Of a stretch of 64,000 bases of DNA, positions 1-64,000 are shown piece after piece. This DNA is from Sphingobium sp. GTDB lineage: Bacteria; Pseudomonadota; Alphaproteobacteria; Sphingomonadales; Sphingomonadaceae. The position numbers and the translations under genes are program-made. Within the stretch, counting starts at the first letter, position 1, and the number at the start of each line of letters is the position of its first letter. Location of the stretch: positions 1 to 64,000 of the forward strand of contig JAHFPV010000016.1 of the NCBI GenBank assembly GCA_023266575.1. Direction: 5' to 3'. A model generated the notes under the pieces. The model did no database searches and was not told where the DNA came from. It saw only the letters and a list, made by a program, of their open reading frames with translations.

Positions 1-291
1 GTCGGCCGCGCGGCCGCCGGCGCAGCCATGTCGCCGCTGCGCAAGGCCGCCGCTTCGCTCAAGGACAGCTACCGCTCGGGCGGCCGTGCCGCCGTCACCG
101 CGACGGGCGGCGCCATTTCGGGCGGCAGCCCCGCGCCCGCGGCCGAGGCTTCCGGCGGCTCGCCCGCCTGGGCCGCCGCGATGAGACGCCGCCAGACCAT
201 GACCCACGGCGCGACCGTCGCCGCCCATACGCTGCGCTCGGGCGACGGCGGCGGCGGCGGATCGTCCGTCGATCTCAGCCAGAAGGATTGA
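1..291 (+). CDS. trbL: TrbL conjugal transfer protein, C-terminal end (partial)
   Basis: The reading frame is open from the first base, so only the last ~96 residues are present. TrbL is a polytopic inner-membrane component of the P-type (trb) mating-pair type IV secretion system. The visible part is the low-complexity Ala/Gly/Ser-rich cytoplasmic tail ending in SVDLSQKD, as in alphaproteobacterial TrbL proteins. The assignment rests mainly on position: it ends 4 bases before trbF, followed by trbG and trbI in the standard order. The tail itself carries little family-specific signal. Confidence 0.75.
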   Translation, partial: VGRAAAGAAMSPLRKAAASLKDSYRSGGRAAVTATGGAISGGSPAPAAEASGGSPAWAAAMRRRQTMTHGATVAAHTLRSGDGGGGGSSVDLSQKD

Positions 292-294
292 TCC

Positions 295-978
295 ATGTTT
301 CGACGCCCCAGCATCCGATACGGACAAACCCCGGAGCCGACGACTCCCTACCAGCGCGCGGCGCAGGTGTGGGACGACCGGATCGGCTCGTCTCGCGTGC
401 AGGCGAGGAACTGGCGGCTCGCCTTCTTCGGCGCGCTGGCGCTATCGAGCGGCCTGGCTGGCGGCCTCGTCTGGCAGTCGGCCCGCGGGCATATCGTGCC
501 CTGGGTGGTTGAGGTCGATCGGCTCGGCGAGGCCCAAGCGGTCGCGCCGGCCGAGGGCGGCTACCGCCCGACCGATCCTCAGGTCGCGTTCCATCTCGCC
601 CGCTTCATCGAGCAGGTCCGCGCGATCCCCGCCGATCCCGTCATCGTCCGCCAGAACTGGCTCCGCGCCTACGACTTCACCACCGACAAGGGGGCGCTGT
701 TCCTCAACGACTATGCGCGCGCCAACGATCCGTTCGCGCAGGTCGGCAAGGTGCAGGTCGCGGTGGACGTATCGAGCGTGATCCGCGCTTCGCCCGACAG
801 CTTCCGCGTCGCCTGGACCGAGCGCCGCTATCAGGACGGCAGCCTTGCCGCGACGGAACGATGGTCGGCGATCCTCACCGTCGTCGTGCAGCCGCCGCGC
901 ACCCCCGATGCCCTGCGCAAGAATCCGCTCGGCGTCTTCGTCAATGCCCTCAACTGGTCGAAGGAGCTGTCGCAATGA
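295..978 (+). CDS. trbF: TrbF conjugal transfer protein (VirB8-like)
   Basis: 227 residues, the normal length for TrbF. The N-terminal cytoplasmic segment (YGQTPEPTTPYQRAAQVWDD) is typical of the family; a single transmembrane helix lies near residues 45-62, followed by a periplasmic NTF2-like/VirB8 domain containing WTERRYQDG. VirB8-type proteins nucleate assembly of the type IV secretion channel at the inner membrane. The stop overlaps the trbG start (ATGA), so the two are translationally coupled. Confidence 0.92.
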   Translation: MFRRPSIRYGQTPEPTTPYQRAAQVWDDRIGSSRVQARNWRLAFFGALALSSGLAGGLVWQSARGHIVPWVVEVDRLGEAQAVAPAEGGYRPTDPQVAFHLARFIEQVRAIPADPVIVRQNWLRAYDFTTDKGALFLNDYARANDPFAQVGKVQVAVDVSSVIRASPDSFRVAWTERRYQDGSLAATERWSAILTVVVQPPRTPDALRKNPLGVFVNALNWSKELSQ

Positions 979-1991
979 CCGCGAGTCCGTTCCGCCGCGC
1001 CGCGTCCGCTGCGCTGCTCGTTTCCGCATCGGCGCTCGCCGGCTGCGCCACCACATCGGCGAAGCCGCCCGCCATCGCCTATGACGATCCGCCCGCGCCG
1101 ATCACGGCAACGCCCGCGCCGGAACCGCCACGCCCGGTCGAGGTGGTGACGATCCCCGAGCCGCTGCCGCTTCCCGGCCAGCTAAAGCCGGTGACGGATA
1201 CGCCGCGCGCGCCGGAGCCGTCCGATCCCCGCCGGCGCGTGGGCGCGGCGAATGCCGCCGCGCGCGTGCAGCCGGTGCGCGACGGGTTCCTCAACGCCAT
1301 CCAGCAATATCCCTGGACCGATGGCGCGCTCTATCAGGTCTATTCCGCGCCCGGCCAGGTCACGGACATCGCCTTGCAGGAAGGTGAGCAGCTCGTCGGG
1401 CCGGGTCCGGTCGCGGCCGGCGACACCGTGCGCTGGATCATCGGCGATACGATCAGCGGCAGCGGTCCCACGGCGCGCGTGCATATCCTGGCGAAGCCCA
1501 CCCGGCCCGATCTTTCAACGAACCTCGTCATCAACACCGACCGGCGCACCTATCATCTGGAGCTGCGCGCCACGGCGGCGACCTATATGGCGTCGGTGAG
1601 CTGGACCTATCCGCAGGATGCGCTGATCGCCTTGCAGGGCCGGAACGCCGCCGCCGCATCCGCCGCCCCAGTGGCGACGGGCGTGGATGTGTCCGCTCTC
1701 AACTTCCGCTACCGCATCGAGGGCGATCGGGCGCCGTGGCGTCCCGCCCGCGCGTTCGACGACGGCCAGCAGGTCTTCATCGAGTTTTCGGCCGGGATCT
1801 CGCAGGGCGAGATCCCGCCGCTGTTCGTGACCGGCGCGGCCGGCGATGCCGAGCTGGTCAACTACCGCGTCCAGGGCCGCTACATGGTGGTCGATCGCCT
1901 GTTCGCCGCCGCCGAACTGCGCCTCGGCGACAAACGCAGTGAGCAGCGCGTCCGCATCGTGCGCGACGATGGACGGGGGCGGCGGCCGTGA
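975..1991 (+). CDS. trbG: TrbG conjugal transfer protein (VirB9-like)
   Basis: Start chosen at the ATG at 975, which overlaps the trbF stop and begins a lipoprotein-like signal peptide (SASALAGCATT). The longer frame upstream is only trbF read in another frame. After a Pro-rich linker comes the VirB9/TrbG beta domain, including LVINTDRRTYHLELRA and SVSWTYPQ near residues 180-215 and a C-terminal portion with NFRYRIEGD. TrbG forms part of the outer-membrane core complex of the conjugation channel with TrbI. About 338 residues, usual for the family. Confidence 0.92.
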   Translation: MTASPFRRAASAALLVSASALAGCATTSAKPPAIAYDDPPAPITATPAPEPPRPVEVVTIPEPLPLPGQLKPVTDTPRAPEPSDPRRRVGAANAAARVQPVRDGFLNAIQQYPWTDGALYQVYSAPGQVTDIALQEGEQLVGPGPVAAGDTVRWIIGDTISGSGPTARVHILAKPTRPDLSTNLVINTDRRTYHLELRATAATYMASVSWTYPQDALIALQGRNAAAASAAPVATGVDVSALNFRYRIEGDRAPWRPARAFDDGQQVFIEFSAGISQGEIPPLFVTGAAGDAELVNYRVQGRYMVVDRLFAAAELRLGDKRSEQRVRIVRDDGRGRRP

Positions 1992-3211
1992 GCGATTCTG
2001 CCGACACTCCCTCGACCGAAGCGCCCGCCACGCGCGCGCCGCGTTCCGATCCTCAAGCCTTCCAACTCCGAGGCGACCCGCCGCGCGTCATGCGCCTGTC
2101 GCGCAAGGCACTGGCCGTGATGGGCGTCGCCGCGGGTCTCGGTATCGGCGGCTCGCTGATCTACGCGCTACGGCCGCCCGGCGAGAAGGCCGCTCAGGAA
2201 CTCTACAATACCGACAGCCGGACCACGGCCGACGCGATCACCTCGGGGCCGAAGGACTACGGCCAAACGCCGCGCCTTGGCCCGCCACTACCTGGCGATC
2301 TTGGCCGGCCGATCGTCTCGGCGCAGCAGCGCGGCGATGCCGTGCCCGTGCCCGTGCCGCCGGTCGGCGCGCAGCCCGATCCGCGCGCCCAAGCCGCCGA
2401 AGCTGCCCGCCAGCGCGCCGCTCAGGAGCGGGACGCGGCTCGCACCAGCGCGGTCTTTCTCGGCAGCGGCGGGGGAGCGTCGTCATCGGCCGCGCCGGCC
2501 TTGCCCAGCCTGGCCGTGGCAAGCCCGGCGACACCAGCGGCAGGGGATACGGCGGCGCAAAGCGATCAGGCCGCCAAGCGCGCTTTCATGGCGCAGGCGG
2601 CCAACCAGCGCACGGTCAGCGTCGAGCGACTGACGGCGCCGGCATCGCCCAACATCGTTCAGGCAGGCAGCATCATTCCCGCCGCGCTCATCACCGGCGT
2701 CCGTTCCGACCTGCCCGGCCAGATCACGGCCCAGGTGACGGCCAACGTCTATGACAGCCCGACCGGGCGCATCCTGCTCATCCCGCAGGGCGCGCGGCTG
2801 ATCGGGGAGTATGACAGCGAGATCGCCGCCGGGCAGACCCGCGTGCTGCTCGCCTGGGACCGGCTCATCATGCCGGATGGCCGCTCGATCGTTCTCGAGC
2901 GCCAGCCCGGCGCGGACGGAGCCGGGTTTGCCGGCCTACAGGATCGCGTCAATCAGCATTGGGGAAACCTGCTCAAGGCCGCTGCCGTCTCGACGCTGCT
3001 CGGCGTCGGCGCCGAGCTGGGCGCGGACAGTGAGGATGACCTGACCCGTGCCCTTCGGCGCGGCTCGCAGGACACCATCAACCAGACCGGCCAGCAGATC
3101 GTGCGGCGGCAGCTCAATGTGCAGCCGACACTCACCATTCGGCCGGGGCACCCCTTGCGCGTGATCCTGACCCGCGACCTCGTATTGGAACCCACTGGAG
3201 GCGCACGATGA
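1988..3211 (+). CDS. trbI: TrbI conjugal transfer protein (VirB10-like)
   Basis: Begins with GTG at 1988, overlapping the trbG stop. 407 residues: short cytoplasmic N-terminus, one transmembrane helix (AVMGVAAGLGIGGSLIYAL, about residues 45-63), a Pro/Ala-rich linker across the periplasm, and a C-terminal VirB10 barrel with the family signatures IIPAALITGVRSDLPGQ, LLIPQGARLIGEYDS and HPLRVILTRDLVLEP. TrbI spans both membranes and energises the outer-membrane core complex. The stop overlaps the following DUF2274 start (ATGA), continuing the same operon. Confidence 0.94.
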   Translation: MSDSADTPSTEAPATRAPRSDPQAFQLRGDPPRVMRLSRKALAVMGVAAGLGIGGSLIYALRPPGEKAAQELYNTDSRTTADAITSGPKDYGQTPRLGPPLPGDLGRPIVSAQQRGDAVPVPVPPVGAQPDPRAQAAEAARQRAAQERDAARTSAVFLGSGGGASSSAAPALPSLAVASPATPAAGDTAAQSDQAAKRAFMAQAANQRTVSVERLTAPASPNIVQAGSIIPAALITGVRSDLPGQITAQVTANVYDSPTGRILLIPQGARLIGEYDSEIAAGQTRVLLAWDRLIMPDGRSIVLERQPGADGAGFAGLQDRVNQHWGNLLKAAAVSTLLGVGAELGADSEDDLTRALRRGSQDTINQTGQQIVRRQLNVQPTLTIRPGHPLRVILTRDLVLEPTGGAR

Positions 3212-3432
3212 CGAAATTGAAGCTGGGGCCTCTCGCCGATGATCGGCCGGTGAAGCTGACGGTCGAACTGCCCGCCGCCGTTCACCGCGATCTCGCCGCC
3301 TACGCCGCTGCGCTCGCAGCCGAAACGGGAGGGGAAGCCATCGCCCCCGAGAAGCTCGTCTCACCCATGTTGGCGAAGTTCATGGCAAGCGACCGGGGGT
3401 TTTCGCGGCGTCGCGGCGGCGCGAAAGACTGA
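3208..3432 (+). CDS. DUF2274 family protein of trb operons
   Basis: A 74-residue cytoplasmic protein overlapping the trbI stop codon. The motif VKLTVELPAAVHRDLAAYA followed by a short basic tail is characteristic of DUF2274, a family that occurs almost only as the last gene of alphaproteobacterial trb operons. The LTVELP-HRDL segment resembles ribbon-helix-helix DNA-binding proteins, so a role in regulation or relaxosome binding is possible but unproven. Confidence 0.8.
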   Translation: MTKLKLGPLADDRPVKLTVELPAAVHRDLAAYAAALAAETGGEAIAPEKLVSPMLAKFMASDRGFSRRRGGAKD

Positions 3433-3447
3433 GCCATCACGCTGCCG

Positions 3448-3756
3448 TCAGTTGCCCATGAATTTCTTGAAGCGCTCGCGGCCTTCCACTTCGGCCACGG
3501 CTTGCTCGGCACTGGCGCATTCGCCGCCGCGCACTGAGCCATCGCGACATCCGGCGACGATCCGCCGCGCTTCATCGACATGCGCCACGAAATACTGTGT
3601 GCCGCGCGCCTCTGTCGATGTCGGCGCAACTGTCGCTGGGCTGGCGACCGCAGCCGTTTGCGGCGCTGGCGTGATGATCGGCCGTAGGATGAACCCTCCG
3701 GCAAATCCGAAGACCAACGCGACCAGAACAATGATAAGTGGCTTGCCTTGTGACAT
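3448..3756 (-). CDS. EexN-like entry-exclusion-type membrane protein
   Basis: Start taken at 3756 (MSQGKPLIIVLVALVFGF), with a GGAG about nine bases upstream; a TTG at 3771 is less likely. An N-terminal transmembrane anchor is followed by a linker and a short conserved C-terminal block (YFVAHVDEARRIVAGCRDG, then RGGECASAEQAV) with two cysteines. This resembles the C-terminal motif of EexN-family proteins found with trb/tra clusters. It lies opposite to and just beyond the trb operon. The functional label is by resemblance and neighbourhood only. Confidence 0.55.
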   Translation of the reverse strand: MSQGKPLIIVLVALVFGFAGGFILRPIITPAPQTAAVASPATVAPTSTEARGTQYFVAHVDEARRIVAGCRDGSVRGGECASAEQAVAEVEGRERFKKFMGN

Positions 3757-3783
3757 GGCATTACGCTCCAACGAAAACTAACC

Positions 3784-4710
3784 CTATTCTACTGAATTCT
3801 CAGAAATTTTGAAGGATAGTGCATAGCGTGTTTTGACGAATTGGAGAAATCGCCGCAAAGCGGGATTGCAATTTTCGTCGCGCCAGTATCCGGAATAGCA
3901 GATCAGCACTGGTCCTTGTTCTCCGTACATGGGCCTATAGACCACATTGGGATACTGTGTGCCGGAGCCACCCTCGCAGATGATGCTGAGGCCGCGCCCG
4001 TCGCCTAGCACACTAAGAATTGTCCCATGACCGGACTGGTGCATTCTGACGTCCGGCTGCATTCCCGCCACCGACAGGCGGCCGAGTAGCATGTCGCGAA
4101 TTTCTGGACCGGGGTCTGTTGCGGGGAGCAGGAAGCGTTCGCTGCGAAGGTCGGTCCAATGGATGATCTCGCGTTCTGCAAGAGGGTGGCTCGACGACAG
4201 GGCTACCATCACGCGCTCGCTCCAGAACGCTTCGCGCTGATAACCATCATGGGCAGCTTCGCCCGCCATAATGGCAATGTCGATCTCCCCGGTATCGAGA
4301 CCAGCAAGCAAAGCACCTCGGTTTGCCTCTATCCCGTCTAGATTGACGTCTGGATGCGCACCGCGCCAACCCAGCATGGTCGCGCGTAGGTTGCCGGCCG
4401 AGAGCGAGCAATAATGTCCGATAACGAGGTCGCCGGCGCGGCCCTGACCAGCAGCACGCATTATGGCTACGAGCTTGTCCGCATTCGCGAGCATTGGCCT
4501 AACGCATCGAATAAAATCGCGTCCGGCCCCTGTCGTACTTATTCCTGCACGCGAACGCACAAAAATTTGGACTCCGATCATTCGTTCTAGTTTGGCAACG
4601 TCCCGGCTAAGTGTGGACTGTTCCATCCCCAATGCGCGGGCAGCTTTGTAGAAGCTGCCGTGATCGGCCGCGGCGAGGACGTGTCGTATCTGGCAAATGC
4701 TGAATGACAT
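3784..4710 (-). CDS. LysR-family transcriptional regulator
   Basis: About 308 residues. The N-terminal winged helix-turn-helix (ICQIRHVLAAADHGSFYKAA, then GMEQSTLSRDVAKLERMIG) is the LysR DNA-binding domain; the rest is a LysR substrate-binding domain with conserved GDLVIGHY and ALSSSHPLA stretches. Start placed at the second Met (MSFSICQ). LysR genes of this type recur beside the trbI/DUF2274 end of sphingomonad integrative elements, so control of transfer or island genes is plausible. No inducer can be read from the sequence. Confidence 0.9.
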   Translation of the reverse strand: MSFSICQIRHVLAAADHGSFYKAARALGMEQSTLSRDVAKLERMIGVQIFVRSRAGISTTGAGRDFIRCVRPMLANADKLVAIMRAAGQGRAGDLVIGHYCSLSAGNLRATMLGWRGAHPDVNLDGIEANRGALLAGLDTGEIDIAIMAGEAAHDGYQREAFWSERVMVALSSSHPLAEREIIHWTDLRSERFLLPATDPGPEIRDMLLGRLSVAGMQPDVRMHQSGHGTILSVLGDGRGLSIICEGGSGTQYPNVVYRPMYGEQGPVLICYSGYWRDENCNPALRRFLQFVKTRYALSFKISENSVE

Positions 4711-4866
4711 CAGCAATCAACCGTAGAGGGGGCATAGATTGCTGTTGCTATTGCGCGCCGTCCCGATCCCAATGCGGTTCGCCAAGGCACGAAGAGGCAG
4801 CCGCCTTCGAGGTAACTTCGGTGGCTGAGCCCGGCGACAATTAATTTGGCGCCCGTCATGGCCCGC

Positions 4867-5379
4867 TCAAGCTGGCTTGAACGTCATCGCTACGCCGTTC
4901 ATGCAATAGCGAAGCCCGGTCGGTCTCGGGCCATCATTGAAGACATGTCCCAAATGACCGGCGCATCGTGTACAATGAACCTCGGTGCGTTCCACACCAA
5001 GGCTATTGTCGCGGTGCTCGCCGATGGCGTGAGGAAGGTGGTCGTAAAAACTCGGCCAGCCCGTGCCACTGTCGAATTTAGTCGCGGACGAATAGAGCGG
5101 GAGCGCACATCCAGCACATGCGAACGTGCCTTTGCGGTGCTCCTTATCGAGCGGACTTGTATAGGGGTATTCGGTCGATGCTCGTCGGAGCACGGCGTAA
5201 GCCTGCGGAGAGAGTCTCTTGCGCCATTCCGCGTCGGTGAGACGAAATGTGGCGGGTACGGTCGCCACAGCCGCGGCATCATCGGCGCCTATCAACCGCC
5301 ATGCGAGCGCGCCGAGGGCTGCAGTTGTGCCAAGCCCAAGGAGCTTGCGGCGAGTAGGCTGAGCGAGCGATCGTTCCAT
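4867..5379 (-). CDS. msrB: Exported peptide-methionine (R)-S-oxide reductase MsrB
   Basis: Reduces the R epimer of methionine sulfoxide in proteins. The N-terminus has a twin-arginine motif (TRRKLLGLG) and hydrophobic segment, so the protein should be folded before export to the periplasm. The MsrB domain shows FDSGTGWPSFYDH, zinc ligands in CAGC and CTRC, and the catalytic Cys in RYCMNG near the C-terminus. 170 residues in all. It is divergent from msrA across an 80-base spacer holding two back-to-back SigF-type promoters. A periplasmic Msr pair suits copper or hypochlorite damage. Confidence 0.93.
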   Translation of the reverse strand: MERSLAQPTRRKLLGLGTTAALGALAWRLIGADDAAAVATVPATFRLTDAEWRKRLSPQAYAVLRRASTEYPYTSPLDKEHRKGTFACAGCALPLYSSATKFDSGTGWPSFYDHLPHAIGEHRDNSLGVERTEVHCTRCAGHLGHVFNDGPRPTGLRYCMNGVAMTFKPA

Positions 5380-5388
5380 GCTGACATA

Positions 5389-5414
5389 TTCGTAGTCGAA
5401 GGCAGGATGGTTAC
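5389..5414 (-). promoter_or_regulatory. SigF-type promoter for msrB
   Basis: Read on the minus strand: GTAACC, 16 bases, CGAA. Exact match to the pattern shared by the cargo operons. The -10 lies only about ten bases before the msrB ATG, so the transcript would have a very short leader. Confidence 0.8.
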
Positions 5415-5424
5415 AGGAAGGAGT

Positions 5425-5450
5425 GTAACCTGTGTCGCGGCACGAACGAA
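5425..5450 (+). promoter_or_regulatory. SigF-type promoter for msrA
   Basis: GTAACC at 5425-5430, 16-base spacer, CGAA at 5447-5450. Back to back with the msrB promoter, ten bases apart. The predicted transcript start near 5457 is upstream of the preferred msrA ATG at 5487 and leaves little room for the earlier ATG at 5466. Confidence 0.8.
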
Positions 5451-5486
5451 TGCCGGATTGGAGGTATGTTTCCGGAGTTTGAGTCC

Positions 5487-6155
5487 ATGTTACGTTCCAC
5501 TGCCCTTGCGGTTACATTGTTCGCCGGTGTCGCCGTGACCGCTGCGATAAGGCCCAGCGAAGCTCGCAATAGCGCAATCAAGGTTCCCGTCGCGGTCATG
5601 AAGGAGGCGCCTGGGGGAAATCGCGAGACGGCGATCTTTGCCGGGGGCTGCTTTTGGGGTGTCGAAGGTGTCTTCAGCCATGTGAAGGGTGTGGTTAGCG
5701 CGACTTCGGGATATGCCGGTGGCTCGGCATCGACCGCGCAATATGAGACTGTTTCGAGCGGTGCGACTGGCCACGCGGAATCGGTCAAGGTCGTGTTCGA
5801 CCCTCGGCAGGTGAACTACGCTACGTTGCTGCGTATCTATTTCTCCGTGGTCGCCGACCCAACCCAAGTGAACCGACAGGGGCCTGATGAAGGCACCCAA
5901 TATCGCACCGCCTTGTTCCCGCTATCGGCGGCCCAGACGAGGGTGGCGCGTGCCTACATCAGCCAGCTGAGCGCCGCTCGCGTCTTTTCCGCGCCGATCG
6001 CCACGCGCCTCGAGCAGCAGAGGGGCTTCTTTGCGGCGGAGGGCTACCACCAGGACTTTATGGCCCGCAACCCGAACTACCCCTACATCATTGTCAATGA
6101 TCGGCCGAAGGTCGACGCGCTCAAACGGATTTTCCCCGAGAACTGGAAGGCCTGA
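5487..6155 (+). CDS. msrA: Exported peptide-methionine (S)-S-oxide reductase MsrA
   Basis: Reduces the S epimer of methionine sulfoxide. Start chosen at 5487 because it begins a clean signal peptide (MLRSTALAVTLFAGVAVTAA); an in-frame ATG at 5466 would add seven residues. The catalytic motif is FAGGCFWGVEG (Cys near residue 56 of the precursor), followed by GYAGG, the TGHAESVKVVFDP core and EGYHQDFMARNP. About 222 residues, normal for MsrA with a signal sequence. A strong hairpin follows the stop. Partner of the divergent msrB. Confidence 0.94.
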   Translation: MLRSTALAVTLFAGVAVTAAIRPSEARNSAIKVPVAVMKEAPGGNRETAIFAGGCFWGVEGVFSHVKGVVSATSGYAGGSASTAQYETVSSGATGHAESVKVVFDPRQVNYATLLRIYFSVVADPTQVNRQGPDEGTQYRTALFPLSAAQTRVARAYISQLSAARVFSAPIATRLEQQRGFFAAEGYHQDFMARNPNYPYIIVNDRPKVDALKRIFPENWKA

Positions 6156-6161
6156 TCCACG

Positions 6162-6197
6162 AACCGCGTCCTCCCGGTCCACCGGGAGGACGCGGTT
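6162..6197. terminator. Long perfect hairpin after msrA
   Basis: A 17-base perfect inverted repeat (AACCGCGTCCTCCCGGT with its complement) separated by two bases, starting seven bases after the msrA stop. There is no U-run, so it is either a weak bidirectional terminator or an mRNA-stabilising stem. Confidence 0.6.
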
Positions 6198-6324
6198 GAC
6201 CACAATTCCGTCGGAAGCCGGCGCACGCACATCGGATAGCAAGCGTTTGCCCTTCATCACCAGCTGCTGCGAATCCAGCGGAGGCCATGAACGCTCTTGC
6301 GAAAGTTACGATGTTGAGAAGGAT

Positions 6325-6759
6325 CTACAGCGCGGCCAGCTCAGTGCCGCATTGCAGGAGAACGGTTCGTTCAATAGCTGCATAGCGGTGAACAAGCGCG
6401 GCGCGATAAGTTTCGTCGCGCATCATCGCGAGAAAATGCCCGCGCGAAGGATAGCGAACGATCAGCACCCGATCCCAGTCAGTCGGAGCCGTGCCGGGTT
6501 CGCCGATAAAAACCAGCCCGACATCGCCATTATAGATGATGTTCGCCTGACTGACGGTGCCGACGGTGACGCTGAATGCCTTTTCGTACAGGGCATAGGC
6601 TTCGCTTCCCGAGCGTGCCGGCTCCCCGCTGTCTTCGGGATAGACGGCCCGATCTTTGAACTTCAGCAGGTTGACCATCGTCACGGGGCCGTCCGGTCCA
6701 TCATCACGCAACTGGCGTACCTGATCAGCGGTCGGGTCAATCGAGCGATCGATCATCAT
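6325..6759 (-). CDS. DUF1330-like / dimeric alpha-beta barrel protein
   Basis: About 145 residues. Start at 6759 overlaps the stop of the upstream dienelactone hydrolase (ATGA-type coupling). The segment GPVTMVNLLKFKDRAVYP, then YALYEKAFSVTVGTVSQANI and DRVLIVRYPSRGHFLAMMRD, is typical of the DUF1330 branch of the dimeric ferredoxin-like barrel superfamily. No substrate is known. It is the last gene of a minus-strand operon that begins with the bufferin maturase pair at 10.7 kb. Confidence 0.75.
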   Translation of the reverse strand: MMIDRSIDPTADQVRQLRDDGPDGPVTMVNLLKFKDRAVYPEDSGEPARSGSEAYALYEKAFSVTVGTVSQANIIYNGDVGLVFIGEPGTAPTDWDRVLIVRYPSRGHFLAMMRDETYRAALVHRYAAIERTVLLQCGTELAAL

Positions 6760-7598
6760 ACCACCCCGTTTGCCTTGAAATGTGCCAACATCCGCGACCA
6801 TCCGTCACGCGCGTCGCCTTTGTTGTAGCTCGAACGATAGTCGGCGTGAAATCCATGCTGGGCGTCGGGATAGACGTGGATATTCGAACCCATTTTCCCG
6901 GCGGCTTGCAACGCAGCGCGCATCGCTTCGACATCGGCCTGGGGGATGCCCTGATCAAGCGCGCCGTACAGGCCTAACACCGGGGCCTTCAGTTCTGCGG
7001 CACGGCTGATCAGCGGCTTGAGCTGTCCATACCAGGCGACGCCTGCCTTGATATCGGGATCTTCCATGGCAGCACGCCAGACGACTGCGCCACCCCAGCA
7101 GAAGCCAGTGATCGCGATCCGCGTGCCTTCGACGAACGCTTGAGCCTTCAGCCACGTCGAAGTCGCTGCGACATCGTTGTCGACTTGGTCGGGTGTCGCC
7201 TGTCGGACGATCGGGATGATCTGCTCGATGTTGGCGATAGCCGGGAGATTGACGCCCGAACGGTAGAAGAAATCGGGCGCGATCGCGACATAACCGAGAC
7301 GCGCCAACCGTCGGCAGATGTCCTTGATATAATCGTGGATTCCGAAGATTTCATTCACGACGATGATCGCGGCATGTCGGGCCTGACCGGCGGGCCGGGC
7401 GACATAGGCCGGTAAGTGCTGGGACGCGCCATTCGGAATCGTTACGCCCTCAATAATCAGCCCGTCTTCAGGTGTCGTGATCGGCGCGGCCTCCGCGGAG
7501 AAAGCCGCGAGAGCATAGCCGGCGAAGAACAAACCAGCGGCCGCCCGGCGCGTCAGGTGGAAGTCTTCCGGCAATGAGCCTTCGGGCCTGGTCAGCAT
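6756..7598 (-). CDS. Dienelactone hydrolase family protein, exported
   Basis: 280 residues with an N-terminal twin-arginine-like leader (LTRRAAAGLFFAGYALAAF), so probably periplasmic, unlike classical cytoplasmic DLH. The alpha/beta hydrolase core shows the Cys nucleophile in GFCWGGAVV, the acid in GALDQGIP and the His in DAQHGFHAD. These enzymes cleave lactones or esters. The gene sits between an SDR and a DUF1330 gene in the bufB1-bufC1 operon, which suggests a stress-detoxification role rather than aromatic catabolism (inference). Confidence 0.88.
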   Translation of the reverse strand: MLTRPEGSLPEDFHLTRRAAAGLFFAGYALAAFSAEAAPITTPEDGLIIEGVTIPNGASQHLPAYVARPAGQARHAAIIVVNEIFGIHDYIKDICRRLARLGYVAIAPDFFYRSGVNLPAIANIEQIIPIVRQATPDQVDNDVAATSTWLKAQAFVEGTRIAITGFCWGGAVVWRAAMEDPDIKAGVAWYGQLKPLISRAAELKAPVLGLYGALDQGIPQADVEAMRAALQAAGKMGSNIHVYPDAQHGFHADYRSSYNKGDARDGWSRMLAHFKANGVV

Positions 7599-7615
7599 GG
7601 GGGCTCCTCATCAGT

Positions 7616-8422
7616 TCACAGCGCGCAGTGCGAGCGTACGTCTCGCTCAAAGACGTCCTTGATCGCAAGAAAATGGGCGTCGATCGCCATCGGATCCTTG
7701 CTGTTCAGGTCGATCAGGGCCTGTCTTTCGGGACCACCACGAACCACATTGATGGCGTCATGCTTGATCCCTGCAATGATCGCTTCAGCGACAGCTTCGG
7801 CTGGCTCCAGCGAGAATCCAATCTCTGGGCCCGCCTGGTTCGTCGCCATCATCGGGGTATCGGTGCCGCTGGGGTAGACCGTCATCACACGAACACCTTC
7901 TCCATTGAGCTCGCGCCGCAGCGACTCCCCAAAGCTCGACAGACCGGCCTTCACCGCCGCATAGGTCGCATAGAACGGCATCGCGACCAATGCGATCGCG
8001 GAAGAGACGTTAACGATCATGCTCTCGGAACCAGCTCGCAGCAACGGCAACGCCGTGCGAGTCAGCATGATAGGGGCAACAAGATCCACCTCGATCATGG
8101 CGCGGATCTCCTCTTCATCAATCGCATCAAGGCGACCGGCGCGAACCGCGCCGGCGTTGTTCACGAGAATATCGAGCCCGCCGAATGCTTCGATCGCGCC
8201 CTGCAAGGCTGCCGTGCGACCTATCGGGGTCGCGACATCGGCAGTGATGCCGGCAGCCTCCGCACCTGATGCGTTCAAAGCCCCGACAGCTTCATCGACG
8301 CGCGCTGCTCCGCACGCAGCGATGACCAGACGTGCACCGCGCGCGGCAAGCCCACGCGCCAATTCAAGCCCGATCCCGCTTGACCCGCCAGTGATGAGAA
8401 CCCGTTTTCCTTCGACGTCCAT
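7616..8422 (-). CDS. Short-chain dehydrogenase/reductase
   Basis: Start at 8422 (MDVEGKRVLITGGSSGIG), eleven bases after the GST stop; an earlier Met at 8449 would overlap the GST gene. Classical SDR: nucleotide-binding TGGSSGIG at residues 10-17, NNAG motif, catalytic Ser in NVSSAIA and YxxxK as YAAVKAG. About 268 residues. The dinucleotide and substrate are not readable. Transcribed with GST and dienelactone hydrolase genes, probably from the SigF-type promoter upstream of bufB1. Confidence 0.9.
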   Translation of the reverse strand: MDVEGKRVLITGGSSGIGLELARGLAARGARLVIAACGAARVDEAVGALNASGAEAAGITADVATPIGRTAALQGAIEAFGGLDILVNNAGAVRAGRLDAIDEEEIRAMIEVDLVAPIMLTRTALPLLRAGSESMIVNVSSAIALVAMPFYATYAAVKAGLSSFGESLRRELNGEGVRVMTVYPSGTDTPMMATNQAGPEIGFSLEPAEAVAEAIIAGIKHDAINVVRGGPERQALIDLNSKDPMAIDAHFLAIKDVFERDVRSHCAL

Positions 8423-8432
8423 GACCGGCACC

Positions 8433-9137
8433 TCAACCTTCTGCAGCATAGTTTGAGGGAAAGAGCGCGCGCAGCGTTTGCTCGTCGAACTCGCGCTTGA
8501 ATTCGTGATCGCTCCCAACATCGCGAGCACGCCACGCCGCCTGCCGCGCATTGACCAGCCGATGCCAGCGGGCCAAATCGGGATAGCGACTGAGGGGCTC
8601 GTCGAATTCGGGGAAGACGAAGCCGGCGCGTTCGATCCATCCCCAGGCCGCCATATCCGCGACCGTGTAGGTCTCGCCGACTATGTACGTCCGATCGCGC
8701 AGGTGATCGTCGAGAACCTGGTAATGGCGCTCGGCTTCGCGCCGATAGCGGTTGAGCGCATAGTCCAGACCCGCTGGCGCGGCGCGCTGGAAATGAACCG
8801 CCTGGCCGGAAAACGGTCCAAGGCCCGACGCCACGAAAAACAGCCAAGAGAGCAATTGCCCTCGATCCTCGGGTGATCCAAGAAATTGACCGTGCTTTTC
8901 TGCGAGATAGAGTAGGATCGCGGTCGAATCGAAGACCGCCGTCGGAACTCCGCCGGGGCCTTCGGTGTCGACGATCGCCGGGACTTTCCCGTTCGGATTG
9001 ATTGCGAGAAAGGAGGGCGCGCACTGTTCGCCCTTAAAGGTATCGACCGGCACAAGCTCATAGCCGATGCCGAGCTCTTCGAGCAGCAGGGCGACCTTCA
9101 AGGGGTTCGGGGTCGGGTGAAAATAGAAGCGGATCAT
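8433..9137 (-). CDS. Glutathione S-transferase family protein
   Basis: Start at 9137 (MIRFYFHPTPNPLKVALLLEE). The N-terminal thioredoxin-like domain holds the glutathione-binding NPNGKVPAIVD and DSTAILLYLAEK motifs; the C-terminal helical domain follows with TVADMAAWGWIERAGF. About 234 residues, similar to YghU/YfcG-type GSTs, which act on disulfides or peroxides. Begins about 30 bases after bufC1 and is likely co-transcribed with it. Confidence 0.88.
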   Translation of the reverse strand: MIRFYFHPTPNPLKVALLLEELGIGYELVPVDTFKGEQCAPSFLAINPNGKVPAIVDTEGPGGVPTAVFDSTAILLYLAEKHGQFLGSPEDRGQLLSWLFFVASGLGPFSGQAVHFQRAAPAGLDYALNRYRREAERHYQVLDDHLRDRTYIVGETYTVADMAAWGWIERAGFVFPEFDEPLSRYPDLARWHRLVNARQAAWRARDVGSDHEFKREFDEQTLRALFPSNYAAEG

Positions 9138-9165
9138 CTCGGTTTGGTCCTCATGCAAAACAGTC

Positions 9166-9912
9166 TCACCGGACGTCTGCGATCATCTGGTCTTGCACCC
9201 AGGACGCGAGATAGCGGCCGGCGGCATCGACCGCCGTTTCGACGCCGATTTCTTCGGACAGGCGGTCGCACAGGCGAGCAAAGCTCATGCCCGACGATGC
9301 GAGCTGGATCGCGCCCATCTCAGCGGTCTCGATCGAGGCGAAATGCGGTTGAAGACCGACGCGCCAAACACGCACCCAACCCGGCTCGGGCAGCAACTCG
9401 GCTGCCGGAACTTCCTCTTCGGCGGCGATCGCGTTCCAGATCGCGCCACAGTTGGTCTTGACGGGCAGCAACGTGAGCGTCGGCACGAATGCGATCACCG
9501 CCTCATCCCAATCGACCGCTGCGAGCTGTTGCCGGTCGAAGGCCGGTGCGTCGGGGCCGTCGAACGCGCGCCGCAAAGCCCAGTCGAGCGCGGCGATTTC
9601 GGCGACCTCAGGATCGTCCGGGTAAAGGTCGGCCATTGTCTCCGAGAATTTGACGCCGTAGTCGGCGAGCGTCCAGCTATGCGGCGGGTGGGCGGCGATA
9701 TGCCGGCGCGCAGCCGCTTCGAACGCCTCGTCTCCGAGCCACGCCCACAGGCGTTCGTAACTGTCTTTGAGGCACTCTACGAGCTGGCCACCATAGGCGT
9801 TGTGATAGACGGCAAGGCCCGGCCCACTGGACCCGCCAACGGCAACCGGAATGTCGCTCGGTTCATCCAACAGGAATCCCAGGAAATCGCGTTGAAGGTC
9901 GAGAAGCGTCAT
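9166..9912 (-). CDS. bufC: BufC-type DUF2063 partner protein (copy 1)
   Basis: Start at 9912 overlaps the bufB1 stop (ATGA). The N-terminal DUF2063 domain (TLLDLQRDFLGFLL, then LAVYHNAYGGQLVECLKDSYERLWAWLGDEAF) matches the family that partners MNIO enzymes, as MbnC does in methanobactin and BufC in bufferin biosynthesis. It is thought to recognise the precursor peptide and activate the DUF692 enzyme. About 248 residues. No BufA-type precursor is adjacent, unlike the two other copies in this window. Confidence 0.85.
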   Translation of the reverse strand: MTLLDLQRDFLGFLLDEPSDIPVAVGGSSGPGLAVYHNAYGGQLVECLKDSYERLWAWLGDEAFEAAARRHIAAHPPHSWTLADYGVKFSETMADLYPDDPEVAEIAALDWALRRAFDGPDAPAFDRQQLAAVDWDEAVIAFVPTLTLLPVKTNCGAIWNAIAAEEEVPAAELLPEPGWVRVWRVGLQPHFASIETAEMGAIQLASSGMSFARLCDRLSEEIGVETAVDAAGRYLASWVQDQMIADVR

Positions 9913-10751
9913 GCCGCGGCCGCCGTGACGTCGCCTGCGATGCGGCGCGCAACATCCAGCTCGTCCAACATATCCTGAAGCGGAGGAATGTTGTCGTCGC
10001 GCTCGATCATAGTGGCGACGCGTCCGAGACGAGGATAAATCCGGGCGAACAGATCCCAAACTGGATCGGGAACAGGCTCGTCGTGCGTATCGATTAGCCG
10101 GCCTTGCCCCTGGCTGTGGCCCGCGAGGTGGATTTGCCGAACACGGTCCGCCGGCACGCCCGCCAGATAATCATAGGGGTCAAAGCCGTTGTTCGTTCCG
10201 CTCACATAGATGTTGTTGACGTCGAGTAGCAGGTAGCAGCCCGTCCGTTTCGTCATCTCGGCAAGGAAGGCCCATTCGGTCATCTGGTCGTCGGCGAAGG
10301 TCAGATAGGTCGAGGGGTTTTCGAGGACCAGCGGACGTTCGAGCGCATCCTGGACATGCTCGATGTTCGCGCAAACGGTGTTGAGTGCTTCCTCGGTGAA
10401 GGGCAGCGGGAGCAGGTCATGGGAATTGACCTCCCCAACGCGCGACCAGCTCAGATGATCGGAGACCCATAATGGCTGGATTCGATCAGCCAGCGCTTTC
10501 AGGCGCGCAAGATAGTCGGAACGGATGCCGTCAGCCGAACCGATCGACATTGAAACGCCATGCATCGCAACGGGCCAGCGATCGCGCACCTCATCGAGAA
10601 CGTGGATCGGGCGCCCGCCGGCCCCCATGAAATTCTCGGAGATGATCTCGATGAAATCGACAGGAACGGCCTCGGTCAGATAATTCTGGAAGTGTGGAAT
10701 CCGCAGGCCGAGCCCGAAGCCGTGAAATGGCGCGATTGTTTCTTCCGGCAC
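9909..10751 (-). CDS. bufB: BufB-type DUF692 multinuclear iron oxidase (MNIO), copy 1
   Basis: 280 residues beginning with GTG at 10751, with a GGAG seven bases upstream. DUF692 TIM-barrel signatures are clear: GFGLGLRIPHFQNYL, DFIEIISENFMG, VAMHGVSMSIGS, WVSDHLSW, LENPSTYL, LLLDVNNIYVSGTNNGFDP, HLAGHSQG and MIERDDNIPP. MNIO enzymes use an iron cluster to modify cysteines in ribosomal peptides, giving copper-binding groups. This is the first gene of an operon continuing to bufC, GST, SDR, DLH and DUF1330. The lack of a neighbouring precursor means it may act on a peptide encoded elsewhere in the island. Confidence 0.9.
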   Translation of the reverse strand: MPEETIAPFHGFGLGLRIPHFQNYLTEAVPVDFIEIISENFMGAGGRPIHVLDEVRDRWPVAMHGVSMSIGSADGIRSDYLARLKALADRIQPLWVSDHLSWSRVGEVNSHDLLPLPFTEEALNTVCANIEHVQDALERPLVLENPSTYLTFADDQMTEWAFLAEMTKRTGCYLLLDVNNIYVSGTNNGFDPYDYLAGVPADRVRQIHLAGHSQGQGRLIDTHDEPVPDPVWDLFARIYPRLGRVATMIERDDNIPPLQDMLDELDVARRIAGDVTAAAA

Positions 10752-10816
10752 AGACTTACTCCGATCGGTGTGCCGGGCCCGGACGGAACGGAGGGACAGC
10801 CCGGCACATGACGGAA

Positions 10817-10842
10817 TACGAGTGGTAGCGTCTGGCGGTTAC
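10817..10842 (-). promoter_or_regulatory. SigF-type promoter for bufB1 operon (near match)
   Basis: Minus strand: GTAACC, 16 bases, CGTA. One base differs from the CGAA -10. Positioned about 66 bases before the bufB1 GTG. Probably drives the six-gene bufB1 to DUF1330 operon. Confidence 0.6.
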
Positions 10843-10904
10843 ACCTGCTCCGAAAGTTTCGCGCCGCAATGCGATTGGGGTGGGCGCGAGACGGGCCCGC
10901 CGCC

Positions 10905-11552
10905 TTACCAGCGTAAGAGCCGTGGTCCGACGGCGGCGCCGACCAACGTCGCTGCGGCAAGGCCGAGCGAGTACCATAGCAGCACGAAGCCAGGCGATGT
11001 CTCGGCGCAGTGTAGAGCGTAGATGGAAGCGCCAGTGGCGCCAGCAACCAATCCCGCAGCTGCGCCAGCGGCCTCAAGCCTCGTCGGAGCAAGGTGGGCC
11101 ATCGCCCGCACCAGCCCAACGAACACCGGCACCGATAACAACATCACATAGAGCGGGCACTGAAACCAACTCGAGCCCATCCAGAAGGAGGCAGTATTTC
11201 CGTCGGGGGCGATGGCCAGCTGGATGGACGTGACCAATGCCAACAGAGCGATGGGTGGCCACAAGAGTCGCGTCCAGTGAAGGTCGCGAGCGCCAGGCCG
11301 GCTCAATCGTTCGAGAGCGAAAAAGCCGAGCGACGCGATCGAGGCGGTGTAGAGCAGCTTCATCCAGAAGCCCATTGTCACGGCCGCTACGGACAAATCG
11401 CTACGCACGGCCAGCGAAGGCCAGAACAAGACCAGCACCATCGCGACGGCCGCACCCCGAATTAAACCCCGGCGCAAAAGGGCGCGCGGACCATGCAGGG
11501 GCACGGGCTGCAAATTCCTGGAAAGCTCCACAATCAACACTTCGGTATTCAT
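10905..11552 (-). CDS. nrsF: NrsF-type anti-sigma factor (DUF1109), complete copy
   Basis: About 215 residues, full length for the family, with roughly six hydrophobic segments (for example AAVAMVLVLFWPSL, MLLSVPVFVGLVRAMAHLAP and the C-terminal GLAAATLVGAAVGPRLL). NrsF proteins hold SigF-type ECF sigma factors inactive at the inner membrane until metal stress, probably via conserved cysteines (SWFQCPLY and ALHCAETSPG here). No sigma factor gene adjoins it; the only one in the window is at 21952-22488. It has an exact SigF-type promoter, which would give negative feedback. Confidence 0.82.
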   Translation of the reverse strand: MNTEVLIVELSRNLQPVPLHGPRALLRRGLIRGAAVAMVLVLFWPSLAVRSDLSVAAVTMGFWMKLLYTASIASLGFFALERLSRPGARDLHWTRLLWPPIALLALVTSIQLAIAPDGNTASFWMGSSWFQCPLYVMLLSVPVFVGLVRAMAHLAPTRLEAAGAAAGLVAGATGASIYALHCAETSPGFVLLWYSLGLAAATLVGAAVGPRLLRW

Positions 11553-11555
11553 CAA

Positions 11556-11874
11556 ATGCTCCGTCGAACACTCGGTCGACGGGCCTCCACGCCGCGAGTC
11601 TTGACTCTACATTCGGAACCGCGAGGCAATCGGTTACGCTGGGGTCGGTCCGGGACTGACGTGCATCCAAGAGGCAACGGAGGATGTTCGCGAGAAAAAT
11701 CCCGACAGAGTGGTGGAGAGGGTTACACCTGACGTCCGCCGAACGCCTTCGCGCGAACTTTTGGCGCCGGTCATGGCCCGTTATTGGTTCGGGAGAGGGC
11801 GGTGGCCGTGCCACCGCCTTGAAATGGCATGTTGCCGTCTCCTCAAGTTCGCCTCTCGTCAAGCCGCAGCCTGG
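11556..11874. other. Intergenic region with nrsF promoter, no gene
   Basis: About 320 bases with no convincing coding frame. It holds the exact SigF-type promoter at 11612-11637 and a second GTAACC (minus strand, 11721-11726) that lacks a matching -10. No trace of a sigma factor gene was found here, although an ECF gene would normally precede nrsF. Confidence 0.6.
11612..11637 (-). promoter_or_regulatory. SigF-type promoter for the complete nrsF
   Basis: Minus strand: GTAACC, 16 bases, CGAA, an exact match, about 60 bases before the nrsF ATG. Implies the anti-sigma is itself under control of the sigma factor it is predicted to bind. Confidence 0.78.
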
Positions 11875-12360
11875 TTAGGCGACGCTTGATCCCTTCCGCT
11901 GGACCGAGTTTACGAACAAGACGAGGGATGCAGCCAGAAGAACGGCGTCTTTCAATAGAAATTGGCCGGGCGCCGCCGAGATTGCGGGAAAACCGCCGGC
12001 GGTTTGCTCAGCCACGCCGGGCGTGCTCACGAAGAACGTCAGCGTTATGGCGTAGGTCGCAATCGACATCGCCGCGCCGAGTGCTGAAAAAGTGGGATGG
12101 AAAGCTCCAGCAACAAGGGCACACGCCGTCGCAAGTTCGATCACGCCAATGGCATAGCTCTGCCCCTGGATGCCGAGCATGTTGAGCCAGTGCATGATGG
12201 GGCTGTTGTCGATGAACGGTGCGATTCCGTTTGCCTCATAGGCGGTGAATTTCATTCCGCCAAACCAGAGGAAGACAATGACCAATGCCCAGCGCAGGAG
12301 GGCGAGGTCACTCCGGCCATGCTCCGCGACCCGAAAGCCGTAGTCGTCGAAAATTTTCAT
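11875..12360 (-). CDS. DUF417 (YkgB/RclC-like) membrane protein
   Basis: 161 residues with about four transmembrane segments. The N-terminal LLRWALVIVFLWFGGMKFTAYEA, the central IGVIELATACALVAGAF and the C-terminal PGQFLLKDAVLLAASL are typical of DUF417, related to DoxX. The E. coli relative RclC belongs to a reactive-chlorine resistance operon. It is divergent from a MarR regulator whose twin operators lie in the shared intergenic region, so it is probably a target of that regulator. No SigF-type promoter precedes it. Confidence 0.85.
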   Translation of the reverse strand: MKIFDDYGFRVAEHGRSDLALLRWALVIVFLWFGGMKFTAYEANGIAPFIDNSPIMHWLNMLGIQGQSYAIGVIELATACALVAGAFHPTFSALGAAMSIATYAITLTFFVSTPGVAEQTAGGFPAISAAPGQFLLKDAVLLAASLVLFVNSVQRKGSSVA

Positions 12361-12528
12361 ATTTCAGTCCTTTCTTTATGCGAATTGGAAAGTGCTTGGT
12401 GTGATTTCGCGTCCCCACTGCGCCGTGGGTGTCCAGCTTCAATTGATCGATCCCGCTCGTCGCGGCGCTCGAATGAGGAGCGCGGTGGAATTGAGCGATC
12501 TCGTGCGTTCATGCTCCGGTACGTGAAT

Positions 12529-12547
12529 TATATGCGCCGCGCATATA
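12529..12547. promoter_or_regulatory. MarR operator, distal palindrome
   Basis: Perfect 19-base palindrome TATATGCGC-C-GCGCATATA. Identical to a second copy 38 bases downstream, upstream of the MarR gene. The spacing (centre to centre ~3.6 helical turns) is compatible with two dimers on related faces. Confidence 0.75.
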
Positions 12548-12566
12548 TTGCAGATTGAGGCTTGTC

Positions 12567-12585
12567 TATATGCGCCGCGCATATA
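12567..12585. promoter_or_regulatory. MarR operator, proximal palindrome
   Basis: Second perfect copy of the TATATGCGC-C-GCGCATATA palindrome, extended by one matching base on each side. It ends one base before the first possible ATG (12587) of the MarR gene, so bound repressor would block its own transcription or initiation. Confidence 0.78.
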
Positions 12586-12595
12586 GATGTGGGCG

Positions 12596-13123
12596 ATGCA
12601 TACGAACCGTGACAGGAACACGATCGGGGCCTTCGCCTTGATGATCGGTGACGAAATTGCCCGTGCAGTCGCGTCCAAGGCACCCGAGGCCGGCCCGATG
12701 GCCGCGGCGCTGGCTCTTTTGGATCACGAACCGGGCCTTTCGATCAGGACGCTCTCCGCTGGTGTCGGACTGTCTCATGCAGGCACTGTTCGACTCGTCG
12801 ATCGACTCGTCTCCGAAGGGCTGATCGAAAGACGGGGGCATGCCGACGACGGTCGCGCCGTTTCGCTCTATCTAACCCCAACGGGGCAGCAGGCCTGCGC
12901 CGCCGTTCTTGAAGCGAGGGGCGAAGTCTTGGCGTCCAGCCTTGACGTTCTGAGCGCAGATGAGATCGCTATATTGGCGGAATTGTCTCAGCGTGTCCTC
13001 CGCTCCCGTCTGCGCGATTCAGACCATTCATATCGCATCTGCCGCCTGTGCCAGCACGATGCTTGCACCAACTGTCCGATCGACGCCGAATTGAAGGAAC
13101 GGGTTGAAGGGAGCGCTGGCTGA
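12596..13123 (+). CDS. MarR-family transcriptional regulator
   Basis: About 175 residues from the ATG at 12596 (an ATG at 12587 is also in frame). Winged-helix core: HEPGLSIRTLSAGVGLSHAG, VRLVDRLVSEGLIERRG, DDGRAVSLYLTPTG. The C-terminus is unusual for MarR in carrying a cysteine cluster (ICRLCQHDACTNC), which could sense oxidants or metal. The two identical palindromes directly upstream are the likely operators, shared with the divergent DUF417 gene. Confidence 0.88.
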   Translation: MHTNRDRNTIGAFALMIGDEIARAVASKAPEAGPMAAALALLDHEPGLSIRTLSAGVGLSHAGTVRLVDRLVSEGLIERRGHADDGRAVSLYLTPTGQQACAAVLEARGEVLASSLDVLSADEIAILAELSQRVLRSRLRDSDHSYRICRLCQHDACTNCPIDAELKERVEGSAG

Positions 13124-13196
13124 TTCTTCACCAGGCGTCGGGACTGTGGGGCAGCAGATTGATTTAAGGAAATCACAGAGGCGGGCGTGACTTCCT

Positions 13197-13222
13197 GTAA
13201 CCCCCGATTGCTTATGGGCGAA
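13197..13222 (+). promoter_or_regulatory. SigF-type promoter for nitrilase gene
   Basis: GTAACC, 16-base spacer, CGAA: exact match, about 105 bases before the GTG start. The leader downstream contains a strong hairpin. Confidence 0.78.
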
Positions 13223-13263
13223 TGAACCAATGCGCCGTGTAAAAAGAGTCAAGAAGGCGGCGC

Positions 13264-13307
13264 TGTGTGGCGGGAGATGCCCCCCCGCTTCCCGCCACAC
13301 ACATTTT
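13264..13307 (+). promoter_or_regulatory. Terminator-like hairpin in the nitrilase mRNA leader
   Basis: Twelve-base perfect stem (TGTGTGGCGGGA with TCCCGCCACACA) around a C-rich loop, followed by CATTTTT. It lies between the SigF-type promoter and the start codon, so it would act as an intrinsic terminator/attenuator or cap the leader. Confidence 0.5.
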
Positions 13308-13326
13308 TCCGGACGGGAGCGACGCG

Positions 13327-14292
13327 GTGACGGATTTCTCTATCTCGATCGTCCAGGCTCCGCCCGTCTTCCTCAATCTTGCGGCCAGCATGGACCGCGC
13401 CGAGGTGTTGATACGTGATGCGGCCCGAAGCGGTGCTGCTATTGTCGTGTTCCCGGAAGCCTGGTTACCCGGCTATCCCGTTTGGCTGGATGAGAGCGCT
13501 GGCGCGGCGCTTTGGGGACATCGCCCGGCGGAGTCATTGTTTCGAATATTGTTTGCGAATTGCCCGGATTTGGAGGGGCCAGAAATCGCGCGGCTTGCCG
13601 ACCTCTCCGCTGAGCTTTCGGTCGAGATCGTGATGGGCATTCAGGAGCGACGCGGCTCAAGCATCTACAATAGTGTCGTTCGCACAACCCCGAGCGGGTG
13701 GCGTGATATCCACCGCAAGATCATGCCGACGCATAACGAGCGGCTGATTTGGGCGGCCGCTGACGGCAGCACCTTGAGGCCTTGGCCAGGAACGCACGGA
13801 CCTGTCGGTGCGCTTATCTGCTGGGAGCATTGGATGCCGCTCGCCAGAGCGGCGCGGCATCAACATGGGGAGGTGTTGCATTTCGCTTTGTGGCCCGCCG
13901 TCACGGAACTCCACCTCCTCGCGAGCCGTCACTATGCCTTCGAAGGCCAATGCTATGTCGCGGCCGCGGGCACGGTTTTGACCAGGGACGATGTGCTCGA
14001 CGGGTTTGATAGCCTCGACATTGCGGAACCCGACGCGCGTTCAATATTGGAGGCGATCCCCGCGGAGCGCGAACTGCTGAAATCGGGGGGTAGCGCCATC
14101 ATCGGCCCGGATACCTCGATCATCGTGGTTGCGGCCAGCGGCGATCCTTCCACGCTCAGCGCCACGATCGATCCGGGTAGGCTCGCCGAGGGGCGCCTCT
14201 ATCTCGATACCGCTGGCCATTATTCGAGGCCCGATATCTTCGAACTGCATGTCGATGCACGAGAACGCTCGGGCGTGCGGTTCACTAACTGA
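13327..14292 (+). CDS. Nitrilase / carbon-nitrogen hydrolase
   Basis: GTG start at 13327 with GGGAG upstream; an in-frame start at 13267 falls inside the leader hairpin. 321 residues. The catalytic triad is visible: Glu in VVFPEAWLPGYP, Lys in HRKIMPTHNER, Cys in ALICWEHWMPLAR. The WEHWMPL pattern is that of true nitrilases acting on nitriles (plant/bacterial nitrilase branch) rather than amidases. First gene after a SigF-type promoter. Detoxification of nitriles or a metal-cyanide link is inference only. Confidence 0.9.
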   Translation: MTDFSISIVQAPPVFLNLAASMDRAEVLIRDAARSGAAIVVFPEAWLPGYPVWLDESAGAALWGHRPAESLFRILFANCPDLEGPEIARLADLSAELSVEIVMGIQERRGSSIYNSVVRTTPSGWRDIHRKIMPTHNERLIWAAADGSTLRPWPGTHGPVGALICWEHWMPLARAARHQHGEVLHFALWPAVTELHLLASRHYAFEGQCYVAAAGTVLTRDDVLDGFDSLDIAEPDARSILEAIPAERELLKSGGSAIIGPDTSIIVVAASGDPSTLSATIDPGRLAEGRLYLDTAGHYSRPDIFELHVDARERSGVRFTN

Positions 14293-14415
14293 GACAGTCG
14301 TCCGCGATCGAGTGGTGGAACGGGCGCTGTCGATCGCGGCTGCGTTCTTTACACGCGCTGCCCGCTGCTTTGTTGCGGATTACGCGCTCCAAGGGAGTTT
14401 CTTGGTCGGCGAACT

Positions 14416-14441
14416 GTAACCACCGCGCCGATGGCGGCGAA
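14416..14441 (+). promoter_or_regulatory. SigF-type promoter for small membrane protein and DUF1223
   Basis: GTAACC, 16-base spacer, CGAA: exact match. The likely transcript start near 14448 excludes the in-frame ATG at 14431 and supports a start at 14461 or 14482 for the small protein. Confidence 0.78.
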
Positions 14442-14460
14442 TTCCCAATCATCAAGCAAC

Positions 14461-14619
14461 ATGTCCGAGAGGAACGAAATCGTGCGGACCAATACCACCC
14501 AGGCGGCATTTTCCGGCGCGCTCCCGGTCATCGGCTCCGGCGTGGCGCTCATCGCCATGCTCACTATCGGCACGATCACAATCGCAGGCGCCATAATGGG
14601 CGCGATGCCGGGCTACTGA
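14461..14619 (+). CDS. Small single-span membrane protein, unknown
   Basis: 52 residues from the ATG at 14461, or 45 from a GTG at 14482 that has AGAGGA nine bases upstream. A hydrophilic N-terminus with Thr/Asn/Gln is followed by one long hydrophobic, glycine-rich stretch (VIGSGVALIAMLTIGTITIA). I do not recognise a family. It lies directly behind an exact SigF-type promoter and eleven bases before the DUF1223 gene, so it is likely expressed with it. Confidence 0.5.
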   Translation: MSERNEIVRTNTTQAAFSGALPVIGSGVALIAMLTIGTITIAGAIMGAMPGY

Positions 14620-14630
14620 AAGGAACCGTG

Positions 14631-15353
14631 ATGCGCGCTCCAGCGCTGATTCTCGGCGTGCTCGCCTTTGGCGCGGGCGTCATGGGCTTGATCGAGTCCG
14701 GTCGCGGGGATGCTCAGGCGGTTCCAGCGCGGCGCGGCGGTCCCGTTCTGGTCGAACTCTATCAGAGCCAGGGTTGTTCGAGTTGCCCACCGGCCAACGC
14801 CAACGTGAATGCTCTGGCCGACCGCCCCGATGTCGTGGCTCTGTCGTTCGGTGTCACCTACTGGGACTATCTCGGCTGGCGCGACAGTTTTGCAACGCCG
14901 CAATTCACGCAGCGCCAGTGGGATTATTCACGCTACAACCGTCTTGGCAATGTTGCGACACCTCAGGTCTGGATCAATGGCACGAAGACGATCGTCGGCA
15001 ACAGCCGAAGCGAACTCGACGCATCGATCCGCACAGCGCGCAGCGACGGACCTCCGCTCGCCATCGCGAACGGCAAGGCTAGTGTTGGCGCCGGCCGCGC
15101 GCCGGCCGGCGGTGCGGATGTCTGGATCGCCAACTATGACCCGCGAACGGTTCAGGTTCCGATTAGGGCCGGTGAGAATGGAGGTCGGACCCTCCCGCAT
15201 CGCAACATCGTTCGTCGGCTGGTGAGGATCGGGCACTGGGATGGTAGAGCGATCAGCTTCGCTCTTCCCCCAGCCGCCCCCGGTTTGGCTACAGCCATCT
15301 TCCTGCAAGCGGGTCGGGGTGGTCCGGTGCTGGCCGTAACCAAGGCAAGCTGA
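14631..15353 (+). CDS. DUF1223 thioredoxin-fold protein, exported
   Basis: 240 residues; AAGGAA lies upstream of the ATG. Signal peptide at residues 1-28, then PVLVELYQSQGCSSCPPANA with the CSSC redox pair of DUF1223, and conserved VTYWDYLGWRDSFATP and RYNRLGNVATPQVWINGT. DUF1223 proteins are periplasmic thioredoxin-like proteins of unknown substrate. Its place in the cluster with other Cys-pair proteins (15420, 28080, 33790) suggests maintenance of periplasmic thiols under copper stress (inference). Confidence 0.88.
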   Translation: MRAPALILGVLAFGAGVMGLIESGRGDAQAVPARRGGPVLVELYQSQGCSSCPPANANVNALADRPDVVALSFGVTYWDYLGWRDSFATPQFTQRQWDYSRYNRLGNVATPQVWINGTKTIVGNSRSELDASIRTARSDGPPLAIANGKASVGAGRAPAGGADVWIANYDPRTVQVPIRAGENGGRTLPHRNIVRRLVRIGHWDGRAISFALPPAAPGLATAIFLQAGRGGPVLAVTKAS

Positions 15354-15356
15354 GCT

Positions 15357-15382
15357 GTAACCTCTTCAAGAGTCTGATCGAA
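15357..15382 (+). promoter_or_regulatory. SigF-type promoter for thioredoxin-like gene
   Basis: GTAACC, 16-base spacer, CGAA: exact match. Begins four bases after the DUF1223 gene ends, about 38 bases before the next ATG. Confidence 0.78.
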
Positions 15383-15419
15383 GCTCTCCTCGTCTCCAAT
15401 CAACCATGGAATTGCGATC

Positions 15420-15806
15420 ATGACCTTTCTTCGCGTACTGCCTCTTGCAGCGCTTATCGTTATTGCTGCTCCCGTTCAGGCCCAGCCGGTTCGACCATTC
15501 AGCCTAGCGGCGCTCAAGGCGGCTCAGGCGGCCGGCAAGCCTGTTCTGGTGGACGCCTTTGCGCCTTGGTGCCCAACTTGCCGCGCCCAGGCGCCGACGA
15601 TCGAAAAGCTCGCGAAAGATCCCGCGTACAAGAACCTGATCATCCTTCGCCTCGACTATGACAATCAGGGGGCTGAGAAGAAGTTGCTCGGCATCACCAA
15701 GCAAAGCACGCTGATCGCCTACAAAGGCAACCGGGAAGTCGGCAGGATCGTCGGCATTACGGATCCTGCGCAGCTGAAGGCGTTCGCCGCAAAGCCTCTG
15801 CGCTGA
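15420..15806 (+). CDS. Exported thioredoxin-like protein, CPTC active site
   Basis: 128 residues with a signal peptide (LAALIVIAAPVQAQ) and a thioredoxin fold: KPVLVDAFAPWCPTCRAQAP, then a conserved KQSTLIAYKGNREVGRIVG containing the equivalent of the cis-Pro region. Close in length and layout to the protein at 28080-28469 (WWCPVC). Four bases separate it from the following zincin gene. Likely a periplasmic thiol-disulfide carrier, possibly receiving electrons from the CcdA-type protein at 27209. Confidence 0.85.
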   Translation: MTFLRVLPLAALIVIAAPVQAQPVRPFSLAALKAAQAAGKPVLVDAFAPWCPTCRAQAPTIEKLAKDPAYKNLIILRLDYDNQGAEKKLLGITKQSTLIAYKGNREVGRIVGITDPAQLKAFAAKPLR

Positions 15807-15810
15807 CGCC

Positions 15811-16788
15811 ATGCGCTTCGATCGCCGCGCCGTCATTGCAAGCCTCGGGGCTGTCGCGATCGGCGGCACTTCCTTGGCCGGAGCTATCGCGACTCCGAGC
15901 TATGAAGACCCGGACGACATGTATGCCGCGCTCGGCCGCCAACCTCAGCAGGTGCTGAGGATCGGTGGCGGGACGATACGGGTCGTTTTCGCCGATGGTG
16001 CGCCCGGGCTCGTTCGCGACCCGGTCCTGGCATGGATACAGACGGCAGCCGTTGCGGTTACGGCCTATTTCGGACGCTTCCCCGTCGAGGATTTCGGTCT
16101 GCTCATCATCGCCGACTCATCCGATAAGGTCGGCCACGCGACCACGTTCGGCTACGCCGGTTCCGCCACCAGGATTCATGTCGGGACTGGGGCCACAAGC
16201 ACGGCCTTTCGCAATGACTGGGTGCTGGTCCATGAAATGGTCCATACGGCGCTTCCCGACCTGCCTCGCCGCGCGCTATGGCTACAGGAAGGAAACGCAA
16301 CCTATGTCGAGCCCATCGCGCGTGTGATGGCAGGCCAGATCCCGGCGGCGGACGTGTGGCGTCAGCTGGTCACGGGGTTGCCGAAGGGCAGTCCACAGCC
16401 TGCCGATGGCGGTATGGATGGCACCCGGGCCTGGGGCCGGCTCTATTGGGGCGGTGCCGCATTCTGGCTGCTGGCGGAGATCGCCATCTATCGCGATACC
16501 ATGGGCAAGCGCTCACTCCGTGATGCGCTTCGTCGTATCAATCGCGCGAGCGGTGGAAACACGATGGATTGGTCGCCCGAGCAACTCATGACGGCCGGCG
16601 ACCAGGCGATCGGGGCAAACTCGTTGATCGACCTCTATACCCGTTTCGCCGACACGCGGGTGGTCCCCGATCTCCCCGACCTGTTCCGTCAGCTTGGCAT
16701 AATCCAGCTCGGCGATGGCGCGATCTCCTTCGATAGTCACGCTCAGTTAGCTGAATTGCGGCGAACGGTAACGCTCCCGCCGCGGTAG
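15811..16788 (+). CDS. Exported zincin-type metallopeptidase-like protein
   Basis: 325 residues. N-terminal FDRRAVIASLGAVAIGG resembles a Tat/Sec signal. The middle contains VLVHEMVHTALPD, a HExxH zinc site near residue 143, and LWLQEGNATYVEPIARV about 20 residues later, whose Glu would be the third zinc ligand as in gluzincins of the M1/M61 type. The rest does not match a family I can name. Co-transcribed with the thioredoxin-like gene. Confidence 0.7.
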   Translation: MRFDRRAVIASLGAVAIGGTSLAGAIATPSYEDPDDMYAALGRQPQQVLRIGGGTIRVVFADGAPGLVRDPVLAWIQTAAVAVTAYFGRFPVEDFGLLIIADSSDKVGHATTFGYAGSATRIHVGTGATSTAFRNDWVLVHEMVHTALPDLPRRALWLQEGNATYVEPIARVMAGQIPAADVWRQLVTGLPKGSPQPADGGMDGTRAWGRLYWGGAAFWLLAEIAIYRDTMGKRSLRDALRRINRASGGNTMDWSPEQLMTAGDQAIGANSLIDLYTRFADTRVVPDLPDLFRQLGIIQLGDGAISFDSHAQLAELRRTVTLPPR

Positions 16789-17239
16789 GCCGGAGCGAGA
16801 ACCCTGGCCGACGTTCGCCGGGATTGCCGACTATAATCATAATTGACGGGAGGAGGAGTCAGGTGACGATCATCAACGGATCGGATCCACAGTCGATCTG
16901 ATTGGCGCAGTGTGGTGGGCCCGGCCGGGGAAATAGTGAGCGCGCGGTTCTGGGGCGTATCGCGATGCCGGGCCGCAGGGGCAATCCGGCCCGGCATCGT
17001 CTTACGGACTGCCGCCACTGTTGAGCGACAGGAGTCACCGCCCATCGGGCAGCGGCGTCGTCGGCTGAAGGGAGGGTTACGGCCGCGACACTATGGTATT
17101 CGATGGAACGGATAGTCAGGTTACTGTCCCCGGAAGTTTTTTGCCGATCTTGAGCAGCGTTGAACTTCCGCTGCCCGGGATGAAGCGATGATAGATCCCA
17201 GCCTCAACTACGAGGAAAAACACTGACGATGAGCCGATA
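16789..17239. other. Gene-free stretch with an orphan SigF-type promoter
   Basis: 450 bases between convergent genes. I see no convincing protein. A 100-residue minus-strand frame (17045 to 16743) has no recognisable feature and ends inside the zincin gene. It holds one exact SigF-type promoter on the minus strand. Confidence 0.5.
17099..17124 (-). promoter_or_regulatory. Orphan SigF-type promoter
   Basis: Minus strand: GTAACC, 16 bases, CGAA: exact match with no clear gene downstream. Transcription would run leftward, antisense to the end of the zincin gene, so it may make a small or antisense RNA. Confidence 0.6.
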
Positions 17240-17704
17240 TCAATCGGCCGCATAATCCTTGTTCAGCTTTCCGCGTGCCGGATCGATCCCGAGCAGATGG
17301 TCGAGCGAAAACTTGCCGCCGCCGCGGAAAATGATCGGGAGGAGCAATCCGGCCCAGCTCAAATGCGTCGGCCAGGCGTCGGGATACACGAACACCTCGA
17401 TGACCGTCGTCATGCCGAGCAGCCCCAGAGCCGCGACACGGTTGAACAGCCCGAGCACCAGCAAGATCGGGAACAGATGCTCCTGATAAGCCGCGAGATG
17501 GGCCGCGATGTGAGGCGGGATCAAGGGGATGCGATAATCGGTCTCGAACAGCGAGTAGGTGCTGTCGGTGATATGAAGGATACCGTCGACCTTGGTGCGG
17601 CCGGACATGAAGAACACGCCGGCAACACCGAGGCGGGCGACCAAAAGGAGGATCGAGCCTGGAAGCTGGTCGAGTTTTTGGCCGATACGGGCGTAAATGT
17701 TCAT
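17240..17704 (-). CDS. bufD: BufD-type DoxX membrane protein
   Basis: 154 residues with four transmembrane segments in DoxX order ([56 protein letters not shown]). DoxX proteins are the fourth component of bufA-B-C-D bufferin operons; the role is unknown, possibly export or redox support. The start overlaps the bufC2 stop (ATGA). Last gene of the minus-strand bufA1-B-C-D operon. Confidence 0.85.
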
Positions 17705-18435
17705 GGATTTTCTCCCTGTTGGATGTGTCCGGCAAAGGCGCCGGCCGAAAGCAAGGTTGCGAAGATCGTGGCGACATCGCCGTCTTCGTCGGCAGCGTTC
17801 GCCGCCGCGACCGCAAGCGTTGAGCCTGCAAGGAAGGCACGCATTGGCGCGTCGATTACCCGGACCTCGATTGCGTCGGCCGGCCGCGTGATGAGGAACT
17901 GCTCCGGCGTCCAGAGCACCTCATCGAGGGCTTCGGGCGGCGCGTCGGCCTGATGCGCAAGCCATAGGCTTGCTGCGGGCGACAGGCTCCGTCCGATCCG
18001 TGTTGCCGGGTGCCAGCTCAGCGGCGCGTCTGGATCGATCCCCGCCGCGAGTGTCTCGGGATCGAGAGCGTCTGCGTCCGCGGCGAAAAGCGCCTCCGTC
18101 ACCAACCGCTCAAGCGCAGCGACGGCACCGAGATAGCGTGCCTCGGCGAAAGGACTCCAAGTGTCGACGAATGCCGGAAAACTGGAGCCATAAAAGCAGA
18201 GGCGTGCTTCCGCCGGGGGGGACATTTCGACATAGGCCGTCGCGCAGGCTGCGAAAGCATCGTCGCCGACGAGGGTCGCCGCGACCGGATAGTTGGCGAA
18301 CAAGGCATCGCGCGCGGCCTTGGTTGCTGTGTTGCGATGCACGGCCAGAGCGCGTCTGATCGCCGGATCGGGCGCCCGTTCTGGCGAGGCAAGCATCGCG
18401 CCGAAGCCATGCTGGAATGAGCGGGCATCAAGCAT
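17701..18435 (-). CDS. bufC: BufC-type DUF2063 partner protein (copy 2)
   Basis: 244 residues. DUF2063 N-terminal block: [47 protein letters not shown] and [21 protein letters not shown]. Predicted peptide-binding partner of the adjacent DUF692 enzyme, required for cysteine modification of the BufA1 precursor. The start lies eight bases inside the end of bufB2, indicating tight translational coupling. Confidence 0.88.
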
Positions 18436-19261
18436 TGGCCGGCATCCGCTGTTCGAGAAGGCGGTGCGCGTGATCGCGCTCCATCATCAGCTCGTTGAAC
18501 GGGGGGATGTCGTCGTCGCGTTCGACGATAGTGGGTCGCGGGCCGATCCGCTCGATCAACCGCCGATAGAGCAGCCAGACAGGGTCAGCCACCGAAGCGT
18601 CATGGCTGTCGATCAAGAGCCCACTGTCCGGATCGGGATCGGGGCGGTGGCCAGCGATGTGGATCTCCCCCACGATCGACGCCGGAATTGCGTCGATGCG
18701 GGACTCTGCCGAAAAATTGAGGTTCGCCGCGCTGACGTAGATATTGTTCACGTCGACGAGAAGGCCGCAGCCGGTCCGCGCTGCGAGCTGCGACAGAAAG
18801 TCCGCCTCATCGAGTTCGTGTCCGGGCAGATCGACATAAAGCGATGGATTTTCGACCATGATGGCGCGGCCGAGCGCATCTTGGACACGCGCGACATTGT
18901 CGGCCGTGATGCCGAGCGCTTCGCGTGTGCGGGGAAATGGCAGGAAGTCGGAATGATGCGCTCCTTCCCATTTCTGCCACGCCAGGTGATCGGAAACAGC
19001 GGTGGGTTGGATACGATCGACGAGGCGCCGCAAAAGCGCCAGGTGCTCCGGCGTAGGGGGTTCGACGGAGGCGAGCGAAAGGCCGACGCCATGCAGTGAA
19101 ATAGGGAAACATGCCGCGAGCGTCATGAGTGCCCGCAGCCGCGGCCCCCCGTCCACCATGTAATTCTCGGCGTGCACCTCGAACCACAGGCCTGGGTTCC
19201 GCGCCGTTAGCGCTTCATCGAGATGCTCGAGCTTAAAACTCAGGCCTGCGGTTATGGACAT
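18428..19261 (-). CDS. bufB: BufB-type DUF692 multinuclear iron oxidase, copy 2
   Basis: 277 residues from the ATG at 19261; the longer frame upstream is bufA1 in another frame. MNIO signatures: AGLSFKLEHLDEALT, FEVHAENYMVDGG, SLHGVGLSLASVE, AVSDHLAWQKW, MVENPSLYVDLPG, LLVDVNNIYVSAANLNFS, IHIAGHRPD and IVERDDDIPPFN. Expected to oxidise cysteines of the BufA1 precursor encoded twelve bases upstream into copper-binding heterocycles, in the cytoplasm before export. Confidence 0.92.
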   Translation of the reverse strand: MSITAGLSFKLEHLDEALTARNPGLWFEVHAENYMVDGGPRLRALMTLAACFPISLHGVGLSLASVEPPTPEHLALLRRLVDRIQPTAVSDHLAWQKWEGAHHSDFLPFPRTREALGITADNVARVQDALGRAIMVENPSLYVDLPGHELDEADFLSQLAARTGCGLLVDVNNIYVSAANLNFSAESRIDAIPASIVGEIHIAGHRPDPDPDSGLLIDSHDASVADPVWLLYRRLIERIGPRPTIVERDDDIPPFNELMMERDHAHRLLEQRMPANA

Positions 19262-19272
19262 GGCGTTGATCC

Positions 19273-19551
19273 TCAGGCTTTGGGGGTCAGCGAGCCGTAG
19301 CCCTTGGGCGTCTTGATCTTGGCGCAGGTGCCGGCAGGCACCAGCTTCCAGGCGTCGCGCTGATAGTCGATCTTCGACGTTCCCGCGCAGGTCGTGCCGG
19401 CGCCGGCCTTGCAGTCGTTCTTGCCGGCCTTGGCGACGCCGTAGCATTTTTCCATCGGCTTCTTGGCCTGAGCATGGGCCGCGTTGGTGGCACCGGCGGC
19501 GAGCGAGGCGAGAAGCAGCGCGCTGAGCGCGGCGGTCTTACGGTTGGTCAT
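19273..19551 (-). CDS. bufA1: BufA1-type bufferin precursor (DUF2282), copy 1
   Basis: 92 residues from the ATG at 19551, preceded by GGAGA; an upstream in-frame start at 19566 is less well placed. A signal peptide ([20 protein letters not shown]) is followed by the DUF2282 core with four cysteines: [26 protein letters not shown] and LVPAGTC. This is the substrate family of BufB/BufC: a ribosomal peptide whose modified cysteines bind copper in the periplasm. First gene of bufA1-B-C-D, with a near-match SigF-type promoter. Confidence 0.9.
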
Positions 19552-19650
19552 GACAGTCTCCTTCAATCAGCCTCACGTGCGACGATCTCCGGAAAGGCGA
19601 TCGCCGCACGGTGGCCCGGGAGGCTGATTAGGTCGGACCACGATGTCGGG

Positions 19651-19676
19651 TCCGCTGAAGGCTGGCCGGCGGTTAC
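19651..19676 (-). promoter_or_regulatory. SigF-type promoter for bufA1-B-C-D (near match)
   Basis: Minus strand: GTAACC, 16 bases, CGGA (one base off CGAA). About 100 bases before the bufA1 ATG and divergent from the exact promoter of bufA2. Confidence 0.62.
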
Positions 19677-19710
19677 ACTTGCTCAGGAAAAATAGAATTT
19701 GTCGAAGTCT

Positions 19711-19736
19711 GTAACCGGCGTCGTATCGAACGCGAA
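19711..19736 (+). promoter_or_regulatory. SigF-type promoter for bufA2
   Basis: GTAACC, 16-base spacer, CGAA: exact match, about 50 bases before the bufA2 ATG. Forms a divergent pair with the bufA1 promoter 35 bases to the left. Confidence 0.8.
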
Positions 19737-19784
19737 AACCGCCATGCCACTTGGCGAAACATCATCTCTATTCAGGAGTATCCC

Positions 19785-20060
19785 ATGAAGACCTTCAAGA
19801 CCGGCGCCGCCATTGCTTCCGCTGCTGCCATGCTCGCGCTGACGGGCCTCGCGACTACCGCTCCGGCTTATGCCGCAGGCGGAAAGGCGGCCAAGGTGCA
19901 GCACTGCTATGGCGTCAATTCGTGCAAGGGCACGTCTGACTGCAAGACCGCCACGAATGACTGCAAAGGCCAGAACAGCTGCAAGGGCCAGGGCTTCAAG
20001 GCTCTCTCGGCCAAGGCCTGCAAGGCGCAGGGCGGCAGCCTCACCCCGAAGGCCGGCTAA
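19785..20060 (+). CDS. bufA2: BufA2-type bufferin precursor
   Basis: 91 residues: signal peptide through about residue 26 (LATTAPAYA), then a short core with six cysteines in quasi-repeats (QHCYGVNSCKGTSDC, NDCKGQNSCKGQGFK, AKACKAQGGS). This matches the BufA2 class of MNIO-modified copper-buffering peptides. It has no dedicated bufB/bufC beside it, so one of the three enzyme pairs in the island would have to serve it. A hairpin terminator follows. Confidence 0.85.
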   Translation: MKTFKTGAAIASAAAMLALTGLATTAPAYAAGGKAAKVQHCYGVNSCKGTSDCKTATNDCKGQNSCKGQGFKALSAKACKAQGGSLTPKAG

Positions 20061-20101
20061 TCGTCGGCACCGCCCGGTCGTTAAACCGAGCACAATCACG
20101 A

Positions 20102-20140
20102 GCCGCCCGTCAGTTTCGCGCTGGCGGGCGGCATTTGTTT
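20102..20140 (+). terminator. Terminator after bufA2
   Basis: GCCGCCCGTCAG pairs with CTGGCGGGCGGC (one G-U) around a seven-base loop, followed by ATTTGTTT. Good intrinsic terminator 40 bases after the bufA2 stop. Confidence 0.75.
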
Positions 20141-20414
20141 GTGCCGCCTATTCTCGTGTGCGTCGCGAAGGCGAAGGAAAATCGGCCGAGCGACATCCCG
20201 GTGAGGTCTGGCGGCACGCACTGCTGCGCGTTCATCGATTAAGGGTCGGCCTCCTCGCGGCGGCTCGGCTATAGCGATCCATGGGCATCGGCCGGAATGC
20301 TCAGTCGGGAAAGACGATCACCTTTCGCGCGCGTGGTGCCCACGACGAACGTGAGCTGCCCCCTTCTGAGTGGTCCATCGACTATGACAGTCTGGATCAA
20401 GGAAGGGACGACGA

Positions 20415-20693
20415 ATGCCTTCGAAGAAGCACAAGCCCGAGGAGATTATCGGGAAGCTGCGTGAGGTTGAGATCATGCTGGGCCAGGGCGGGACGACGGC
20501 TGAGGCGTGCCGGCGGATCGCGGTCAGCGAGCAGACCTATTACCGCTGGCGCAAGGAATATGGTGGCCTGAAGACGGATCAGGCTCGGCGGATGAAGGAT
20601 CTGGAGAAGGAGAACGCCCGGCTTCGGCGTGCGATTTCGGATCTGACGCTCGACAAGCTGATCTTGCAGGAGGCGGCAAAGGGAAACTTCTGA
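20415..20693 (+). CDS. IS3-family transposase OrfA
   Basis: 92 residues: helix-turn-helix ([40 protein letters not shown]) and a leucine-zipper segment ([20 protein letters not shown]), the standard OrfA of the IS3 family. It binds the terminal repeats and is normally fused to OrfB by -1 frameshifting near its end (GCAAAGGGAAAC region). Confidence 0.92.
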
Positions 20694-21586
20694 GCCCCGC
20701 ACGGCGCCGGCGCTGCATCGATCATGTCCGGGACGTGCTGGATGTATCCGAGCGGCGGGTGTGCCGCGTGCTCGGCCAGCACCGGTCGACGCAGCGCAAG
20801 GTGCCGTGCGGGGCAGATGACGAAGAGGCGCTGACCGAGGACATCATCGCTTTGGCCAGGCAGTACGGCCGTTACGGCTATCGCCGGGTGACGGCACTGC
20901 TGCATGCGGCCGGCTGGTCGGTGAACCATAAGCGTGTGGAGCGGATCTGGCGACGCGAGGGGTTGAAGGTGCCGCAGCGGCAACCGAAACGAGGCCGGTT
21001 ATGGCTCAACGATGGGTCCTGCATCCGGCTGCGGCCGGAGTATCCGGGGCACGTCTGGGCCTACGACTTTGTCGAGGCGCGGACGCACGACGGACGCAAG
21101 TTCCGCATTCTGACCATCATCGACGAGGCGAGCAGGGAATGTCTGGCGCTGGTTGTGGCACGTCGGCTCCGCCACGAGGATGTGCTTGCGGCACTTGCCG
21201 AGCTGTTCATCGAGCGGGGTCCGCCAGCGCATATCAGGTCCGATAATGGCAGCGAGTTCATCGCTACCGCCGTCCAGGCCTGGCTCGGGCAGATCGGCGT
21301 GAAGACGCTCTACATCGCACCGGGCTCACCATGGGAGAACGGCTACAACGAGAGCTTCAACGGCTCCCTGCGAGACGAGCTCCTAAATGGCGAAATCTTC
21401 TACAGCCTCGCCGAGGCCAAGGTCCTGATCGAGGCTTGGCGGCGCCACTACAACACCGTCCGGCCGCACAGCAGCCTCGGCTACCGACCACCGGCTCCGG
21501 AAGCGGCGACACCGCCATTGCCGGTCTCCGGCTCCGCTTCGCTCCACCTCCGACCGGCAATGGCGGCGGAGACGACAATGCACTAA
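20690..21586 (+). CDS. IS3-family transposase OrfB (DDE integrase)
   Basis: Read from about 20690, overlapping the OrfA stop. The retroviral-type rve core has all three acidic residues: Asp in [11 protein letters not shown], Asp in [10 protein letters not shown] and Glu in [17 protein letters not shown]. The preceding HTH_21 domain ([20 protein letters not shown]) is intact. About 298 residues, so the element appears able to transpose. Confidence 0.92.
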
Positions 21587-21617
21587 CTAACAATCCGGAC
21601 CACCCGATGGGGGCTGC

Positions 21618-21962
21618 TCAGCCTTGGCCCGCGACATCGATGACCCAGCCGACGAGGAAGAGACTGGCGACCAGCACAGCCCAACGGCGCAGCCCCGAGC
21701 GCGGCGACGAGACAGGGTTGAACGAACCGAGAGCGATGTGGACGCCGAACGCCGCCAACAGGGCGAGGCCTCCCATCTTCCACCAAAATGCTGCGCGACC
21801 AAGCGCTGCCGCCACGTCGGGACGCAGCGTGCCAAGCGCCAGGAAACCGGCAAGCTCGACGGCGGCCAGGCAAAGCAAAATCGCCAGCTGGCGACGCGGA
21901 TTCGACGGGCGGACGGGGCGAAGTTCGTCAACCAGTCGATCTAGCAGAAGATCACTCGACAT
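21618..21962 (-). pseudogene. nrsF: nrsF-type anti-sigma gene truncated by the IS
   Basis: The gene starts normally at 21962, overlapping the end of sigF, and encodes the cytoplasmic N-terminus (SSDLLLDRLVDELRPVRPSN) plus three hydrophobic helices. It stops after 114 residues, about half the length of the complete copy at 10905-11552. The stop codon is the TGA of the IS terminal repeat at 21620-21618. The C-terminal membrane half is not found beyond the IS. The N-terminal sigma-binding part is retained, so some inhibition may remain. Confidence 0.85.
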
Positions 21963-22488
21963 CGGGCTGCTTCTGAACGATCGTGGCCAACCGCGCCAGC
22001 CCGCGATGGATGTTGACCTTGATCAGCGACCCGGATTGGCCAGTTCGTGCCGACGCTTCCTCGACGGAGAAACCCTCGATCTTCACCAGTCGAATAGCTT
22101 CGGCCTGAGCGGGTTTCAGTTTGGTCATCAACTGAGTCAAGATGACGGAACTTGTCACGCTGCTCTCATGGTCCTCAATGGCGATGTCGTCAGGCAGTTC
22201 CTCCATTGTCGCTCGACCCATCGATCGAAGGCGATCGATCCATTTGTAACGGGCGACCGCAGCGAGCCATGGCTTGAACGGGCGTTCGGAGTCATAAGTA
22301 TGGCGCTTTTCGTGAATCGCGATCAGCGTATCCTGCACTGCGTCCTCCACCATGGCCGGCGGCAGACGACGGGCATAGAACCGGCATAACCACTTCCTCA
22401 GTTCGTCGAGGAGCCGCCTATATGCCCCGGCATTTCCCTGCTGGGCCGCAACCATCAGCCGTCCCCATTCTTCCTCGGCTGCGGTCAT
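21952..22488 (-). CDS. sigF: ECF sigma factor, SigF type
   Basis: About 178 residues from the Met at 22488 (MTAAEEEWGRLMVAAQQGN); a further in-frame start at 22560 exists. Region 2: YRRLLDELRKWLCRFYARRL, VEDAVQDTLIAIHEKRHTYD, PFKPWLAAVARYKWIDRLR. Region 4: LKPAQAEAIRLVKIEGFSVEEA followed by a helix-turn-helix. Gene order sigF-nrsF and the promoter pattern match the Caulobacter SigF/NrsF system that answers to heavy-metal stress. It is the only sigma factor in the window and carries its own exact target promoter. Confidence 0.9.
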   Translation of the reverse strand: MTAAEEEWGRLMVAAQQGNAGAYRRLLDELRKWLCRFYARRLPPAMVEDAVQDTLIAIHEKRHTYDSERPFKPWLAAVARYKWIDRLRSMGRATMEELPDDIAIEDHESSVTSSVILTQLMTKLKPAQAEAIRLVKIEGFSVEEASARTGQSGSLIKVNIHRGLARLATIVQKQPDVE

Positions 22489-22569
22489 GACTGGCGCCGG
22501 GATGAATCGGGCAAGTTCGGCCGTCCGGCGGGCGGTCTGGGGGCGAGGGTCAAGGCGCACGGATACGTA

Positions 22570-22595
22570 TTCGATACAACTAGCTGGCGGGTTAC
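22570..22595 (-). promoter_or_regulatory. SigF-type autoregulatory promoter of sigF
   Basis: Minus strand: GTAACC, 16 bases, CGAA, an exact match. Its -10 is ten bases upstream of the start at 22560, which would make that a nearly leaderless start; the start at 22488 leaves a normal leader. Confidence 0.8.
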
Positions 22596-22656
22596 ACTCG
22601 GCTTCCGCGAAAAATGCGCGGCAGTCCTTGGACGAACCGCGGCGCCGGCCACGCCC

Positions 22657-23595
22657 TTACGCATCAACAACCTCCTGATGGTCTCGGGCTTTCCGCATTT
22701 TTGTCGGGTCCATCCCAAAGGTATTCCGGAAAGCGCGACTGAAATGGCTGCGGCTGATGAATCCGACGCGATTGGCGACGATCGACACCGGAAGCTGCGT
22801 GGAAAGCAGCAGATTGCGAGCATGATCGAGGCGTGTGCGGGCCACGAATTCCATCGGTGGAGATCCGACGGTCTCGGCAAACATCTTGGCGAACTTGGAA
22901 CGGCTCATGCCCGCGCTCCGGGCGAGACCCACCAGAGTGTGGTTGGCGGCCGGATTTTCCATGACCTGGGCGACGGCGCGCGCAAGCGACGGACCCTCGA
23001 ATAATCCAGGCAACGCCCTCCGCGATCCTTGCTTCTCCGCAAATCGCCGGATCGCGAGAATCAGACAGCTTTTCATGAGCGAGGCAATGAGCGCCTTGCT
23101 CCCGATCGATGTGATCCGAGTCTCGAGCAATATCCGTTCGAACGCGCTGCGGGCGAAGGGCTCATCGGCGAGCAACGAATAAATTGGCTCCCTCAGCCCA
23201 TCAAACGGGCCGAACGATCCCGCGAAATCTGCCGTTATCTGCCCACATGCGATCAGCACGCTCGCAGGCTCGCCCATGGAAGCATCGTAGTGCATCAAGC
23301 CATCGCGCCGCCGACTACAGGTTTCCGACGGACTGAACATGCTGGAGGGTGCTGGCGAACCGCCAATGACCTGCCTGATTAAAGGCGGGACTAAAACAAT
23401 CCCGCCTTGCGGAACCGTCATAATCGGGTCGTCGCCGATCTTGAGGTGCAAGCTGCCCGCGAGCACGAAATGGACCTCGATCTGTTCGAGCGGCGGAATC
23501 TCGATCGCCGAGCTCGATGCAAATTCGCATATCGCGAATTCCTTCACGTCCACCGCGAGGACGGCCAGAATCTGATCAAGCGCCGAGTGTTCCAT
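22657..23595 (-). CDS. AraC-family transcriptional regulator
   Basis: 312 residues. An N-terminal cupin-like domain (PPLEQIEVHFVLAGSLHLKIG, then PQGGIVLVPPLIRQVIGG) is joined to a C-terminal AraC double helix-turn-helix (LVGLARSAGMSRSKFAKMFAE and SIVANRVGFISRSHFSRAFRN). This resembles the cupin_6 branch near redox-responsive RclR-type regulators. The target is unknown; it is divergent from the porin gene across 345 bases. No SigF-type promoter precedes it. Confidence 0.9.
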   Translation of the reverse strand: MEHSALDQILAVLAVDVKEFAICEFASSSAIEIPPLEQIEVHFVLAGSLHLKIGDDPIMTVPQGGIVLVPPLIRQVIGGSPAPSSMFSPSETCSRRRDGLMHYDASMGEPASVLIACGQITADFAGSFGPFDGLREPIYSLLADEPFARSAFERILLETRITSIGSKALIASLMKSCLILAIRRFAEKQGSRRALPGLFEGPSLARAVAQVMENPAANHTLVGLARSAGMSRSKFAKMFAETVGSPPMEFVARTRLDHARNLLLSTQLPVSIVANRVGFISRSHFSRAFRNTFGMDPTKMRKARDHQEVVDA

Positions 23596-23940
23596 AGCTA
23601 CTTCATGTGTGCCTTATCGTCAGAATGATTCCAGACGATTCGCAACGGCAGGCAAGTTTCGGACGATCAGGCACGCTAACGGATGATCCGCAACTTCAGA
23701 TGGCGTGAGCAGCCATCTTCTGGCGATCGGCCTTCGCTGCTCGGCGAGACTTACTTGTGCTGCTGGCTGGTCCAAGGTCGGCGTGCCTCGCGCTGTGTCG
23801 GCATCGAGCCCGGTGATGACGCATCTGGTTACGGCGGCGGTCCCTTCGGCGGTTGAAGGTCAATGGCGTAAGTGGCGCAACGAACGAGCGCTTTTCGTCG
23901 GCTTCTGTAACCTTTTGACAGTTGTCCCGAACATCCGAAC
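23596..23940. other. Intergenic region between araC-type gene and porin
   Basis: No supported gene. It contains the SigF-type promoter of the porin operon at 23907-23931. The rest shows no clear repeat or structured element. Confidence 0.5.
23907..23931 (+). promoter_or_regulatory. SigF-type promoter for porin-bufA1-B-C operon (15-base spacer)
   Basis: GTAACC, 15-base spacer, CGAA; one base shorter than the others. It lies ten bases before the first ATG of the porin gene, so the leader would be very short. Confidence 0.6.
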
Positions 23941-25248
23941 ATGCGCGTTTTCTGTATCTTTCGGGGCCGGCATCGTCGGCGCACGCATCTTGTGCGATTT
24001 GTCGCGGCGGGCTGCGCGGGCTTTCTTGTCCCAGCAAGTGCAAACGCGCAGGCAGCCGCTGCCCCCGGACAGTTCGCGCTGAAGGTCAGTGGCTATGCCA
24101 ACGGCACTCTCGCTGACGCCACGGCCCAGCCCGACGCGGGCGGGGGCGGTCTAGCCGAGGCCGAAGCGGAGATCACACCCCAATACCGCACCACTGGAGG
24201 GACGGTCCTTGCATTTCGCGGCGTCGCCAATGTGCAAGGGCTGGCAAGCAATACCTCCTCGTCGTATCGACTGTCAGTCCCGGAGGTGAGCCTGTTCGTC
24301 ATCGGTGACTTCGGGCGGATCGAGATCGGCGAGCGGGCAGGATTCCCGCAAAGCCTTGTCGGCTTTACTCCCTCCGAGATCGCATTCACGACGCCGGGCT
24401 TTGGCCCGGAATCGGGCGCGCGCCTCGATCCGAATGGGCGCTTGCCGACCAGCTTCCTGCCCCGCGGATTGGGATCGCGGGTCAATGCGCTCACCTACCT
24501 GGGCTATGCAGCACGTTTCTACGGCGATGCGTCGCCGAAGATCATCTATCTCTCGCCGCGCTCAAAGGGCGGGTTCTACGGCGCGGTTTCGTATACGCCC
24601 GAAACAGTGCGGCCTTCGGGCTTCAAAGTCGCCAATGGCACCACGGCACAGAGTGGCACGATCGCCCCTTCGATGGCGGAGGGCCGATTCCGTGACGTGG
24701 TTCAGGCGGCGCTTGTCTGGAACCACAGGACCGAGTTGCTCGATCTCTCGATCGGTGGGACCTATTCGCGCGCCACTGCTGACACGCCCGCAACGCCACT
24801 CGCGCCGCTCCGGCGGTCCGATTCATTGAGCGGCGGCATCAGCGCCACGTTCCGCGACACGGTCTCGATCGGAATCAGCGGAACCTATGATGGCTGGTCC
24901 CGGGTCGCGCGCGCGCCCGCCGGCCTGCGCCGTGCGACCAGACCCTATGGAATTGTCGCGAGCGCCGATTACGTGCGTGGCCCCTGGACCTTCGGCGGAT
25001 ATTATCAGCACGCGACAGCGGACAGCCAAACGCTGATCGTCTCTCGCGATACTGTCGACATCGGTGAACTCGGCGCGTCCTACCTACTGGATCGCAATCA
25101 CGATCTGTTGGGGCAGAAGTTCCATACGGACGTAAAACTCTTCGCCGGCATCTATCTCTATCGGTTCGCAAGCACTGTGAGCGCAGCTGATCGGTTGCGG
25201 CAATCGGGTCAGGTGTTCCTCACAGGCGCCCGCTTCTCATTCTACTGA
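23941..25248 (+). CDS. Gram-negative porin-like outer-membrane protein
   Basis: 435 residues. After a basic N-terminus and signal segment ([12 protein letters not shown]) the protein alternates short beta strands typical of 16-strand porins: [11 protein letters not shown] at the start, [19 protein letters not shown] (the loop-3 region) and the terminal aromatic residue (GARFSFY). The substrate is not readable. It lies 23 bases before bufA1 copy 2, so one operon may supply both an outer-membrane pore and a copper-binding peptide. Confidence 0.8.
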
Positions 25249-25271
25249 CTTTCTCAACCGGGAGACAATCG

Positions 25272-25550
25272 ATGAACAAGGCAACCACTATCGTCAGTGC
25301 CGCCGGGCTTCTCGCCGCGGTCACCATGGCGGCGAATGCCGCGCACGGCCAGGTCAACGTGCCCAAGCCCACCTACAAATTCGAAAAATGCTATGGCGTC
25401 GTGAAGGCGGGTGAAAACGACTGCTTCGGGCCGGCGAACGCCTGCGGCGGAACGTCCAAAGCCGACCGTCAAGCCGATGCCTGGATTTATGTGCCGGCGG
25501 GGACATGCAAGAAGATCGCCGGAGGATCGACCGGGCCCGTAAAATCTTGA
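25272..25550 (+). CDS. bufA1: BufA1-type bufferin precursor (DUF2282), copy 2
   Basis: 92 residues, GGGAGA upstream of the ATG. A signal peptide ([17 protein letters not shown]) is followed by the DUF2282 core with four cysteines: [26 protein letters not shown] and YVPAGTCKK. Cysteine spacing is almost the same as in copy 1, but the non-cysteine positions differ widely, so it is an old paralogue rather than a recent duplication. The stop overlaps the bufB3 start (TGATG). Confidence 0.9.
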
Positions 25551-26392
25551 TGCATCGGGCACCAGGCATCGACTGGGTCGGGATCGGATTGCGCGGCCCC
25601 TATCATGCTGCTTTCAGCGATCCCGAGAACGACCCCGCCGTCGACTGGCTCGAGATTCATGCCGAGAACTATTTTGATCGCTCTGGCCCCCGTTATCGCT
25701 CGCTCATAGCGATCGCGGACCGCTATCCCATCAGCGTACATGGTGTGGGGCTATCGCTCGGCTCGGCCGGGCCAGTCGATGAGGACCATCTTGAGCGTCT
25801 CGCCGCGCTCGTCGATGGTGTCGGTGCGTGCCAGATCTCGGAGCACCTCGCATGGTGCCGGCTTGGAGAAATCTATTACAACGATCTCCTGCCGCTCCCG
25901 TTGAGCGAGGAGACGCTTGATGTCGTCTCGCGCAATGTCGAATACACGCAGCGCCGACTCGGCCGAAGCATCCTGATCGAAAATCCTTCCGCATATCTGG
26001 ATGTGCCGGGCGGGACGATGAGCGAAGGCGCCTTTCTCAAGCGGCTCGTCGAGCGGACCGGCTGCGGATTACTTGCCGATCTCAACAATCTGATCGTCTC
26101 ATCCGGCAATCTGGGTCGGTCTCCGCTTGATTGGCTGGAGGAAGTTCCGCTCGAATCAATCGGCGAAATCCACCTTGCGGGCCACGAGTCGGATGCTGCC
26201 GGTAGCGGCTTGCTGGTCGATACGCATGGCAGCGACATCGGAGAGGGTGTGTGGATGCTCTACGCCGATCTCGTCGCGCGCATTGGCCCCCGGCCGACGA
26301 TCATCGAGCGTGATTGCAATTGGCCGCCGCTTGGCGCGCTGCTGGCGGAAGCAGACCGCGCCAGTGAGATTGTCGGGACGGCAGCGCGATGA
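25550..26392 (+). CDS. bufB: BufB-type DUF692 multinuclear iron oxidase, copy 3
   Basis: 280 residues; ATG at 25550 shares bases with the bufA1 stop. MNIO motifs: WVGIGLRGPYHAAFSD, DWLEIHAENYFDR, SVHGVGLSLGSAG, QISEHLAWCRLG, LIENPSAYLDVPGG, LLADLNNLIVSSGNLG, IHLAGHES and IIERDCNWPPLG. In the last motif the usual Asp-Asp (copies 1 and 2: IERDD/VERDD) is Asp-Cys, and NNIYVS is replaced by NNLIVS. These could mark a different chemistry. Confidence 0.9.
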   Translation: MHRAPGIDWVGIGLRGPYHAAFSDPENDPAVDWLEIHAENYFDRSGPRYRSLIAIADRYPISVHGVGLSLGSAGPVDEDHLERLAALVDGVGACQISEHLAWCRLGEIYYNDLLPLPLSEETLDVVSRNVEYTQRRLGRSILIENPSAYLDVPGGTMSEGAFLKRLVERTGCGLLADLNNLIVSSGNLGRSPLDWLEEVPLESIGEIHLAGHESDAAGSGLLVDTHGSDIGEGVWMLYADLVARIGPRPTIIERDCNWPPLGALLAEADRASEIVGTAAR

Positions 26393-27153
26393 CGGACCGC
26401 CGCCTCGCTGAATTTCAGTCACGCTTTGCCGAAAGGCTGTTTGCGGACGCGCCCATCTTCAGCGCGTCCACGGCAACTCGAGGTTATGCCATTCACGCTC
26501 GCAACATCCGAAATTCGCTAGTTTTAGCGCTTGAGCAGAGTTTCCCGGTGGTCCGCGCGCTGGTGGGGGATGCCTTTTTCGTCGAGGCGGCGCGCTGCTT
26601 TGTCAGCAATTCTCCGCCGACCAAATCGTGGCTGACCGCTTATGGCCGCGGCTTCCCGGAATTCCTTTCGGCATATCAGCCCGCATCGACATTGCCATAT
26701 CTCGCCGATATCGCCGAACTGGAATGGGCCCGGATCCGGGCGGCCTTCTCCGATGATGCGCCGGCAATCGACCTGCGGGCGCTGACGCTGCTTTCGCCGA
26801 ACGCGCTCATGGAGCTGGTGGTGAACCTCCATCCGTGTGCGGCGACCATCACGACCTCCTTTCCGATTTATCGAATCTGGATGGCTCATCAGGAGCCTGA
26901 CAGCCTTGAGGAATTGAAAGCTACTCCGCCTGGCCCGGGTAACGAGATCGTTCTTGTCTCACGGTCAGCGGACGGCGAGGCGCTAGTCAGCCGCTTCGAG
27001 GCGGCGCGAGCGACATTCCTCATCGCGCTGACCAAGGGTGTCCCACTAGGATCATCTTGGAGCCGGGCATTGGACGACGATCCGGAATTCGATTTGACAT
27101 CGGCCCTTCAGGAGCTGGCGATGCTGCGCGCATTGGGATCGTCGAGCCGATAG
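26389..27153 (+). CDS. bufC: BufC-type DUF2063 partner protein (copy 3)
   Basis: 254 residues, ATGA overlap with bufB3. The DUF2063 block (AEFQSRFAERLFADAP, IHARNIRNSLVLALEQSFPVVRALVGDAFF, SNSPPTKSWLTAYGRGFPEF) identifies it as the MNIO partner. No bufD follows. The operon ends here, facing the minus-strand ccdA-type gene. Confidence 0.87.
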   Translation: MTDRRLAEFQSRFAERLFADAPIFSASTATRGYAIHARNIRNSLVLALEQSFPVVRALVGDAFFVEAARCFVSNSPPTKSWLTAYGRGFPEFLSAYQPASTLPYLADIAELEWARIRAAFSDDAPAIDLRALTLLSPNALMELVVNLHPCAATITTSFPIYRIWMAHQEPDSLEELKATPPGPGNEIVLVSRSADGEALVSRFEAARATFLIALTKGVPLGSSWSRALDDDPEFDLTSALQELAMLRALGSSSR

Positions 27154-27208
27154 GCGTAGGCGCTGGGGTTGATCGAGCCACGCTCTCGGATCGGGCTAAC
27201 CTTCAGCG

Positions 27209-27934
27209 TCAGATGGACGTCGTGAGATCGGTCAGCCAGTCGGGCGAAGCGGTGAGAATGGCTCCCTCGATGAGGCGGTCGGTGCCTGTGATGATCAGCA
27301 GCCCAACCGCCATGACGAGCACTCCCAGCGCTTTCTTCCCGCTGTTGCCCGCGTTCATCAGCTTGCCGCGCCACTTCGCGAGCACGCTCCGTGCGGCAAG
27401 CGCAAGCACGAGTAATACCGAAGCGATACCGAGGCCGAAGGCCGCCATCACGATCGCAACGCCGGCAAGATTCTGTCCCTGGGATGCAAGAATGGTCGCT
27501 GCACCCAGCGTCGGCCCGACGCACGGACTCCACACGAGTCCAAGTAGGGCTCCGATTCCGGCTTGCCCCCAAAGGCCGTATTTCTCAAGTCCGGCTTGGC
27601 GTTCGCCCGCCCAGCCCGCCAGCGGCGACGCCAGGCGCTCCGACAATCGCTGAAAATATGGGATGATCAGCGCGAGACCGATCAGGATGAGCACGATCGC
27701 GCCGATCAGCCGAACCGTATCGCTGTCGATGCCGGCCGCCTCGCCGACGGTCGCCAAGGCGAAGCCGGTGAGCGAGAAAGAGATTACGAGTCCGGTAGCG
27801 AGCGCGAGCGGGCCGAAGCGGTGCCGTTGCGCGGCACTTCCCAGCACGATTGGCACCAGCGGCAGTACGCAGGGAGAAAGGATGGTAAGGGCGCCCGCCG
27901 CATAGGCGAGCACCGGGTTCAATGCGTTGCTCAT
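27209..27934 (-). CDS. CcdA-type cytochrome c biogenesis / thiol-disulfide transporter
   Basis: 241 residues with six transmembrane helices. The two membrane cysteines that shuttle electrons from cytoplasmic thioredoxin are present: ILSPCVLPLVPIVLGS in helix 1 and GLVWSPCVGPTLGAA in helix 4. CcdA/DsbD-like proteins deliver reducing power to periplasmic thioredoxin-like proteins, of which this island encodes several. An exact SigF-type promoter lies upstream. Confidence 0.92.
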   Translation of the reverse strand: MSNALNPVLAYAAGALTILSPCVLPLVPIVLGSAAQRHRFGPLALATGLVISFSLTGFALATVGEAAGIDSDTVRLIGAIVLILIGLALIIPYFQRLSERLASPLAGWAGERQAGLEKYGLWGQAGIGALLGLVWSPCVGPTLGAATILASQGQNLAGVAIVMAAFGLGIASVLLVLALAARSVLAKWRGKLMNAGNSGKKALGVLVMAVGLLIITGTDRLIEGAILTASPDWLTDLTTSI

Positions 27935-28017
27935 CGTCGTTTCTCCCTGGACATCGCGACCATGACTGGGCGCCGGAGCAAATGGATCACGGCGCGAACG
28001 CCTCGGCTTTGTTAGAT

Positions 28018-28043
28018 TTCGGGGCAGCCCTTGCGCTGGTTAC
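28018..28043 (-). promoter_or_regulatory. SigF-type promoter for ccdA-like gene
   Basis: Minus strand: GTAACC, 16 bases, CGAA: exact match, about 84 bases before the start codon. Confidence 0.78.
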
Positions 28044-28079
28044 AGGCCGAACGACATCGCGGTCCGGGCACCGCCGAGA

Positions 28080-28469
28080 TCAGTGAAGAGTCGACGCCAG
28101 CAGCGCGTTGATCTTGTCCTTGTTGGTCATGTATTGAATCCGGCCAACCTCCTGCCGCCCGCGAAAGGCAATCAGAGTCGCTTGTTTGCGAACACCGAAG
28201 CTTTGCCAAACCGGCTTTTGCTTGTCGTAGTTGATCCGAAAAACGATCAGTCTGTCATAGGCGGACGCCATCGCGGTCTGTTTGATCGTGCGGTTTTGCG
28301 AGGCGCAAACCGGACACCACCAGGCATGAACGTCGAGCAGAATGGGGCGGCCCTGCGCCTGTGCCGCAGCAAAGGCCACCTGGTCGAAATCGCGGAACTC
28401 CGCAGCTTGCGCTGGCGCGGCCGCAATCGCTGCGGAGAATAAGCTGGCAGTCAGGAAGAAGCGCCGCAT
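28080..28469 (-). CDS. Exported thioredoxin-like protein, CPVC active site
   Basis: 129 residues from 28469; the longer frame to 28565 lies upstream of the likely promoter. Signal peptide FFLTASLFSAAIAAAPAQA, then PILLDVHAWWCPVCASQ and KQATLIAFRGRQEVGRIQY. It closely parallels the CPTC protein at 15420, so the two are paralogues. Likely reduced by the CcdA-like protein encoded just downstream. Confidence 0.87.
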   Translation of the reverse strand: MRRFFLTASLFSAAIAAAPAQAAEFRDFDQVAFAAAQAQGRPILLDVHAWWCPVCASQNRTIKQTAMASAYDRLIVFRINYDKQKPVWQSFGVRKQATLIAFRGRQEVGRIQYMTNKDKINALLASTLH

Positions 28470-28526
28470 CGTAACCTCGTAGAGTTCGTGGTCTGAATAG
28501 GTATGGCCCGCAGGTCCATTCGATAG

Positions 28527-28552
28527 TTCGATGGCGGCTGCGCCATCGTTAC
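28527..28552 (-). promoter_or_regulatory. SigF-type promoter for thioredoxin-like gene (near match)
   Basis: Minus strand: GTAACG, 16 bases, CGAA. One base off in the -35. About 58 bases before the ATG at 28469. Confidence 0.58.
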
Positions 28553-28561
28553 AATCCGGGT

Positions 28562-29638
28562 TCAATCGAGCCTTGACCGATATTGGGCGAGTGCCGCCAG
28601 CAGGGTGACGGCAAGGAACATGACGATTGATGCGCCTTGAAGAAGGACGGCACCGGCGTCGCCCCCGCGCAATGTCGCTTCGCGCGCCGCCCGGATGAGA
28701 TGGGTCAGGGGAAACAGATTACCCAACCACTGCGCCCAGACCGGCAAGGTCGAAAACGGATAGAGGAATCCCGACAGCAACATCGCCGGCAGATAGAATG
28801 CGATTGCGCCTTGTAATGCGGCGAGTTGGGTCCGCGCACGGGCGGCAAGGGCCTGGCCAAGGATTAGATGGGCGGATGCGAAGATCGGGAATAGAACGAG
28901 CAAGGCTGCGATACTGCCGCGAACCGGCAGATCGAACAGCAGGATGCTGAGCCCCACCACAATCACCCCCTGCGCGGTCCCCACCAAAGCCAGCGGGAGC
29001 GTTTTTCCGGCGAGAAGAGCCACGCGGCCAACAGGGAGCGAAGCGAGCGTTTCCCACGTGCCGGTCTCCCGCTCGCGCGCCATGCTCAGCGTTCCCAACA
29101 TAAGCATGCTGATCATGATGATCGTCCCTGCCAGTGCTGGCAGGAACGCCCAATCGGGGCGCGCGTCGAGGTTAAACAAGCGATCGATCTGTAACCGGGG
29201 GCCAATGTCGGCGACCTCATTCCGCTCTGCGAGAGCCTGCCAATAGATGGCGCTGACCTTTTGCTCCGCGACGGCGGTCAGATTGGGATCGCTCGCGTCG
29301 ATGACCGCCCGCACGGGCGCGAATGGCTCGATAGGAAGCTCGATCCCGATCGAGGCTTTGCCTGCCTCCACCATGGCACGCGCGCCGCCAGGTCGAAGGT
29401 TCTGCGCCACAAGCGTGAGGTGCGCGTCCCTGGCGAGGCGCGCGATATCGGCCTGGCCTGCCGGAGGACCGGCAATCGCAACCGCGACGGCGGCTGACGT
29501 CGGCCGGATGGCATAACCGAACAGCAGGATTTGCAGCGCGGGGACGAGCAGCAGCAGCGTGAAACTGGTCGGCGAGCGCAACAGGCGCAACAGCTCGACT
29601 CTCGAGATCGCGATCGTGGCACGCAGGCTTGCTCTCAT
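28562..29638 (-). CDS. ABC-2 type transporter permease
   Basis: 358 residues in the ABC-2 permease layout of the YhhJ/YbhR type: one N-terminal helix (SFTLLLLVPALQILLFGYAI), a periplasmic domain of ~130 residues, then five C-terminal helices including the signature MARERETGTWETLASLPVG and LPAMLLSGFLYPFSTLPVWAQ. With the ATPase encoded upstream it would form an exporter. The substrate is unknown, but the KAS III and ferritin-like genes of the operon suggest a small acyl-derived or modified metabolite (inference). Confidence 0.88.
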   Translation of the reverse strand: MRASLRATIAISRVELLRLLRSPTSFTLLLLVPALQILLFGYAIRPTSAAVAVAIAGPPAGQADIARLARDAHLTLVAQNLRPGGARAMVEAGKASIGIELPIEPFAPVRAVIDASDPNLTAVAEQKVSAIYWQALAERNEVADIGPRLQIDRLFNLDARPDWAFLPALAGTIIMISMLMLGTLSMARERETGTWETLASLPVGRVALLAGKTLPLALVGTAQGVIVVGLSILLFDLPVRGSIAALLVLFPIFASAHLILGQALAARARTQLAALQGAIAFYLPAMLLSGFLYPFSTLPVWAQWLGNLFPLTHLIRAAREATLRGGDAGAVLLQGASIVMFLAVTLLAALAQYRSRLD

Positions 29639-30363
29639 CTGCGCGTCGCGAGGCGGATCACCGCGTCCTCAAGACTCGCCGCGCCGGCCTCGACGACAAG
29701 CGCCGCCGGCGGCATCGGCCCATTCACCCTGCCATCGGCATAATGTAGGATATACGCGCAGCGCTCCGCCTCGGCGAGATCGTGCGTGCTGATGATGACG
29801 CCATGGCCGGCGTCGGCGAACTCGCTCAGCCAATGCCAGATCGTTTGACGGGTGAGGACGTCGAGGCCAGCCGTCGGTTCGTCCAGCAAGAGGATCCGAG
29901 GACTGTGGAGTGTCACCGCGGCGAATTGCGCGCGCCGTGCCCAGCCGCCGGACAAGAGGTCAAACCGCGTGTCGAGAACCTCACTCAATCCGTATCGCTC
30001 GATCGCGAGATCAATCGTCGGCCGCGAAGGCGGGGGTAGCAAGGCTCCCCGAAAGGCAAGATTCTCGCGCACCGTCAGTTCGGGATAGAGCGACAGGCGC
30101 TGGCTCATATAGCCGATGTCGCGGCGCGCCTGGCGATCGAGGCGATAGATGTCGCGTCCCCACACGCTGCCTTCGCCCTCGTTTGGCCGGGTCAGGCCCG
30201 CGAGCATCCGGAGCGTCGTGGTCTTCCCGCCGCCATTGGCGCCAACAAGGCCGAGAATAACGCCGGGCATCAAGACGAAGCTCAGGTCGCGCACGACCCA
30301 GCGTGTGCCGAAACGCCTTCCAAGCCCGCGGACAGAAATCAGGGGTGCCTCACGCGCTTTCAT
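29635..30363 (-). CDS. ABC transporter ATP-binding protein
   Basis: 242 residues from the ATG at 30363, which lies inside the end of the KAS III gene. Walker A GANGGGKTT, Q-loop YMSQRLSLYPELT, signature LSGGWARRAQFA, Walker B ILLLDEPTAGLD and the switch His in IISTHDLAEAE are all present, so it should hydrolyse ATP. Coupled by overlap (ATGA) to the permease gene. The signature LSGGWARR departs from the usual LSGGMKQR/LSGGQ form. Confidence 0.92.
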   Translation of the reverse strand: MKAREAPLISVRGLGRRFGTRWVVRDLSFVLMPGVILGLVGANGGGKTTTLRMLAGLTRPNEGEGSVWGRDIYRLDRQARRDIGYMSQRLSLYPELTVRENLAFRGALLPPPSRPTIDLAIERYGLSEVLDTRFDLLSGGWARRAQFAAVTLHSPRILLLDEPTAGLDVLTRQTIWHWLSEFADAGHGVIISTHDLAEAERCAYILHYADGRVNGPMPPAALVVEAGAASLEDAVIRLATRR

Positions 30364-31429
30364 GGACGAAGCCTCCGAACATGTACTTCGTCGCTTCCGC
30401 ACCAAGCGCGAGCGTTCGGGTGCCGCGCGGCAGTCCTCTCGCCCTCAATTCGGCAAGCGCGATCCAGATCGCGGCCGATCCCGTGTTACCAAGGCGATCG
30501 GCATTGACGAAGAAGCGCTCCTCGGGTTGCCCAAGATGGCGCGCCAGAAGCGTGCCGACCTTGCCGCTAGCCTGATGGGGAATGATCCAGTCCACGTCGC
30601 CAAGCGCGAGCCCTTGGCTCATCGCCGCTGCGATGCCCGCTTCGAAGAGCTCGGCACCGCCGCGTAGCACGGCCGAGAAGTCATGCTCGAAGCCGAGTGG
30701 TCCCCGACTATTGTTGCCGGGCGCGGCCGAGCCGCCATTGCGCATCTGCAAGCCGGGACTGCGATCGAGCCCGATTGAGCCGAACCAGGCGGCACTCAGA
30801 CGATCGGCACCAGGCGCTGGCGGTCCAAGGACAATCGCTCCGGCGCCGTCGCCCATCTGGACGAGGTTCACTATCTGGCCAGCTTCATCGGCGAGCGCCG
30901 TAAGGTCGAGGAATACGGACCCGGTCTCCGAACCGACAATTGCGACGGGCCGGGCATTTGGGGCAGACAGCAGGCCCATGGCGATCATCAGCGCATTGGC
31001 GAAGCCGGTACATGCCTGGCGCAGCTCGACATGTGGCCCGCGATACCCCAGCCGATCGGCAACGAAGGTGATATTGCCGGGGAGAGGTTGCGCCGGCGTC
31101 GCTGTGTGGCCGATCAGATAGCCGAGATCGCTTACCTGGAGGCCCGCATCGTTCAACGCCGCGCCAATGGCTCGCGCGGCGAGCGTCGGATTGTCCGCGC
31201 CTTCGCAAAGCGCGTCTATACGCGCCGACCAGCTTCGGCCGACATGGCGCGTTCGAATGCCGAGACGATCGGCAACGGTTTTCGCAAGCGACCGCTGGCG
31301 TCCTTCAAGGCCAGCCTGATCCAGCAGGCGTTCTGTCGCGACCGCCGGGCCCGGGAGCGCGATGCCGGTTCCAAGCACTGCGGCTACCCGGTGAGAAAAC
31401 CAGGTTTCCGGCGGAACGAGCCGATCCAT
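30350..31429 (-). CDS. 3-oxoacyl-ACP synthase III (FabH/KAS III-like)
   Basis: 359 residues from the ATG at 31429, overlapping the previous gene's stop. Thiolase-fold condensing enzyme with the Cys in ELRQACTGFANAL, His in DWIIPHQASGKVG and Asn in ADRLGNTGSAA, the KAS III triad. KAS III enzymes condense an acyl-CoA with malonyl-ACP, or in related families form esters, ketones or beta-lactones. Location between a ferritin-like gene and an ABC exporter points to a special biosynthetic role rather than housekeeping fatty acid synthesis. Confidence 0.88.
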   Translation of the reverse strand: MDRLVPPETWFSHRVAAVLGTGIALPGPAVATERLLDQAGLEGRQRSLAKTVADRLGIRTRHVGRSWSARIDALCEGADNPTLAARAIGAALNDAGLQVSDLGYLIGHTATPAQPLPGNITFVADRLGYRGPHVELRQACTGFANALMIAMGLLSAPNARPVAIVGSETGSVFLDLTALADEAGQIVNLVQMGDGAGAIVLGPPAPGADRLSAAWFGSIGLDRSPGLQMRNGGSAAPGNNSRGPLGFEHDFSAVLRGGAELFEAGIAAAMSQGLALGDVDWIIPHQASGKVGTLLARHLGQPEERFFVNADRLGNTGSAAIWIALAELRARGLPRGTRTLALGAEATKYMFGGFVHESA

Positions 31430-32130
31430 CAGCGATACAGGCCGGCAGGGATTCGCGCGAGATCGGCGCGTAGCCAGCGTGGATCGAAAGCAAGCGCCTC
31501 GAACGCATCGCCAGCTTGCTCGAGCAGGACGGCGAGGGCTTCGCGAACATGCACGCCGACGCAAACGAGCGTAGCTTCGTCAGCTCGATCACATACGAGA
31601 TGTCGCGTGAGCCGGACATGGCCCGCTTCGTCGCGTGCAATGCGGCGTAATATGCCGGTGATCACCGGATCGGCCGATAACGGAGTGCCCGGGCGCAGCA
31701 ATCGCGACAATATGAGGCAGACTGCGGAATCGAGTGCCGTGATCCGCGCCAGCCGCATGATATGATCGCCGCGGCCGAGCTCGAGATGGAAGCGCCTCGA
31801 AATGGTGCGCAACCGCGTTGCGTCGGGCGGCGGGGGCAACCCTGCCATAAGTGAAGCGATCAAACCATCATGAACCCGTTCTTCGTCGGCGATCAACCTG
31901 AGCGCCGCAATGCCCGCGACGTCTGCTATCCCCGAATCGGCGAGGCTGCCGAACGCGAGTCCGGCCGCCTCCTCACCGCACCCCAGAACTGGCAGCAACT
32001 CGGCCAAGGCCGCTGCGGCGCGGTCCGGTAAACTCGACTGGATCGGCGAGAATTGTGGACGCGCGGCTGATCCGAAGCAGCGCTGGCTCATTGGCGAGCC
32101 GCTCGGGGGGCTCTTGTCGACAGCGGTCAC
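31429..32130 (-). CDS. Ferritin-like diiron-domain protein, unknown function
   Basis: 233 residues, helical. Two motifs resemble diiron carboxylate ligands: LRLIADEERVHDGLI near residues 80-94 and RRIARDEAGHVRLTRHL about 80 residues later (ExxH spacing in each). A matching Glu lies in FHLELGRGDH. Such proteins can be oxygenases, oxidases or metal-storage proteins. It is translationally coupled to the KAS III gene (TGATG), so joint action on one metabolite is plausible. I do not recognise a named family. Confidence 0.6.
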   Translation of the reverse strand: MTAVDKSPPSGSPMSQRCFGSAARPQFSPIQSSLPDRAAAALAELLPVLGCGEEAAGLAFGSLADSGIADVAGIAALRLIADEERVHDGLIASLMAGLPPPPDATRLRTISRRFHLELGRGDHIMRLARITALDSAVCLILSRLLRPGTPLSADPVITGILRRIARDEAGHVRLTRHLVCDRADEATLVCVGVHVREALAVLLEQAGDAFEALAFDPRWLRADLARIPAGLYR

Positions 32131-32143
32131 AGGCCACGCGCCG

Positions 32144-32584
32144 TCAGGCCGCAGTGCGCCAACGCGCGATATCCTGAAGAACGAGGTTCTCCTGGATTTT
32201 CTCGTCGAGACGAAACTTCAGCACATCGCCGATGCTGAGAATCCCGACCAGCTTGTCCTCGTCGATCACGAGCGCGTGCCTCGCGCGCAGATGCGTCATG
32301 GCCGTCGTGACAACGTTTAGCGTGTCCGTCGAACGCACCGCCAGTGGTTCCTTGACCATGATGTCCTGCACCTTACGGTGCGGAGCATCGCTGCCCCACC
32401 GGGCGACAGCGGCGGTGAGTTCGCGCTCCGATATCAGACCGTTCATGTTGCCGGCGGCGTCTTCGACGACGAGCGCGCCGATGCCGGAGGAGGACATGAG
32501 ACCTGCGGCCGCCGATAGTGTTGCCGTCATGATGATCTGATGAACATTGCTCGATTTGTTATTGAGTACGTCGCGCACAAGCAT
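32144..32584 (-). CDS. Tandem CBS-domain protein
   Basis: 146 residues from the ATG at 32584. Two CBS motifs: VRDVLNNKSSNVHQIIMTAT with ALVVEDAAGNMNGLISEREL, and VQDIMVKEPLAVRSTDTLNV with ALVIDEDKLVGILSIGDVL. Stand-alone CBS pairs bind adenine nucleotides and regulate partner proteins. It is the first gene behind an exact SigF-type promoter, followed after 13 bases by the ferritin-like gene. Confidence 0.9.
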   Translation of the reverse strand: MLVRDVLNNKSSNVHQIIMTATLSAAAGLMSSSGIGALVVEDAAGNMNGLISERELTAAVARWGSDAPHRKVQDIMVKEPLAVRSTDTLNVVTTAMTHLRARHALVIDEDKLVGILSIGDVLKFRLDEKIQENLVLQDIARWRTAA

Positions 32585-32639
32585 TTGACATTCCTCTCTT
32601 AAACTAAGCGCTCTCACATTCGGCGCGCTCAATCAGATA

Positions 32640-32665
32640 TTCGACCGCGCGCTTCTTCCGGTTAC
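32640..32665 (-). promoter_or_regulatory. SigF-type promoter for CBS-ferritin-KAS III-ABC operon
   Basis: Minus strand: GTAACC, 16 bases, CGAA: exact match, about 55 bases before the CBS start at 32584. Confidence 0.78.
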
Positions 32666-32720
32666 GGCTACGGCTCTGGAGGATGACGATTTTGCGTGTG
32701 GCGCGTGACGGACCAAGACG

Positions 32721-33716
32721 TCACCCCGCAGCGATACCGCTGTGCGAACGCCGCGAAATAGTGAGGAGGACCAGTATCGCCGCCGCCATGGCTGCCGCCG
32801 CGATCCAGGCATAAGGGCGCAGGAGGGGCATACCGATCAGCAGCAAGCCGTCGTTGCCGCCGGGAATCAAATCGGCTCCCCAGCCCATCAACGCGCCCCC
32901 GACGAGGCAGCGCAGGGCGGTTCTCACGCTCGGCGATTGCAGGCGGAGCCGGCCACCATGCCACCCGCCGAAGACCGCACCAGCGAAAAGGCTGGCGATC
33001 AATATCCACCTTCCGTCACGGGTGCTGCCGCCGTTGCGTGCGATATCCGCAATAACGTCCGTGTACGCCCAGGGGCCGACCGTCAAAAACATCGCGAGGA
33101 AGGTCAGGGCAATTCCGATCGTGGCAAGGTGCGCGGTCGATGGGTGTGCGACCAGCGGACGTCTGGCGAGTGCTCCTCCGACGCCAAGAGCACGCCATGC
33201 AAGCAGCCCGATGATCGGCGCCAGCAGCCAACCGTGCTCGATCAGGCCAGTCGAGGCACTGAACATGCCCGCCGCCATCATCCGGTGCAGATGAACGAAC
33301 GCGATATCGCCTGCGAGGATTCCTATCGGGGTGAAGGCATAGGCCCATTGCCCCGAGCCCAGCCGCGCGACAGTACCAAACGCGCAGGCGCCGTTCACGC
33401 AAGCGCCCGCTCCGAACAAAAGCCCTCCGGCGATTGCCCAGGCCACCGTCGTTGAAGGTTGTGGTACGGTCACCGCGAAACCTGCAAGCCGCGCAATCGC
33501 CATCCCACCCGCAACCCAGATCGATGCTTCGGCGATTGCGGCGAGGCGAGAGCCTCGTCGCATGTGAAGCAGTTCCTCGATTGCTGCAACGAGGCAGGTG
33601 CTCCCGCGCTGGATGGCATATCCCATGACGAAGGTGCAAATGGTGCCGAACAAGATTCGATGCGGGGTCAGCGATAGCCCAATCTCGGTAAGTTCGCTCG
33701 ACCAAGGCATGGCCAT
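32721..33716 (-). CDS. YeeE/YedE-type sulfur transport membrane protein
   Basis: 331 residues, about nine hydrophobic helices. The family Cys motifs are present: QRGSTCLVAAIEELL, GAGACVNGACAFGTVARLGSG, and the matching C-terminal GWGADLIPGGNDGLLL (with Asp-Gly where other members often have Cys). YeeE/TsuA relatives import thiosulfate or related sulfane compounds through conserved cysteines. It follows YHS and TlpA-like genes on the same strand, suggesting a sulfur or thiol supply role in metal handling. Confidence 0.87.
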   Translation of the reverse strand: MAMPWSSELTEIGLSLTPHRILFGTICTFVMGYAIQRGSTCLVAAIEELLHMRRGSRLAAIAEASIWVAGGMAIARLAGFAVTVPQPSTTVAWAIAGGLLFGAGACVNGACAFGTVARLGSGQWAYAFTPIGILAGDIAFVHLHRMMAAGMFSASTGLIEHGWLLAPIIGLLAWRALGVGGALARRPLVAHPSTAHLATIGIALTFLAMFLTVGPWAYTDVIADIARNGGSTRDGRWILIASLFAGAVFGGWHGGRLRLQSPSVRTALRCLVGGALMGWGADLIPGGNDGLLLIGMPLLRPYAWIAAAAMAAAILVLLTISRRSHSGIAAG

Positions 33717-33789
33717 CGTTCATTCGCCTCGATTGCTCTCTCTCTGTGCACCGGGAGCCTACGCGATCCGATATCCGGATCGCTTGCGT

Positions 33790-34305
33790 TCATTGCGTGC
33801 GTGCAAGGATCTTGGTCGCCTCAGGGCCGGTCCAGTCGATGGAGCGCGTCACCCGCTGAACTTCTGCGCCTTTCGCATCGAGGATAACGGAATATGGCAT
33901 CCCGAGTGCGCCGTAGTTCTGGACGGCCGCGAGAGAAGCGAACGCCAGGCGCAAGTGCGGACGGGTGTTGCCGAAGGCAGCCTTGCCCATGCGAGAATCC
34001 TCGTCGACCGAGGCGGCGATCACGATCAGTTTGCCAGTTCGCGCTGCAGCAAGCCGTTCGAGACTCGCCAGTTCTGCCCGGCAGGGTACGCACCAACTCG
34101 CCCAGAAATTGACGATGACGGCATGACCGCGGAGCGACTGTAGCTTGATTGTCCGGCCCTTGTCCGCAACTAGCGCCGGGAATGCCGCTGGTCCGGCACG
34201 GTCCGGCCTTAACCGGGCGTTCGCCGAAACACCGCCGACCCCGAGCAACGTCAAGATGAGCAGGCACTGGCCAATTGAAAGCGAGACAATGCCTCGCCCG
34301 CTCAC
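33790..34305 (-). CDS. TlpA/ResA-like exported thioredoxin
   Basis: 171 residues, GTG start overlapping the YHS gene stop. N-terminal hydrophobic anchor (GQCLLILTLLGVGGVSA), then a TlpA domain with VIVNFWASWCVPCRAELASLE, VIAASVDEDSRMGKAAF and cis-Pro in LGMPYSVILDAKG. The WCVPC active site reduces disulfides in periplasmic metalloproteins. Part of the YHS-TlpA-YedE operon. Confidence 0.9.
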   Translation of the reverse strand: MSGRGIVSLSIGQCLLILTLLGVGGVSANARLRPDRAGPAAFPALVADKGRTIKLQSLRGHAVIVNFWASWCVPCRAELASLERLAAARTGKLIVIAASVDEDSRMGKAAFGNTRPHLRLAFASLAAVQNYGALGMPYSVILDAKGAEVQRVTRSIDWTGPEATKILARTQ

Positions 34306-34793
34306 TGCGCCTCGTCTTTCACCGTGGGCCAGTTCTGCTCAGCGCGCTGGATGGTGCCTGGCACGTCCTTGTTGAACAGCGCCTGCGCCTTCTCATTGAA
34401 ATTCACATAGAGCCTGCCGTTGACGACGCGGCCGGTCTCTGGATCGGCATCGACCTTTTCGCCAAAGGAAGTTCCGATCGCGCAGAAACCACCAAATTGC
34501 GGCACATATTTTGCCGGATCGGCCATGAACTGCTGGCGATGCTCCTCGCTCGCGAAAAGATAGCGGGCTCCGTCAAAGCTCGCATCGAGGCTGGCGAGTC
34601 CTTTCGTCGGCGTGCCGGTATCGAAATAGGCGACAGGATCATAACCGCGCATCGCGAGGCCATCTTGGTCGACGTTCACGGCCAAGGTTGAACCTGGCAC
34701 GGTCGCGTGCACGGCGGTCGAGGATAGGAGAGCCGACGGCGCAGAAACTGCAAGCAACGCAGCTGCTAAAGAACGAAAACCAACGCGCAACAT
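34302..34793 (-). CDS. Exported YHS-domain protein
   Basis: 163 residues from the ATG at 34793, with GGAG upstream; longer frames run past the predicted promoter. Signal peptide FRSLAAALLAVSAPSALLSS, then a YHS domain: GLAMRGYDPVAYFDTGTPTKG, RYLFASEEHRQQFMADPAKY and PQFGGFCAIGTSFGEKVDAD. YHS domains occur on copper ATPases and stand-alone periplasmic proteins and are thought to bind metal. The His/Cys spacing fits that idea, but no metal is proven. Confidence 0.88.
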   Translation of the reverse strand: MLRVGFRSLAAALLAVSAPSALLSSTAVHATVPGSTLAVNVDQDGLAMRGYDPVAYFDTGTPTKGLASLDASFDGARYLFASEEHRQQFMADPAKYVPQFGGFCAIGTSFGEKVDADPETGRVVNGRLYVNFNEKAQALFNKDVPGTIQRAEQNWPTVKDEAQ

Positions 34794-34839
34794 ATATCCG
34801 TCTCCCATTTGTTCGGACCCTGAGGTGATCCGAGATGAG

Positions 34840-34865
34840 TTCGACGGCATGACGGTCCCGGTTAC
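34840..34865 (-). promoter_or_regulatory. SigF-type promoter for YHS-TlpA-YedE operon
   Basis: Minus strand: GTAACC, 16 bases, CGAA: exact match, about 47 bases before the ATG at 34793. Confidence 0.78.
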
Positions 34866-35389
34866 AGGTTCCGCGATTATTTCACGACGAATCGCGCGCG
34901 ATTGCAGCTGTTTTTGCCAACGAGCCAACCCCGAGGTCGGGCGACGGTGGGGACGTGTTGGCTCCGCCGATGAATGTAGCGCCGGCAATGGTCACCCTGC
35001 TGGTTGCGGCGCTTTCTCTGTCGGCCAGCACTCCTGATTCCTCGGGGCGCCGTCGGTCCTAGGATGGCAGCTTGGGTTGCAATCCGTTACCCAGCGCAAA
35101 CGACCATCAGTAGCGCGGCCCGCCGGAATCTGTCCGGCCATCGCCGTAGCGCTCGATGCAAGACGTAACGGTCGGCGACGGCGCGCGGCGCTTCGTGACG
35201 GCTCTAAAGTAATACGAACGGCGAGATATATTCGTCACGCTTATCCGGCGCGGCGCACCAAACACCGCCGTCTGCCGTCGTGTTGTGCCCGTGAGCCGCC
35301 TACGCTTCGATCATCATAGTAGGTGCGGCGGCTTGAGCCGGGCCTGTGCGGCAGGTCTGAAAATCCTTCGCGTTGGCAGAGCGGTCGGC
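34866..35389. other. Gene-free region left of the cus operon
   Basis: About 520 bases with no supported gene. It contains one member of an imperfect direct-repeat pair (35197-35254) whose partner lies on the far side of the cus operon. Confidence 0.5.
35197..35254 (+). repeat. Imperfect direct repeat flanking the cus operon, copy A
   Basis: Roughly 80% identical over ~58 bases to 42388-42445, in the same orientation. The best-conserved core is GAACGGCGAGATATATTCGT; it is followed by TCCGGCGCGG in both copies. Confidence 0.7.
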
Positions 35390-35734
35390 TCATTCCTTGC
35401 GGATCGAGGTCAACCGGCCGGCTTGCCCGTCCCACTGAAACGAGAATGCCACCTTGTCGCCAACGGCCAGGCCCTGCGCCATCGCGGCATTGCCCGCGAA
35501 CGTCATCGTCATCGCCGGCCATTTCAGTTCCGCGACGGGGCCATGATCGAGCGTGATCTGGCCGGTGGCGGCGTCAATCGCGGTGATCGTTCCAACGCCG
35601 TTCGCCTGTTTGGACTCACCGGACATCGCTATGTTGGACATGGCATCCGACTTGGTTGCCTGGCCGGTCGAGGCGGACTGTCCGCAGGCTGCCAGCGGAA
35701 TGGCGAATAGTGCGGCGATAAACGGAATTTTCAT
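35390..35734 (-). CDS. cusF: CusF-like periplasmic copper-binding lipoprotein
   Basis: 114 residues from the ATG at 35734, overlapping the cusA stop (ATGA). Lipobox AIPLAACGQ, then the CusF OB-fold: ANGVGTITAIDAATGQITLDH and LKWPAMTMTFAGN, whose Trp and two Met residues are the CusF copper(I)/silver ligands together with the His in LDHGPV. It passes copper to the CusCBA pump. Last gene of the operon. Confidence 0.9.
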   Translation of the reverse strand: MKIPFIAALFAIPLAACGQSASTGQATKSDAMSNIAMSGESKQANGVGTITAIDAATGQITLDHGPVAELKWPAMTMTFAGNAAMAQGLAVGDKVAFSFQWDGQAGRLTSIRKE

Positions 35735-38700
35735 CACGTCGGGTCTCCTTGGGTTGCAACGGGTGAAGCGGCGCTGCGGCGCATCAGCAGGTAGGCGGCC
35801 GGGATCACGAACATCGAGAGCAGGGGCGCGGTCAGCATCCCGCCGATCATCGGCGCGGCGATGCGGCTCATCACTTCCGATCCGGTGCCGGTGCCGAGCA
35901 GGATCGGCAGCAGGCCGGCGAGGATGACCGCCACCGTCATTGCCTTGGGCCGGACGCGCAGTAAGGCGCCTTCGCGGACCGCTTCTTCGACTTTGCCGGC
36001 ATCGGGCGCAGCGCCACGATCGGCGAGCGCGTGTTTCAGATAGATCAGCATCACCACACCGAACTCGGCGGACACGCCGGCGAGCGCGATGAACCCCACC
36101 GCGGTCGCGACCGATTGGTTGTAGCCGAGCAGGTAGAGCAGCCACACCCCGCCGGTCAGCGCGAACGGCAAGGTCGCCATGATAAGCGCCGCCTCGTCCA
36201 ATCGCCGGAACGTCAGGTAGAGCAGCAGGAAGATGATCGCGAGGGTCGCGGGCACGACGATCTTCAAGCGTTGCGTGGCGCGTTCGAGAAACTCGAACTG
36301 GCCGGTATAGGCAACGCTGATTCCCGGCGGCAGCGCGACCCTGGCCGAGACCGCGCGTTGCAGATCGCCGACCATATCGGTCAGCGCGCGGCCGCGGGCA
36401 TCGACATATATCCACGTCGCCGGGCGACCATTCTCGCTGCGCAGCATCGGCGGGCCCGAGACGATGCGGACATCGGCGACGGTGCCGAGCGTGATTTGCT
36501 GACGCGAGGGCGTCAGGATCGGCAGGTTGACGATCTTGTCCGGACTGTCGCGTAGCTCGCGCGGGTAGCGCAGGCTGATCGGGTAGCGTGCCAGCCCCTC
36601 GACTGTCTCGCCGATTACAGCGCCGCCGATCGCGCCCGACACCACCTCCTGCACATCGGCGACGTTCATGCCGTAGCGCGCAGCGGCGGCGCGATTGACC
36701 TGGACGTCGATATAGCGGCCGCCGCTCAGCCGTTCGGCCAGCGCCGAACTGACCCCCGGCACGGTCTTTGCCACGGCCTCGATCTTCTGCGCGACCTGAT
36801 CGATCTGGCCGAGATCGGCGCCCGACACCTTGATCCCGATCGGACTCTTGATGCCGGTTGCCAGCATGTCGATGCGGTTGCGGATCGGCGGTATCCAGAA
36901 ATTGGCGAGGCCGGGCACCTTCACGGTGCGGTCAAGTTCCTCGACCAATTTGTCCTGCGTCATCCCCGCACGCCATTGGTTCTTCGGCTTGAACCGGATC
37001 GTCGTCTCGAACATTTCGAGGGGGGCGGGATCGGTCGCGGTATCGGCGCGGCCCGCCTTGCCGAACACGCTCTCGACCTCAGGCACAGTCTTGATCAGCC
37101 GGTCGGTCTGCTGGAGCAGCAGCCCGGCCTTCGCGGTCGAGATACCGGGCAGCGCGGACGGCATGTAGAGCAGGTCGCCCTCGTTCATCTGCGGCATGAA
37201 CTCGCCGCCGGTCTGGCTGATCGGCCATAGGCTGGAAGCGAAGACCAGTCCGGCGATCAACAGTGCCTGCTTCGGCCGTGCCAGCACCCAATCGAGCGCC
37301 GGGCGATAGGCGTGCGACAACCAGCGGTTGACCGGGTTCACTTCCTCGCCCGGAATCCGCCCGCGGATGAGCCACCCCATCAGCACCGGCACGAGCGTGA
37401 TCGACAGAATCGCCGCAGCCGCCATCGCATAGGTCTTGGTGAAAGCGAGCGGGGCGAACAGCCGCCCCTCCTGGCCCTGAAGTGAGAAGATCGGGATGAA
37501 GGAAAAGGTGATGATCAATAGCGAGAGGAACAGCGCCGGCCCGACCTCGGCGGCGGCATCGGTAATGACGCGCCAGCGCTCCGGTCCGGCCAGTTCGGTA
37601 TCGGGATGATCGTGCGCCCAGCGTTCGAGGTGCTTGTGGGCATTCTCGATCATCACGACGGCGGCATCGACCATCGCGCCGATCGCGATCGCGATCCCGC
37701 CAAGCGACATGATGTTGGCGTTGACACCCTGCACCCGCATCACGACGAAGGCGGCGAGGATGCCAAGCGGCAAAGTCAGGATCGCGACCAGTGCCGAGCG
37801 AACGTGCCAGAGGAACAGCGCGCAGACGAGCGCGACGACCAAAAACTCCTCGAACAATTTGCCCGTGAGATTATCGACCGCGCGGTCGATCAGCCCCGAG
37901 CGATCGTAGGTGGTGACGATCTCGACCCCCGGCGGCACGCTCTTCTTCAATTCGTCGAGCTTCGCCTTGACGCCCTCGATCACCTCGCGCGCGTTCTTGC
38001 CCTGGCGCATGACGATCACGCCGCCCGCGACCTCGCCCTGGCCGTTCAGTTCGGCGACGCCGCGGCGCATGTCGGGGCCGATCTGGACCGTCGCGACATC
38101 GCTCAGCAGAACGGGAACGCCTCCGGTGGCGGTGCGGATCGGCACGCTGCGGAAATCGTCGAGCGACGAGAGGTAGCCGGTCGCGCGAACGATATATTCC
38201 GCCTCCGACATCTCGACGATCGAGCCGCCGGTCTCCGAATTGGCGCGCTTGAGCGCCTCGCTCACTTCGGCTTGGGTGATGCCGTAGGAGATCAGCTTCT
38301 GCGGATCGAGCAGCACCTGATACTGCTTGACCATGCCGCCGATGCTCGCGACCTCGGCCACGCCGGGGACGGATTTCAGCTCGTAGCGCAGGAACCAGTC
38401 CTGCAATGATCGCAGTTGCTGCAAGTCCTGCCGACCGGTCCTGTCGACCAGCGCATATTCGTAGATCCAGCCCACCCCGGTCGCGTCGGGGCCGATCGAG
38501 GCCGTCGCGCCGGGGGGCAGGCGGCCCTGCACCTGGCTCAGATATTCGAGCACCCGGCTGCGCGCCCAATACAGGTCGGTCCCGTCGTCGAACAGCACAT
38601 AGACGAAGCTGTCGCCGACGAACGAATAACCGCGCACCACCCGCGCGCCCGGCACCGACAGCATCGTCGTCGCGAGCGGATAGGTAACTTGATTTTCGAC

Positions 38701-38880
38701 AATCTGCGGCGCCTGCCCCGGATAGGACGTGCGGATGATGACCTGCACGTCGGACAGATCAGGCAAGGCATCGACCGGCGTGGTCCGCATCGCGCCGATG
38801 CCGATCGCCACTAGAACCAAGGCCGCCAGAACCACGGCCATGCGCGCCTTGACCGATGCATGGATTATCCGCGCGATCAT
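35734..38880 (-). CDS. cusA: CusA-type heavy-metal efflux RND pump
   Basis: 1048 residues, the usual length for HME-RND proteins. Twelve transmembrane helices in two halves; N-terminal [20 protein letters not shown], proton-relay segment [21 protein letters not shown] in TM4, and the porter region with [18 protein letters not shown], a conserved HME feature. Drives copper/silver from periplasm and cytoplasm through CusB and CusC using the proton gradient. Overlaps cusB by ATGA. The copper label is supported by the CusF gene and Met-rich neighbours. Confidence 0.95.
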
Positions 38881-40109
38881 TTCGCTGCGCCGATCGCGCG
38901 AACCGGGATGCCCGTCAGGCTCGCTTCGGAATCGAGCAGGAACTGCCCCGATGCGACGACCTTTTCGCCCGGCGCCAGACCGGCGAGAATTTCGGTCTGG
39001 CCGCCCGCATCGCGCCCGACCCGCACTTCGGCGGGATGATAGCGCCCGTCGCCGGTCGCCAGCATGACCAGTGTGCGTGTGCCGGTGCGGATCACCGCCT
39101 CGCTCGGCACGAGCAGGGCTGGCCGCGCATCGCCGCCGAGCGCGACGCTGGCGAACATGCCGGGCCGCAGGCGCCCGCTGCGATTGGCGAGTTCGATCCG
39201 CACGGTGAGCGTGCGGCTGTCGGCCTGCGCGGTCGGCAGGATCGCGATCACGCGCCCGCTAAACGGCTCGCCCGGAAAGCCGGTCAGCGTCGCGGTCGCC
39301 GTCTGGCCGACGCGAACGTCGCCGGTGCGCGCCTCGGGCACGGCGGCGTTGAGCCAGACCGTGTCGAGGCCGCTGACCTGCGCGAGCGTCTGCCCCATTG
39401 CCAGCGTCACTCCGGCGCGCGCGTCGAGCGATTGGATCACCCCCGAAATCGGCGTGGTGATCGTCACGACGCCGTTCGGCCGCCCGCTGCGCTCGACGCT
39501 GCTGATTAGCCCGTCGGACATGCCCATCAACCGCAAGCGTTGCCGCGCCGCCGCAGTCAGGTCGGGCTTACCGAGGCGCTTGACGCTTAGGAACTCGGTC
39601 TGCGCACCGCCCCATTCGGGCAGCAGCAGCGTCGCGATCGGTGCGCCAGCGCGCACCACGTCGCCCGGCGCGCGGGCATAGACGCGCTGCACGAACCCGC
39701 CCGATCGCGCCTGGATGATCGCAACATCGCGCTGGTTGAAATCGATCGTGCCGGTGACGTCGAGCGCGCTGGCGAGACTGCCCATCGTCGCCGCAACCGC
39801 TCGAATGCCCAGGCTCTGCCGTGCGGCGGGATCGACGCTGACGCCCGGCGCGGCGCCGCCCGCTGCGCCATCGGCGTATTTGGGGACGAGCTGCATGTCC
39901 ATGAACGGCGATTTGCCCGGCTTGTCGAACTTCTGATTGGGGAACATCGGATCATAGTAATAGAGCGGCGCCGAGCCGCCCGCGCTTGCCGGTGTAAGCG
40001 GCGCTTCATTGGCGCTCTGACCCAGCCAGTATCCGCCTCCGCCGGCGACGATCGCCGCCAGCAGGACCGCGCCGCGCCAGCGTGCAGCCTGGGTGCTCGA
40101 AAGCGTCAT
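38877..40109 (-). CDS. cusB: CusB-type periplasmic adaptor protein
   Basis: 410 residues. N-terminal membrane anchor ([19 protein letters not shown]), then a heavy-metal-binding motif ([31 protein letters not shown]) typical of CusB N-termini, lipoyl/barrel-sandwich halves around [19 protein letters not shown] and [16 protein letters not shown], and a beta-barrel with [13 protein letters not shown]. Met residues in the N-terminal part accept copper from CusF and gate the pump. Confidence 0.94.
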
Positions 40110-41335
40110 GACGGTTCCCCTCCATAAGTGATGGTGATGCGCACGGCGTCGCGCGCCACATCGGTTTCGCGATTGAGCGCATCGACTTCGGCTTCGGCGA
40201 GCGCGAGCGCCGAGAGCAGCGCGCTGCCAAGGTCGAGCTTGCCCGCGGCATAGCTGTCGCGATCGAGTTCGGCACGGCGCTTGGCCAGCGGCACGAGGGT
40301 GCTGCGCGCATTCTCCAGCCGCTCATGGTGCATGGCGTGATCGGCGAGGTCGGACTGGAGCGCGGCGATCCATTGCCGTCTGACCGCTTCGCGATCCAGT
40401 CTGGTGCCATTCGCTGCGCTTTCACTGGCGGCAATCTTCGGGTTCTGCCGCTTGCCCGCGAACAGCGGCAGATCGATCGACACGCCGACCGACACGAGAT
40501 CACCGTAGCGCGGGTCGCGGCGGCCATAGGATGTGCTCAGCGACCAGTCAGGGCGCTTGTCGGCGCGCGCCAGCCGCGTATCGGCATCGGCCCCGGCAAT
40601 CGCCGCGTCGGCAGCGCGCAGCGCCGGCAGCGCATCGATCCCGGCCATCAATAGCGCCGGGTCGATGTCGAGGCTCGGCGGGGGACCGCTCACCTCGGGA
40701 TTGGTATCGCCGGTATAGCGCGTCAGTCGCGCGCGCGCCTGCGCCACCGCCGCGACCATATCCGCGCGCCGGTCGGCGACCGCGGCGCGTAGCTGCGCCG
40801 GTTCGAGCGTCTGCGACGGTCGTGCGGTGCCAGCCGTCAGTCGCGCCGCAACCGTTTTTTGCAGATCGTCGAGGCTCGCGTCGAGCAGGTCGAGCTGCGC
40901 CAGCCGGCGCTCGCCATAGTAAAGGTCGATCCACGCCAGCGCCGTCTCCAGTCGAACGGCGCGCGCTTCGGTGAGGACGCCGGCCTCGGCGATGCCGATA
41001 TTGGCGGTTGCCCGCTCGGCGAGCGCGCGACGCTTCGCCAAATTGGGAAAGCGCTGCGTCAGACCGATCACCGACATCGTGAAGTTGTCGCCTGTGAAGC
41101 TGCCCGCCGCGGGGCCAGTGACGGGAAAGTCCTGGAGGCGGAGATCGAGCGTCGGATCGGGCAGGCGGTCGACCGCAATCGCTGATGAGCGCGCCGCATC
41201 GGTCGCGGCGCCGCGAGCACGAACGCTGGGCGCCGCAGCCGCCGCGCGCGCCAGCGCCTGATCATAGGTCATCTGGTCGGCGAGCGCGGCGGACGGCACA
41301 CCCACGCAGGCGAGCAGGATTATGGCGTATTTCAT
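40106..41335 (-). CDS. cusC: CusC/TolC-family outer-membrane efflux protein
   Basis: 409 residues from the ATG at 41335, preceded by GGGGAGGA. Signal peptide (AIILLACVGVPSAALA), then two OEP repeats with long coiled helices: LDASLDDLQKTVAARLTAGT in the first and KRRAELDRDSYAAGKLDLGS in the second. Forms the outer-membrane channel of the Cus pump. Overlaps cusB (ATGA). Confidence 0.92.
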   Translation of the reverse strand: MKYAIILLACVGVPSAALADQMTYDQALARAAAAAPSVRARGAATDAARSSAIAVDRLPDPTLDLRLQDFPVTGPAAGSFTGDNFTMSVIGLTQRFPNLAKRRALAERATANIGIAEAGVLTEARAVRLETALAWIDLYYGERRLAQLDLLDASLDDLQKTVAARLTAGTARPSQTLEPAQLRAAVADRRADMVAAVAQARARLTRYTGDTNPEVSGPPPSLDIDPALLMAGIDALPALRAADAAIAGADADTRLARADKRPDWSLSTSYGRRDPRYGDLVSVGVSIDLPLFAGKRQNPKIAASESAANGTRLDREAVRRQWIAALQSDLADHAMHHERLENARSTLVPLAKRRAELDRDSYAAGKLDLGSALLSALALAEAEVDALNRETDVARDAVRITITYGGEPS

Positions 41336-41437
41336 GTCGTCCTCCCCATTGGGACGGAACCGGCTTGCGGGCGGCACCGACGCCGATGGCGCCGCGGGGA
41401 AACATGCGTTTCGCCCGCTACGCCACCAGTCGGTTGC

Positions 41438-41725
41438 TCAGCCCTGACGAGCCGGGTTGCTGGCGGACGGCATGGTCATGCAGTTGGCCGCCTGGGGTCC
41501 GCGCATCATCGAGCAATCGCAGTCAGCGGCCATCATCTTGCTGTCGCTGACCCAAACGCGCACGGGCGCGCGAGTGGGTGCCCGTGGGCCGTAGGACGGC
41601 TGGCTACGCCATTCGAAGTGCCCCGTCGAAGGAGCCGGCTGCGCGTCCGCAGCAAACGCGGCCGAGGCCGTTGCGGACAGGGCGAGGGTGGCCGCAATGG
41701 CTGCGGCGCGAACGATAGTCTTCAT
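41438..41725 (-). CDS. Small exported Cys/Met-containing protein in cus operon
   Basis: 95 residues from the ATG at 41725. A signal peptide (AAAIAATLALSATASAAFA) is followed by a short Pro/Arg-rich stretch and a C-terminal cluster KMMAADCDCSMMRGPQAANC with M, D, C and further Met residues, suggesting soft-metal binding. No family recognised. Located between the Met/Cys-rich gene and cusC on the same strand, so likely co-transcribed. Confidence 0.6.
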   Translation of the reverse strand: MKTIVRAAAIAATLALSATASAAFAADAQPAPSTGHFEWRSQPSYGPRAPTRAPVRVWVSDSKMMAADCDCSMMRGPQAANCMTMPSASNPARQG

Positions 41726-41825
41726 GGTGATAGTATCCTTGGTTGAATCGCAGTTGGACGAATGGCGATCGTCGGAGCGCGTGCCGGGCACGACGCTGGA
41801 CAGCAATCACCGACGCCGGATCGGT

Positions 41826-42188
41826 TCAGCCAAGGAGTGAGGGTGGTTCAGGCTCGGGCGTGACGGTGCGCCCGGCAAATACGGCCGTGACCGGCCAGAA
41901 CACCCCGATCGGAGTGATGTACGGCGACGACGCGGCGGGCGCGGGCTCACTGACAGCCAGCATGACGCCGCAACTCGCCATCAGCGCGCAGCCGCGCTTC
42001 GTATCTTTGCTCTGCTTCTTATCGCAGTCCGGACACTTCATCGCCATGTCGCAGTCGGGCATATCCGCCATCGCCGAGGTCTGGCTCTGCATCATCATGT
42101 TGCACGGCGGCGCTGCCGCGGCCACGCCGTTGCCGACAAGCCCGAACAGGACTCCCACGAGCAATAGATGGCGAAGCAGCCTCAGCAT
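41826..42188 (-). CDS. Met/Cys-rich exported protein leading the cus operon
   Basis: 120 residues. A signal peptide (LLLVGVLFGLVGNGVAAAA) is followed by a dense soft-ligand region, PPCNMMMQSQTSAMADMPDC then DMAMKCPDCDKK and RGCALMASCGVM, which would suit copper(I). A second hydrophobic stretch is near the C-terminus. No named family recognised; similar Met-rich small proteins accompany alphaproteobacterial cus/cop operons. First gene after an exact SigF-type promoter. Confidence 0.68.
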   Translation of the reverse strand: MLRLLRHLLLVGVLFGLVGNGVAAAAPPCNMMMQSQTSAMADMPDCDMAMKCPDCDKKQSKDTKRGCALMASCGVMLAVSEPAPAASSPYITPIGVFWPVTAVFAGRTVTPEPEPPSLLG

Positions 42189-42223
42189 TTAATATGGGTG
42201 CGTGATGACATGGCGAAAGTCAA

Positions 42224-42249
42224 TTCGCGTTGCCGCGCAGTTTGGTTAC
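42224..42249 (-). promoter_or_regulatory. SigF-type promoter for the cus operon
   Basis: Minus strand: GTAACC, 16 bases, CGAA: exact match, about 36 bases before the start of the Met/Cys-rich gene. Puts copper efflux in the same predicted regulon as the bufferins. Confidence 0.78.
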
Positions 42250-42387
42250 AGTGTCGCGTGCTGGCCGCTTCCTCATCCAATCATCCGAGCCTCCGCACAA
42301 AGGTAGCTGGACGGAACTGGTCATTTCGGCCTCATCGAAGCGTTTGCGACGAGATTTAACGGCTCACGACGGCTAAGGGCGTTAGCG

Positions 42388-42445
42388 GACGGCGCTAGAG
42401 TAGCGTGAACGGCGACATATATTCGTCATGTTTGTCCGGCGCGGG
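42388..42445 (+). repeat. Imperfect direct repeat flanking the cus operon, copy B
   Basis: Partner of 35197-35254; shares GAACGGCGA-ATATATTCGTCA with one internal difference, and TCCGGCGCGG downstream. Eleven differences over ~58 bases by eye. Confidence 0.7.
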
Positions 42446-42499
42446 GCGCCGCGCCCGGAGCGATTCGAACTTCTGTGCTGCCACTACGGCTAGTGTGTA

Positions 42500-43714
42500 T
42501 CATACGGGCACTTCTGCCACCGCGATGGTGCTGGAAATGTGATTGTTCCACATCGCTAGTGCTTCGCGCTTTTCTGGTTTCCAGTCGTGGCGTTGATAGA
42601 TACCTGCCACTCCTGAGCGCGAACCTCCGACATGATTGAGAACCGCTTCGGTCACCTCGAAGCGAACTCCGAGCCTTTGAAAGCCGGTCGCCAATGTTCG
42701 CCTGAGGTCGTGGAGGCGCCAAGGTAGCATTGAGTTGCCGCCGTCTTTTGAAATCAGCTTGTCGAGCTTCGCCTTACCCTTGTGATAGGCGGTGAATGCG
42801 GCGCCAGTCGCAGTGGGAAACACCCTGCCACGACTTGGCCACTTCTCCCCACCAGCCACCTTGTCAAATTCTGCGATCGCTAGGTCGTTGAGCGGAATGG
42901 TCGTCGGCTCGCCATTCTTTGTCCGATTGCCGGACAGCCGCATCTCCCGTTCTGAGCGGTCAAGTTCTTGCCAATGAAGGCCGCCGATCTCCTCTCGACG
43001 TTGGCCGGTAACAATCAGAAGGCGAACGATTGGCCCGAAGCAGCGATGGCATTCCGGAACCTGCACCCAAACCCTCGCCAACTCGCTATCGCTAAGCCAT
43101 CGCTCGCGGGGCTTGACGGCTTTGGGCGTCTCCATCCCCTCCATCGGGCTTCTGTCGATGTCGCCGCGGCTCACCGCCCATCGAAACAACCGTCTTAGTA
43201 CCGCGAACACGTTGCGACGATTGGCTGCCTGTTCCGCCGGCATGCGATCGAACACGGCCACCACATCAATACGCGTGATTGCAGGAAGCGCCCTATCACG
43301 CAAAACGGGTTTGACGTGCAGTTGAAGCGATCGCGTTACGAGGGTCGACCATCCTGTCCCCTTGCAGTCCGCTGCGAAGCGGTCGGCATAGTTGGAAAAG
43401 GCAAGGTCGACAGCCTCGCGCCGTCGCTGTTTGTCCGATTCGACGGGGTCGATCCCTTGGGCGACGAGGCGGAGGAGTCTCGTCGCCTCCTCGCGAGCGG
43501 TGAAGGGCGTCCATGGCGAGCCATGACCGCCGATGGTGTAGCGACGCGTCTTCGCCTCGCGACCACCCATCCGATACTGGACGACATAGGACGCAGAGCC
43601 GCCTGCGGTGATCTTGAGTCCGAACCCCTTCAGTTCGTCATCCCAAAGGAAGCCGGTAACAGCCCCTGCCTGGAGAGCATCGAGGGTTCGCTTGGTGATT
43701 TTTCCGGTGGCCAT
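42500..43714 (-). CDS. Tyrosine-recombinase integrase of the island
   Basis: About 404 residues from the Met at 43714 (MATGKITKRTLDALQAG). DUF4102 arm-binding N-terminus (FLWDDELKGFGLKITAGGSA), core-binding domain, and a catalytic domain with Arg in VTGQRREEIGG, HxxR in WRLHDLRRTLATG, His in LNHVGGSRSG and the Tyr nucleophile in GIYQRHDW. All catalytic residues are intact. It is the last island gene before trmB and so probably marks the right end of the element. Confidence 0.92.
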   Translation of the reverse strand: MATGKITKRTLDALQAGAVTGFLWDDELKGFGLKITAGGSASYVVQYRMGGREAKTRRYTIGGHGSPWTPFTAREEATRLLRLVAQGIDPVESDKQRRREAVDLAFSNYADRFAADCKGTGWSTLVTRSLQLHVKPVLRDRALPAITRIDVVAVFDRMPAEQAANRRNVFAVLRRLFRWAVSRGDIDRSPMEGMETPKAVKPRERWLSDSELARVWVQVPECHRCFGPIVRLLIVTGQRREEIGGLHWQELDRSEREMRLSGNRTKNGEPTTIPLNDLAIAEFDKVAGGEKWPSRGRVFPTATGAAFTAYHKGKAKLDKLISKDGGNSMLPWRLHDLRRTLATGFQRLGVRFEVTEAVLNHVGGSRSGVAGIYQRHDWKPEKREALAMWNNHISSTIAVAEVPV

Positions 43715-43842
43715 GACGAACCTCATGTACCAGAAAAGTAATCACCCAGCAATCACCGGAACGGAAATCGGCGGCGGCAGGCGGCGGCGTATTTCGGTTT
43801 AACCAACTGAAAACTCATAATTCATGGCGCCAGGTTATTGAT

Positions 43843-44538
43843 CTAAATCCGCTGGTAACGGAAGTACCAGACTTCGTGGCCTTTTTGCCGGGCCTTGGCT
43901 TCGTAGCGGGTCTGGGGCCAGCCGCCGGGGCGGGTGAGGAAGTCGGCGGGGTCGCTGGCCAGCCAGTCGAAATCGGGATGGCCGTTCATCACCATCAGCG
44001 CCCAGCGCAGATAGATGGGATGGTCGGTGCCGAAGCGAAATTCGCCGCCGGGCTTGAGTTTGCGGGCGATCATCGCGACCGGGCCGGGGTTCATCATCCG
44101 GCGCTTGGCATGGCGTGCCTTGGGCCAGGGGTCGGGGTGGAGCAGATAGACGAAGCTCAAGGAGCCGTCGGGGACGCGGGCGAGGACTTCTAGGGCGTCG
44201 CCCATATGGAGGCGGATATTGCCGAGCGCGCCTTCGCGGATATGGCCGAGCGCGGTGACGACGCCGTTGAGGAAGGGTTCGCAGCCGATAAAGCCATGAT
44301 CTGGCAGCATGTCGGCGCGATAGGCAAGATGCTCGCCGCCGCCAAAGCCGATCTCGAAATGGAGCGGGCGGTCGTAACCGAAGAGCGAGGCGGCAGTGAC
44401 TTCGCCTTCTTCCGGCACGGAGATGGCGGGGAGGAGGGTGTCGACCAGTTCCTGCTGCCCCTGCCGCAGCTTGTGGCCCGACTGGCGGCCATAGAGGCGG
44501 TTGAGCGTCGTGGGATCGCCGGATTTATGCGCTGTCAT
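43843..44538 (-). CDS. trmB: tRNA (guanine-N7-)-methyltransferase TrmB
   Basis: 231 residues from the ATG at 44538. Makes m7G46 in tRNA using S-adenosylmethionine. SAM-binding HFEIGFGGGEHLAYRA, the family signature LLHPDPWPKARHAKRRMMNP and catalytic-site FGTDHPIYLRWALMV are present. First core-chromosome gene to the right of the island; its supply of SAM links it to metK nearby. Confidence 0.95.
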   Translation of the reverse strand: MTAHKSGDPTTLNRLYGRQSGHKLRQGQQELVDTLLPAISVPEEGEVTAASLFGYDRPLHFEIGFGGGEHLAYRADMLPDHGFIGCEPFLNGVVTALGHIREGALGNIRLHMGDALEVLARVPDGSLSFVYLLHPDPWPKARHAKRRMMNPGPVAMIARKLKPGGEFRFGTDHPIYLRWALMVMNGHPDFDWLASDPADFLTRPGGWPQTRYEAKARQKGHEVWYFRYQRI

Positions 44539-44581
44539 GGGGTGGCGGACTAGCGGGCGAGGGGCGTGGGGGCAAGGGGGG

Positions 44582-45094
44582 CTAGCGACAGGGCTTGCCG
44601 CTATATTCCTTGCGGTTGGCGACATAGGCCTTGCCGTTCCAGCGGACGACGGGAAAGCAGAAGCCGGGGCCGCCGATGGAAATGTCGGGCCAGCCGCCGA
44701 CGCCTTTGCTTTTCAGAAATTCCGGGATGCCTGTGCTGTTGGTGACCAGTTTCCAGCTGCCATTGGGTTGCTGGCTGACGAGCCAGAAGGCCGTGCCGGT
44801 GTTGCCATAGCAATAGGTGCCGCCTTCGGTGACGACCGCTTCGGGACGGCCATCGCCATTGAGGTCGGCGCGGCTTTCGATCGTGCCGGGGGAATAGCTG
44901 GCCGTGCCGGGATCATCGCAATCGCTGCGCCATTGATTGCCGCGCTTGATGAACCCGGCGGCGCGGAAGATGGCAGCGTCGTTGGATGGCGCCGCGGTTG
45001 CGGGCCTGGTCGTCCTGGGACTGGTTGCGGTCTGGGCATTGCCCGATGTCGCAAGCATCAGCGCCAGTATGGCACCAGAATGACGATATGACAT
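44582..45094 (-). CDS. Hypothetical exported protein
   Basis: About 170 residues from 45094, with signal peptide (SGAILALMLATSGNAQ). Contains SRADLNGDGRPEAVVTEGG, an Asp-rich FG-GAP/EF-like loop, then WLVSQQPNGSWKLVTNSTG and a conserved-looking GGWPDISIGGPGFCFPVVRWNG. The pattern is common in Sphingomonadaceae but has no known function. Lies between metK and trmB on the same strand. Confidence 0.7.
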   Translation of the reverse strand: MSYRHSGAILALMLATSGNAQTATSPRTTRPATAAPSNDAAIFRAAGFIKRGNQWRSDCDDPGTASYSPGTIESRADLNGDGRPEAVVTEGGTYCYGNTGTAFWLVSQQPNGSWKLVTNSTGIPEFLKSKGVGGWPDISIGGPGFCFPVVRWNGKAYVANRKEYSGKPCR

Positions 45095-45183
45095 CGCGCC
45101 CCCCATGTTCACCCTCTCCGAGTCGTTTCGGATTGGGCATCATAGCATGAAGGGCGCGATATCAGGCGTTAGAAGATGGCGCG

Positions 45184-46383
45184 TCAGGCCAGTGCCGCTT
45201 TCAGCGCGTCCACCAGATCGGTCTTTTCCCAGGGGAAGAAGTCGCCTTCGGGGGTGCGGCCGAAATGGCCGTAGGCGGCGGTTTTCTGGTAGATGGGCTT
45301 GTTGAGGCCGAGATGGGTGCGGATGCCCTTGGGGGTCAGGCGCACCAGCGTTGGCAGGACCGCTTCGATCGCCGAGGCTTCGACGGTGCCGGTGCCGTGC
45401 AGGTCGACATAGAGGGAGAGCGGTTCGGCGACGCCGATGGCGTAGCTCAGCTGGATCGTGCAGCGGCGGGCAAGGCCGGCGGCGACGATATTCTTGGCGA
45501 GGTAGCGGGTGATGTAGGCGGCCGAGCGGTCGACCTTGGTCGGGTCCTTGCCGCTGAACGCGCCGCCGCCATGGGGCGAAGCGCCGCCATAAGTGTCGAC
45601 GATGATCTTGCGACCGGTCAGGCCTGCGTCGCCGTCCGGCCCGCCGATTTCGAACAGGCCGGTCGGGTTGACATAGATGCTCTCGTCGCCCGGCAGCCAG
45701 CCTTCGGGCAGGATGTCGGCCATGACGCCCTTGACATAGGCGCGCAGCTTGGCGCGGCTTTCGTCATTGTCCATGCCTGCGGCGTGCTGGGTCGAGACGA
45801 CGAGGGCGGTCGCGCGGACCGGCTTTTCGTCGATATATTCGAGCGTCACCTGGCTCTTGGCGTCCGGCTCCAGAAAATCGACCACCTTATTGTGGCGATC
45901 ATGGGCGAGGCGTTCCAGGATTTTGTGGCTGTAATAGAGGGTGGCGGGCATGAGGTCGGGGGTTTCGTCCGAGGCATAGCCGAACATGATGCCCTGATCG
46001 CCAGCGCCTTCATCCTTGTTGCCGCTTTCATCGACGCCCTGCGCGATATGGGCGGACTGGCCGTGGAGATTGTTTTCAAAGCGGAAGGTCTGCCAGTGGA
46101 AGCCGTCCTGCTCATAGCCGATGCGCTTGACCGTTTCGCGGACAGTGGCTTCAATCTCTTCCTTGGCACCGGGCGCCCATGCGCCATCCTCATAGACGCC
46201 CTTGCAGCGGATTTCGCCCGCCAGGACGACAAGCTGGGTCGTCGTCAGCGTTTCGCAGGCGATGCGGGCTTCGGGGTCTTTGGACAGGAAGAGATCGACG
46301 ATGGCGTCGGAAATCTGGTCTGCAACCTTGTCGGGATGGCCTTCGGACACGGATTCCGAGGTGAAGAGGAATTGGTTACGCAT
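45184..46383 (-). CDS. metK: S-adenosylmethionine synthetase
   Basis: 399 residues. Joins ATP and methionine to form SAM. Signatures: [20 protein letters not shown] at the N-terminus, [12 protein letters not shown] and the P-loop-like [19 protein letters not shown]. Preceded by GGGAG. The 57 bases between lnt and metK are too short for most SAM riboswitches and show no fold I recognise. Confidence 0.96.
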
Positions 46384-46440
46384 GGGACTCCCGTAAACGG
46401 CTGAACCGGAAAACGATATAAAGAATAGTTTATGTGGCTA

Positions 46441-48105
46441 TTAGCTTTTGCTGCGCAGCATGGCAATGGCCAGTCCGGCCAGCAATGCCATGAAGGCGAA
46501 GGACGCCCAGTTGCCGATCCGTGCGAAGAGGGTCGGCGGCAGGGCGGGCGGCAGGCCGGAATCGAGGAAACCGGCGCGGTTGAGGCCGAGCGCATGGACG
46601 ACATGGCCGCGCGCGTCGATGATGGCGGAGACGCCGGTGGGGGTGGAGCGGATGATCGGAATCCCCTCCTCCAGCGCGCGCAGGCGGGCTTGGGCGAGAT
46701 GCTGGACCGGTCCCCAGCTGCCGAACCAGGCGTCGTTGGAGGGGTTGAAGAGGAAGGTGGGACGGTTGGCGCGGTCGATCACCTGGCCTGAGAAGATGAT
46801 CTCATAACAGATTTGCACGCCCATTTTGAGGTCCGGGCGACCGAGCGTGGCGGGGAGGGGCAGGCTTTGCGGGCCGGGGCCGGGCCAGAAATCGGCGTCG
46901 CCGGGGACCAGGCGGGAAAGGCCGATCGGTTCTAGGATGTTCCGCATCGGCAGATATTCGCCGTAGGGTACCAGATGCGCCTTGCTGTAGCGGCCGAGCA
47001 ACCGGGCGTCGGGGGTGACGATCCAGACGCTGTTGTTCGCGCCCGCCAGCTTTTGCGTGATGACGCCATCCTGTTCGACCGGCTTGAAATAGACCTTGTC
47101 CGCGCCGGTCATCAGCAGGTCGCCGGGGCCAAGCAGGCTGGCGAGACGGGCGCGCCAGCCCGGTTCCATGTCGAGATAGGCGGGGATGGCGGCTTCGGGC
47201 CAGAAGAGCAGGCGCGGGGCGGGGCGGGGCTGGCCGGAAAGGGCGGCGAGCTTGCGGAAATTGGCGACTTCGTTTTCGACCGAATATTTCTGGTCCTGGC
47301 CGATATTGGGCTGGACGATGCGGACGCGCGGCGCGCCGGGCGGGGTCGGCGGGGCGGGGGCGAGATGGCCCCAGAGTGCGAGGAGGGCGAGCGGCGCGGC
47401 GAGGGCAGCGGCGGGGCGGTAGTGGCGCTGGAAGGCGAGGAGGAGCGCGCCTGCCGCGAGGATCGTCAGCGCGCCAAGGCCGTAGGTGCCGATGAGGGTG
47501 GCGGCGATGGCGATGCCGGTCGGGAGCAGGGTGACGCCGAGCGGGTTCCAGGCGAAGCCGGTGAAGAGGGTGGCGCGGCAATATTCGGTCGCGAGCCAGA
47601 GGGCGGCGAAGAGGAGGAGGGGGGGCAGTGCCATCAATCCTCCCCTGCAAGGGGAGGTGGCATCGCGTAGCGATGACGGAGGGGTGTCGCCGTCTCGATA
47701 GGGTGACACCCCTCCACCACTTCGTGGTCCCCCTCCCCTTACAGGGGAGGAATGAGAAAGCCACCATGTCCCCAGCGTCGCGAGGCCCGGATAGACAGCG
47801 AGGTAGAGCGACAGCAGCGCCACGGCGGGGTAGCCCAGCCAGTGGGGCATGCTGTCCTGAAAGGTGAAGGCGTGGGCGATCCAGTTGAGGCCCAGGGTGA
47901 AATGGGCGACGCCGAAGAGCCAGCCATAGGTGAAGGCGGCGCGGCGGTCGGGGGCGTGCTGGATCAGGTGGATGAGCAGCGCGAGGCAGGCGAGGGTGAC
48001 CGGCCAGAGGTTTAAGGGCGCGAAACCGGTGGCGCTGAGCAGACCCGCCAGTAGCGCGGCGAGGCGTGGCCAGGACCTGACATGCCGGGCGATCAGGCTT
48101 TGCAT
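46441..48105 (-). CDS. lnt: Apolipoprotein N-acyltransferase with repeat-encoded insert
   Basis: 554 residues. Adds the third acyl chain to bacterial lipoproteins at the periplasmic face of the inner membrane. An N-terminal multi-helix region is followed by a nitrilase-type domain with Glu in LLFWPEAAIPAYL, Lys in YSKAHLVPYGEYLP and Cys in GVQICYEIIFSG. Residues ~118-157 (SSPVRGGGPRSGGGVSPYRD and onward to SPCRGG) are encoded by a palindromic repeat inserted in frame between two membrane helices. The gene is otherwise intact. Confidence 0.94.
   Translation of the reverse strand: MQSLIARHVRSWPRLAALLAGLLSATGFAPLNLWPVTLACLALLIHLIQHAPDRRAAFTYGWLFGVAHFTLGLNWIAHAFTFQDSMPHWLGYPAVALLSLYLAVYPGLATLGTWWLSHSSPVRGGGPRSGGGVSPYRDGDTPPSSLRDATSPCRGGLMALPPLLLFAALWLATEYCRATLFTGFAWNPLGVTLLPTGIAIAATLIGTYGLGALTILAAGALLLAFQRHYRPAAALAAPLALLALWGHLAPAPPTPPGAPRVRIVQPNIGQDQKYSVENEVANFRKLAALSGQPRPAPRLLFWPEAAIPAYLDMEPGWRARLASLLGPGDLLMTGADKVYFKPVEQDGVITQKLAGANNSVWIVTPDARLLGRYSKAHLVPYGEYLPMRNILEPIGLSRLVPGDADFWPGPGPQSLPLPATLGRPDLKMGVQICYEIIFSGQVIDRANRPTFLFNPSNDAWFGSWGPVQHLAQARLRALEEGIPIIRSTPTGVSAIIDARGHVVHALGLNRAGFLDSGLPPALPPTLFARIGNWASFAFMALLAGLAIAMLRSKS
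47637..47752. repeat. Palindromic repeat inserted inside lnt
   Basis: About 116 bases bounded by CCTCCCCTGCAAGGGGAGG on one side and CCCTCCCCTTACAGGGGAGG on the other, with an internal GGAGGGGTGTCGCC...GGGTGACACCCCTCC inverted repeat. Related copy at 62797-62917. Maintains the lnt reading frame. Confidence 0.85.
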
Positions 48106-48112
48106 CCTGTGT

Positions 48113-48748
48113 CTAGCGGACCGTGGCCATGGTGGCGGCGCTGCAACTGTCGCTCTTGCTGGGGCCGCCGGTCAGCATCGAGGCGGCGATGAAGCCGCCG
48201 ACGATGAGGACAAGGAACAGGCCCGACAGGAGGGCGAGATATTTCTCGATGAACGCCTTGATCGGACGGCCAAATTTCCAGAACAGGAAGCCCACGAGCA
48301 TGAACTGGAACGCACGGGACAGGACGCTGGCCCAGAGGAAGGTGAAGAGCGGCAGGCCGATAAAGCCCGCGGTGATGGTGATGAGCTTGAACGGGATCGG
48401 CGTTGCACCCTTGATCAGGATGATCTCCGCCCCGAACTCGCGCAGATAGCAGGCCGCGACCGGGAATTTGGCAGCGAGGCCAAGTGCGGCGAGCAGTTGC
48501 TGGCCCACGGTTTCATAGAGGAAATAGCCGATCGCATAGCCGAGCAGCCCGCCCAGCACCGAGGCGAGGGTGCAGATGACCCCGAATCGCAGCGCGCGTT
48601 CCGGGCGGGCGAGGCACATGAGGCCGAGCAGCGGGTGCGGCGGGATGGGGAAGAAGCTGGATTCCATGAAGCTGAAGGCGAACAGCCAGCGTTCGGCGTG
48701 GCGGTGGGCGGCTTTCGCCAGCATCCATTGATAAAGGCGTGTCAGCAT
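48113..48748 (-). CDS. YqaA-family (DedA/SNARE-associated-like) membrane protein
   Basis: 211 residues, four to five transmembrane helices. FSFMESSFFPIPPHPLLGLMCLA near residue 30, LGGLLGYAIGYFLYETVG and IKGATPIPFKLITITAGFIG are typical of the VTT/SNARE-associated family, YqaA branch. Members of the wider DedA superfamily move lipids across membranes; this one's substrate is unknown. Upstream of lnt on the same strand. Confidence 0.87.
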   Translation of the reverse strand: MLTRLYQWMLAKAAHRHAERWLFAFSFMESSFFPIPPHPLLGLMCLARPERALRFGVICTLASVLGGLLGYAIGYFLYETVGQQLLAALGLAAKFPVAACYLREFGAEIILIKGATPIPFKLITITAGFIGLPLFTFLWASVLSRAFQFMLVGFLFWKFGRPIKAFIEKYLALLSGLFLVLIVGGFIAASMLTGGPSKSDSCSAATMATVR

Positions 48749-48886
48749 CGGGGCCGACCCCTAGCCGAGATGAAGGCCGGTCGCCAGCGCCTTTTGCCGG
48801 TCCAGCGATAGGTGAAGGCGCAGGGATCGCGGCGCTTGATCGGTTGGTGCGCGTGGCGATAGGATCGGCCGACTGAGGAGAGACAG

Positions 48887-49129
48887 ATGCAGGGTATGGG
48901 TGAGGGCGGTTGCCCGTTCGAGTTCAATACCGATCCGGCGACGTTCAAGGTCGGCGATTCGGTAAGCTATCGCGTGACCGGTAGCCTGGAGGGCTTTCCC
49001 TTCGCAGGCGTGCTGCTGGAGGTGCATGACGATCATGTCGTGCTGACCAGCGATGTCGACGACCAGGCCAGCCGGATGCGCGCGACGCGCGAGAGCAGGC
49101 CGGTGGTGCGTGAGGAAGATGTGTGCTGA
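48887..49129 (+). CDS. Small hypothetical protein
   Basis: 80 residues, no signal peptide or membrane segment. A beta-rich central part (TFKVGDSVSYRVTGSLEGFP, VLLEVHDDHVVLTSDVDDQ) resembles a small barrel such as a PRC/SH3-like fold, but no family is recognised. Good coding character and a following hairpin terminator support expression. Confidence 0.6.
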   Translation: MQGMGEGGCPFEFNTDPATFKVGDSVSYRVTGSLEGFPFAGVLLEVHDDHVVLTSDVDDQASRMRATRESRPVVREEDVC

Positions 49130-49144
49130 GGAAGTGCGTGTTTG

Positions 49145-49168
49145 AAAATGCGCGAAAGGGCGCATTTT
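49145..49168 (+). terminator. Hairpin after the small hypothetical gene
   Basis: AAAATGCGC pairs perfectly with GCGCATTTT around six bases, 15 bases after the stop at 49129. The stem ends in TTTT, giving a terminator-like form. Confidence 0.55.
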
Positions 49169-49172
49169 GAAG

Positions 49173-49252
49173 CCGCACCGGCCCTGACCCCCACCCGACC
49201 GCCCACAGTGTATCCTGATTGGAAGGTCGGGTGGGGGTGAGGGCCGGTGCGG
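49173..49252. repeat. Long inverted repeat, 28-base arms
   Basis: Arms 49173-49200 and 49225-49252 match at 27 of 28 positions (CCGCACCGGCCCTGACCCCC... and its complement) with a 24-base loop. The size and isolation suggest a miniature mobile or palindromic repeat in the intergenic space. Confidence 0.75.
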
Positions 49253-49354
49253 TCCGAATGTGCGAACGCACAATCGCACGCTTTGACGCGACGGCGTTGA
49301 CGGGACGGTGTCGTCTGGGCATGACCCCCCATCAGTCCTGTTTGGTCGGCGCGT

Positions 49355-50125
49355 TTGACATTTTCTACCATTTCCTGGGCCAGATTGCGGCAACGCGCGG
49401 GCGGCATGGCGTTCGCGCTGGTGCTGAACGCTATCCTGCTGCTTGCGCTGTTCACTTTGGCCCCCAGGCCCGAACCCAAGCGGGTCGATGACCGGATGCC
49501 GGTGACGTTCGACGTCGAGACCGGGCAGAAAAGCGCTGAGCAACAGAAGCGCGCGCCCAAGGCGGAGCGGCGCGAGAAAGAGGATGCGGCGGCGCCCAAG
49601 CAGGCCGAGGCGGTGGTGCGGCCACCCGTGCCGGTCGCCAAGCCCGCCGAGCAGCCGCCATCGCCCTTCCCCTTCCTGACGCTCAACCGCGAGCAGATGG
49701 CCTCAGCCGATATCGGCCGGATGCCCAAGGCGGCGCAGGGAGCAAGTGCCGCTGGGCAGGGCAATAGTGCGGCGGTAGCCGGGCCGGGCGAGGGGCCGGG
49801 GGGCGTGCAATTGTTCAACGCCGAATGGTATCGGCGACCGACCAATGCCGAGCTTTCCCCCTTCCTGCCCGCCAATGCGCCACCCAATGGATGGGGCATG
49901 GTCGCGTGCAAGACGGTCGATCATTATCATGTCGATAATTGCCAGACGCTGGGCGAATCGCCGCTGGGGTCCGGCTTTGCCCGCGCGGTGCGGCTGGCGG
50001 CGTGGCAGTTTCTGGTGCTGCCGCCGCGCGAGAATGGCAAGGTGATGGTCGGCAGCTGGGTGCGGATACGGATCGACTATACGCGCACGATGGTGAGTGC
50101 CGGGGCTGGCGCGGGCGGCGAATGA
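49355..50125 (+). CDS. TonB-like periplasm-spanning protein
   Basis: About 256 residues from a TTG at 49355; an internal ATG at 49406 could also serve. One N-terminal helix (MAFALVLNAILLLALF) is followed by a Pro/Ala/Lys-rich linker and a C-terminal domain (VACKTVDHYHVDNCQTLGE, GFARAVRLAAWQFLVLPPRE, IRIDYTRT) resembling TonB energy-transducer C-termini. The partner and function are unknown. Confidence 0.62.
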   Translation: MTFSTISWARLRQRAGGMAFALVLNAILLLALFTLAPRPEPKRVDDRMPVTFDVETGQKSAEQQKRAPKAERREKEDAAAPKQAEAVVRPPVPVAKPAEQPPSPFPFLTLNREQMASADIGRMPKAAQGASAAGQGNSAAVAGPGEGPGGVQLFNAEWYRRPTNAELSPFLPANAPPNGWGMVACKTVDHYHVDNCQTLGESPLGSGFARAVRLAAWQFLVLPPRENGKVMVGSWVRIRIDYTRTMVSAGAGAGGE

Positions 50126-50196
50126 GGTCTCGCATTGCTGCGTTTGCGGCTGTCCTTATCCGAGGACAACCGCTCCGGCATATTGTGCGCCGAACA

Positions 50197-51108
50197 TCAT
50201 CTGTTTTGCACGCGGGTGGTGACCATTTCCAGTCCTTTGGACGGGGCTGCGGCTACAGGCGGCGTGACCGTCACTTTGGCCTTCGCGGCGGTGATTTGCT
50301 GGTCTGTGATCGCCTTGTCCAGCTTGAGTTGCTCCAGCACGGATTTCACCTCCCTCAATTCCTTTTCCGCCGCGGTTTCCGTTGGCGCGGGAGATGGGGT
50401 GTCGCTTGTCGTCGATTCGACCTCTCCAGCCTCAATGGCTTCACTGACCAGTTGCAGGATATGGCCGGGCGAACATACCGCCTGATTGTTGAGGAGGTGG
50501 GTAACGGATTGGGAATAGGTGAGCTTCGTGTCTGCGGTCTTTGACGCTTCCAGAGCATTGTCGGCGAGCGCCTTGAGAATCAGCAGACGCACCGAGTTTA
50601 CATTTTCGGCCCCGAACAGGTAGCGTTGCTCATAGATGCGAAAACCGGCCGATGCGGCGCTGGTGCCGAGCGACAGCGCGGTCAGTGCATCGTTGCTGGT
50701 GTCGTCCCCTTTGCCGATCAGCGCCACGGCCCCGGTCAGCAAGGCGGTGATCGGGGCGAAAGTATCGCGCCATACATTCACGCGGCGCTGATTGTCGGCC
50801 TTGGAGAGGATGTAGATGTTGCAGCGCGCCTGGATGAGGGCGAAGCCGGCGTCCATGAAGGCGCGCTGCTTGACGGGATCATTGGGTTTGAGGGCAATGG
50901 TCGGACCGCTGGTAAATGGACTGGCTTCGGCTGCGGCAAGTTTGAACTGAAAAAGAAGTCCGTCACCCATCGGGCTGACGCCGTTGGCATCGATGACTTC
51001 TTTCGTGACGCCACGATCCGATATAAAAGTGGGCCGTCCGTCGTTGGCGCAACCAGATAGCATCGAAATTGTTGCGACCAGGCCAATAGTCTTGAACGAC
51101 ATATGCAT
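50197..51108 (-). CDS. Hypothetical lipoprotein with C-terminal coiled coil
   Basis: 303 residues from the ATG at 51108 (or 51102). Lipobox ISMLSGCAND near residue 20. The body (MDAGFALIQARCNIYILSKA, then TAPI-type helices and GAENVNSVRLLILKALADNA) has no recognised domain. A C-terminal stretch, AAEKELREVKSVLEQLKLDK, predicts a coiled coil. Longer frames upstream overlap the GST gene on the other strand and are not supported. Confidence 0.65.
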   Translation of the reverse strand: MHMSFKTIGLVATISMLSGCANDGRPTFISDRGVTKEVIDANGVSPMGDGLLFQFKLAAAEASPFTSGPTIALKPNDPVKQRAFMDAGFALIQARCNIYILSKADNQRRVNVWRDTFAPITALLTGAVALIGKGDDTSNDALTALSLGTSAASAGFRIYEQRYLFGAENVNSVRLLILKALADNALEASKTADTKLTYSQSVTHLLNNQAVCSPGHILQLVSEAIEAGEVESTTSDTPSPAPTETAAEKELREVKSVLEQLKLDKAITDQQITAAKAKVTVTPPVAAAPSKGLEMVTTRVQNR

Positions 51109-51267
51109 GATTCCTGCCCTCCCGGAAGCATCATCATTACTTGTGCGTAACGGAACGGCAAATGGCGTTTGCGCCATAATCGCTCCGTTGTGGCAGGATG
51201 CATAAAATAGTTGCATTTTGAGACTGGGTTGCCATCCTGACGCGCTGACAGGATAGGGAGAGATTGC

Positions 51268-51918
51268 ATGATCATCCATGGTGCGCGGCCGTCGCCTTTT
51301 GTGCGCAAGGTTATCGTCTTTGCCGCCGAGAAGGGGATTGATGTCGAGGTGCAGACGGCCGGGTTCGGGCGCGGGGCGGAGGGCTATTTCAAGGGGTCGC
51401 CGTTCGGCAAGATTCCGGCGCTGGAGGATGGCGATTTCCTGCTGTGCGATTCGACCGCGATCATAACCTATATGGATGCGCTGCGACCGGGGACGGAGAT
51501 GATTCCGGCAGAGCCGCGGGCGCGGGCGCGGACGATATGGTATGAGGAATTTGGCGATACCGTCGTGCAGCCGGCGGGCGCGAAGATATTTTTCAACCGC
51601 GTGGTGGCGAAGATGGTGAAGGCGCCGCAGGATCTGGCGGCGGCGGACACGGCGGAGGCGGAGGAGATGCCGCGCTTCTACGACTATCTGGAAGGGGTTT
51701 TGCCCGACAGCGGCTGGCTGGTTGAGGATCGCTTTACGTTGGCCGATCTGGCGGCGGCCTGTCCGATCATCAATGTGACCTATTGTTCGGACGGGCTGGA
51801 TGCGGGGCGATGGCCCAGGGTTGCGGCGTGGATCGCGGCGGTGAAGGCGCGGCCCAGCGTGGCAGCGGCGCTGATGCTGGAGGCGCCGATCGTGGCCGGA
51901 ATGATGGGCAATAAATAA
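51268..51918 (+). CDS. Glutathione S-transferase family protein
   Basis: 216 residues. N-terminal thioredoxin-like domain with RPSPFVRKVIVFAAEKGIDV, GSPFGKIPALEDGDFLLCDS (glutathione site) and TAIITYMDAL; C-terminal helical domain with RFTLADLAAACPIINVTY. The substrate is not readable. Followed by a strong terminator separating it from the GTA-like cluster. Confidence 0.9.
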   Translation: MIIHGARPSPFVRKVIVFAAEKGIDVEVQTAGFGRGAEGYFKGSPFGKIPALEDGDFLLCDSTAIITYMDALRPGTEMIPAEPRARARTIWYEEFGDTVVQPAGAKIFFNRVVAKMVKAPQDLAAADTAEAEEMPRFYDYLEGVLPDSGWLVEDRFTLADLAAACPIINVTYCSDGLDAGRWPRVAAWIAAVKARPSVAAALMLEAPIVAGMMGNK

Positions 51919-52012
51919 CCTATATGGAACATTCGTCTTGACAGCGTCACGCTGTTCTGGCAGAGATAGGCACAGTGGAAAAATGTGAGTCGCCAACAGG
52001 GCGACGCAGCAG

Positions 52013-52042
52013 GGGCTGATCCGGGCGGGTCGGCCCTTTTTT
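52013..52042 (+). terminator. Rho-independent terminator
   Basis: GGGCTGATCC pairs with GGGTCGGCCC (G-U pairs included) around a four-base loop and is followed by TTTTTT. Ends transcription about 38 bases before the GTA small-terminase-like gene. Confidence 0.8.
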
Positions 52043-52079
52043 GCGTTGGGCTTGTGGCGCGCGGGCGGGGGACATAGGC

Positions 52080-52625
52080 ATGGCGGACGGGGTGGAGGCG
52101 CAGGGGCGCGACTTGGAACCGGCGCGCCGGACGATTGCGGGCAAGGCGCAGATGCAGATGCGTGCGCCGCGCAAGGATGGCTGGACCAAAGAGCAGGAGC
52201 GGCTGTTTTTGCAGACGCTGGCGACGACCTGCAACACCAGCGAGGCGGCGCGGGTGGCGGGCGTGAGTCGCACCAGCGCCTATGACCGCAGGCAGCGCAA
52301 CCGCCGCTTTGCCGCCGACTGGGAACGGGCGATGGATATTGGCTATGCCGAGATTGAGGCGATGCTGATGCGCGAGGCCTTGTTCGGGAGCGAGAGCGAG
52401 GAGATTTTGCTGGACGGCGAAGGGGCGGTGAAGAGCCGCAAGGTCAAGCGCGGGCATGACCTGAAACTGGCGCTGCAATTGCTGACCCGGCATCGCGACC
52501 GGGTGCTGGCCTATCGCGCGAGCGCGGCGGCGGGGAAAGAGCGGCCCGACAGCCCGGCGGTGGTGCGGCGGGTGCGGCGCGCGCGAGACGAAGTGGAGCG
52601 GATGCGCGCGGCGACGGGGACGTGA
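52080..52625 (+). CDS. Small terminase-like protein of GTA cluster
   Basis: 181 residues from the ATG at 52080. A helix-turn-helix segment (ATTCNTSEAARVAGVSRTSA, YDRRQRNRRFAADWERAMDI) is typical of phage small-terminase DNA-binding domains, followed by a helical C-terminus. In GTA clusters this position is gp1, upstream of the large terminase. Here three cellular genes lie between it and terL, so it may be separately transcribed. Confidence 0.65.
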   Translation: MADGVEAQGRDLEPARRTIAGKAQMQMRAPRKDGWTKEQERLFLQTLATTCNTSEAARVAGVSRTSAYDRRQRNRRFAADWERAMDIGYAEIEAMLMREALFGSESEEILLDGEGAVKSRKVKRGHDLKLALQLLTRHRDRVLAYRASAAAGKERPDSPAVVRRVRRARDEVERMRAATGT

Positions 52626-52634
52626 GGCGTGCGC

Positions 52635-52883
52635 TCAGGCCGGGCGTCCGGGCGCGATCATCGCACCGATCGTGTCGAGCAGGGCCAGTCGCTGTTTCTT
52701 GAGATCCTCCAGCCGGGCGTCCGATGCGGCGCTAAGCCCCTCTATGATCCGGCTGATTTCGCCGGCCAGATCATGATAGCGATCGGCCAGCCCGCGAAAA
52801 TAGGCGTCGGTGAGTTTGAGATGGTGCAGCCGGTCGATGGCGTGGGGAAACAGGCTGTGGAGATCGTGGCCATGTTCGCTCAT
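52635..52883 (-). CDS. DUF465 (YdcH-like) protein
   Basis: 82 residues from the ATG at 52883. The two-helix DUF465 pattern (HDLHSLFPHAIDRLHHLKLT, DAYFRGLADRYHDLAGEISR, LKKQRLALLDTIGAMI) is clear. Function unknown in the family. Antisense to the GTA gene order, so a cellular insertion. Confidence 0.8.
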   Translation of the reverse strand: MSEHGHDLHSLFPHAIDRLHHLKLTDAYFRGLADRYHDLAGEISRIIEGLSAASDARLEDLKKQRLALLDTIGAMIAPGRPA

Positions 52884-53047
52884 TCTGTCGTCTCCATAAG
52901 GAGGATGGTATGAGCGGATTATGCGGCGGGGTGGCGCTGTGGTCTCTAGGTAGTTGTCCGGGGACTGGCCGCTGAACCTTTCGTCGCCGGACAAAAGGAA
53001 AGCGGGCGTTTGCACGATCGCAACGCCCGATAGTCATGCATGGCCGA

Positions 53048-53680
53048 TCAGTCGGGCCTGCGATGGTTTTGCGTCGATTTGCCGGGATAGTCCGGGCCGA
53101 GCGATCGCATCGGGGCGTCGGGATCAAGTTCGCCGTGGCGGATGCTGCGCGGGTGGATGGCGGTTGATGACGCGGCGTTATGCCCAACGTTCAGATTGAA
53201 CGGTGGCGAGAGGCAGAAGTTGAGAATGAGGTCGTACATTACCGCCCTTGTGCTGGGCGCGGCTTCCAGAATGGATTTCCGGGAATCATGACGATGTTCA
53301 CGCCGGTAGATCATGCCGCTGCGTTCCATGCGGGCAAGGTGGCGCAGCGCGGTGGTCATCGGGACGCCGCTGGCATAGCAGAGTGAGGTGACGCAGGATG
53401 ACCGATATTCCGCCATATCTGCGACAAGCGCCAGCAGCATGTTCCAGCCAGGGTCCGAGACCGGTTGACCAAGCGCTTCGCTACGGCGTAGCGAGAAGCG
53501 GTGAAATTGTCGCGCAATCTCTCCGATCTCCGCTTCGGTTGCCGTCGGGTTGATGCTCGGATCATCCGATATGTCGGGTTTGGCGTGGTTACGGATCACC
53601 GTCATTAAATGGGCAACAACGTCCGGGCTGATGCCTAATTTTGTCATGTGGCGCTCGATCTCGTACATTCGGTGGGGCAT
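53048..53680 (-). CDS. Winged-helix regulator-like protein
   Basis: 210 residues; start uncertain among Met at 53680, 53668 and 53647. The central part (SCVTSLCYASGVPMTTALRH, LARMERSGMIYRREHRHDSR) has MarR-like winged-helix character, and proteins of this layout are common in sphingomonads. The target is unknown. It lies within the GTA region on the opposite strand. Confidence 0.65.
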   Translation of the reverse strand: MPHRMYEIERHMTKLGISPDVVAHLMTVIRNHAKPDISDDPSINPTATEAEIGEIARQFHRFSLRRSEALGQPVSDPGWNMLLALVADMAEYRSSCVTSLCYASGVPMTTALRHLARMERSGMIYRREHRHDSRKSILEAAPSTRAVMYDLILNFCLSPPFNLNVGHNAASSTAIHPRSIRHGELDPDAPMRSLGPDYPGKSTQNHRRPD

Positions 53681-53844
53681 CGAGTTTCCCTTCGTAATTG
53701 AATCGATTTCGAAACGATGTTTGATTTTATAGGGTTAGCAAGCCTGTCGCAGCAGATGAATTTTTTGTTTGATCCGATTTGGAGGTTGTCGCGCTTGCCA
53801 ATCGCCGTCTTTACAGGGCGCTGGGGTGCGATAGATTGACGTCC

Positions 53845-55152
53845 ATGAAAAATCAGATTTTGTTCGCCGCGGCGTCGATGCTGTCCACATCAGCCATGGC
53901 GAAGGCACCAGCCCCCGACCCCGATCGCTTGAAGGCCACGGTCGAGAAATTGGTGAGTTTCGGGACGCGGCATACATTGTCGTCGGCGACTGATCCGAAG
54001 CGGGGGATTGGCGCGGCGCGGGCGTGGGCGGCGGCGGAGTTTGCGCGGATTTCCAAGGGGTGCGGCGGTTGTCTGAAGGTCGAGAGCGTGTCGGAGCGCT
54101 TTACCGCGCCGCGCGTGCCCAATGGCGCGGATATTGTCGATGTGCTGGCGATCCAGACCGGGACGGGTGATCCCAGCCAGGTGGTGATCGTCGCGGGGCA
54201 TATCGACAGCCGGGTGAGCGATGTGATGGATGCAACCAGCGATGCACCGGGCGCGAACGATAATGGGTCGGGCAGCGCGCTGGTGATCGAGGCGGCGCGG
54301 GTGCTGGCAGGCGAGACGTTTGACGGGACGATCGTCTACGCGCTGTTGTCGGGCGAGGAGCAGGGGCTGCTGGGCGGCAAGTTGCTGGCCAACACCGCCA
54401 AGGCGCGCGGCTGGCGGGTTCGGGCGATGCTGAACAATGATATTGTCGGCAATACGACCGGCCTGAACGGGCGGATCGTGGCGGACCGGGTGCGGGTGTT
54501 TTCCGAAGGAATACGCTCTGCCGAGGATGCCAAGGCGGGGCTGACCCGGCGCGGGATTGGCGGCGAGGATGACGGGCCTTCGCGCGCGCTGGCCAAGGCG
54601 ATCGACGCGATTGCCGAGGCCAATCCGCAAATCGGGCTGGACGTGTTTGCGGTGCGGCGGCCTGACCGTTTCGGGCGGGGTGGCGATCATACGCCGCTGC
54701 TGGAGGCGGGCTATCCGGCGGTGCGTTTTTCGGTGGGGATCGAAAATTACGACCGGCAGCATCAGGATTTGCGGGTCGAGGCTGGGCGCGATTATGGCGA
54801 CACGGTTGTCGGCATGGACTTCCCCTATCTGGCGAAGGTGACGGCGCTGAATGTCGCGGCATTGCGGGCTTTGGCCAGCGCGCCGGCGGCGCCTGCGACT
54901 GTATCGCTGGATGGCGCGCTGTCGATGGATACGCGGGTGTTCTGGGACGCGGTGCCGGGGGTGGCGGCCTATCATGTATATTGGCGGCGGGCCGATGCGC
55001 AGGACTGGACCGATAGCCGTGTCGTGACCGGCGCGACCGAATTGCTGCTGAAAGATGTGGTGGTGGACGATCATTTCATCGGCGTGGCGGCGGTGGCCAG
55101 GGACGGTAGCGAGAGCATCGTGACGTTCGGCGGAATGGCGCCGCGCAAGTAG
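53845..55152 (+). CDS. Exported M28-family metallopeptidase
   Basis: 435 residues from the ATG at 53845. A signal peptide (ILFAAASMLSTSAMA) is followed by an M28 aminopeptidase domain: VIVAGHIDSRVSD and SDAPGANDNGSGSALVIEAA (first zinc ligands), YALLSGEEQGLLGGK with the catalytic Glu, MLNNDIVGN, and a late FGRGGDHTPLLEAGYPAVRF. The C-terminal ~90 residues resemble a fibronectin-like domain (VFWDAVPGVAAYHVYWRRAD). Sits between the GTA small and large terminase genes. Confidence 0.92.
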   Translation: MKNQILFAAASMLSTSAMAKAPAPDPDRLKATVEKLVSFGTRHTLSSATDPKRGIGAARAWAAAEFARISKGCGGCLKVESVSERFTAPRVPNGADIVDVLAIQTGTGDPSQVVIVAGHIDSRVSDVMDATSDAPGANDNGSGSALVIEAARVLAGETFDGTIVYALLSGEEQGLLGGKLLANTAKARGWRVRAMLNNDIVGNTTGLNGRIVADRVRVFSEGIRSAEDAKAGLTRRGIGGEDDGPSRALAKAIDAIAEANPQIGLDVFAVRRPDRFGRGGDHTPLLEAGYPAVRFSVGIENYDRQHQDLRVEAGRDYGDTVVGMDFPYLAKVTALNVAALRALASAPAAPATVSLDGALSMDTRVFWDAVPGVAAYHVYWRRADAQDWTDSRVVTGATELLLKDVVVDDHFIGVAAVARDGSESIVTFGGMAPRK

Positions 55153-55188
55153 GGGCGTGCTTGTCGCCGCCCCGGCAAGGGGAGGGCG

Positions 55189-56447
55189 ATGGAGACTTCG
55201 CATATCGAATGGATGGATGCGTGGCCGCGCGAGCAGGCCAAGGTGCGGCGGTTGCTCAAGGAGGCGGGCCGCGAGGCGTTGGGTTTTGATTGGAACTGGC
55301 TGGCGCGACCGGGGCAGAAGGCGCCGGAGGGCGACTGGCGCATCTGGTTGATGATGGCGGGGCGCGGATTCGGCAAGACGCGGGCCGGGGCGGAATGGGT
55401 GCGGGGGATTGCGGAGGCTGATCCCAAGGCGCGGATCGCGCTGGTCGGTGCGACGCTGGGCGAGGCGCGGCGGGTGATGGTCGAGGGGGCGTCGGGGATA
55501 TTGGCGATTGCGCCCTGGTGGTGCCGCCCGGTCTTTGCACCCGCGCTGCGCAAGCTGACCTGGCCCAATGGCGCGGTGGCGACCCTGTTCGGCGCAGCGG
55601 AGCCGGAGAGCTTGCGCGGGCCGCAGTTCAGCCATGGCTGGGCAGGCGGCCGCAGGTGATGGCGACGACGACGCCGCGTCCGGTGGCGCTGGTGCGGCGG
55701 CTGGTGGCGGATGCGGCGGCGGGGAGCGTGGTGGTGACGCGCGGGCGGACGGCGGACAATCGCGCCAATCTGGCCGACGGCTTCGTCGAGGCGATGGAGC
55801 GCAGCTATGGCGGCACGCGGCTGGGGCGGCAGGAGCTGGACGGCGAACTGATCGAGGAGGTGGAGGGCGCTTTGTGGTCGCGCGACCTGATCGAGCGGTG
55901 CCGGGTGGCGCATGTGCCGGGCGGGCAAGACGGGGCGGCGCTGCGCCGGGTGGTGGTGGCGGTCGATCCGCCGGCGTCGGCGCATGGCGATGCGTGCGGG
56001 ATAGTGGTGGCGGGCGTGGGTGGTGACGGGCGCGCCTATGTGATTGCGGATGCGAGTGTCGAGGGATGTTCGCCCGAACAATGGGCGCGCGCGGTGGCTG
56101 CGGCGGCCACCGTCCATGGCGCGGACAAGGTGGTGGCCGAGGCGAATAATGGCGGGGCGATGGTGGAAAGCGTGCTGCGCGCGGCCGACGAGATGCTGCC
56201 GGTGAAGCTGGTCCATGCCTCACGCGGCAAGGTGGCGCGGGCGGAGCCGGTGGCGGCTTTGTATGAGGCCGGGCGGGTGGCGCATCGTGGGGCTTTTCCC
56301 GCGCTGGAGGACGAGATGTGCGGGTTGCTGACCGGCGGCGGCTATGTCGGGCCGGGGCGATCGCCCGACCGCGCCGATGCGCTGGTGTGGGCGCTGACGG
56401 AGCTGATGCTGGGCAAGAGGGGCGAGGCGCGGGTGCGGGGGTTTTGA
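55189..56447 (+). pseudogene. GTA large terminase, broken by deletion and frameshift
   Basis: The N-terminal part (55189 on) has the Walker A region MAGRGFGKTRAGAEWVRG and PESLRGPQFSHGWA, then runs into a stop at 55657-55659 after AGGRR. The rest continues in another frame from LGRRPQVMATTTPRPVALVR to the nuclease domain (VAVDPPASAHGDACGIVVAG, MVESVLRAAD, DRADALVWALTELM) and ends at 56447. GTA terminases normally have about 25-30 residues between these points, including the Walker B Asp-Glu after HxWxD. That piece is missing here. Confidence 0.85.
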
Positions 56448-56510
56448 GGGGAACCCTGCGGTGCGGTCGGTCGTTTCGGGAGCATCTATTTCTGGTGCGG
56501 AGTTTTGGCG

Positions 56511-56849
56511 ATGAAGATGGTGACGATGTTGGGCGCGCTGGTCGGTGCGACGCTGGTGGCGACGCCGGTGATGGCGGTGACGTTGAGCGCCAAGGAGCGG
56601 GCGCGGGTAGCGCGGGCGGTGCCGCGGGATCGTGATGATGTGCGCTATTGCCTGATCCAGGCGAAGAAGGGCCGCGACAAGGGCACGGTGATCGGTGCGG
56701 CCGGTGGTGCCGGCGTCGGGCTGATCGCGGGCGGTGGTCTGGGCGAGACTTTGCTGGGCGCGGGTGCCGGGGCGCTGGCGGGCCGAGTGATCGGCAAGAG
56801 CGAGGGGACGAATTCGACCTGCGACCGGGTGTTGCGGCGTAATCCTTGA
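56511..56849 (+). CDS. Small glycine-zipper protein
   Basis: 112 residues from the ATG at 56511. A signal-like N-terminus (MLGALVGATLVATPVMA), then a Gly-rich double-helix region (VIGAAGGAGVGLIAGGGLGE, LLGAGAGALAGRVIGKS), the glycine-zipper pattern of outer-membrane-associated small proteins, with two Cys (VRYCLIQ and STCDRV). It has no known GTA counterpart; it is inserted between terL and portal and followed by a repeat. Confidence 0.72.
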   Translation: MKMVTMLGALVGATLVATPVMAVTLSAKERARVARAVPRDRDDVRYCLIQAKKGRDKGTVIGAAGGAGVGLIAGGGLGETLLGAGAGALAGRVIGKSEGTNSTCDRVLRRNP

Positions 56850-56870
56850 TTTAGCGTGAGGGGGCGTTGA

Positions 56871-56943
56871 TCCCCCTCTCCCAGTTTTGGTAGGCGGCTT
56901 CGCCACCAACCTTCACTAGCCCTCTCCCCGCCGGGGAGAGGGT
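56871..56943. repeat. GTA-region double-hairpin repeat, copy 1
   Basis: CCCCTCTCCCAG... with inner hairpin AGGCGGCTTCGCCACC and end hairpin CCCTCTCCCCGCCGGGGAGAGGG. The most diverged copy of the family. Lies between the glycine-zipper gene and portal. Confidence 0.75.
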
Positions 56944-56966
56944 TTTTGCGTTTTGGGGGACAGGGT

Positions 56967-58091
56967 ATGAAATTTTTTGGGGTGAAGGCCGCTGGGTCGG
57001 CGGATGTGCGGCCGGTGCTGGCGCGGGCCTGGGGGACGGGGGCGGTGGCTTTAGGCGAGTGGCCCGCCAGCTATGAGGCGCAGTTGCGGGGCGGGGTGAT
57101 CGGCAATCCGGTGGCGCAGCGGGCGATGCGGCTGGTGTCGGAGGGGGCGGGGGCGACCGCGCTCAAAGTCGCTGGCGTGGAGGATGGCGCGCGGGTGCTG
57201 GCATTGGTGGCGCGGGCTTCGGCGGGGCAGGGGTTGGTGGAGACTTTGGCCTGCCATTTGTTGTTGCATGGCAATGCTTATGTGCAGGTGATTGGCGGGG
57301 CGGACGGGATGCCGGCCGAACTGTTTGCGCTGCGGCCTGAACGGGTAAGCGTGGAGGCGGATGCGCGGGGGTGGCCCGCGGCCTATCTCTATCGCGTCGG
57401 GGAGAGCGTGACGCGGCTGTCGCCCGAAGATGCGGCGGGGCGGACCAATGTGCTGCATCTCAAAAGCCTGCATCCGCTGGACGATCATTATGGATTGGGC
57501 TGTGTCGGCGCGGCGGCGGGGGCGGTGGCGATCCACAATGCGGCGACGGTGTGGAACAAGGCGCTGCTGGACAATGCGGCGCGGCCCAGCGGGGCGATGG
57601 TCTATGATCCGGGCGATGGATCGGTGATGGCGCCCGACCAATATGAGCGGGTGAAGCGGGAGATGGAGATCGCTTTTGCGGGTGCGGCCAATGCGGGGCG
57701 GCCGATGCTGCTGGAGGGCGGGCTGAGCTGGAAGGCGCTGAGCCTGACGCCGGCGGAGATGGATTTTGTCGGGCTGAAGGCGGCGGCGGCGCGGGAGATT
57801 GCGCTGGCGTTCGGGGTGCCGCCGATGCTGATGGGGCTGCCAAGCGACAATAGCTACGCCAATTATCGCGAGGCGAACAAGGCGCTGTGGCGACAGACGA
57901 TATTGCCGCTGGTGGGGAAGATAGGCGCGGGGCTGGGGCAGGGATTGAGCGGCTGGTGGCCGGGGCTGCGGATCGAGCCGGACCTGGATGGCGTGGCGGC
58001 GCTGAGCGATGAGCGGGCGGCGCTGTGGGAGCGGGTCGCGGGGGCGGATTTCCTGTCGGCGGAGGAGAAGAAGGCTTTGTTGGGATTGTAA
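56967..58091 (+). CDS. GTA/HK97-type portal protein
   Basis: 374 residues from the ATG at 56967. HK97-type portal signatures: NPVAQRAMRLVSEGAG, HLLLHGNAYVQVIGG, LFALRPERVSVEAD, NVLHLKSLHPLDDHYGLGCV and FGVPPMLMGLPSDNSYANYR. Forms the ring at the capsid vertex through which DNA enters. It appears intact, unlike the large terminase. Confidence 0.92.
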   Translation: MKFFGVKAAGSADVRPVLARAWGTGAVALGEWPASYEAQLRGGVIGNPVAQRAMRLVSEGAGATALKVAGVEDGARVLALVARASAGQGLVETLACHLLLHGNAYVQVIGGADGMPAELFALRPERVSVEADARGWPAAYLYRVGESVTRLSPEDAAGRTNVLHLKSLHPLDDHYGLGCVGAAAGAVAIHNAATVWNKALLDNAARPSGAMVYDPGDGSVMAPDQYERVKREMEIAFAGAANAGRPMLLEGGLSWKALSLTPAEMDFVGLKAAAAREIALAFGVPPMLMGLPSDNSYANYREANKALWRQTILPLVGKIGAGLGQGLSGWWPGLRIEPDLDGVAALSDERAALWERVAGADFLSAEEKKALLGL

Positions 58092-58105
58092 GGCGGGCGG
58101 CGGTG

Positions 58106-58179
58106 TCCCCTCTCCCAACTGCGCCTAGGCGGCTGCGCCGCCAAGGCTTCGTATCCCTCTCCCCCAAGGGGCGAGGGGA
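58106..58179. repeat. GTA-region double-hairpin repeat, copy 2
   Basis: CCCCTCTCCCAACTGCGCCTAGG, hairpin GGCGGCTGCGCCGCC, AAGGCTTCGTATCC, then CTCTCCCCCAAGGGGCGAG. Between portal and the DUF6127 gene. Confidence 0.85.
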
Positions 58180-58191
58180 TTGGAGGGCGTG

Positions 58192-58512
58192 ATGAAACAG
58201 GATGGCGAGATGCTGGCGCGGTTGGTGGCGCAAGCCGATGGCGGGCCGGGTGCGGCGGATATGGTGATGATCCGGGCGCTGGTGGAGGAGGCAAGCGAGC
58301 TGGGCGCGGGGCGGGCGCTGGAGCGGCTGGGGCTGGCGGACCGGCGGGCGGAGGGCGATGTGCGGGAGCTGCGCGAACTGCTGCGCGCCTGGCGCGATGC
58401 GAAAAAGGCGGCGCGCGGGGCAGTGATCGGCTGGATGGTGCGGATAGCGCTGGCGCTGGTGTTGCTGGGGATTGCGGTCAAGACCGGGCTGGTTGGGTTG
58501 GTGAGAGCGTGA
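58192..58512 (+). CDS. DUF6127-like small membrane protein of GTA cluster
   Basis: 106 residues from the Met at 58192 (an in-frame start at 58180 falls at the repeat edge). An N-terminal helical part (DGEMLARLVAQADGGPGAAD, VEEASELGAGRALERLGL) precedes one C-terminal helix (GWMVRIALALVLLGIAV). Small genes of this type lie between portal and protease in alphaproteobacterial GTAs. The family name is my best recollection. Overlaps the protease start (GTGA). Confidence 0.6.
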   Translation: MKQDGEMLARLVAQADGGPGAADMVMIRALVEEASELGAGRALERLGLADRRAEGDVRELRELLRAWRDAKKAARGAVIGWMVRIALALVLLGIAVKTGLVGLVRA

Positions 58513-58967
58513 GTGGCGATGTTGCGCTGGGGGCTTCTCGACTTCGCTCGAAGCGAACGGAGGAGGGAAAGGGGGGCGACGTGCGCTTCGCGGGCTATGC
58601 GGCGATTTTCGATCGGGTGGACCGGGGCGGGGATGTGGTGCGGGCGGGCGCCTTTGGTGGCGTGCGCGCGGCGGCGGTGCCGTTGCTGTGGCAGCATGGG
58701 CCGGGGCAGGTGATCGGATCGGTCGAGCGGCTGGAGGAGGATGCGCGGGGGCTGCGCGTGATCGGCCGGGTGTCGGCGCGCACGGCGGCCGGGCGCGAGG
58801 CCGCGGCGGGGCTGAAGGCCGGGGCGCTGGATGGGCTGTCGTTTGGATATAGGGTACGGGAGGCGCGCGGGGCGGGACCGCGCGAGTTGCTGGCGCTGGA
58901 ACTGGTGGAGGTGAGTCTGGTGACGCATCCCATGCAGGATGGGGCGCGGGTGATTGCGGTGGAGTGA
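58509..58967 (+). CDS. GTA/HK97-type prohead protease
   Basis: 152 residues from the GTG at 58509. The protease core begins at RFAGYAAIFDRVDRGGDVV (about residue 26) and includes PLLWQHGPGQVIGSVERL, AAAGLKAGALDGLSFGYRVR and LELVEVSLVTHPMQ, with the His (WQH) and Ser (LSFGY) of the HK97 protease. Residues ~9-22 are encoded by a repeat-like palindrome (58532-58562). GTA proteases usually begin close to the RFAGYA segment, so this N-terminus is an addition. Confidence 0.9.
   Translation: MSGDVALGASRLRSKRTEEGKGGDVRFAGYAAIFDRVDRGGDVVRAGAFGGVRAAAVPLLWQHGPGQVIGSVERLEEDARGLRVIGRVSARTAAGREAAAGLKAGALDGLSFGYRVREARGAGPRELLALELVEVSLVTHPMQDGARVIAVE
58532..58562. repeat. Palindromic repeat fragment in protease N-terminus
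   Basis: GGCTTCTCGACTTCGCTCGAAGCGAACGG: the inner CTTCGCTCGAAG is palindromic. Related in style to the inverted repeat at 62612-62689 that also ends in GCGAACGG. Confidence 0.55.
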
Positions 58968-58983
58968 TTTACGCGGGCGCAGC

Positions 58984-59058
58984 TCCCCCCTCATCCAACT
59001 TCGCCTAATCGGCTTTGCCGATAAGGCTTCGTATCCTTCTCCCCCCTGGGGAGAAGGT
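58984..59058. repeat. GTA-region double-hairpin repeat, copy 3
   Basis: CCCCCCTCATCCAACTTCGCCTA, hairpin ATCGGCTTTGCCGAT, AAGGCTTCGTATCC, then TTCTCCCCCCTGGGGAGAA. Between the protease gene and the minus-strand PhyH-like gene. Confidence 0.85.
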
Positions 59059-59067
59059 TTGCTGGGC

Positions 59068-59736
59068 CTATATCCCCAACCATTCCAGTCCGCCGGGCAG
59101 AGCGTCGGCGCTATAGTCGAGTTGGAGGACGCGGCGGTGGCGGGGATTGGCGGCGGCGTCTGAGGCGTGGAGGATGGGCGTAGCGTAGAGCCAGATGTCG
59201 CCGCGCGACGCGAGGCAGGCGACGATGCCGCAGCGATCGACCATGGCCAGGACATCGCTTTCCGCGATGCGGCCATGGCGGTGGGAGCCGCGGGCGATGA
59301 GCAAAGGCGCATTGTCGGCGTCGACCTGATCGAGATGGAGGCGCAACGTGACCATGCGGTCCAGCAGGGATTGCGGCGGGGCGACATGCTGGAGGCCGGA
59401 TTTGATCGTCCAGGGGCCAAAGCCGGGTGTTTCGATGCGTTGACGCACGGCGATGGTGCGGTCCTGATGCCAGCCGAGCGCCCAGTTGGTGGCTTCGTTT
59501 TTGTCGAACAGGATCGCACGCACCGGCTTTGCGGCGTTGCCCAGATGGGCGGCGGCGTGGCAGCCGATGGGGCCGGTTGGCGCGAGAAATGGCGCGAGTT
59601 CGGCGAGGGCTGTCAGGCGTTGACCGGGGCGGCCTGTTGGCAGCGTCGTGAGGGCGGCTTCGACGGTGGCGAGGGTGGTGGCGTCGAGGGCGGCGGGGAT
59701 GTGTTGCGCGCCGTCGGTGGCGAGGGTCAGGGGCAT
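59068..59736 (-). CDS. Phytanoyl-CoA dioxygenase (PhyH)-like protein
   Basis: 222 residues. Fe(II)/2-oxoglutarate oxygenase fold with iron ligands His and Asp in LGWHQDRTIAVRQRIETPGF and a distal His in YATPILHASDAAANPRHRRV, where the Arg would bind 2-oxoglutarate. Substrate unknown. It lies antisense within the GTA gene order and is flanked on both sides by repeat copies 3 and 4 in the same orientation. Confidence 0.82.
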   Translation of the reverse strand: MPLTLATDGAQHIPAALDATTLATVEAALTTLPTGRPGQRLTALAELAPFLAPTGPIGCHAAAHLGNAAKPVRAILFDKNEATNWALGWHQDRTIAVRQRIETPGFGPWTIKSGLQHVAPPQSLLDRMVTLRLHLDQVDADNAPLLIARGSHRHGRIAESDVLAMVDRCGIVACLASRGDIWLYATPILHASDAAANPRHRRVLQLDYSADALPGGLEWLGI

Positions 59737-59778
59737 GGGGTTTTATGCTGTGTCGGGGTGCGTGACGCAAGCGGCGCT

Positions 59779-59852
59779 TCCCCCTCATCCAACTGCGCCT
59801 AGCCAGCAAGCTGGCAAGGCTTCGTATCCTTCTCCCCCCAAGGGAGAAGGTT
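59779..59852. repeat. GTA-region double-hairpin repeat, copy 4
   Basis: CCCCCTCATCCAACTGCGCCTA, hairpin GCCAGCAAGCTGGC, AAGGCTTCGTATCC, then TTCTCCCCCCAAGGGAGAA. Between the PhyH-like gene and the capsid gene. Confidence 0.85.
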
Positions 59853-59916
59853 TTGAGAGTTTTAGGGCGGTCCCACCGGGGCCGCCCTTTTTGGTGTTTT
59901 CTAGCGGGAGAATGAC

Positions 59917-61035
59917 ATGACGGACGGCGTGGCGGATGCTCTGGAGGGGAGCTTTGATGTGGTGCTTCAGGGGGAGCGGATTGCGGCTTTGGAGGCGGAT
60001 TTGAGTGCGATGCGGGTGGCTATGCAGCGGCCTGCGCTCGATGGGGTGAAGGGCGGGGCGGTTGATCCGGCGCGCGCCAATTTCGTCGATCGCTATTTGC
60101 GGCAAGGGCAGGAAGCGGGGGTGGAGCTGAAGAGCTTTTCCGGCGCGAGCGGTGCGACCGGCGGTTATGCGGTGCCGCGGGAGATTGATCAGCTGATCGA
60201 TGCGACGCTCAAAAGCATTTCGCCCATTCGCACGATCGCCAATGTCGTGCGGACCGGGACGGCGGGCTATCGCAAGCTGGTGAGCGCGGGCGGGATCGTG
60301 TCGGGCTGGGCCAGCGAGACGGGGGCGCGGGGCGAGACGGGGACGCCAAGCTTCAACGAGATCGCGCCGCCGTCGGGCGAATTGTTCGCCAATCCGGCGG
60401 CCAGCCAGGCGATGCTGGACGATGCGCAGTTCGATGTCGAGGGCTGGCTGGCGGGCGAGATTGCCCGTGAATTTGCGGTGGCGGAGGGCGCCGCCTTCAT
60501 CAACGGCAATGGCACCAACAAGCCCAAGGGTTTCCTGACCTATACGACCACCAATGAAGCGGACGCTGTGCGGGCGTTCGGGTCGCTGCAATATGTGGCG
60601 TCGGGCGCGGCGGGGGCTTTTGCCGCGTCCAACCCGCAGGACCGGCTGATCGATCTGGTGCAGAGCCTGCGGGCGCCCTACCGGCAGGGCGCGTCGTTCG
60701 TGATGAACAGCGCGACGCTGAGCGCCATCCGCAAGATGAAAACGAGCGATGGCGCGTTTCTGTGGCAGCCTTCGCTGAGTGCCGGGCAGCCCGCAACTTT
60801 GCTGGGTTATCCGGTGGTGGAGGCCGAGGATATGCCGGACATCAGTGCGGGCAGCCTGTCGATCGCCTTCGGCAATTTCCAGGCGGGCTATGTCATTGCC
60901 GAGCGTAGCGACACCAGCATTTTGCGCGATCCGTTCAGCAACAAGCCGTTCGTGCATTTCTATGCGGTCAAGCGGATCGGCGGGGCTGTGGCCAATAGCG
61001 AGGCGATTAAGTTGATGAAGTTTGCGGCTTCTTGA
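59917..61035 (+). CDS. GTA/HK97-type major capsid protein
   Basis: 372 residues. A short N-terminal coil (ALEADLSAMRVAMQRPALDG) serves as the scaffold segment removed by the protease; then the HK97 fold: VELKSFSGASGATGGYAVPR, INGNGTNKPKGFLTY, LIDLVQSLRAPYRQGASFVM and FVHFYAVKRIGGAVANSEAI. The HK97-family GTA capsid layout is complete. Confidence 0.94.
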   Translation: MTDGVADALEGSFDVVLQGERIAALEADLSAMRVAMQRPALDGVKGGAVDPARANFVDRYLRQGQEAGVELKSFSGASGATGGYAVPREIDQLIDATLKSISPIRTIANVVRTGTAGYRKLVSAGGIVSGWASETGARGETGTPSFNEIAPPSGELFANPAASQAMLDDAQFDVEGWLAGEIAREFAVAEGAAFINGNGTNKPKGFLTYTTTNEADAVRAFGSLQYVASGAAGAFAASNPQDRLIDLVQSLRAPYRQGASFVMNSATLSAIRKMKTSDGAFLWQPSLSAGQPATLLGYPVVEAEDMPDISAGSLSIAFGNFQAGYVIAERSDTSILRDPFSNKPFVHFYAVKRIGGAVANSEAIKLMKFAAS

Positions 61036-61051
61036 CGGGCGAGGGGGTGGT

Positions 61052-61126
61052 TCCCCCTCTTCCAACTTCGCCTAACTGGCTGCGCCAGTAAGGCTGCGTA
61101 TCCTTCTCCCCCCAGGGGAGAAGGTT
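61052..61126. repeat. GTA-region double-hairpin repeat, copy 5
   Basis: CCCCCTCTTCCAACTTCGCCTA, hairpin ACTGGCTGCGCCAGT, AAGGCTGCGTATCC, then TTCTCCCCCCAGGGGAGAA followed by GGTTTTTTGGG. The T-run makes this copy the most terminator-like. Confidence 0.85.
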
Positions 61127-61182
61127 TTTTGGGGGGGAGGCGTTTGGCCTTCCCCCTTTTTGTTTGTGGGGAGCAAGCAGCG

Positions 61183-61461
61183 ATGAGCCTGTATCTGAAG
61201 GATGCCGATAGCAGCATCGATCATGGCATCGACTGGTCGGCCCATCTGGCGGGGCAGACGATCCTTGCCAGTGCGTGGAGCGTGGAGCCGGTCGAGGCGG
61301 GCGGGCTGAGCGTCGAGGCGTCGGCTTTTGAGGCAGCGCGGGCCAGCGTGCGGGTGAGCGGGGGGCTGGTCGGGCATCTGTATCGGCTGACCAACCGGGT
61401 CACCTTGTCCGACGGGCAGGTGGACGAGCGATCGGTGACATTTCGGGTGGAGGAACGCTGA
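61183..61461 (+). CDS. Small phage-type protein between capsid and connector
   Basis: 92 residues from the ATG at 61183. Pattern SLYLKDADSSIDHGIDWSAH, LAGQTILASAWSVEPVEAGG, LTNRVTLSDGQVDERSVTFR recurs in phage/GTA clusters as an unassigned structural gene of the fiber/adaptor type. Overlaps the connector gene start. Function unassigned. Confidence 0.65.
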   Translation: MSLYLKDADSSIDHGIDWSAHLAGQTILASAWSVEPVEAGGLSVEASAFEAARASVRVSGGLVGHLYRLTNRVTLSDGQVDERSVTFRVEER

Positions 61462-61997
61462 TGCTGGCGCAGGATGAGAGCGGGGCGCTGGCGGCGTCGC
61501 TGGCCGAGCTGAAGGCCTATTTGCGGATCGAGACGAGTGGCGAGGATGGGGTGCTGACCGGGTTGCTGCGGAGCGCGGCGGCCTTGTGCGAGCAATTTGT
61601 CGGGCAATGGCTGATCGTGCGGGGCGCGCGCGAGACGGTGGCGGGCGACGGGAGCTGGCAGCGGCTGGCGGCGCGGCCGGTGGTGACCATCGAGAGTGTC
61701 GAGGCGGTGGACGCGGATGGCACGGCGGTGGCCTTGCCGGTCGATGGCTATGCGATCGACATTGATGCCGCGGGCGAGGGGTGGGTGCGATCGACGCGCG
61801 CGGGGGACCGGCGGCGGTTGATGGTGCGCTATTCGGCGGGCATGGCGAGCGAGATGAACGGCCTGCCCGAAGCATTGCGACAGGGGATCGTGCGTCTGGC
61901 GGCAGAGCATTTTTCTGCGCGCGGGACGGAGAGCGCCGCGCCGCCTGCGGTGGTGAGCGCGCTGTGGCGACCCTGGCGACGGATGCGTTTGCGATGA
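61461..61997 (+). CDS. GTA head-tail connector (gp6-like)
   Basis: 178 residues. Pattern SLAELKAYLRIETSGEDGVL, LLRSAAALCEQFVGQWLI and RRLMVRYSAGMASEMNGLPE, with the C-terminal AEHFSAR, matches gp6-type adaptor proteins that sit under the portal ring. Overlaps the next gene by ATGA. Confidence 0.85.
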   Translation: MLAQDESGALAASLAELKAYLRIETSGEDGVLTGLLRSAAALCEQFVGQWLIVRGARETVAGDGSWQRLAARPVVTIESVEAVDADGTAVALPVDGYAIDIDAAGEGWVRSTRAGDRRRLMVRYSAGMASEMNGLPEALRQGIVRLAAEHFSARGTESAAPPAVVSALWRPWRRMRLR

Positions 61998-62185
61998 GGG
62001 CGGCGCTGGCGCGGATGGTGGAGCAGCGGGCGGCGCGCAGGCGGGCGGCTGTGGCGGCGGGGCTGGAAGAGGTCGGGGTTGCGGTGGCGATTGAGGGCGA
62101 TGCGGTGCGGGTGTCCGGGCGCGGCCTTGTGGCGCGCTGGTGGCGGGATCTGGCGCTGCGGGAAGCGGGGAGGGGCGGGTTATGA
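61994..62185 (+). CDS. Small GTA protein in the gp7 position
   Basis: 63 residues from the ATG at 61994, overlapping its neighbours on both sides (ATGA at each end). Arg/Ala-rich N-terminus (RAALARMVEQRAARRRAAVA) then GVAVAIEGDAVRVSGRGLVA and a short amphipathic end. It occupies the place of gp7 (head-tail joining) but is about half the usual length; no motif proves the function. Confidence 0.6.
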   Translation: MRAALARMVEQRAARRRAAVAAGLEEVGVAVAIEGDAVRVSGRGLVARWWRDLALREAGRGGL

Positions 62186-62583
62186 GCGCTGAAGTGGCGG
62201 TGCGCGCGGCGGTGATCGACGCGCTGCGGGCGGATAGCGCGTTGATGGACGGGCTGAACGGCCTGTTCGACGGCGAGCCGGTGCGGGCCAGCCTGCCCTA
62301 TGGCGTGGTCGGCGAATGCATCGGCGCGGACTGGGGCGGCAAGGATGTGGCGGGGCGCGAGCTGCGGCTGACGATCGGGCTGCATGATGGTGGCGAAACG
62401 CCGGGGCGGCTGGCGGGGATGATCGCGCGGATCGACCCGGTGCTGGCGGGCGTGGCGGTGCGCGAGGGCTGGCGGATCGTGACGGCGCGGTTGGTGCGGT
62501 CGCGCGTGGCGCGGGCGGCGCGGCAGGGTGGTGGGTGGACGGCGGTGGTGGATTATCGGGTGCGGGCTGTGCGGGAGGGGTGA
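62182..62583 (+). CDS. DUF3168 tail completion protein (gp8-like)
   Basis: 133 residues from the ATG at 62182. DUF3168 pattern: VAVRAAVIDALRADSALMDG, ASLPYGVVGECIGADWGGKD, LRLTIGLHDGGETPGRLAGM and a C-terminal VVDYRVRAV. In GTAs this protein completes the head-tail interface. Confidence 0.85.
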   Translation: MSAEVAVRAAVIDALRADSALMDGLNGLFDGEPVRASLPYGVVGECIGADWGGKDVAGRELRLTIGLHDGGETPGRLAGMIARIDPVLAGVAVREGWRIVTARLVRSRVARAARQGGGWTAVVDYRVRAVREG

Positions 62584-62611
62584 GCGATTATATTTTCGTT
62601 TTATTCAACAT

Positions 62612-62689
62612 CCGTTCGGGCTGAGCCTGCCGAAGCCTTGTCCTTCTTCGCGAAGAAGAACGGCCCTTCGACAGGCTCAGGGCGAACGG
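62612..62689. repeat. Intergenic inverted repeat with GCGAACGG end
   Basis: CCGTTCGGGCTGAGCCTGCC pairs with the downstream arm CAGGCTCAGGGCGAACGG across an inner palindrome CTTCTTCGCGAAGAAG. The form is common in sphingomonad intergenic regions. Confidence 0.8.
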
Positions 62690-62704
62690 TATTGGGGGCA
62701 TCGT

Positions 62705-62773
62705 ACCCCCTCTCAACTGCGGCTAGGCAGCAGGCTGCCAAGCCTTCGTATCTCTCCCCGGTGGGGAGAGAGG
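62705..62773. repeat. GTA-region double-hairpin repeat, copy 6
   Basis: CCCCCTCTCAACTGCGGCTA, hairpin GGCAGCAGGCTGCC, AAGCCTTCGTATC, then TCTCCCCGGTGGGGAGAGA. Starts 16 bases after the previous inverted repeat. Confidence 0.8.
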
Positions 62774-62796
62774 GTTTAGGTTGATCTGTTCTGAAA

Positions 62797-62917
62797 ATCC
62801 TCCCCTGCAAGGGGAGGTGGCTGGCCGCAGGCCAGACGGAGGGCTGTCGCCCTGACGATAGCGGGACACCCCTCCGTCATCGCTCCGCGCTGACACCTCC
62901 CCTTGCAGGGGAGGATT
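62797..62917. repeat. Palindromic repeat related to the insert in lnt
   Basis: Bounded by TCCTCCCCTGCAAGGGGAGG and CCTCCCCTTGCAGGGGAGGA, with an inner hairpin CTGGCCGCAGGCCAG and GGAGGGCTGTCGCC...GGGACACCCCTCC. Matches the lnt insert in length and outer arms. Confidence 0.85.
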
Positions 62918-62948
62918 GGGAGGGCGTGCAATCCTGGCCGACTGCGCG

Positions 62949-63275
62949 TCAGCCTGGTTTGTTATAGTCCTCATATTCCGCGGTGATCTTGTCGACATAT
63001 TCGGCGATCTGGTCGTCGGCGTCGGCTTGCGCGGCTTTTTCGGACATGCCGTCGGCCTTGTCGGCAGCGACGATTGCGGCGCGGAAGGTGGCTTCCTTGG
63101 CGGCGCAGGTCTTTTTCATGTCGGACTGAAAATCGCCGAGCGTCAGCTTCTTTTCAAGGCCCGGCTGAATCTGGGCCGACAGGCATTGCGAATAGGCCTT
63201 GCGACCCGCGCCGACAGGATCGGATGCGGGAGCGGCGGCTGCGGCCAGCAACATGAGCGGTGCGATGAAGATCAT
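62949..63275 (-). CDS. Small hypothetical exported protein
   Basis: 108 residues with signal peptide (FIAPLMLLAAAAAPASD). Two cysteines (AYSQCLSAQ and KKTCAAKEA), and helical character throughout (SEKAAQADADDQIAEYVDKI). No family recognised. Antisense to the GTA genes, bounded on its right side by the tail tube gene. Confidence 0.68.
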   Translation of the reverse strand: MIFIAPLMLLAAAAAPASDPVGAGRKAYSQCLSAQIQPGLEKKLTLGDFQSDMKKTCAAKEATFRAAIVAADKADGMSEKAAQADADDQIAEYVDKITAEYEDYNKPG

Positions 63276-63329
63276 TGAGACTCTCCTTAACCAGCGTTTT
63301 GCACGCTTTATCGGAAGAAAGGATGCGCC

Positions 63330-63737
63330 ATGGGCGTCGAAAAGGGAAGTGCGTTTCTATTGAAAGTGGGGGATGGCAACATTCCGGCAACATATGCGAC
63401 CGTGGCGGGGATGCGCACTACGCAATTGTCCGTGAATGGCGAGGCGGTGAACATCACGTCCAAGGATTCGGGCGGGTGGCGCGAATTGCTGTCGGGGGCG
63501 GGGGTTCGATCGGTCAGCGTGTCGGCAGCGGGGCTGTTCACCGGATCGGCGGCGGAGGTGCGCATTCGCAATCATGCGCTGTCCGGCACGATCGAGGATT
63601 ATGAGCTGAGTTTCGAGAGCGGCGAGCGGATGCGCGGGCGCTTTCTGGTGACGCGGCTGGACTATGCCGGGGACTATAATGGCGAGCGCAATTATGCGCT
63701 GAGCCTGGAAAGCTCCGGCGCGGTGGTGTCGGAATGA
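63330..63737 (+). CDS. GTA major tail tube protein (gp9-like)
   Basis: 135 residues. VEKGSAFLLKVGDGNIPATY, VAGMRTTQLSVNGEAVNITS, then FTGSAAEVRIRNHALSGTIE and FLVTRLDYAGDYNGERNYAL, the standard tail tube layout. Overlaps the gp10-type gene by ATGA. Confidence 0.9.
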   Translation: MGVEKGSAFLLKVGDGNIPATYATVAGMRTTQLSVNGEAVNITSKDSGGWRELLSGAGVRSVSVSAAGLFTGSAAEVRIRNHALSGTIEDYELSFESGERMRGRFLVTRLDYAGDYNGERNYALSLESSGAVVSE

Positions 63738-64000
63738 GTGGCGTGAACGAGGCGCGGGGCGAGGCCGCGCTGGAGATTGGCGGGGACGTGCTGGCGTTGC
63801 GGCCGAGCTTTGCCGCGCTGGTGGCGGCGGAGGCGGAGCTGGGGCCGCTGTTCGCGCTGGTGGAGCGGGCGGCGGACGGGAAGCTGTCGCTGGGCGATCT
63901 GGTGGCTTTGTTCTGGCATTGCCTGGTCGATCGGGACCGGATGGATCGCGATACGCTGGGCGAGGCGATATTGGCGGTCGGGCTGGCGAAGGTGACGCCG
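63734..64000 (+). CDS. GTA gp10-type tail protein (partial)
   Basis: 89 residues visible before the window ends. GEAALEIGGDVLALRPSFAA, LVAAEAELGPLFALVERAAD and LGEAILAVGLAKVTP are typical of the gp10/tail-assembly-chaperone-type GTA family. The ATG overlaps the tail tube stop. Confidence 0.8.
   Translation, partial: MSGVNEARGEAALEIGGDVLALRPSFAALVAAEAELGPLFALVERAADGKLSLGDLVALFWHCLVDRDRMDRDTLGEAILAVGLAKVTP

Follow-up and report, generated by a model that had tools for sequence, protein, structure and literature searches.

An element of about 70 kb inserted in trmB very probably equips its host, a Sphingobium sp., with the ECF sigma factor SigF, the membrane-bound anti-sigma proteins of this factor and almost every SigF-type promoter in the cell, and would thus encode a SigF-driven stress programme. 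The window analysed here is a stretch of 64,000 nucleotides, positions 1 to 64,000 of contig JAHFPV010000016.1 (assembly GCA_023266575.1). We retrieved from it 13 exact GTAACC-N16-CGAA sites, all at the coordinates and on the strands given in an initial reading of the DNA from its letters alone (hereafter called the sequence-only reading). The sites, including variants, and the genes that follow them are listed below.

5389..5414, minus strand, exact SigF-type promoter; msrB (4867-5379, SelR family), 9 nt to the start
5425..5450, plus strand, exact SigF-type promoter; msrA (5487-6155, PMSR family, Pfam)
10817..10842, minus strand, variant SigF-type promoter with one mismatch; bufB_a (MNIO, 9909-10751), bufC_a (DUF2063), GST, SDR, DLH and p6325
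11612..11637, minus strand, exact SigF-type promoter; nrsF2, whose orthologues are also preceded by sites
13197..13222, plus strand, exact SigF-type promoter; nitrilase-like gene (13327-14292, CN_hydrolase, Pfam)
14416..14441, plus strand, exact SigF-type promoter; gene of a 52-aa protein (14461-14619) and DUF1223 gene (14631-15353)
15357..15382, plus strand, exact SigF-type promoter; thioredoxin (15420-15806) and p15811 (15811-16788)
17099..17124, minus strand, exact orphan SigF-type site; the stretch after it (17092-16955) is predicted to fold strongly
17240..19551, minus strand, bufferin operon; bufA1 (19273-19551), bufB (18428-19261), bufC (17701-18435) and doxX (17240-17704) (Pfam)
19651..19676, minus strand, variant SigF-type promoter (CGGA) with one mismatch; bufA1-bufB-bufC-doxX operon
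19711..19736, plus strand, exact SigF-type promoter; bufA2 (19785-20060, NCBIfam BufA2, 5.5e-31)
22570..22595, minus strand, exact SigF-type promoter; sigF
23907..23931, plus strand, doubtful site with an N15 spacer; 9 nt before the gene at 23941-25248, then bufA1_c, bufB_c and bufC_c (to 27153)
28018..28043, minus strand, exact SigF-type promoter; DsbD/CcdA-like gene (27209-27934, Pfam)
28527..28552, minus strand, variant SigF-type promoter (GTAACG) with one mismatch; thioredoxin-like gene (28080-28469)
32640..32665, minus strand, exact SigF-type promoter; CBS (32144-32584), rubrerythrin-like (weak match), KAS III, ABC ATPase and ABC permease genes (to 28562)
34840..34865, minus strand, exact SigF-type promoter; YHS (34302-34793), TlpA-like and YedE-like genes (to 32721)
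42224..42249, minus strand, exact SigF-type promoter; Cys/Met-rich p41826 (41826-42188), cusC, cusB, cusA and cusF (to 35390)

The features of bufferin clusters are all present, namely a DUF2282 or BufA2 precursor, MNIO, DUF2063 and DoxX; modules a and c have no doxX of their own, and module a also lacks a precursor. The cargo additionally includes lysR, marR and araC genes. No other MNIO genes were found in the genome.

As had been claimed, all sites but that at 17099 (minus strand) face a nearby gene start: start codons, picked by us among the open reading frames, lie 9-104 nt ahead in 16 of 17 cases (12 of 13 for the exact sites, compared with a background chance of 3.2%). The sequence-only reading counted 17 promoters, four of them one-off variants. 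We retain this figure as an upper count, composed of 13 exact sites (of which one faces no credible gene), three supported variants (10817, 19651 and 28527, all minus strand and with a single mismatch) and the site at 23907 (plus strand), which has an N15 spacer. In a scan of spacers from 10 to 22, N16 yielded 13 sites and every other length 0 or 1; N15 is thus at background, and we did not accept the 23907 site as a sure promoter. Allowing one mismatch at N16 gave 19 sites in the window (13 exact and 6 one-off, for 1.78 expected), those at 22069 (plus), 46354 (minus) and 54232 (plus) being located within open reading frames.

Several controls bear on the significance of the motif. The looser N15-17 pattern has 14 matches in the window, compared with a mean of 0.07 and a maximum of 1 in 100 dinucleotide shuffles of the window. 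Across the 3.62-Mb genome there are 15 exact N16 sites, 13 of them in the window, versus 3 for a reversed-pattern control; at the rate found in the rest of the genome, 0.02 sites would be expected per 38 kb. The whole-genome scan proposed in the sequence-only reading, with either of two spacers, thus gave a clear signal for N16 but not for loose spacing: the N15-17 total is not enriched, since it amounts to 22 matches (14 in the window) against 27 in the reversed control. In agreement with that reading, no N15-17 match was found in the trb genes or the last 20 kb of the window, nor was there any in the initial 60 kb of contig C25, where the remainder of the element is found along with flanking DNA. 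The shuffles, the genome control, the density and the spacer specificity rule out a chance origin, and with 13 of 15 genomic sites in the window an equal density along the chromosome is ruled out for N16. The two N16 sites outside the window are found inside the 3' end of an integrase-like open reading frame and upstream of a chromosomal msrA gene. Judging from this matching promoter, the regulon is not strictly confined to the island. The 27-mer of this msrA site was found in 4 of 41 same-genus genomes, all four with NrsF, which is present in 22 of the 41, numbers too small to count.

The regulatory genes and the insertion sequence that affects them are as follows.

21952..22488, minus strand, sigF, ECF sigma factor (Pfam), starting at the ATG of 22488
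21618..21962, minus strand, nrsF1 remnant, 114 residues, without both conserved cysteines
10905..11552, minus strand, nrsF2, intact NrsF-family anti-sigma gene (PF06532, 3.8e-56), with Cys132 and Cys182
20352..21620, plus strand, IS3-family element that cuts nrsF1, missing from both other copies of the island

The sigF product harbours ECF sigma regions 2 and 4 (PF04542 and PF08281); its best NCBIfam model is PRK12539, at 153 bits under the cut-off of 171. It is the sole close protein of its kind in the genome, in which NrsF genes are found on this island only. Sites had been proposed upstream of both sigF and nrsF. That of sigF is exact, but the nrsF gene adjoining sigF is a remnant, and the one with an exact site of its own is nrsF2, which is not linked to sigF. 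Because the IS3 element cuts nrsF1, NrsF2 is likely the remaining brake in this strain. In the copies of Sphingobium sp. CECT 9361 and of the metagenome-assembled genome KAN-30, nrsF1 is intact, and the cysteines of CECT 9361 NrsF1 correspond to Cys130 and Cys180 by alignment.

These copies and more distant relatives enabled us to examine the conservation of the sites. The CECT 9361 copy differs by 1 mismatch in 42.6 kb, leaving out the insertion sequence, whereas the neighbouring chromosomes are 73-82% alike; KAN-30, from another genus, has the same cargo at about 99%. Exact sites are unchanged in both (13 of 13 in CECT 9361, and 12 in the available part of KAN-30). Around 78 diverged SigF genes, the N16 motif occurs 156 times, compared with 1-6 times for other spacers, and sites precede orthologues of many of the targets, with none in the reversed control. 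They were found upstream of 11 of 16 homologues for DUF1223, 5 of 9 for thioredoxin and 19 of 21 for bufA2; few homologues of msrA (1 of 7), nrsF2 (6 of 28) or sigF (22 of 77, exact site) have kept one. For the three one-off variants, support comes from orthologues in other genomes that are likewise preceded by sites: exact sites precede the bufB_a orthologue in seven sources, the CGGA variant of the bufA1 operon is the same in four of five relatives checked and exact in the fifth, and the GTAACG variant of the thioredoxin-like gene is the same in both relatives checked. No diverged homologue was available to check the sites of p41826, which leads the cus operon, of the 52-aa gene or of the gene after the N15 site.

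Homologous SigF clusters were identified in Sphingomonas (PAMC 26605, PAMC 26621, mali, TREG and Ant H11) and in Sphingobium sp. AS12. Like the island, they include sigF, nrsF1, bufA2, bufBC and nrsF2 with promoters, and they share most of araC, bufA1, doxX, trx, DUF1223 and p15811, at about 55-92% protein identity. In the 12-60 kb read around them, no homologue of the integrase, TrbI, TraG, TrbE, TrbB or relaxase was found, and the element therefore seems to have picked up a ready-made SigF cluster. Could the island then be an ordinary metal-resistance island that captured an old chromosomal SigF cluster, with vestigial sites, a constitutive or dead system and regulation by LysR, MarR or AraC? 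The loss of both conserved cysteines from nrsF1, the presence of the three regulator genes in the cargo and the position of araC next to sigF in several relatives would fit such a scenario. However, nrsF2 is intact with both of its cysteines, nrsF1 is uninterrupted in both other copies and the sites have not changed there, and we consider this explanation improbable.

The features that bear on mobility are as follows.

1..43875, strand not applicable, right-hand portion of an integrative conjugative element, which continues on contig C25 (about 25.75 kb) beyond an assembly gap
295..3211, plus strand, conjugation genes of the VirB8 (trbF-like), CagX (trbG-like) and TrbI families (Pfam)
42500..43726, minus strand, tyrosine integrase of a trmB-targeting kind (Pfam)
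43850..43875, minus strand, attachment site at the trmB 3' end; repeated at C25:25726-25751 with 23 of 26 identical bases

Contig C25 contributes a DUF3363 relaxase, TraG, a T2SSE-type ATPase and a TrbE-like protein, and the remaining conjugation genes would fall in the assembly gap. Its gene content and boundaries identify the island as an integrative conjugative element, about 70 kb long and inserted at the trmB 3' end, with a backbone that may resemble that of Tn4371. The mobile nature put forward in the sequence-only reading is thus borne out by the conjugation module, the integrase, the attachment repeats and the near-identical copy elsewhere, and we infer that the element is able to transfer. 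The gene trmB was found in 20 of 21 same-genus genomes, and in all 11 compared, likeness to the window ends at 43841-43865. Of the 24 loci of integrase homologues examined, a single one contained 11 bases of the trmB end as an exact match. A slightly less probable alternative than the previous one is that the island is no longer mobile, its site and identity in CECT 9361 being due to homologous recombination that recently swapped the entire region. The split of the element between two contigs is compatible with it, and we found no empty insertion site, the C25 flank not being syntenic with five same-genus genomes. Yet the identity to CECT 9361 stops beside the attachment site, at window position 43880 in the 3' end of trmB, the displaced trmB end is present on C25, trmB is within 1.5 kb of the integrase homologue at 16 of the 24 loci, and conjugation genes are present. 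Searching plasmids for DNA nearly identical to the cargo gave 37 records, but in the 25 listed the matched stretch is the IS3 element. Plasmid-borne sigF-nrsF loci do occur in PLSDB, sometimes accompanied by a bufferin module or by msr and thioredoxin genes; the six that we looked at differ from the island in having 0-2 N15-17 sites per about 40 kb. In Cupriavidus metallidurans, the cnrYXH-cnrCBA locus of pMOL28 reportedly unites, on mobile DNA, an ECF sigma factor with a membrane anti-sigma and with metal targets; unlike the island, it is said to have few promoters and unrelated anti-sigma proteins.

The SigF promoter consensus of Caulobacter crescentus is tGTAACc-N16-CGAA (Kohler 2012, PMC3511200; PMC3420878), with two promoters mapped by 5'RACE (PMC3511200), and the island motif matches it, consistent with the parallel drawn in the sequence-only reading. 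The Caulobacter SigF-NrsF system (ECF16) and that of the island are also alike in the sigF-nrsF order (with nrsF1 a remnant in this strain), the two conserved NrsF cysteines and the presence of MNIO/DUF2063/DUF2282/DoxX operons (PMC3511200). The Caulobacter regulon consists of eight genes in three units plus sigF, whereas the mobile element studied here has up to 16 units, together with a second NrsF and the msrA/msrB, cus, KAS III/ABC and YHS/YedE operons. The passages covered on EcfF-OsrA of Bradyrhizobium japonicum (PMC3420878) and on the Brucella ECF16 pair (PMC8315932) describe the same sigma group with a related motif (spacer N14-15 for EcfF), methionine sulfoxide reductase targets and two conserved cysteines in the anti-sigma, but not a single mobile cluster. 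Like the island, the bufferin clusters presented in PMC12452194 comprise precursor, MNIO, DUF2063, DoxX, sigma factor and NrsF genes; the words 'mobile', 'plasmid', 'integrative' and 'horizontal' are absent from the main text of that paper. Among the matches listed in our literature searches, which left the subscription literature mostly uncovered and whose NrsF query was swamped by an unrelated neuronal protein, we recognised no paper on a mobile SigF regulon. The least probable alternative, that another ECF sigma factor or DNA-binding protein uses the sites and SigF is one of several readers, is favoured by the Caulobacter sigF promoter, which is only partly SigF-dependent and stays active without sigF (PMC3511200), but the sigma factors of the genome that come next in likeness share 27-29% identity with SigF, and two boxes with a fixed N16 spacer at 9-104 nt from a start fit an ECF promoter.

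The preferred model, in which these promoters would depend on SigF, is built by analogy with the Caulobacter and Bradyrhizobium work. Membrane-bound NrsF would hold SigF until metal or oxidant stress acting on NrsF, with its conserved cysteines, frees it. SigF would then start up to 16 transcription units, or about 40 genes by our count. Their products would include copper peptides of the periplasm (bufferins) with the enzymes that mature them, proteins that repair thiols and methionine sulfoxide, and the cus pump for efflux, among others. The sites upstream of sigF and nrsF2 would create a positive and a negative loop, respectively. In a new host, the sensor would arrive on the element along with the sigma factor and its targets, and the element may in addition act on at least one gene of the host, msrA.

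The orphan site at 17099 precedes a stretch (17092-16955) with a fold z-score of -4.3. Four of six relatives checked have no site in the corresponding gap; in TREG and Ant H11, whose gaps are long, there are one-off sites only. An Rfam scan of the window gave no match at the gathering score. A 100-aa open reading frame (16743-17045, minus strand) 53 nt past the site has no Pfam match and was treated as spurious. More tentatively, the element might be a transferable, near-self-contained programme, largely apart from host regulons but taking over the resident msrA, with NrsF1 and NrsF2 as two inputs, one of them lost to the insertion sequence, and with a SigF-dependent structured RNA starting at 17099. 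The self-contained, transferable SigF regulon of the sequence-only reading holds as to the near-exclusive set of sites on the element; the chromosomal msrA site and the clustered regulons elsewhere argue against its stricter form.

A whole metal-stress programme could thus pass between species as one piece. A sigma factor with its brakes and a dozen or more promoters on a conjugative element would represent a case of regulon transfer, working at once in the new host, and would give bufferin genes a likely route of spread. The island also supplies a set of putative ECF16 promoters, among them naturally weak variants that have been retained in several species. That one of three copies has lost nrsF1 but not nrsF2 may serve as a natural experiment on the keeping of two anti-sigma proteins.

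A scan of the window for the SigF-type promoter motif GTAACC-N16-CGAA recovered all 13 exact matches that the sequence-only reading had placed there. With spacers of 15 to 17 nt allowed, the window holds 14 matches, whereas shuffled sequences average 0.07, and the 16-nt spacer stands out, every other spacer between 10 and 22 giving 0 or 1 match. Flanking bases are also shared by the 13 sites, namely a C and a T 5' of the -35 box, each in 10 of the 13, and a T 3' of the -10 box, in 9 of the 13. Across the genome (3.62 Mb in 26 contigs), N15-17 matches number 22, of which the window has 14, against 27 for the reversed control. With N16 only, 15 matches compare with 3 in the reversed control, and the window has 13 of the 15. 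The other two are the following:

C2:44936, N16 site within the 3' end of an integrase-like ORF
C15:143059, N16 site 26 nt ahead of a short leader ORF, itself followed by a PMSR (MsrA) gene

Because of its position before the leader ORF and the MsrA gene, the C15 site looks like a real promoter beyond the island. The description of the regulon as self-contained does not extend to this msrA site. A 27-mer of the latter (G000:C15:141559-144584, site at 1501-1526 of that stretch) is also present in 4 of 41 genomes of the genus.

Together with four one-off variants, 17 sites had been listed, all but one said to face a gene start within ~115 bases; indeed, a start codon, picked by us among the ORFs, lies 9-104 nt ahead in 16 of them. 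Among exact N16 sites, 12 of 13 face a start codon (chance for a random position and strand, 3.2%). The sole ORF ahead of the exception, 17099-, encodes 100 aa, has no Pfam match and was excluded from our gene list. Window 16955-17124 comprises this orphan site followed by a strongly structured stretch (fold z = -4.3 for the 138 nt downstream). No terminator-like site was seen after it, and no exact copy of the site was found among six diverged relatives. RNA from this site is a possible small RNA.

Cargo families were assigned using Pfam and NCBIfam, and operons were assumed from strand and spacing. By our count, at most 16 units, with about 40 genes, lie behind the sites (p15811, at 15811-16788, and p41826, at 41826-42188, are island proteins):

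msrB
msrA
operon of MNIO, DUF2063, GST, SDR and dienelactone-hydrolase-like genes
nrsF2
nitrilase-like gene
52-aa gene and DUF1223
thioredoxin and p15811
bufferin operon bufA1-bufB-bufC-doxX
bufA2 alone
sigF and nrsF1 remnant
435-aa protein without family and bufA1-bufB-bufC
DsbD-like gene
second thioredoxin
CBS, rubrerythrin-like (weak match, below cut-off), KAS III and ABC genes
YHS, TlpA and YedE-like genes
p41826 and cusCBAF

All three MNIO genes and both NrsF genes of the genome are in the window, and SigF is without close relatives elsewhere in the genome (27-29% identity for the next three). The MNIO/DUF2063 pair adjoining nrsF2 (window 9166-10751) has no precursor gene of its own; its substrate could be the lone bufA2 at 19785.

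Conservation of the sites was assessed in loci selected by SigF, not by the motif. SigF, used once as query against the genome collection, gave 109 relatives; 80 of them were kept. These loci (1.40 Mb) contain 172 exact N16 sites against 3 reversed-motif sites. When the two near-identical copies were left out, the remaining 78 had 156 N16 sites; other spacers gave 1-6, and 50 permuted motifs a mean of 2.5 and a maximum of 12. In these 78 sources (74 loci at their original extent and 4 exchanged for longer stretches), we then surveyed homologues of the island proteins, scanning 350 nt upstream and dropping matches with <55% query coverage or within 200 nt of an end. Exact N15-17 sites precede homologues of bufA2 (19/21), bufA1 (25/43), sigF (22/77), DUF1223 (11/16), trxA1 and trxA2 (5/9 each), nrsF2 (6/28), bufB_a (7/54), msrB (4/10), msrA (1/7), dsbD (3/9), nitrilase (1/3), CBS (1/2) and YHS (1/1); the 52-aa gene, the 435-aa gene and p41826 have no homologue among the 78 sources. 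The reversed motif gave 0 throughout. Among genes without their own site here, none was found for bufC of the three modules (0/29, 0/10 and 0/17), ABC ATPase (0/14), ABC permease, KAS III (0/3 each), rubrerythrin-like (0/2), SDR (0/16), araC (0/7), TlpA, cusB or cusC (0/1 each), and one each for GST (1/20), DUF417 (1/6) and p15811 (1/7). Also in this group are bufB_b (7/54), bufB_c (8/54) and doxX (15/46). Paralogues (three bufB, two thioredoxins, NrsF1/NrsF2) share matches, so that none of these counts is independent; those for doxX and bufB we attribute to other gene orders and shared matches. Of the one-off variants, CGGA before bufA1_b (window 19651-19676) is kept in 4 of 5 relatives checked, the fifth being exact, GTAACG before trxA2 (window 28527-28552) is kept in 2 of 2, and the third variant, ahead of bufB_a, corresponds to an exact site in 7 relatives. 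The recurrence of the suboptimal CGGA and GTAACG boxes in diverged genomes suggests tuned promoter strength.

Sites had been reported at both sigF and nrsF. This is correct for sigF and for the separate nrsF2 (10905-11552), which is intact and preceded by an exact site of its own; the nrsF gene adjoining sigF, nrsF1, is only a 114-residue remnant ending at an insertion:

20352-21620, IS3-family element cutting nrsF1

The element is present again in at least 25 of 37 matching plasmid records (all those listed). It is absent from Sphingobium sp. CECT 9361, which has 358 bp in its place, and from MAG KAN-30, and NrsF1 is whole in both. Cysteines C131 and C181 matter in Caulobacter NrsF, as described in PMC3511200; their counterparts are residues 132 and 182 of NrsF2 and 130 and 180 of CECT NrsF1, and both are lost from the remnant. 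In 6 of 9 related loci compared (AS12, PAMC 26605, PAMC 26621, mali, TREG and Ant H11), an NrsF1 adjoining sigF is accompanied by an NrsF2 adjoining bufBC. LC81 and C3 have a single NrsF adjoining sigF, and no NrsF match was found within 20.5 kb in the REEB22 SigF cluster (a MAG, L073). In mali, the NrsF of a second sigF-nrsF pair resembles NrsF2, so proteins of the NrsF2 type can be partnered with a different sigma factor; the present genome has no other such factor. We infer that NrsF2 is the working brake in this strain.

Several features bear out the mobile nature of the island. The contig of the window, C26, starts inside a conjugation operon (VirB8, CagX, TrbI), and contig C25 starts with genes for TrbE-like, T2SSE-type ATPase, TraG and DUF3363 relaxase proteins reading toward the contig start. 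At the other end of the island lies an integrase:

42500-43726, integrase, adjoining trmB

Aligned to CECT 9361, window 1-20352 is free of mismatches and 21621-43879 shows a single one; past 43879 the chromosomes are 73-82% alike, the break falling inside the last 13 codons of trmB. Given this break and a second trmB end at C25:25726-25758 (matching at 23 of its first 26 bases), the element would comprise 25.75 kb, the gap and 43.88 kb. In 11 same-genus genomes compared, likeness to the window stops at 43841-43865; trmB itself was detected in 20 of 21 genomes of the genus. No empty insertion site was found, the C25 flank not being syntenic with five same-genus genomes. Counting this genome, 47 of the 298 from the family encode an integrase homologue, and trmB lies within 1.5 kb in 16 of 24 other loci examined. 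In many sphingomonad genomes, then, a tyrosine integrase of this family (window 42500-43875; loci L190-L213) adjoins the trmB 3' end. All 13 N16 sites are present in CECT 9361, which has 19 in total, and 12 are present in KAN-30, which has 14. KAN-30 is placed in another genus of the same family, and its 30-kb contig matches window 4571-34994 at 98.8-99.2%. As the likeness of that contig ends at window position 34994 (L069, 1-560 lying past the match), the cus operon may have been added separately.

The proposed agreement with Caulobacter SigF/NrsF extends to the motif, the gene neighbourhood and the NrsF cysteines described in PMC3511200. According to the same account, Caulobacter SigF controls 8 genes in three units plus sigF and is freed by chromium stress; its regulon is described as copper-induced and the sigF mutant as copper-sensitive (PMC8224329). 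The msr genes are shared with the regulons reported for B. japonicum EcfF (PMC3420878) and Brucella (PMC8315932). Homologous SigF clusters are also dense in sites: 11 in 48.5 kb for PAMC 26605 (of 18 in the genome), 9 in 13 kb for mali (of 12), 8 in 13 kb for AS12 (of 17) and 7 in 28 kb for PAMC 26621 (of 16). Six plasmid-borne loci, chosen among 389 records matching SigF and 121 matching NrsF2, carry 0-2 N15-17 sites per roughly 40 kb. No conjugation or integrase homologues were found in the stretches examined of the four clusters; among nine related loci, LC81 has a 27% integrase match. Judging from such sphingomonad clusters, regulon clustering appears to precede, or to be independent of, the element. 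The island is a variant of the SigF regulatory system already known. A mobile SigF-type regulon is real and well supported, its SigF dependence and actual transfer being predicted, and its new aspect, as read from sequence comparison, would be the transfer of the regulon as one piece.
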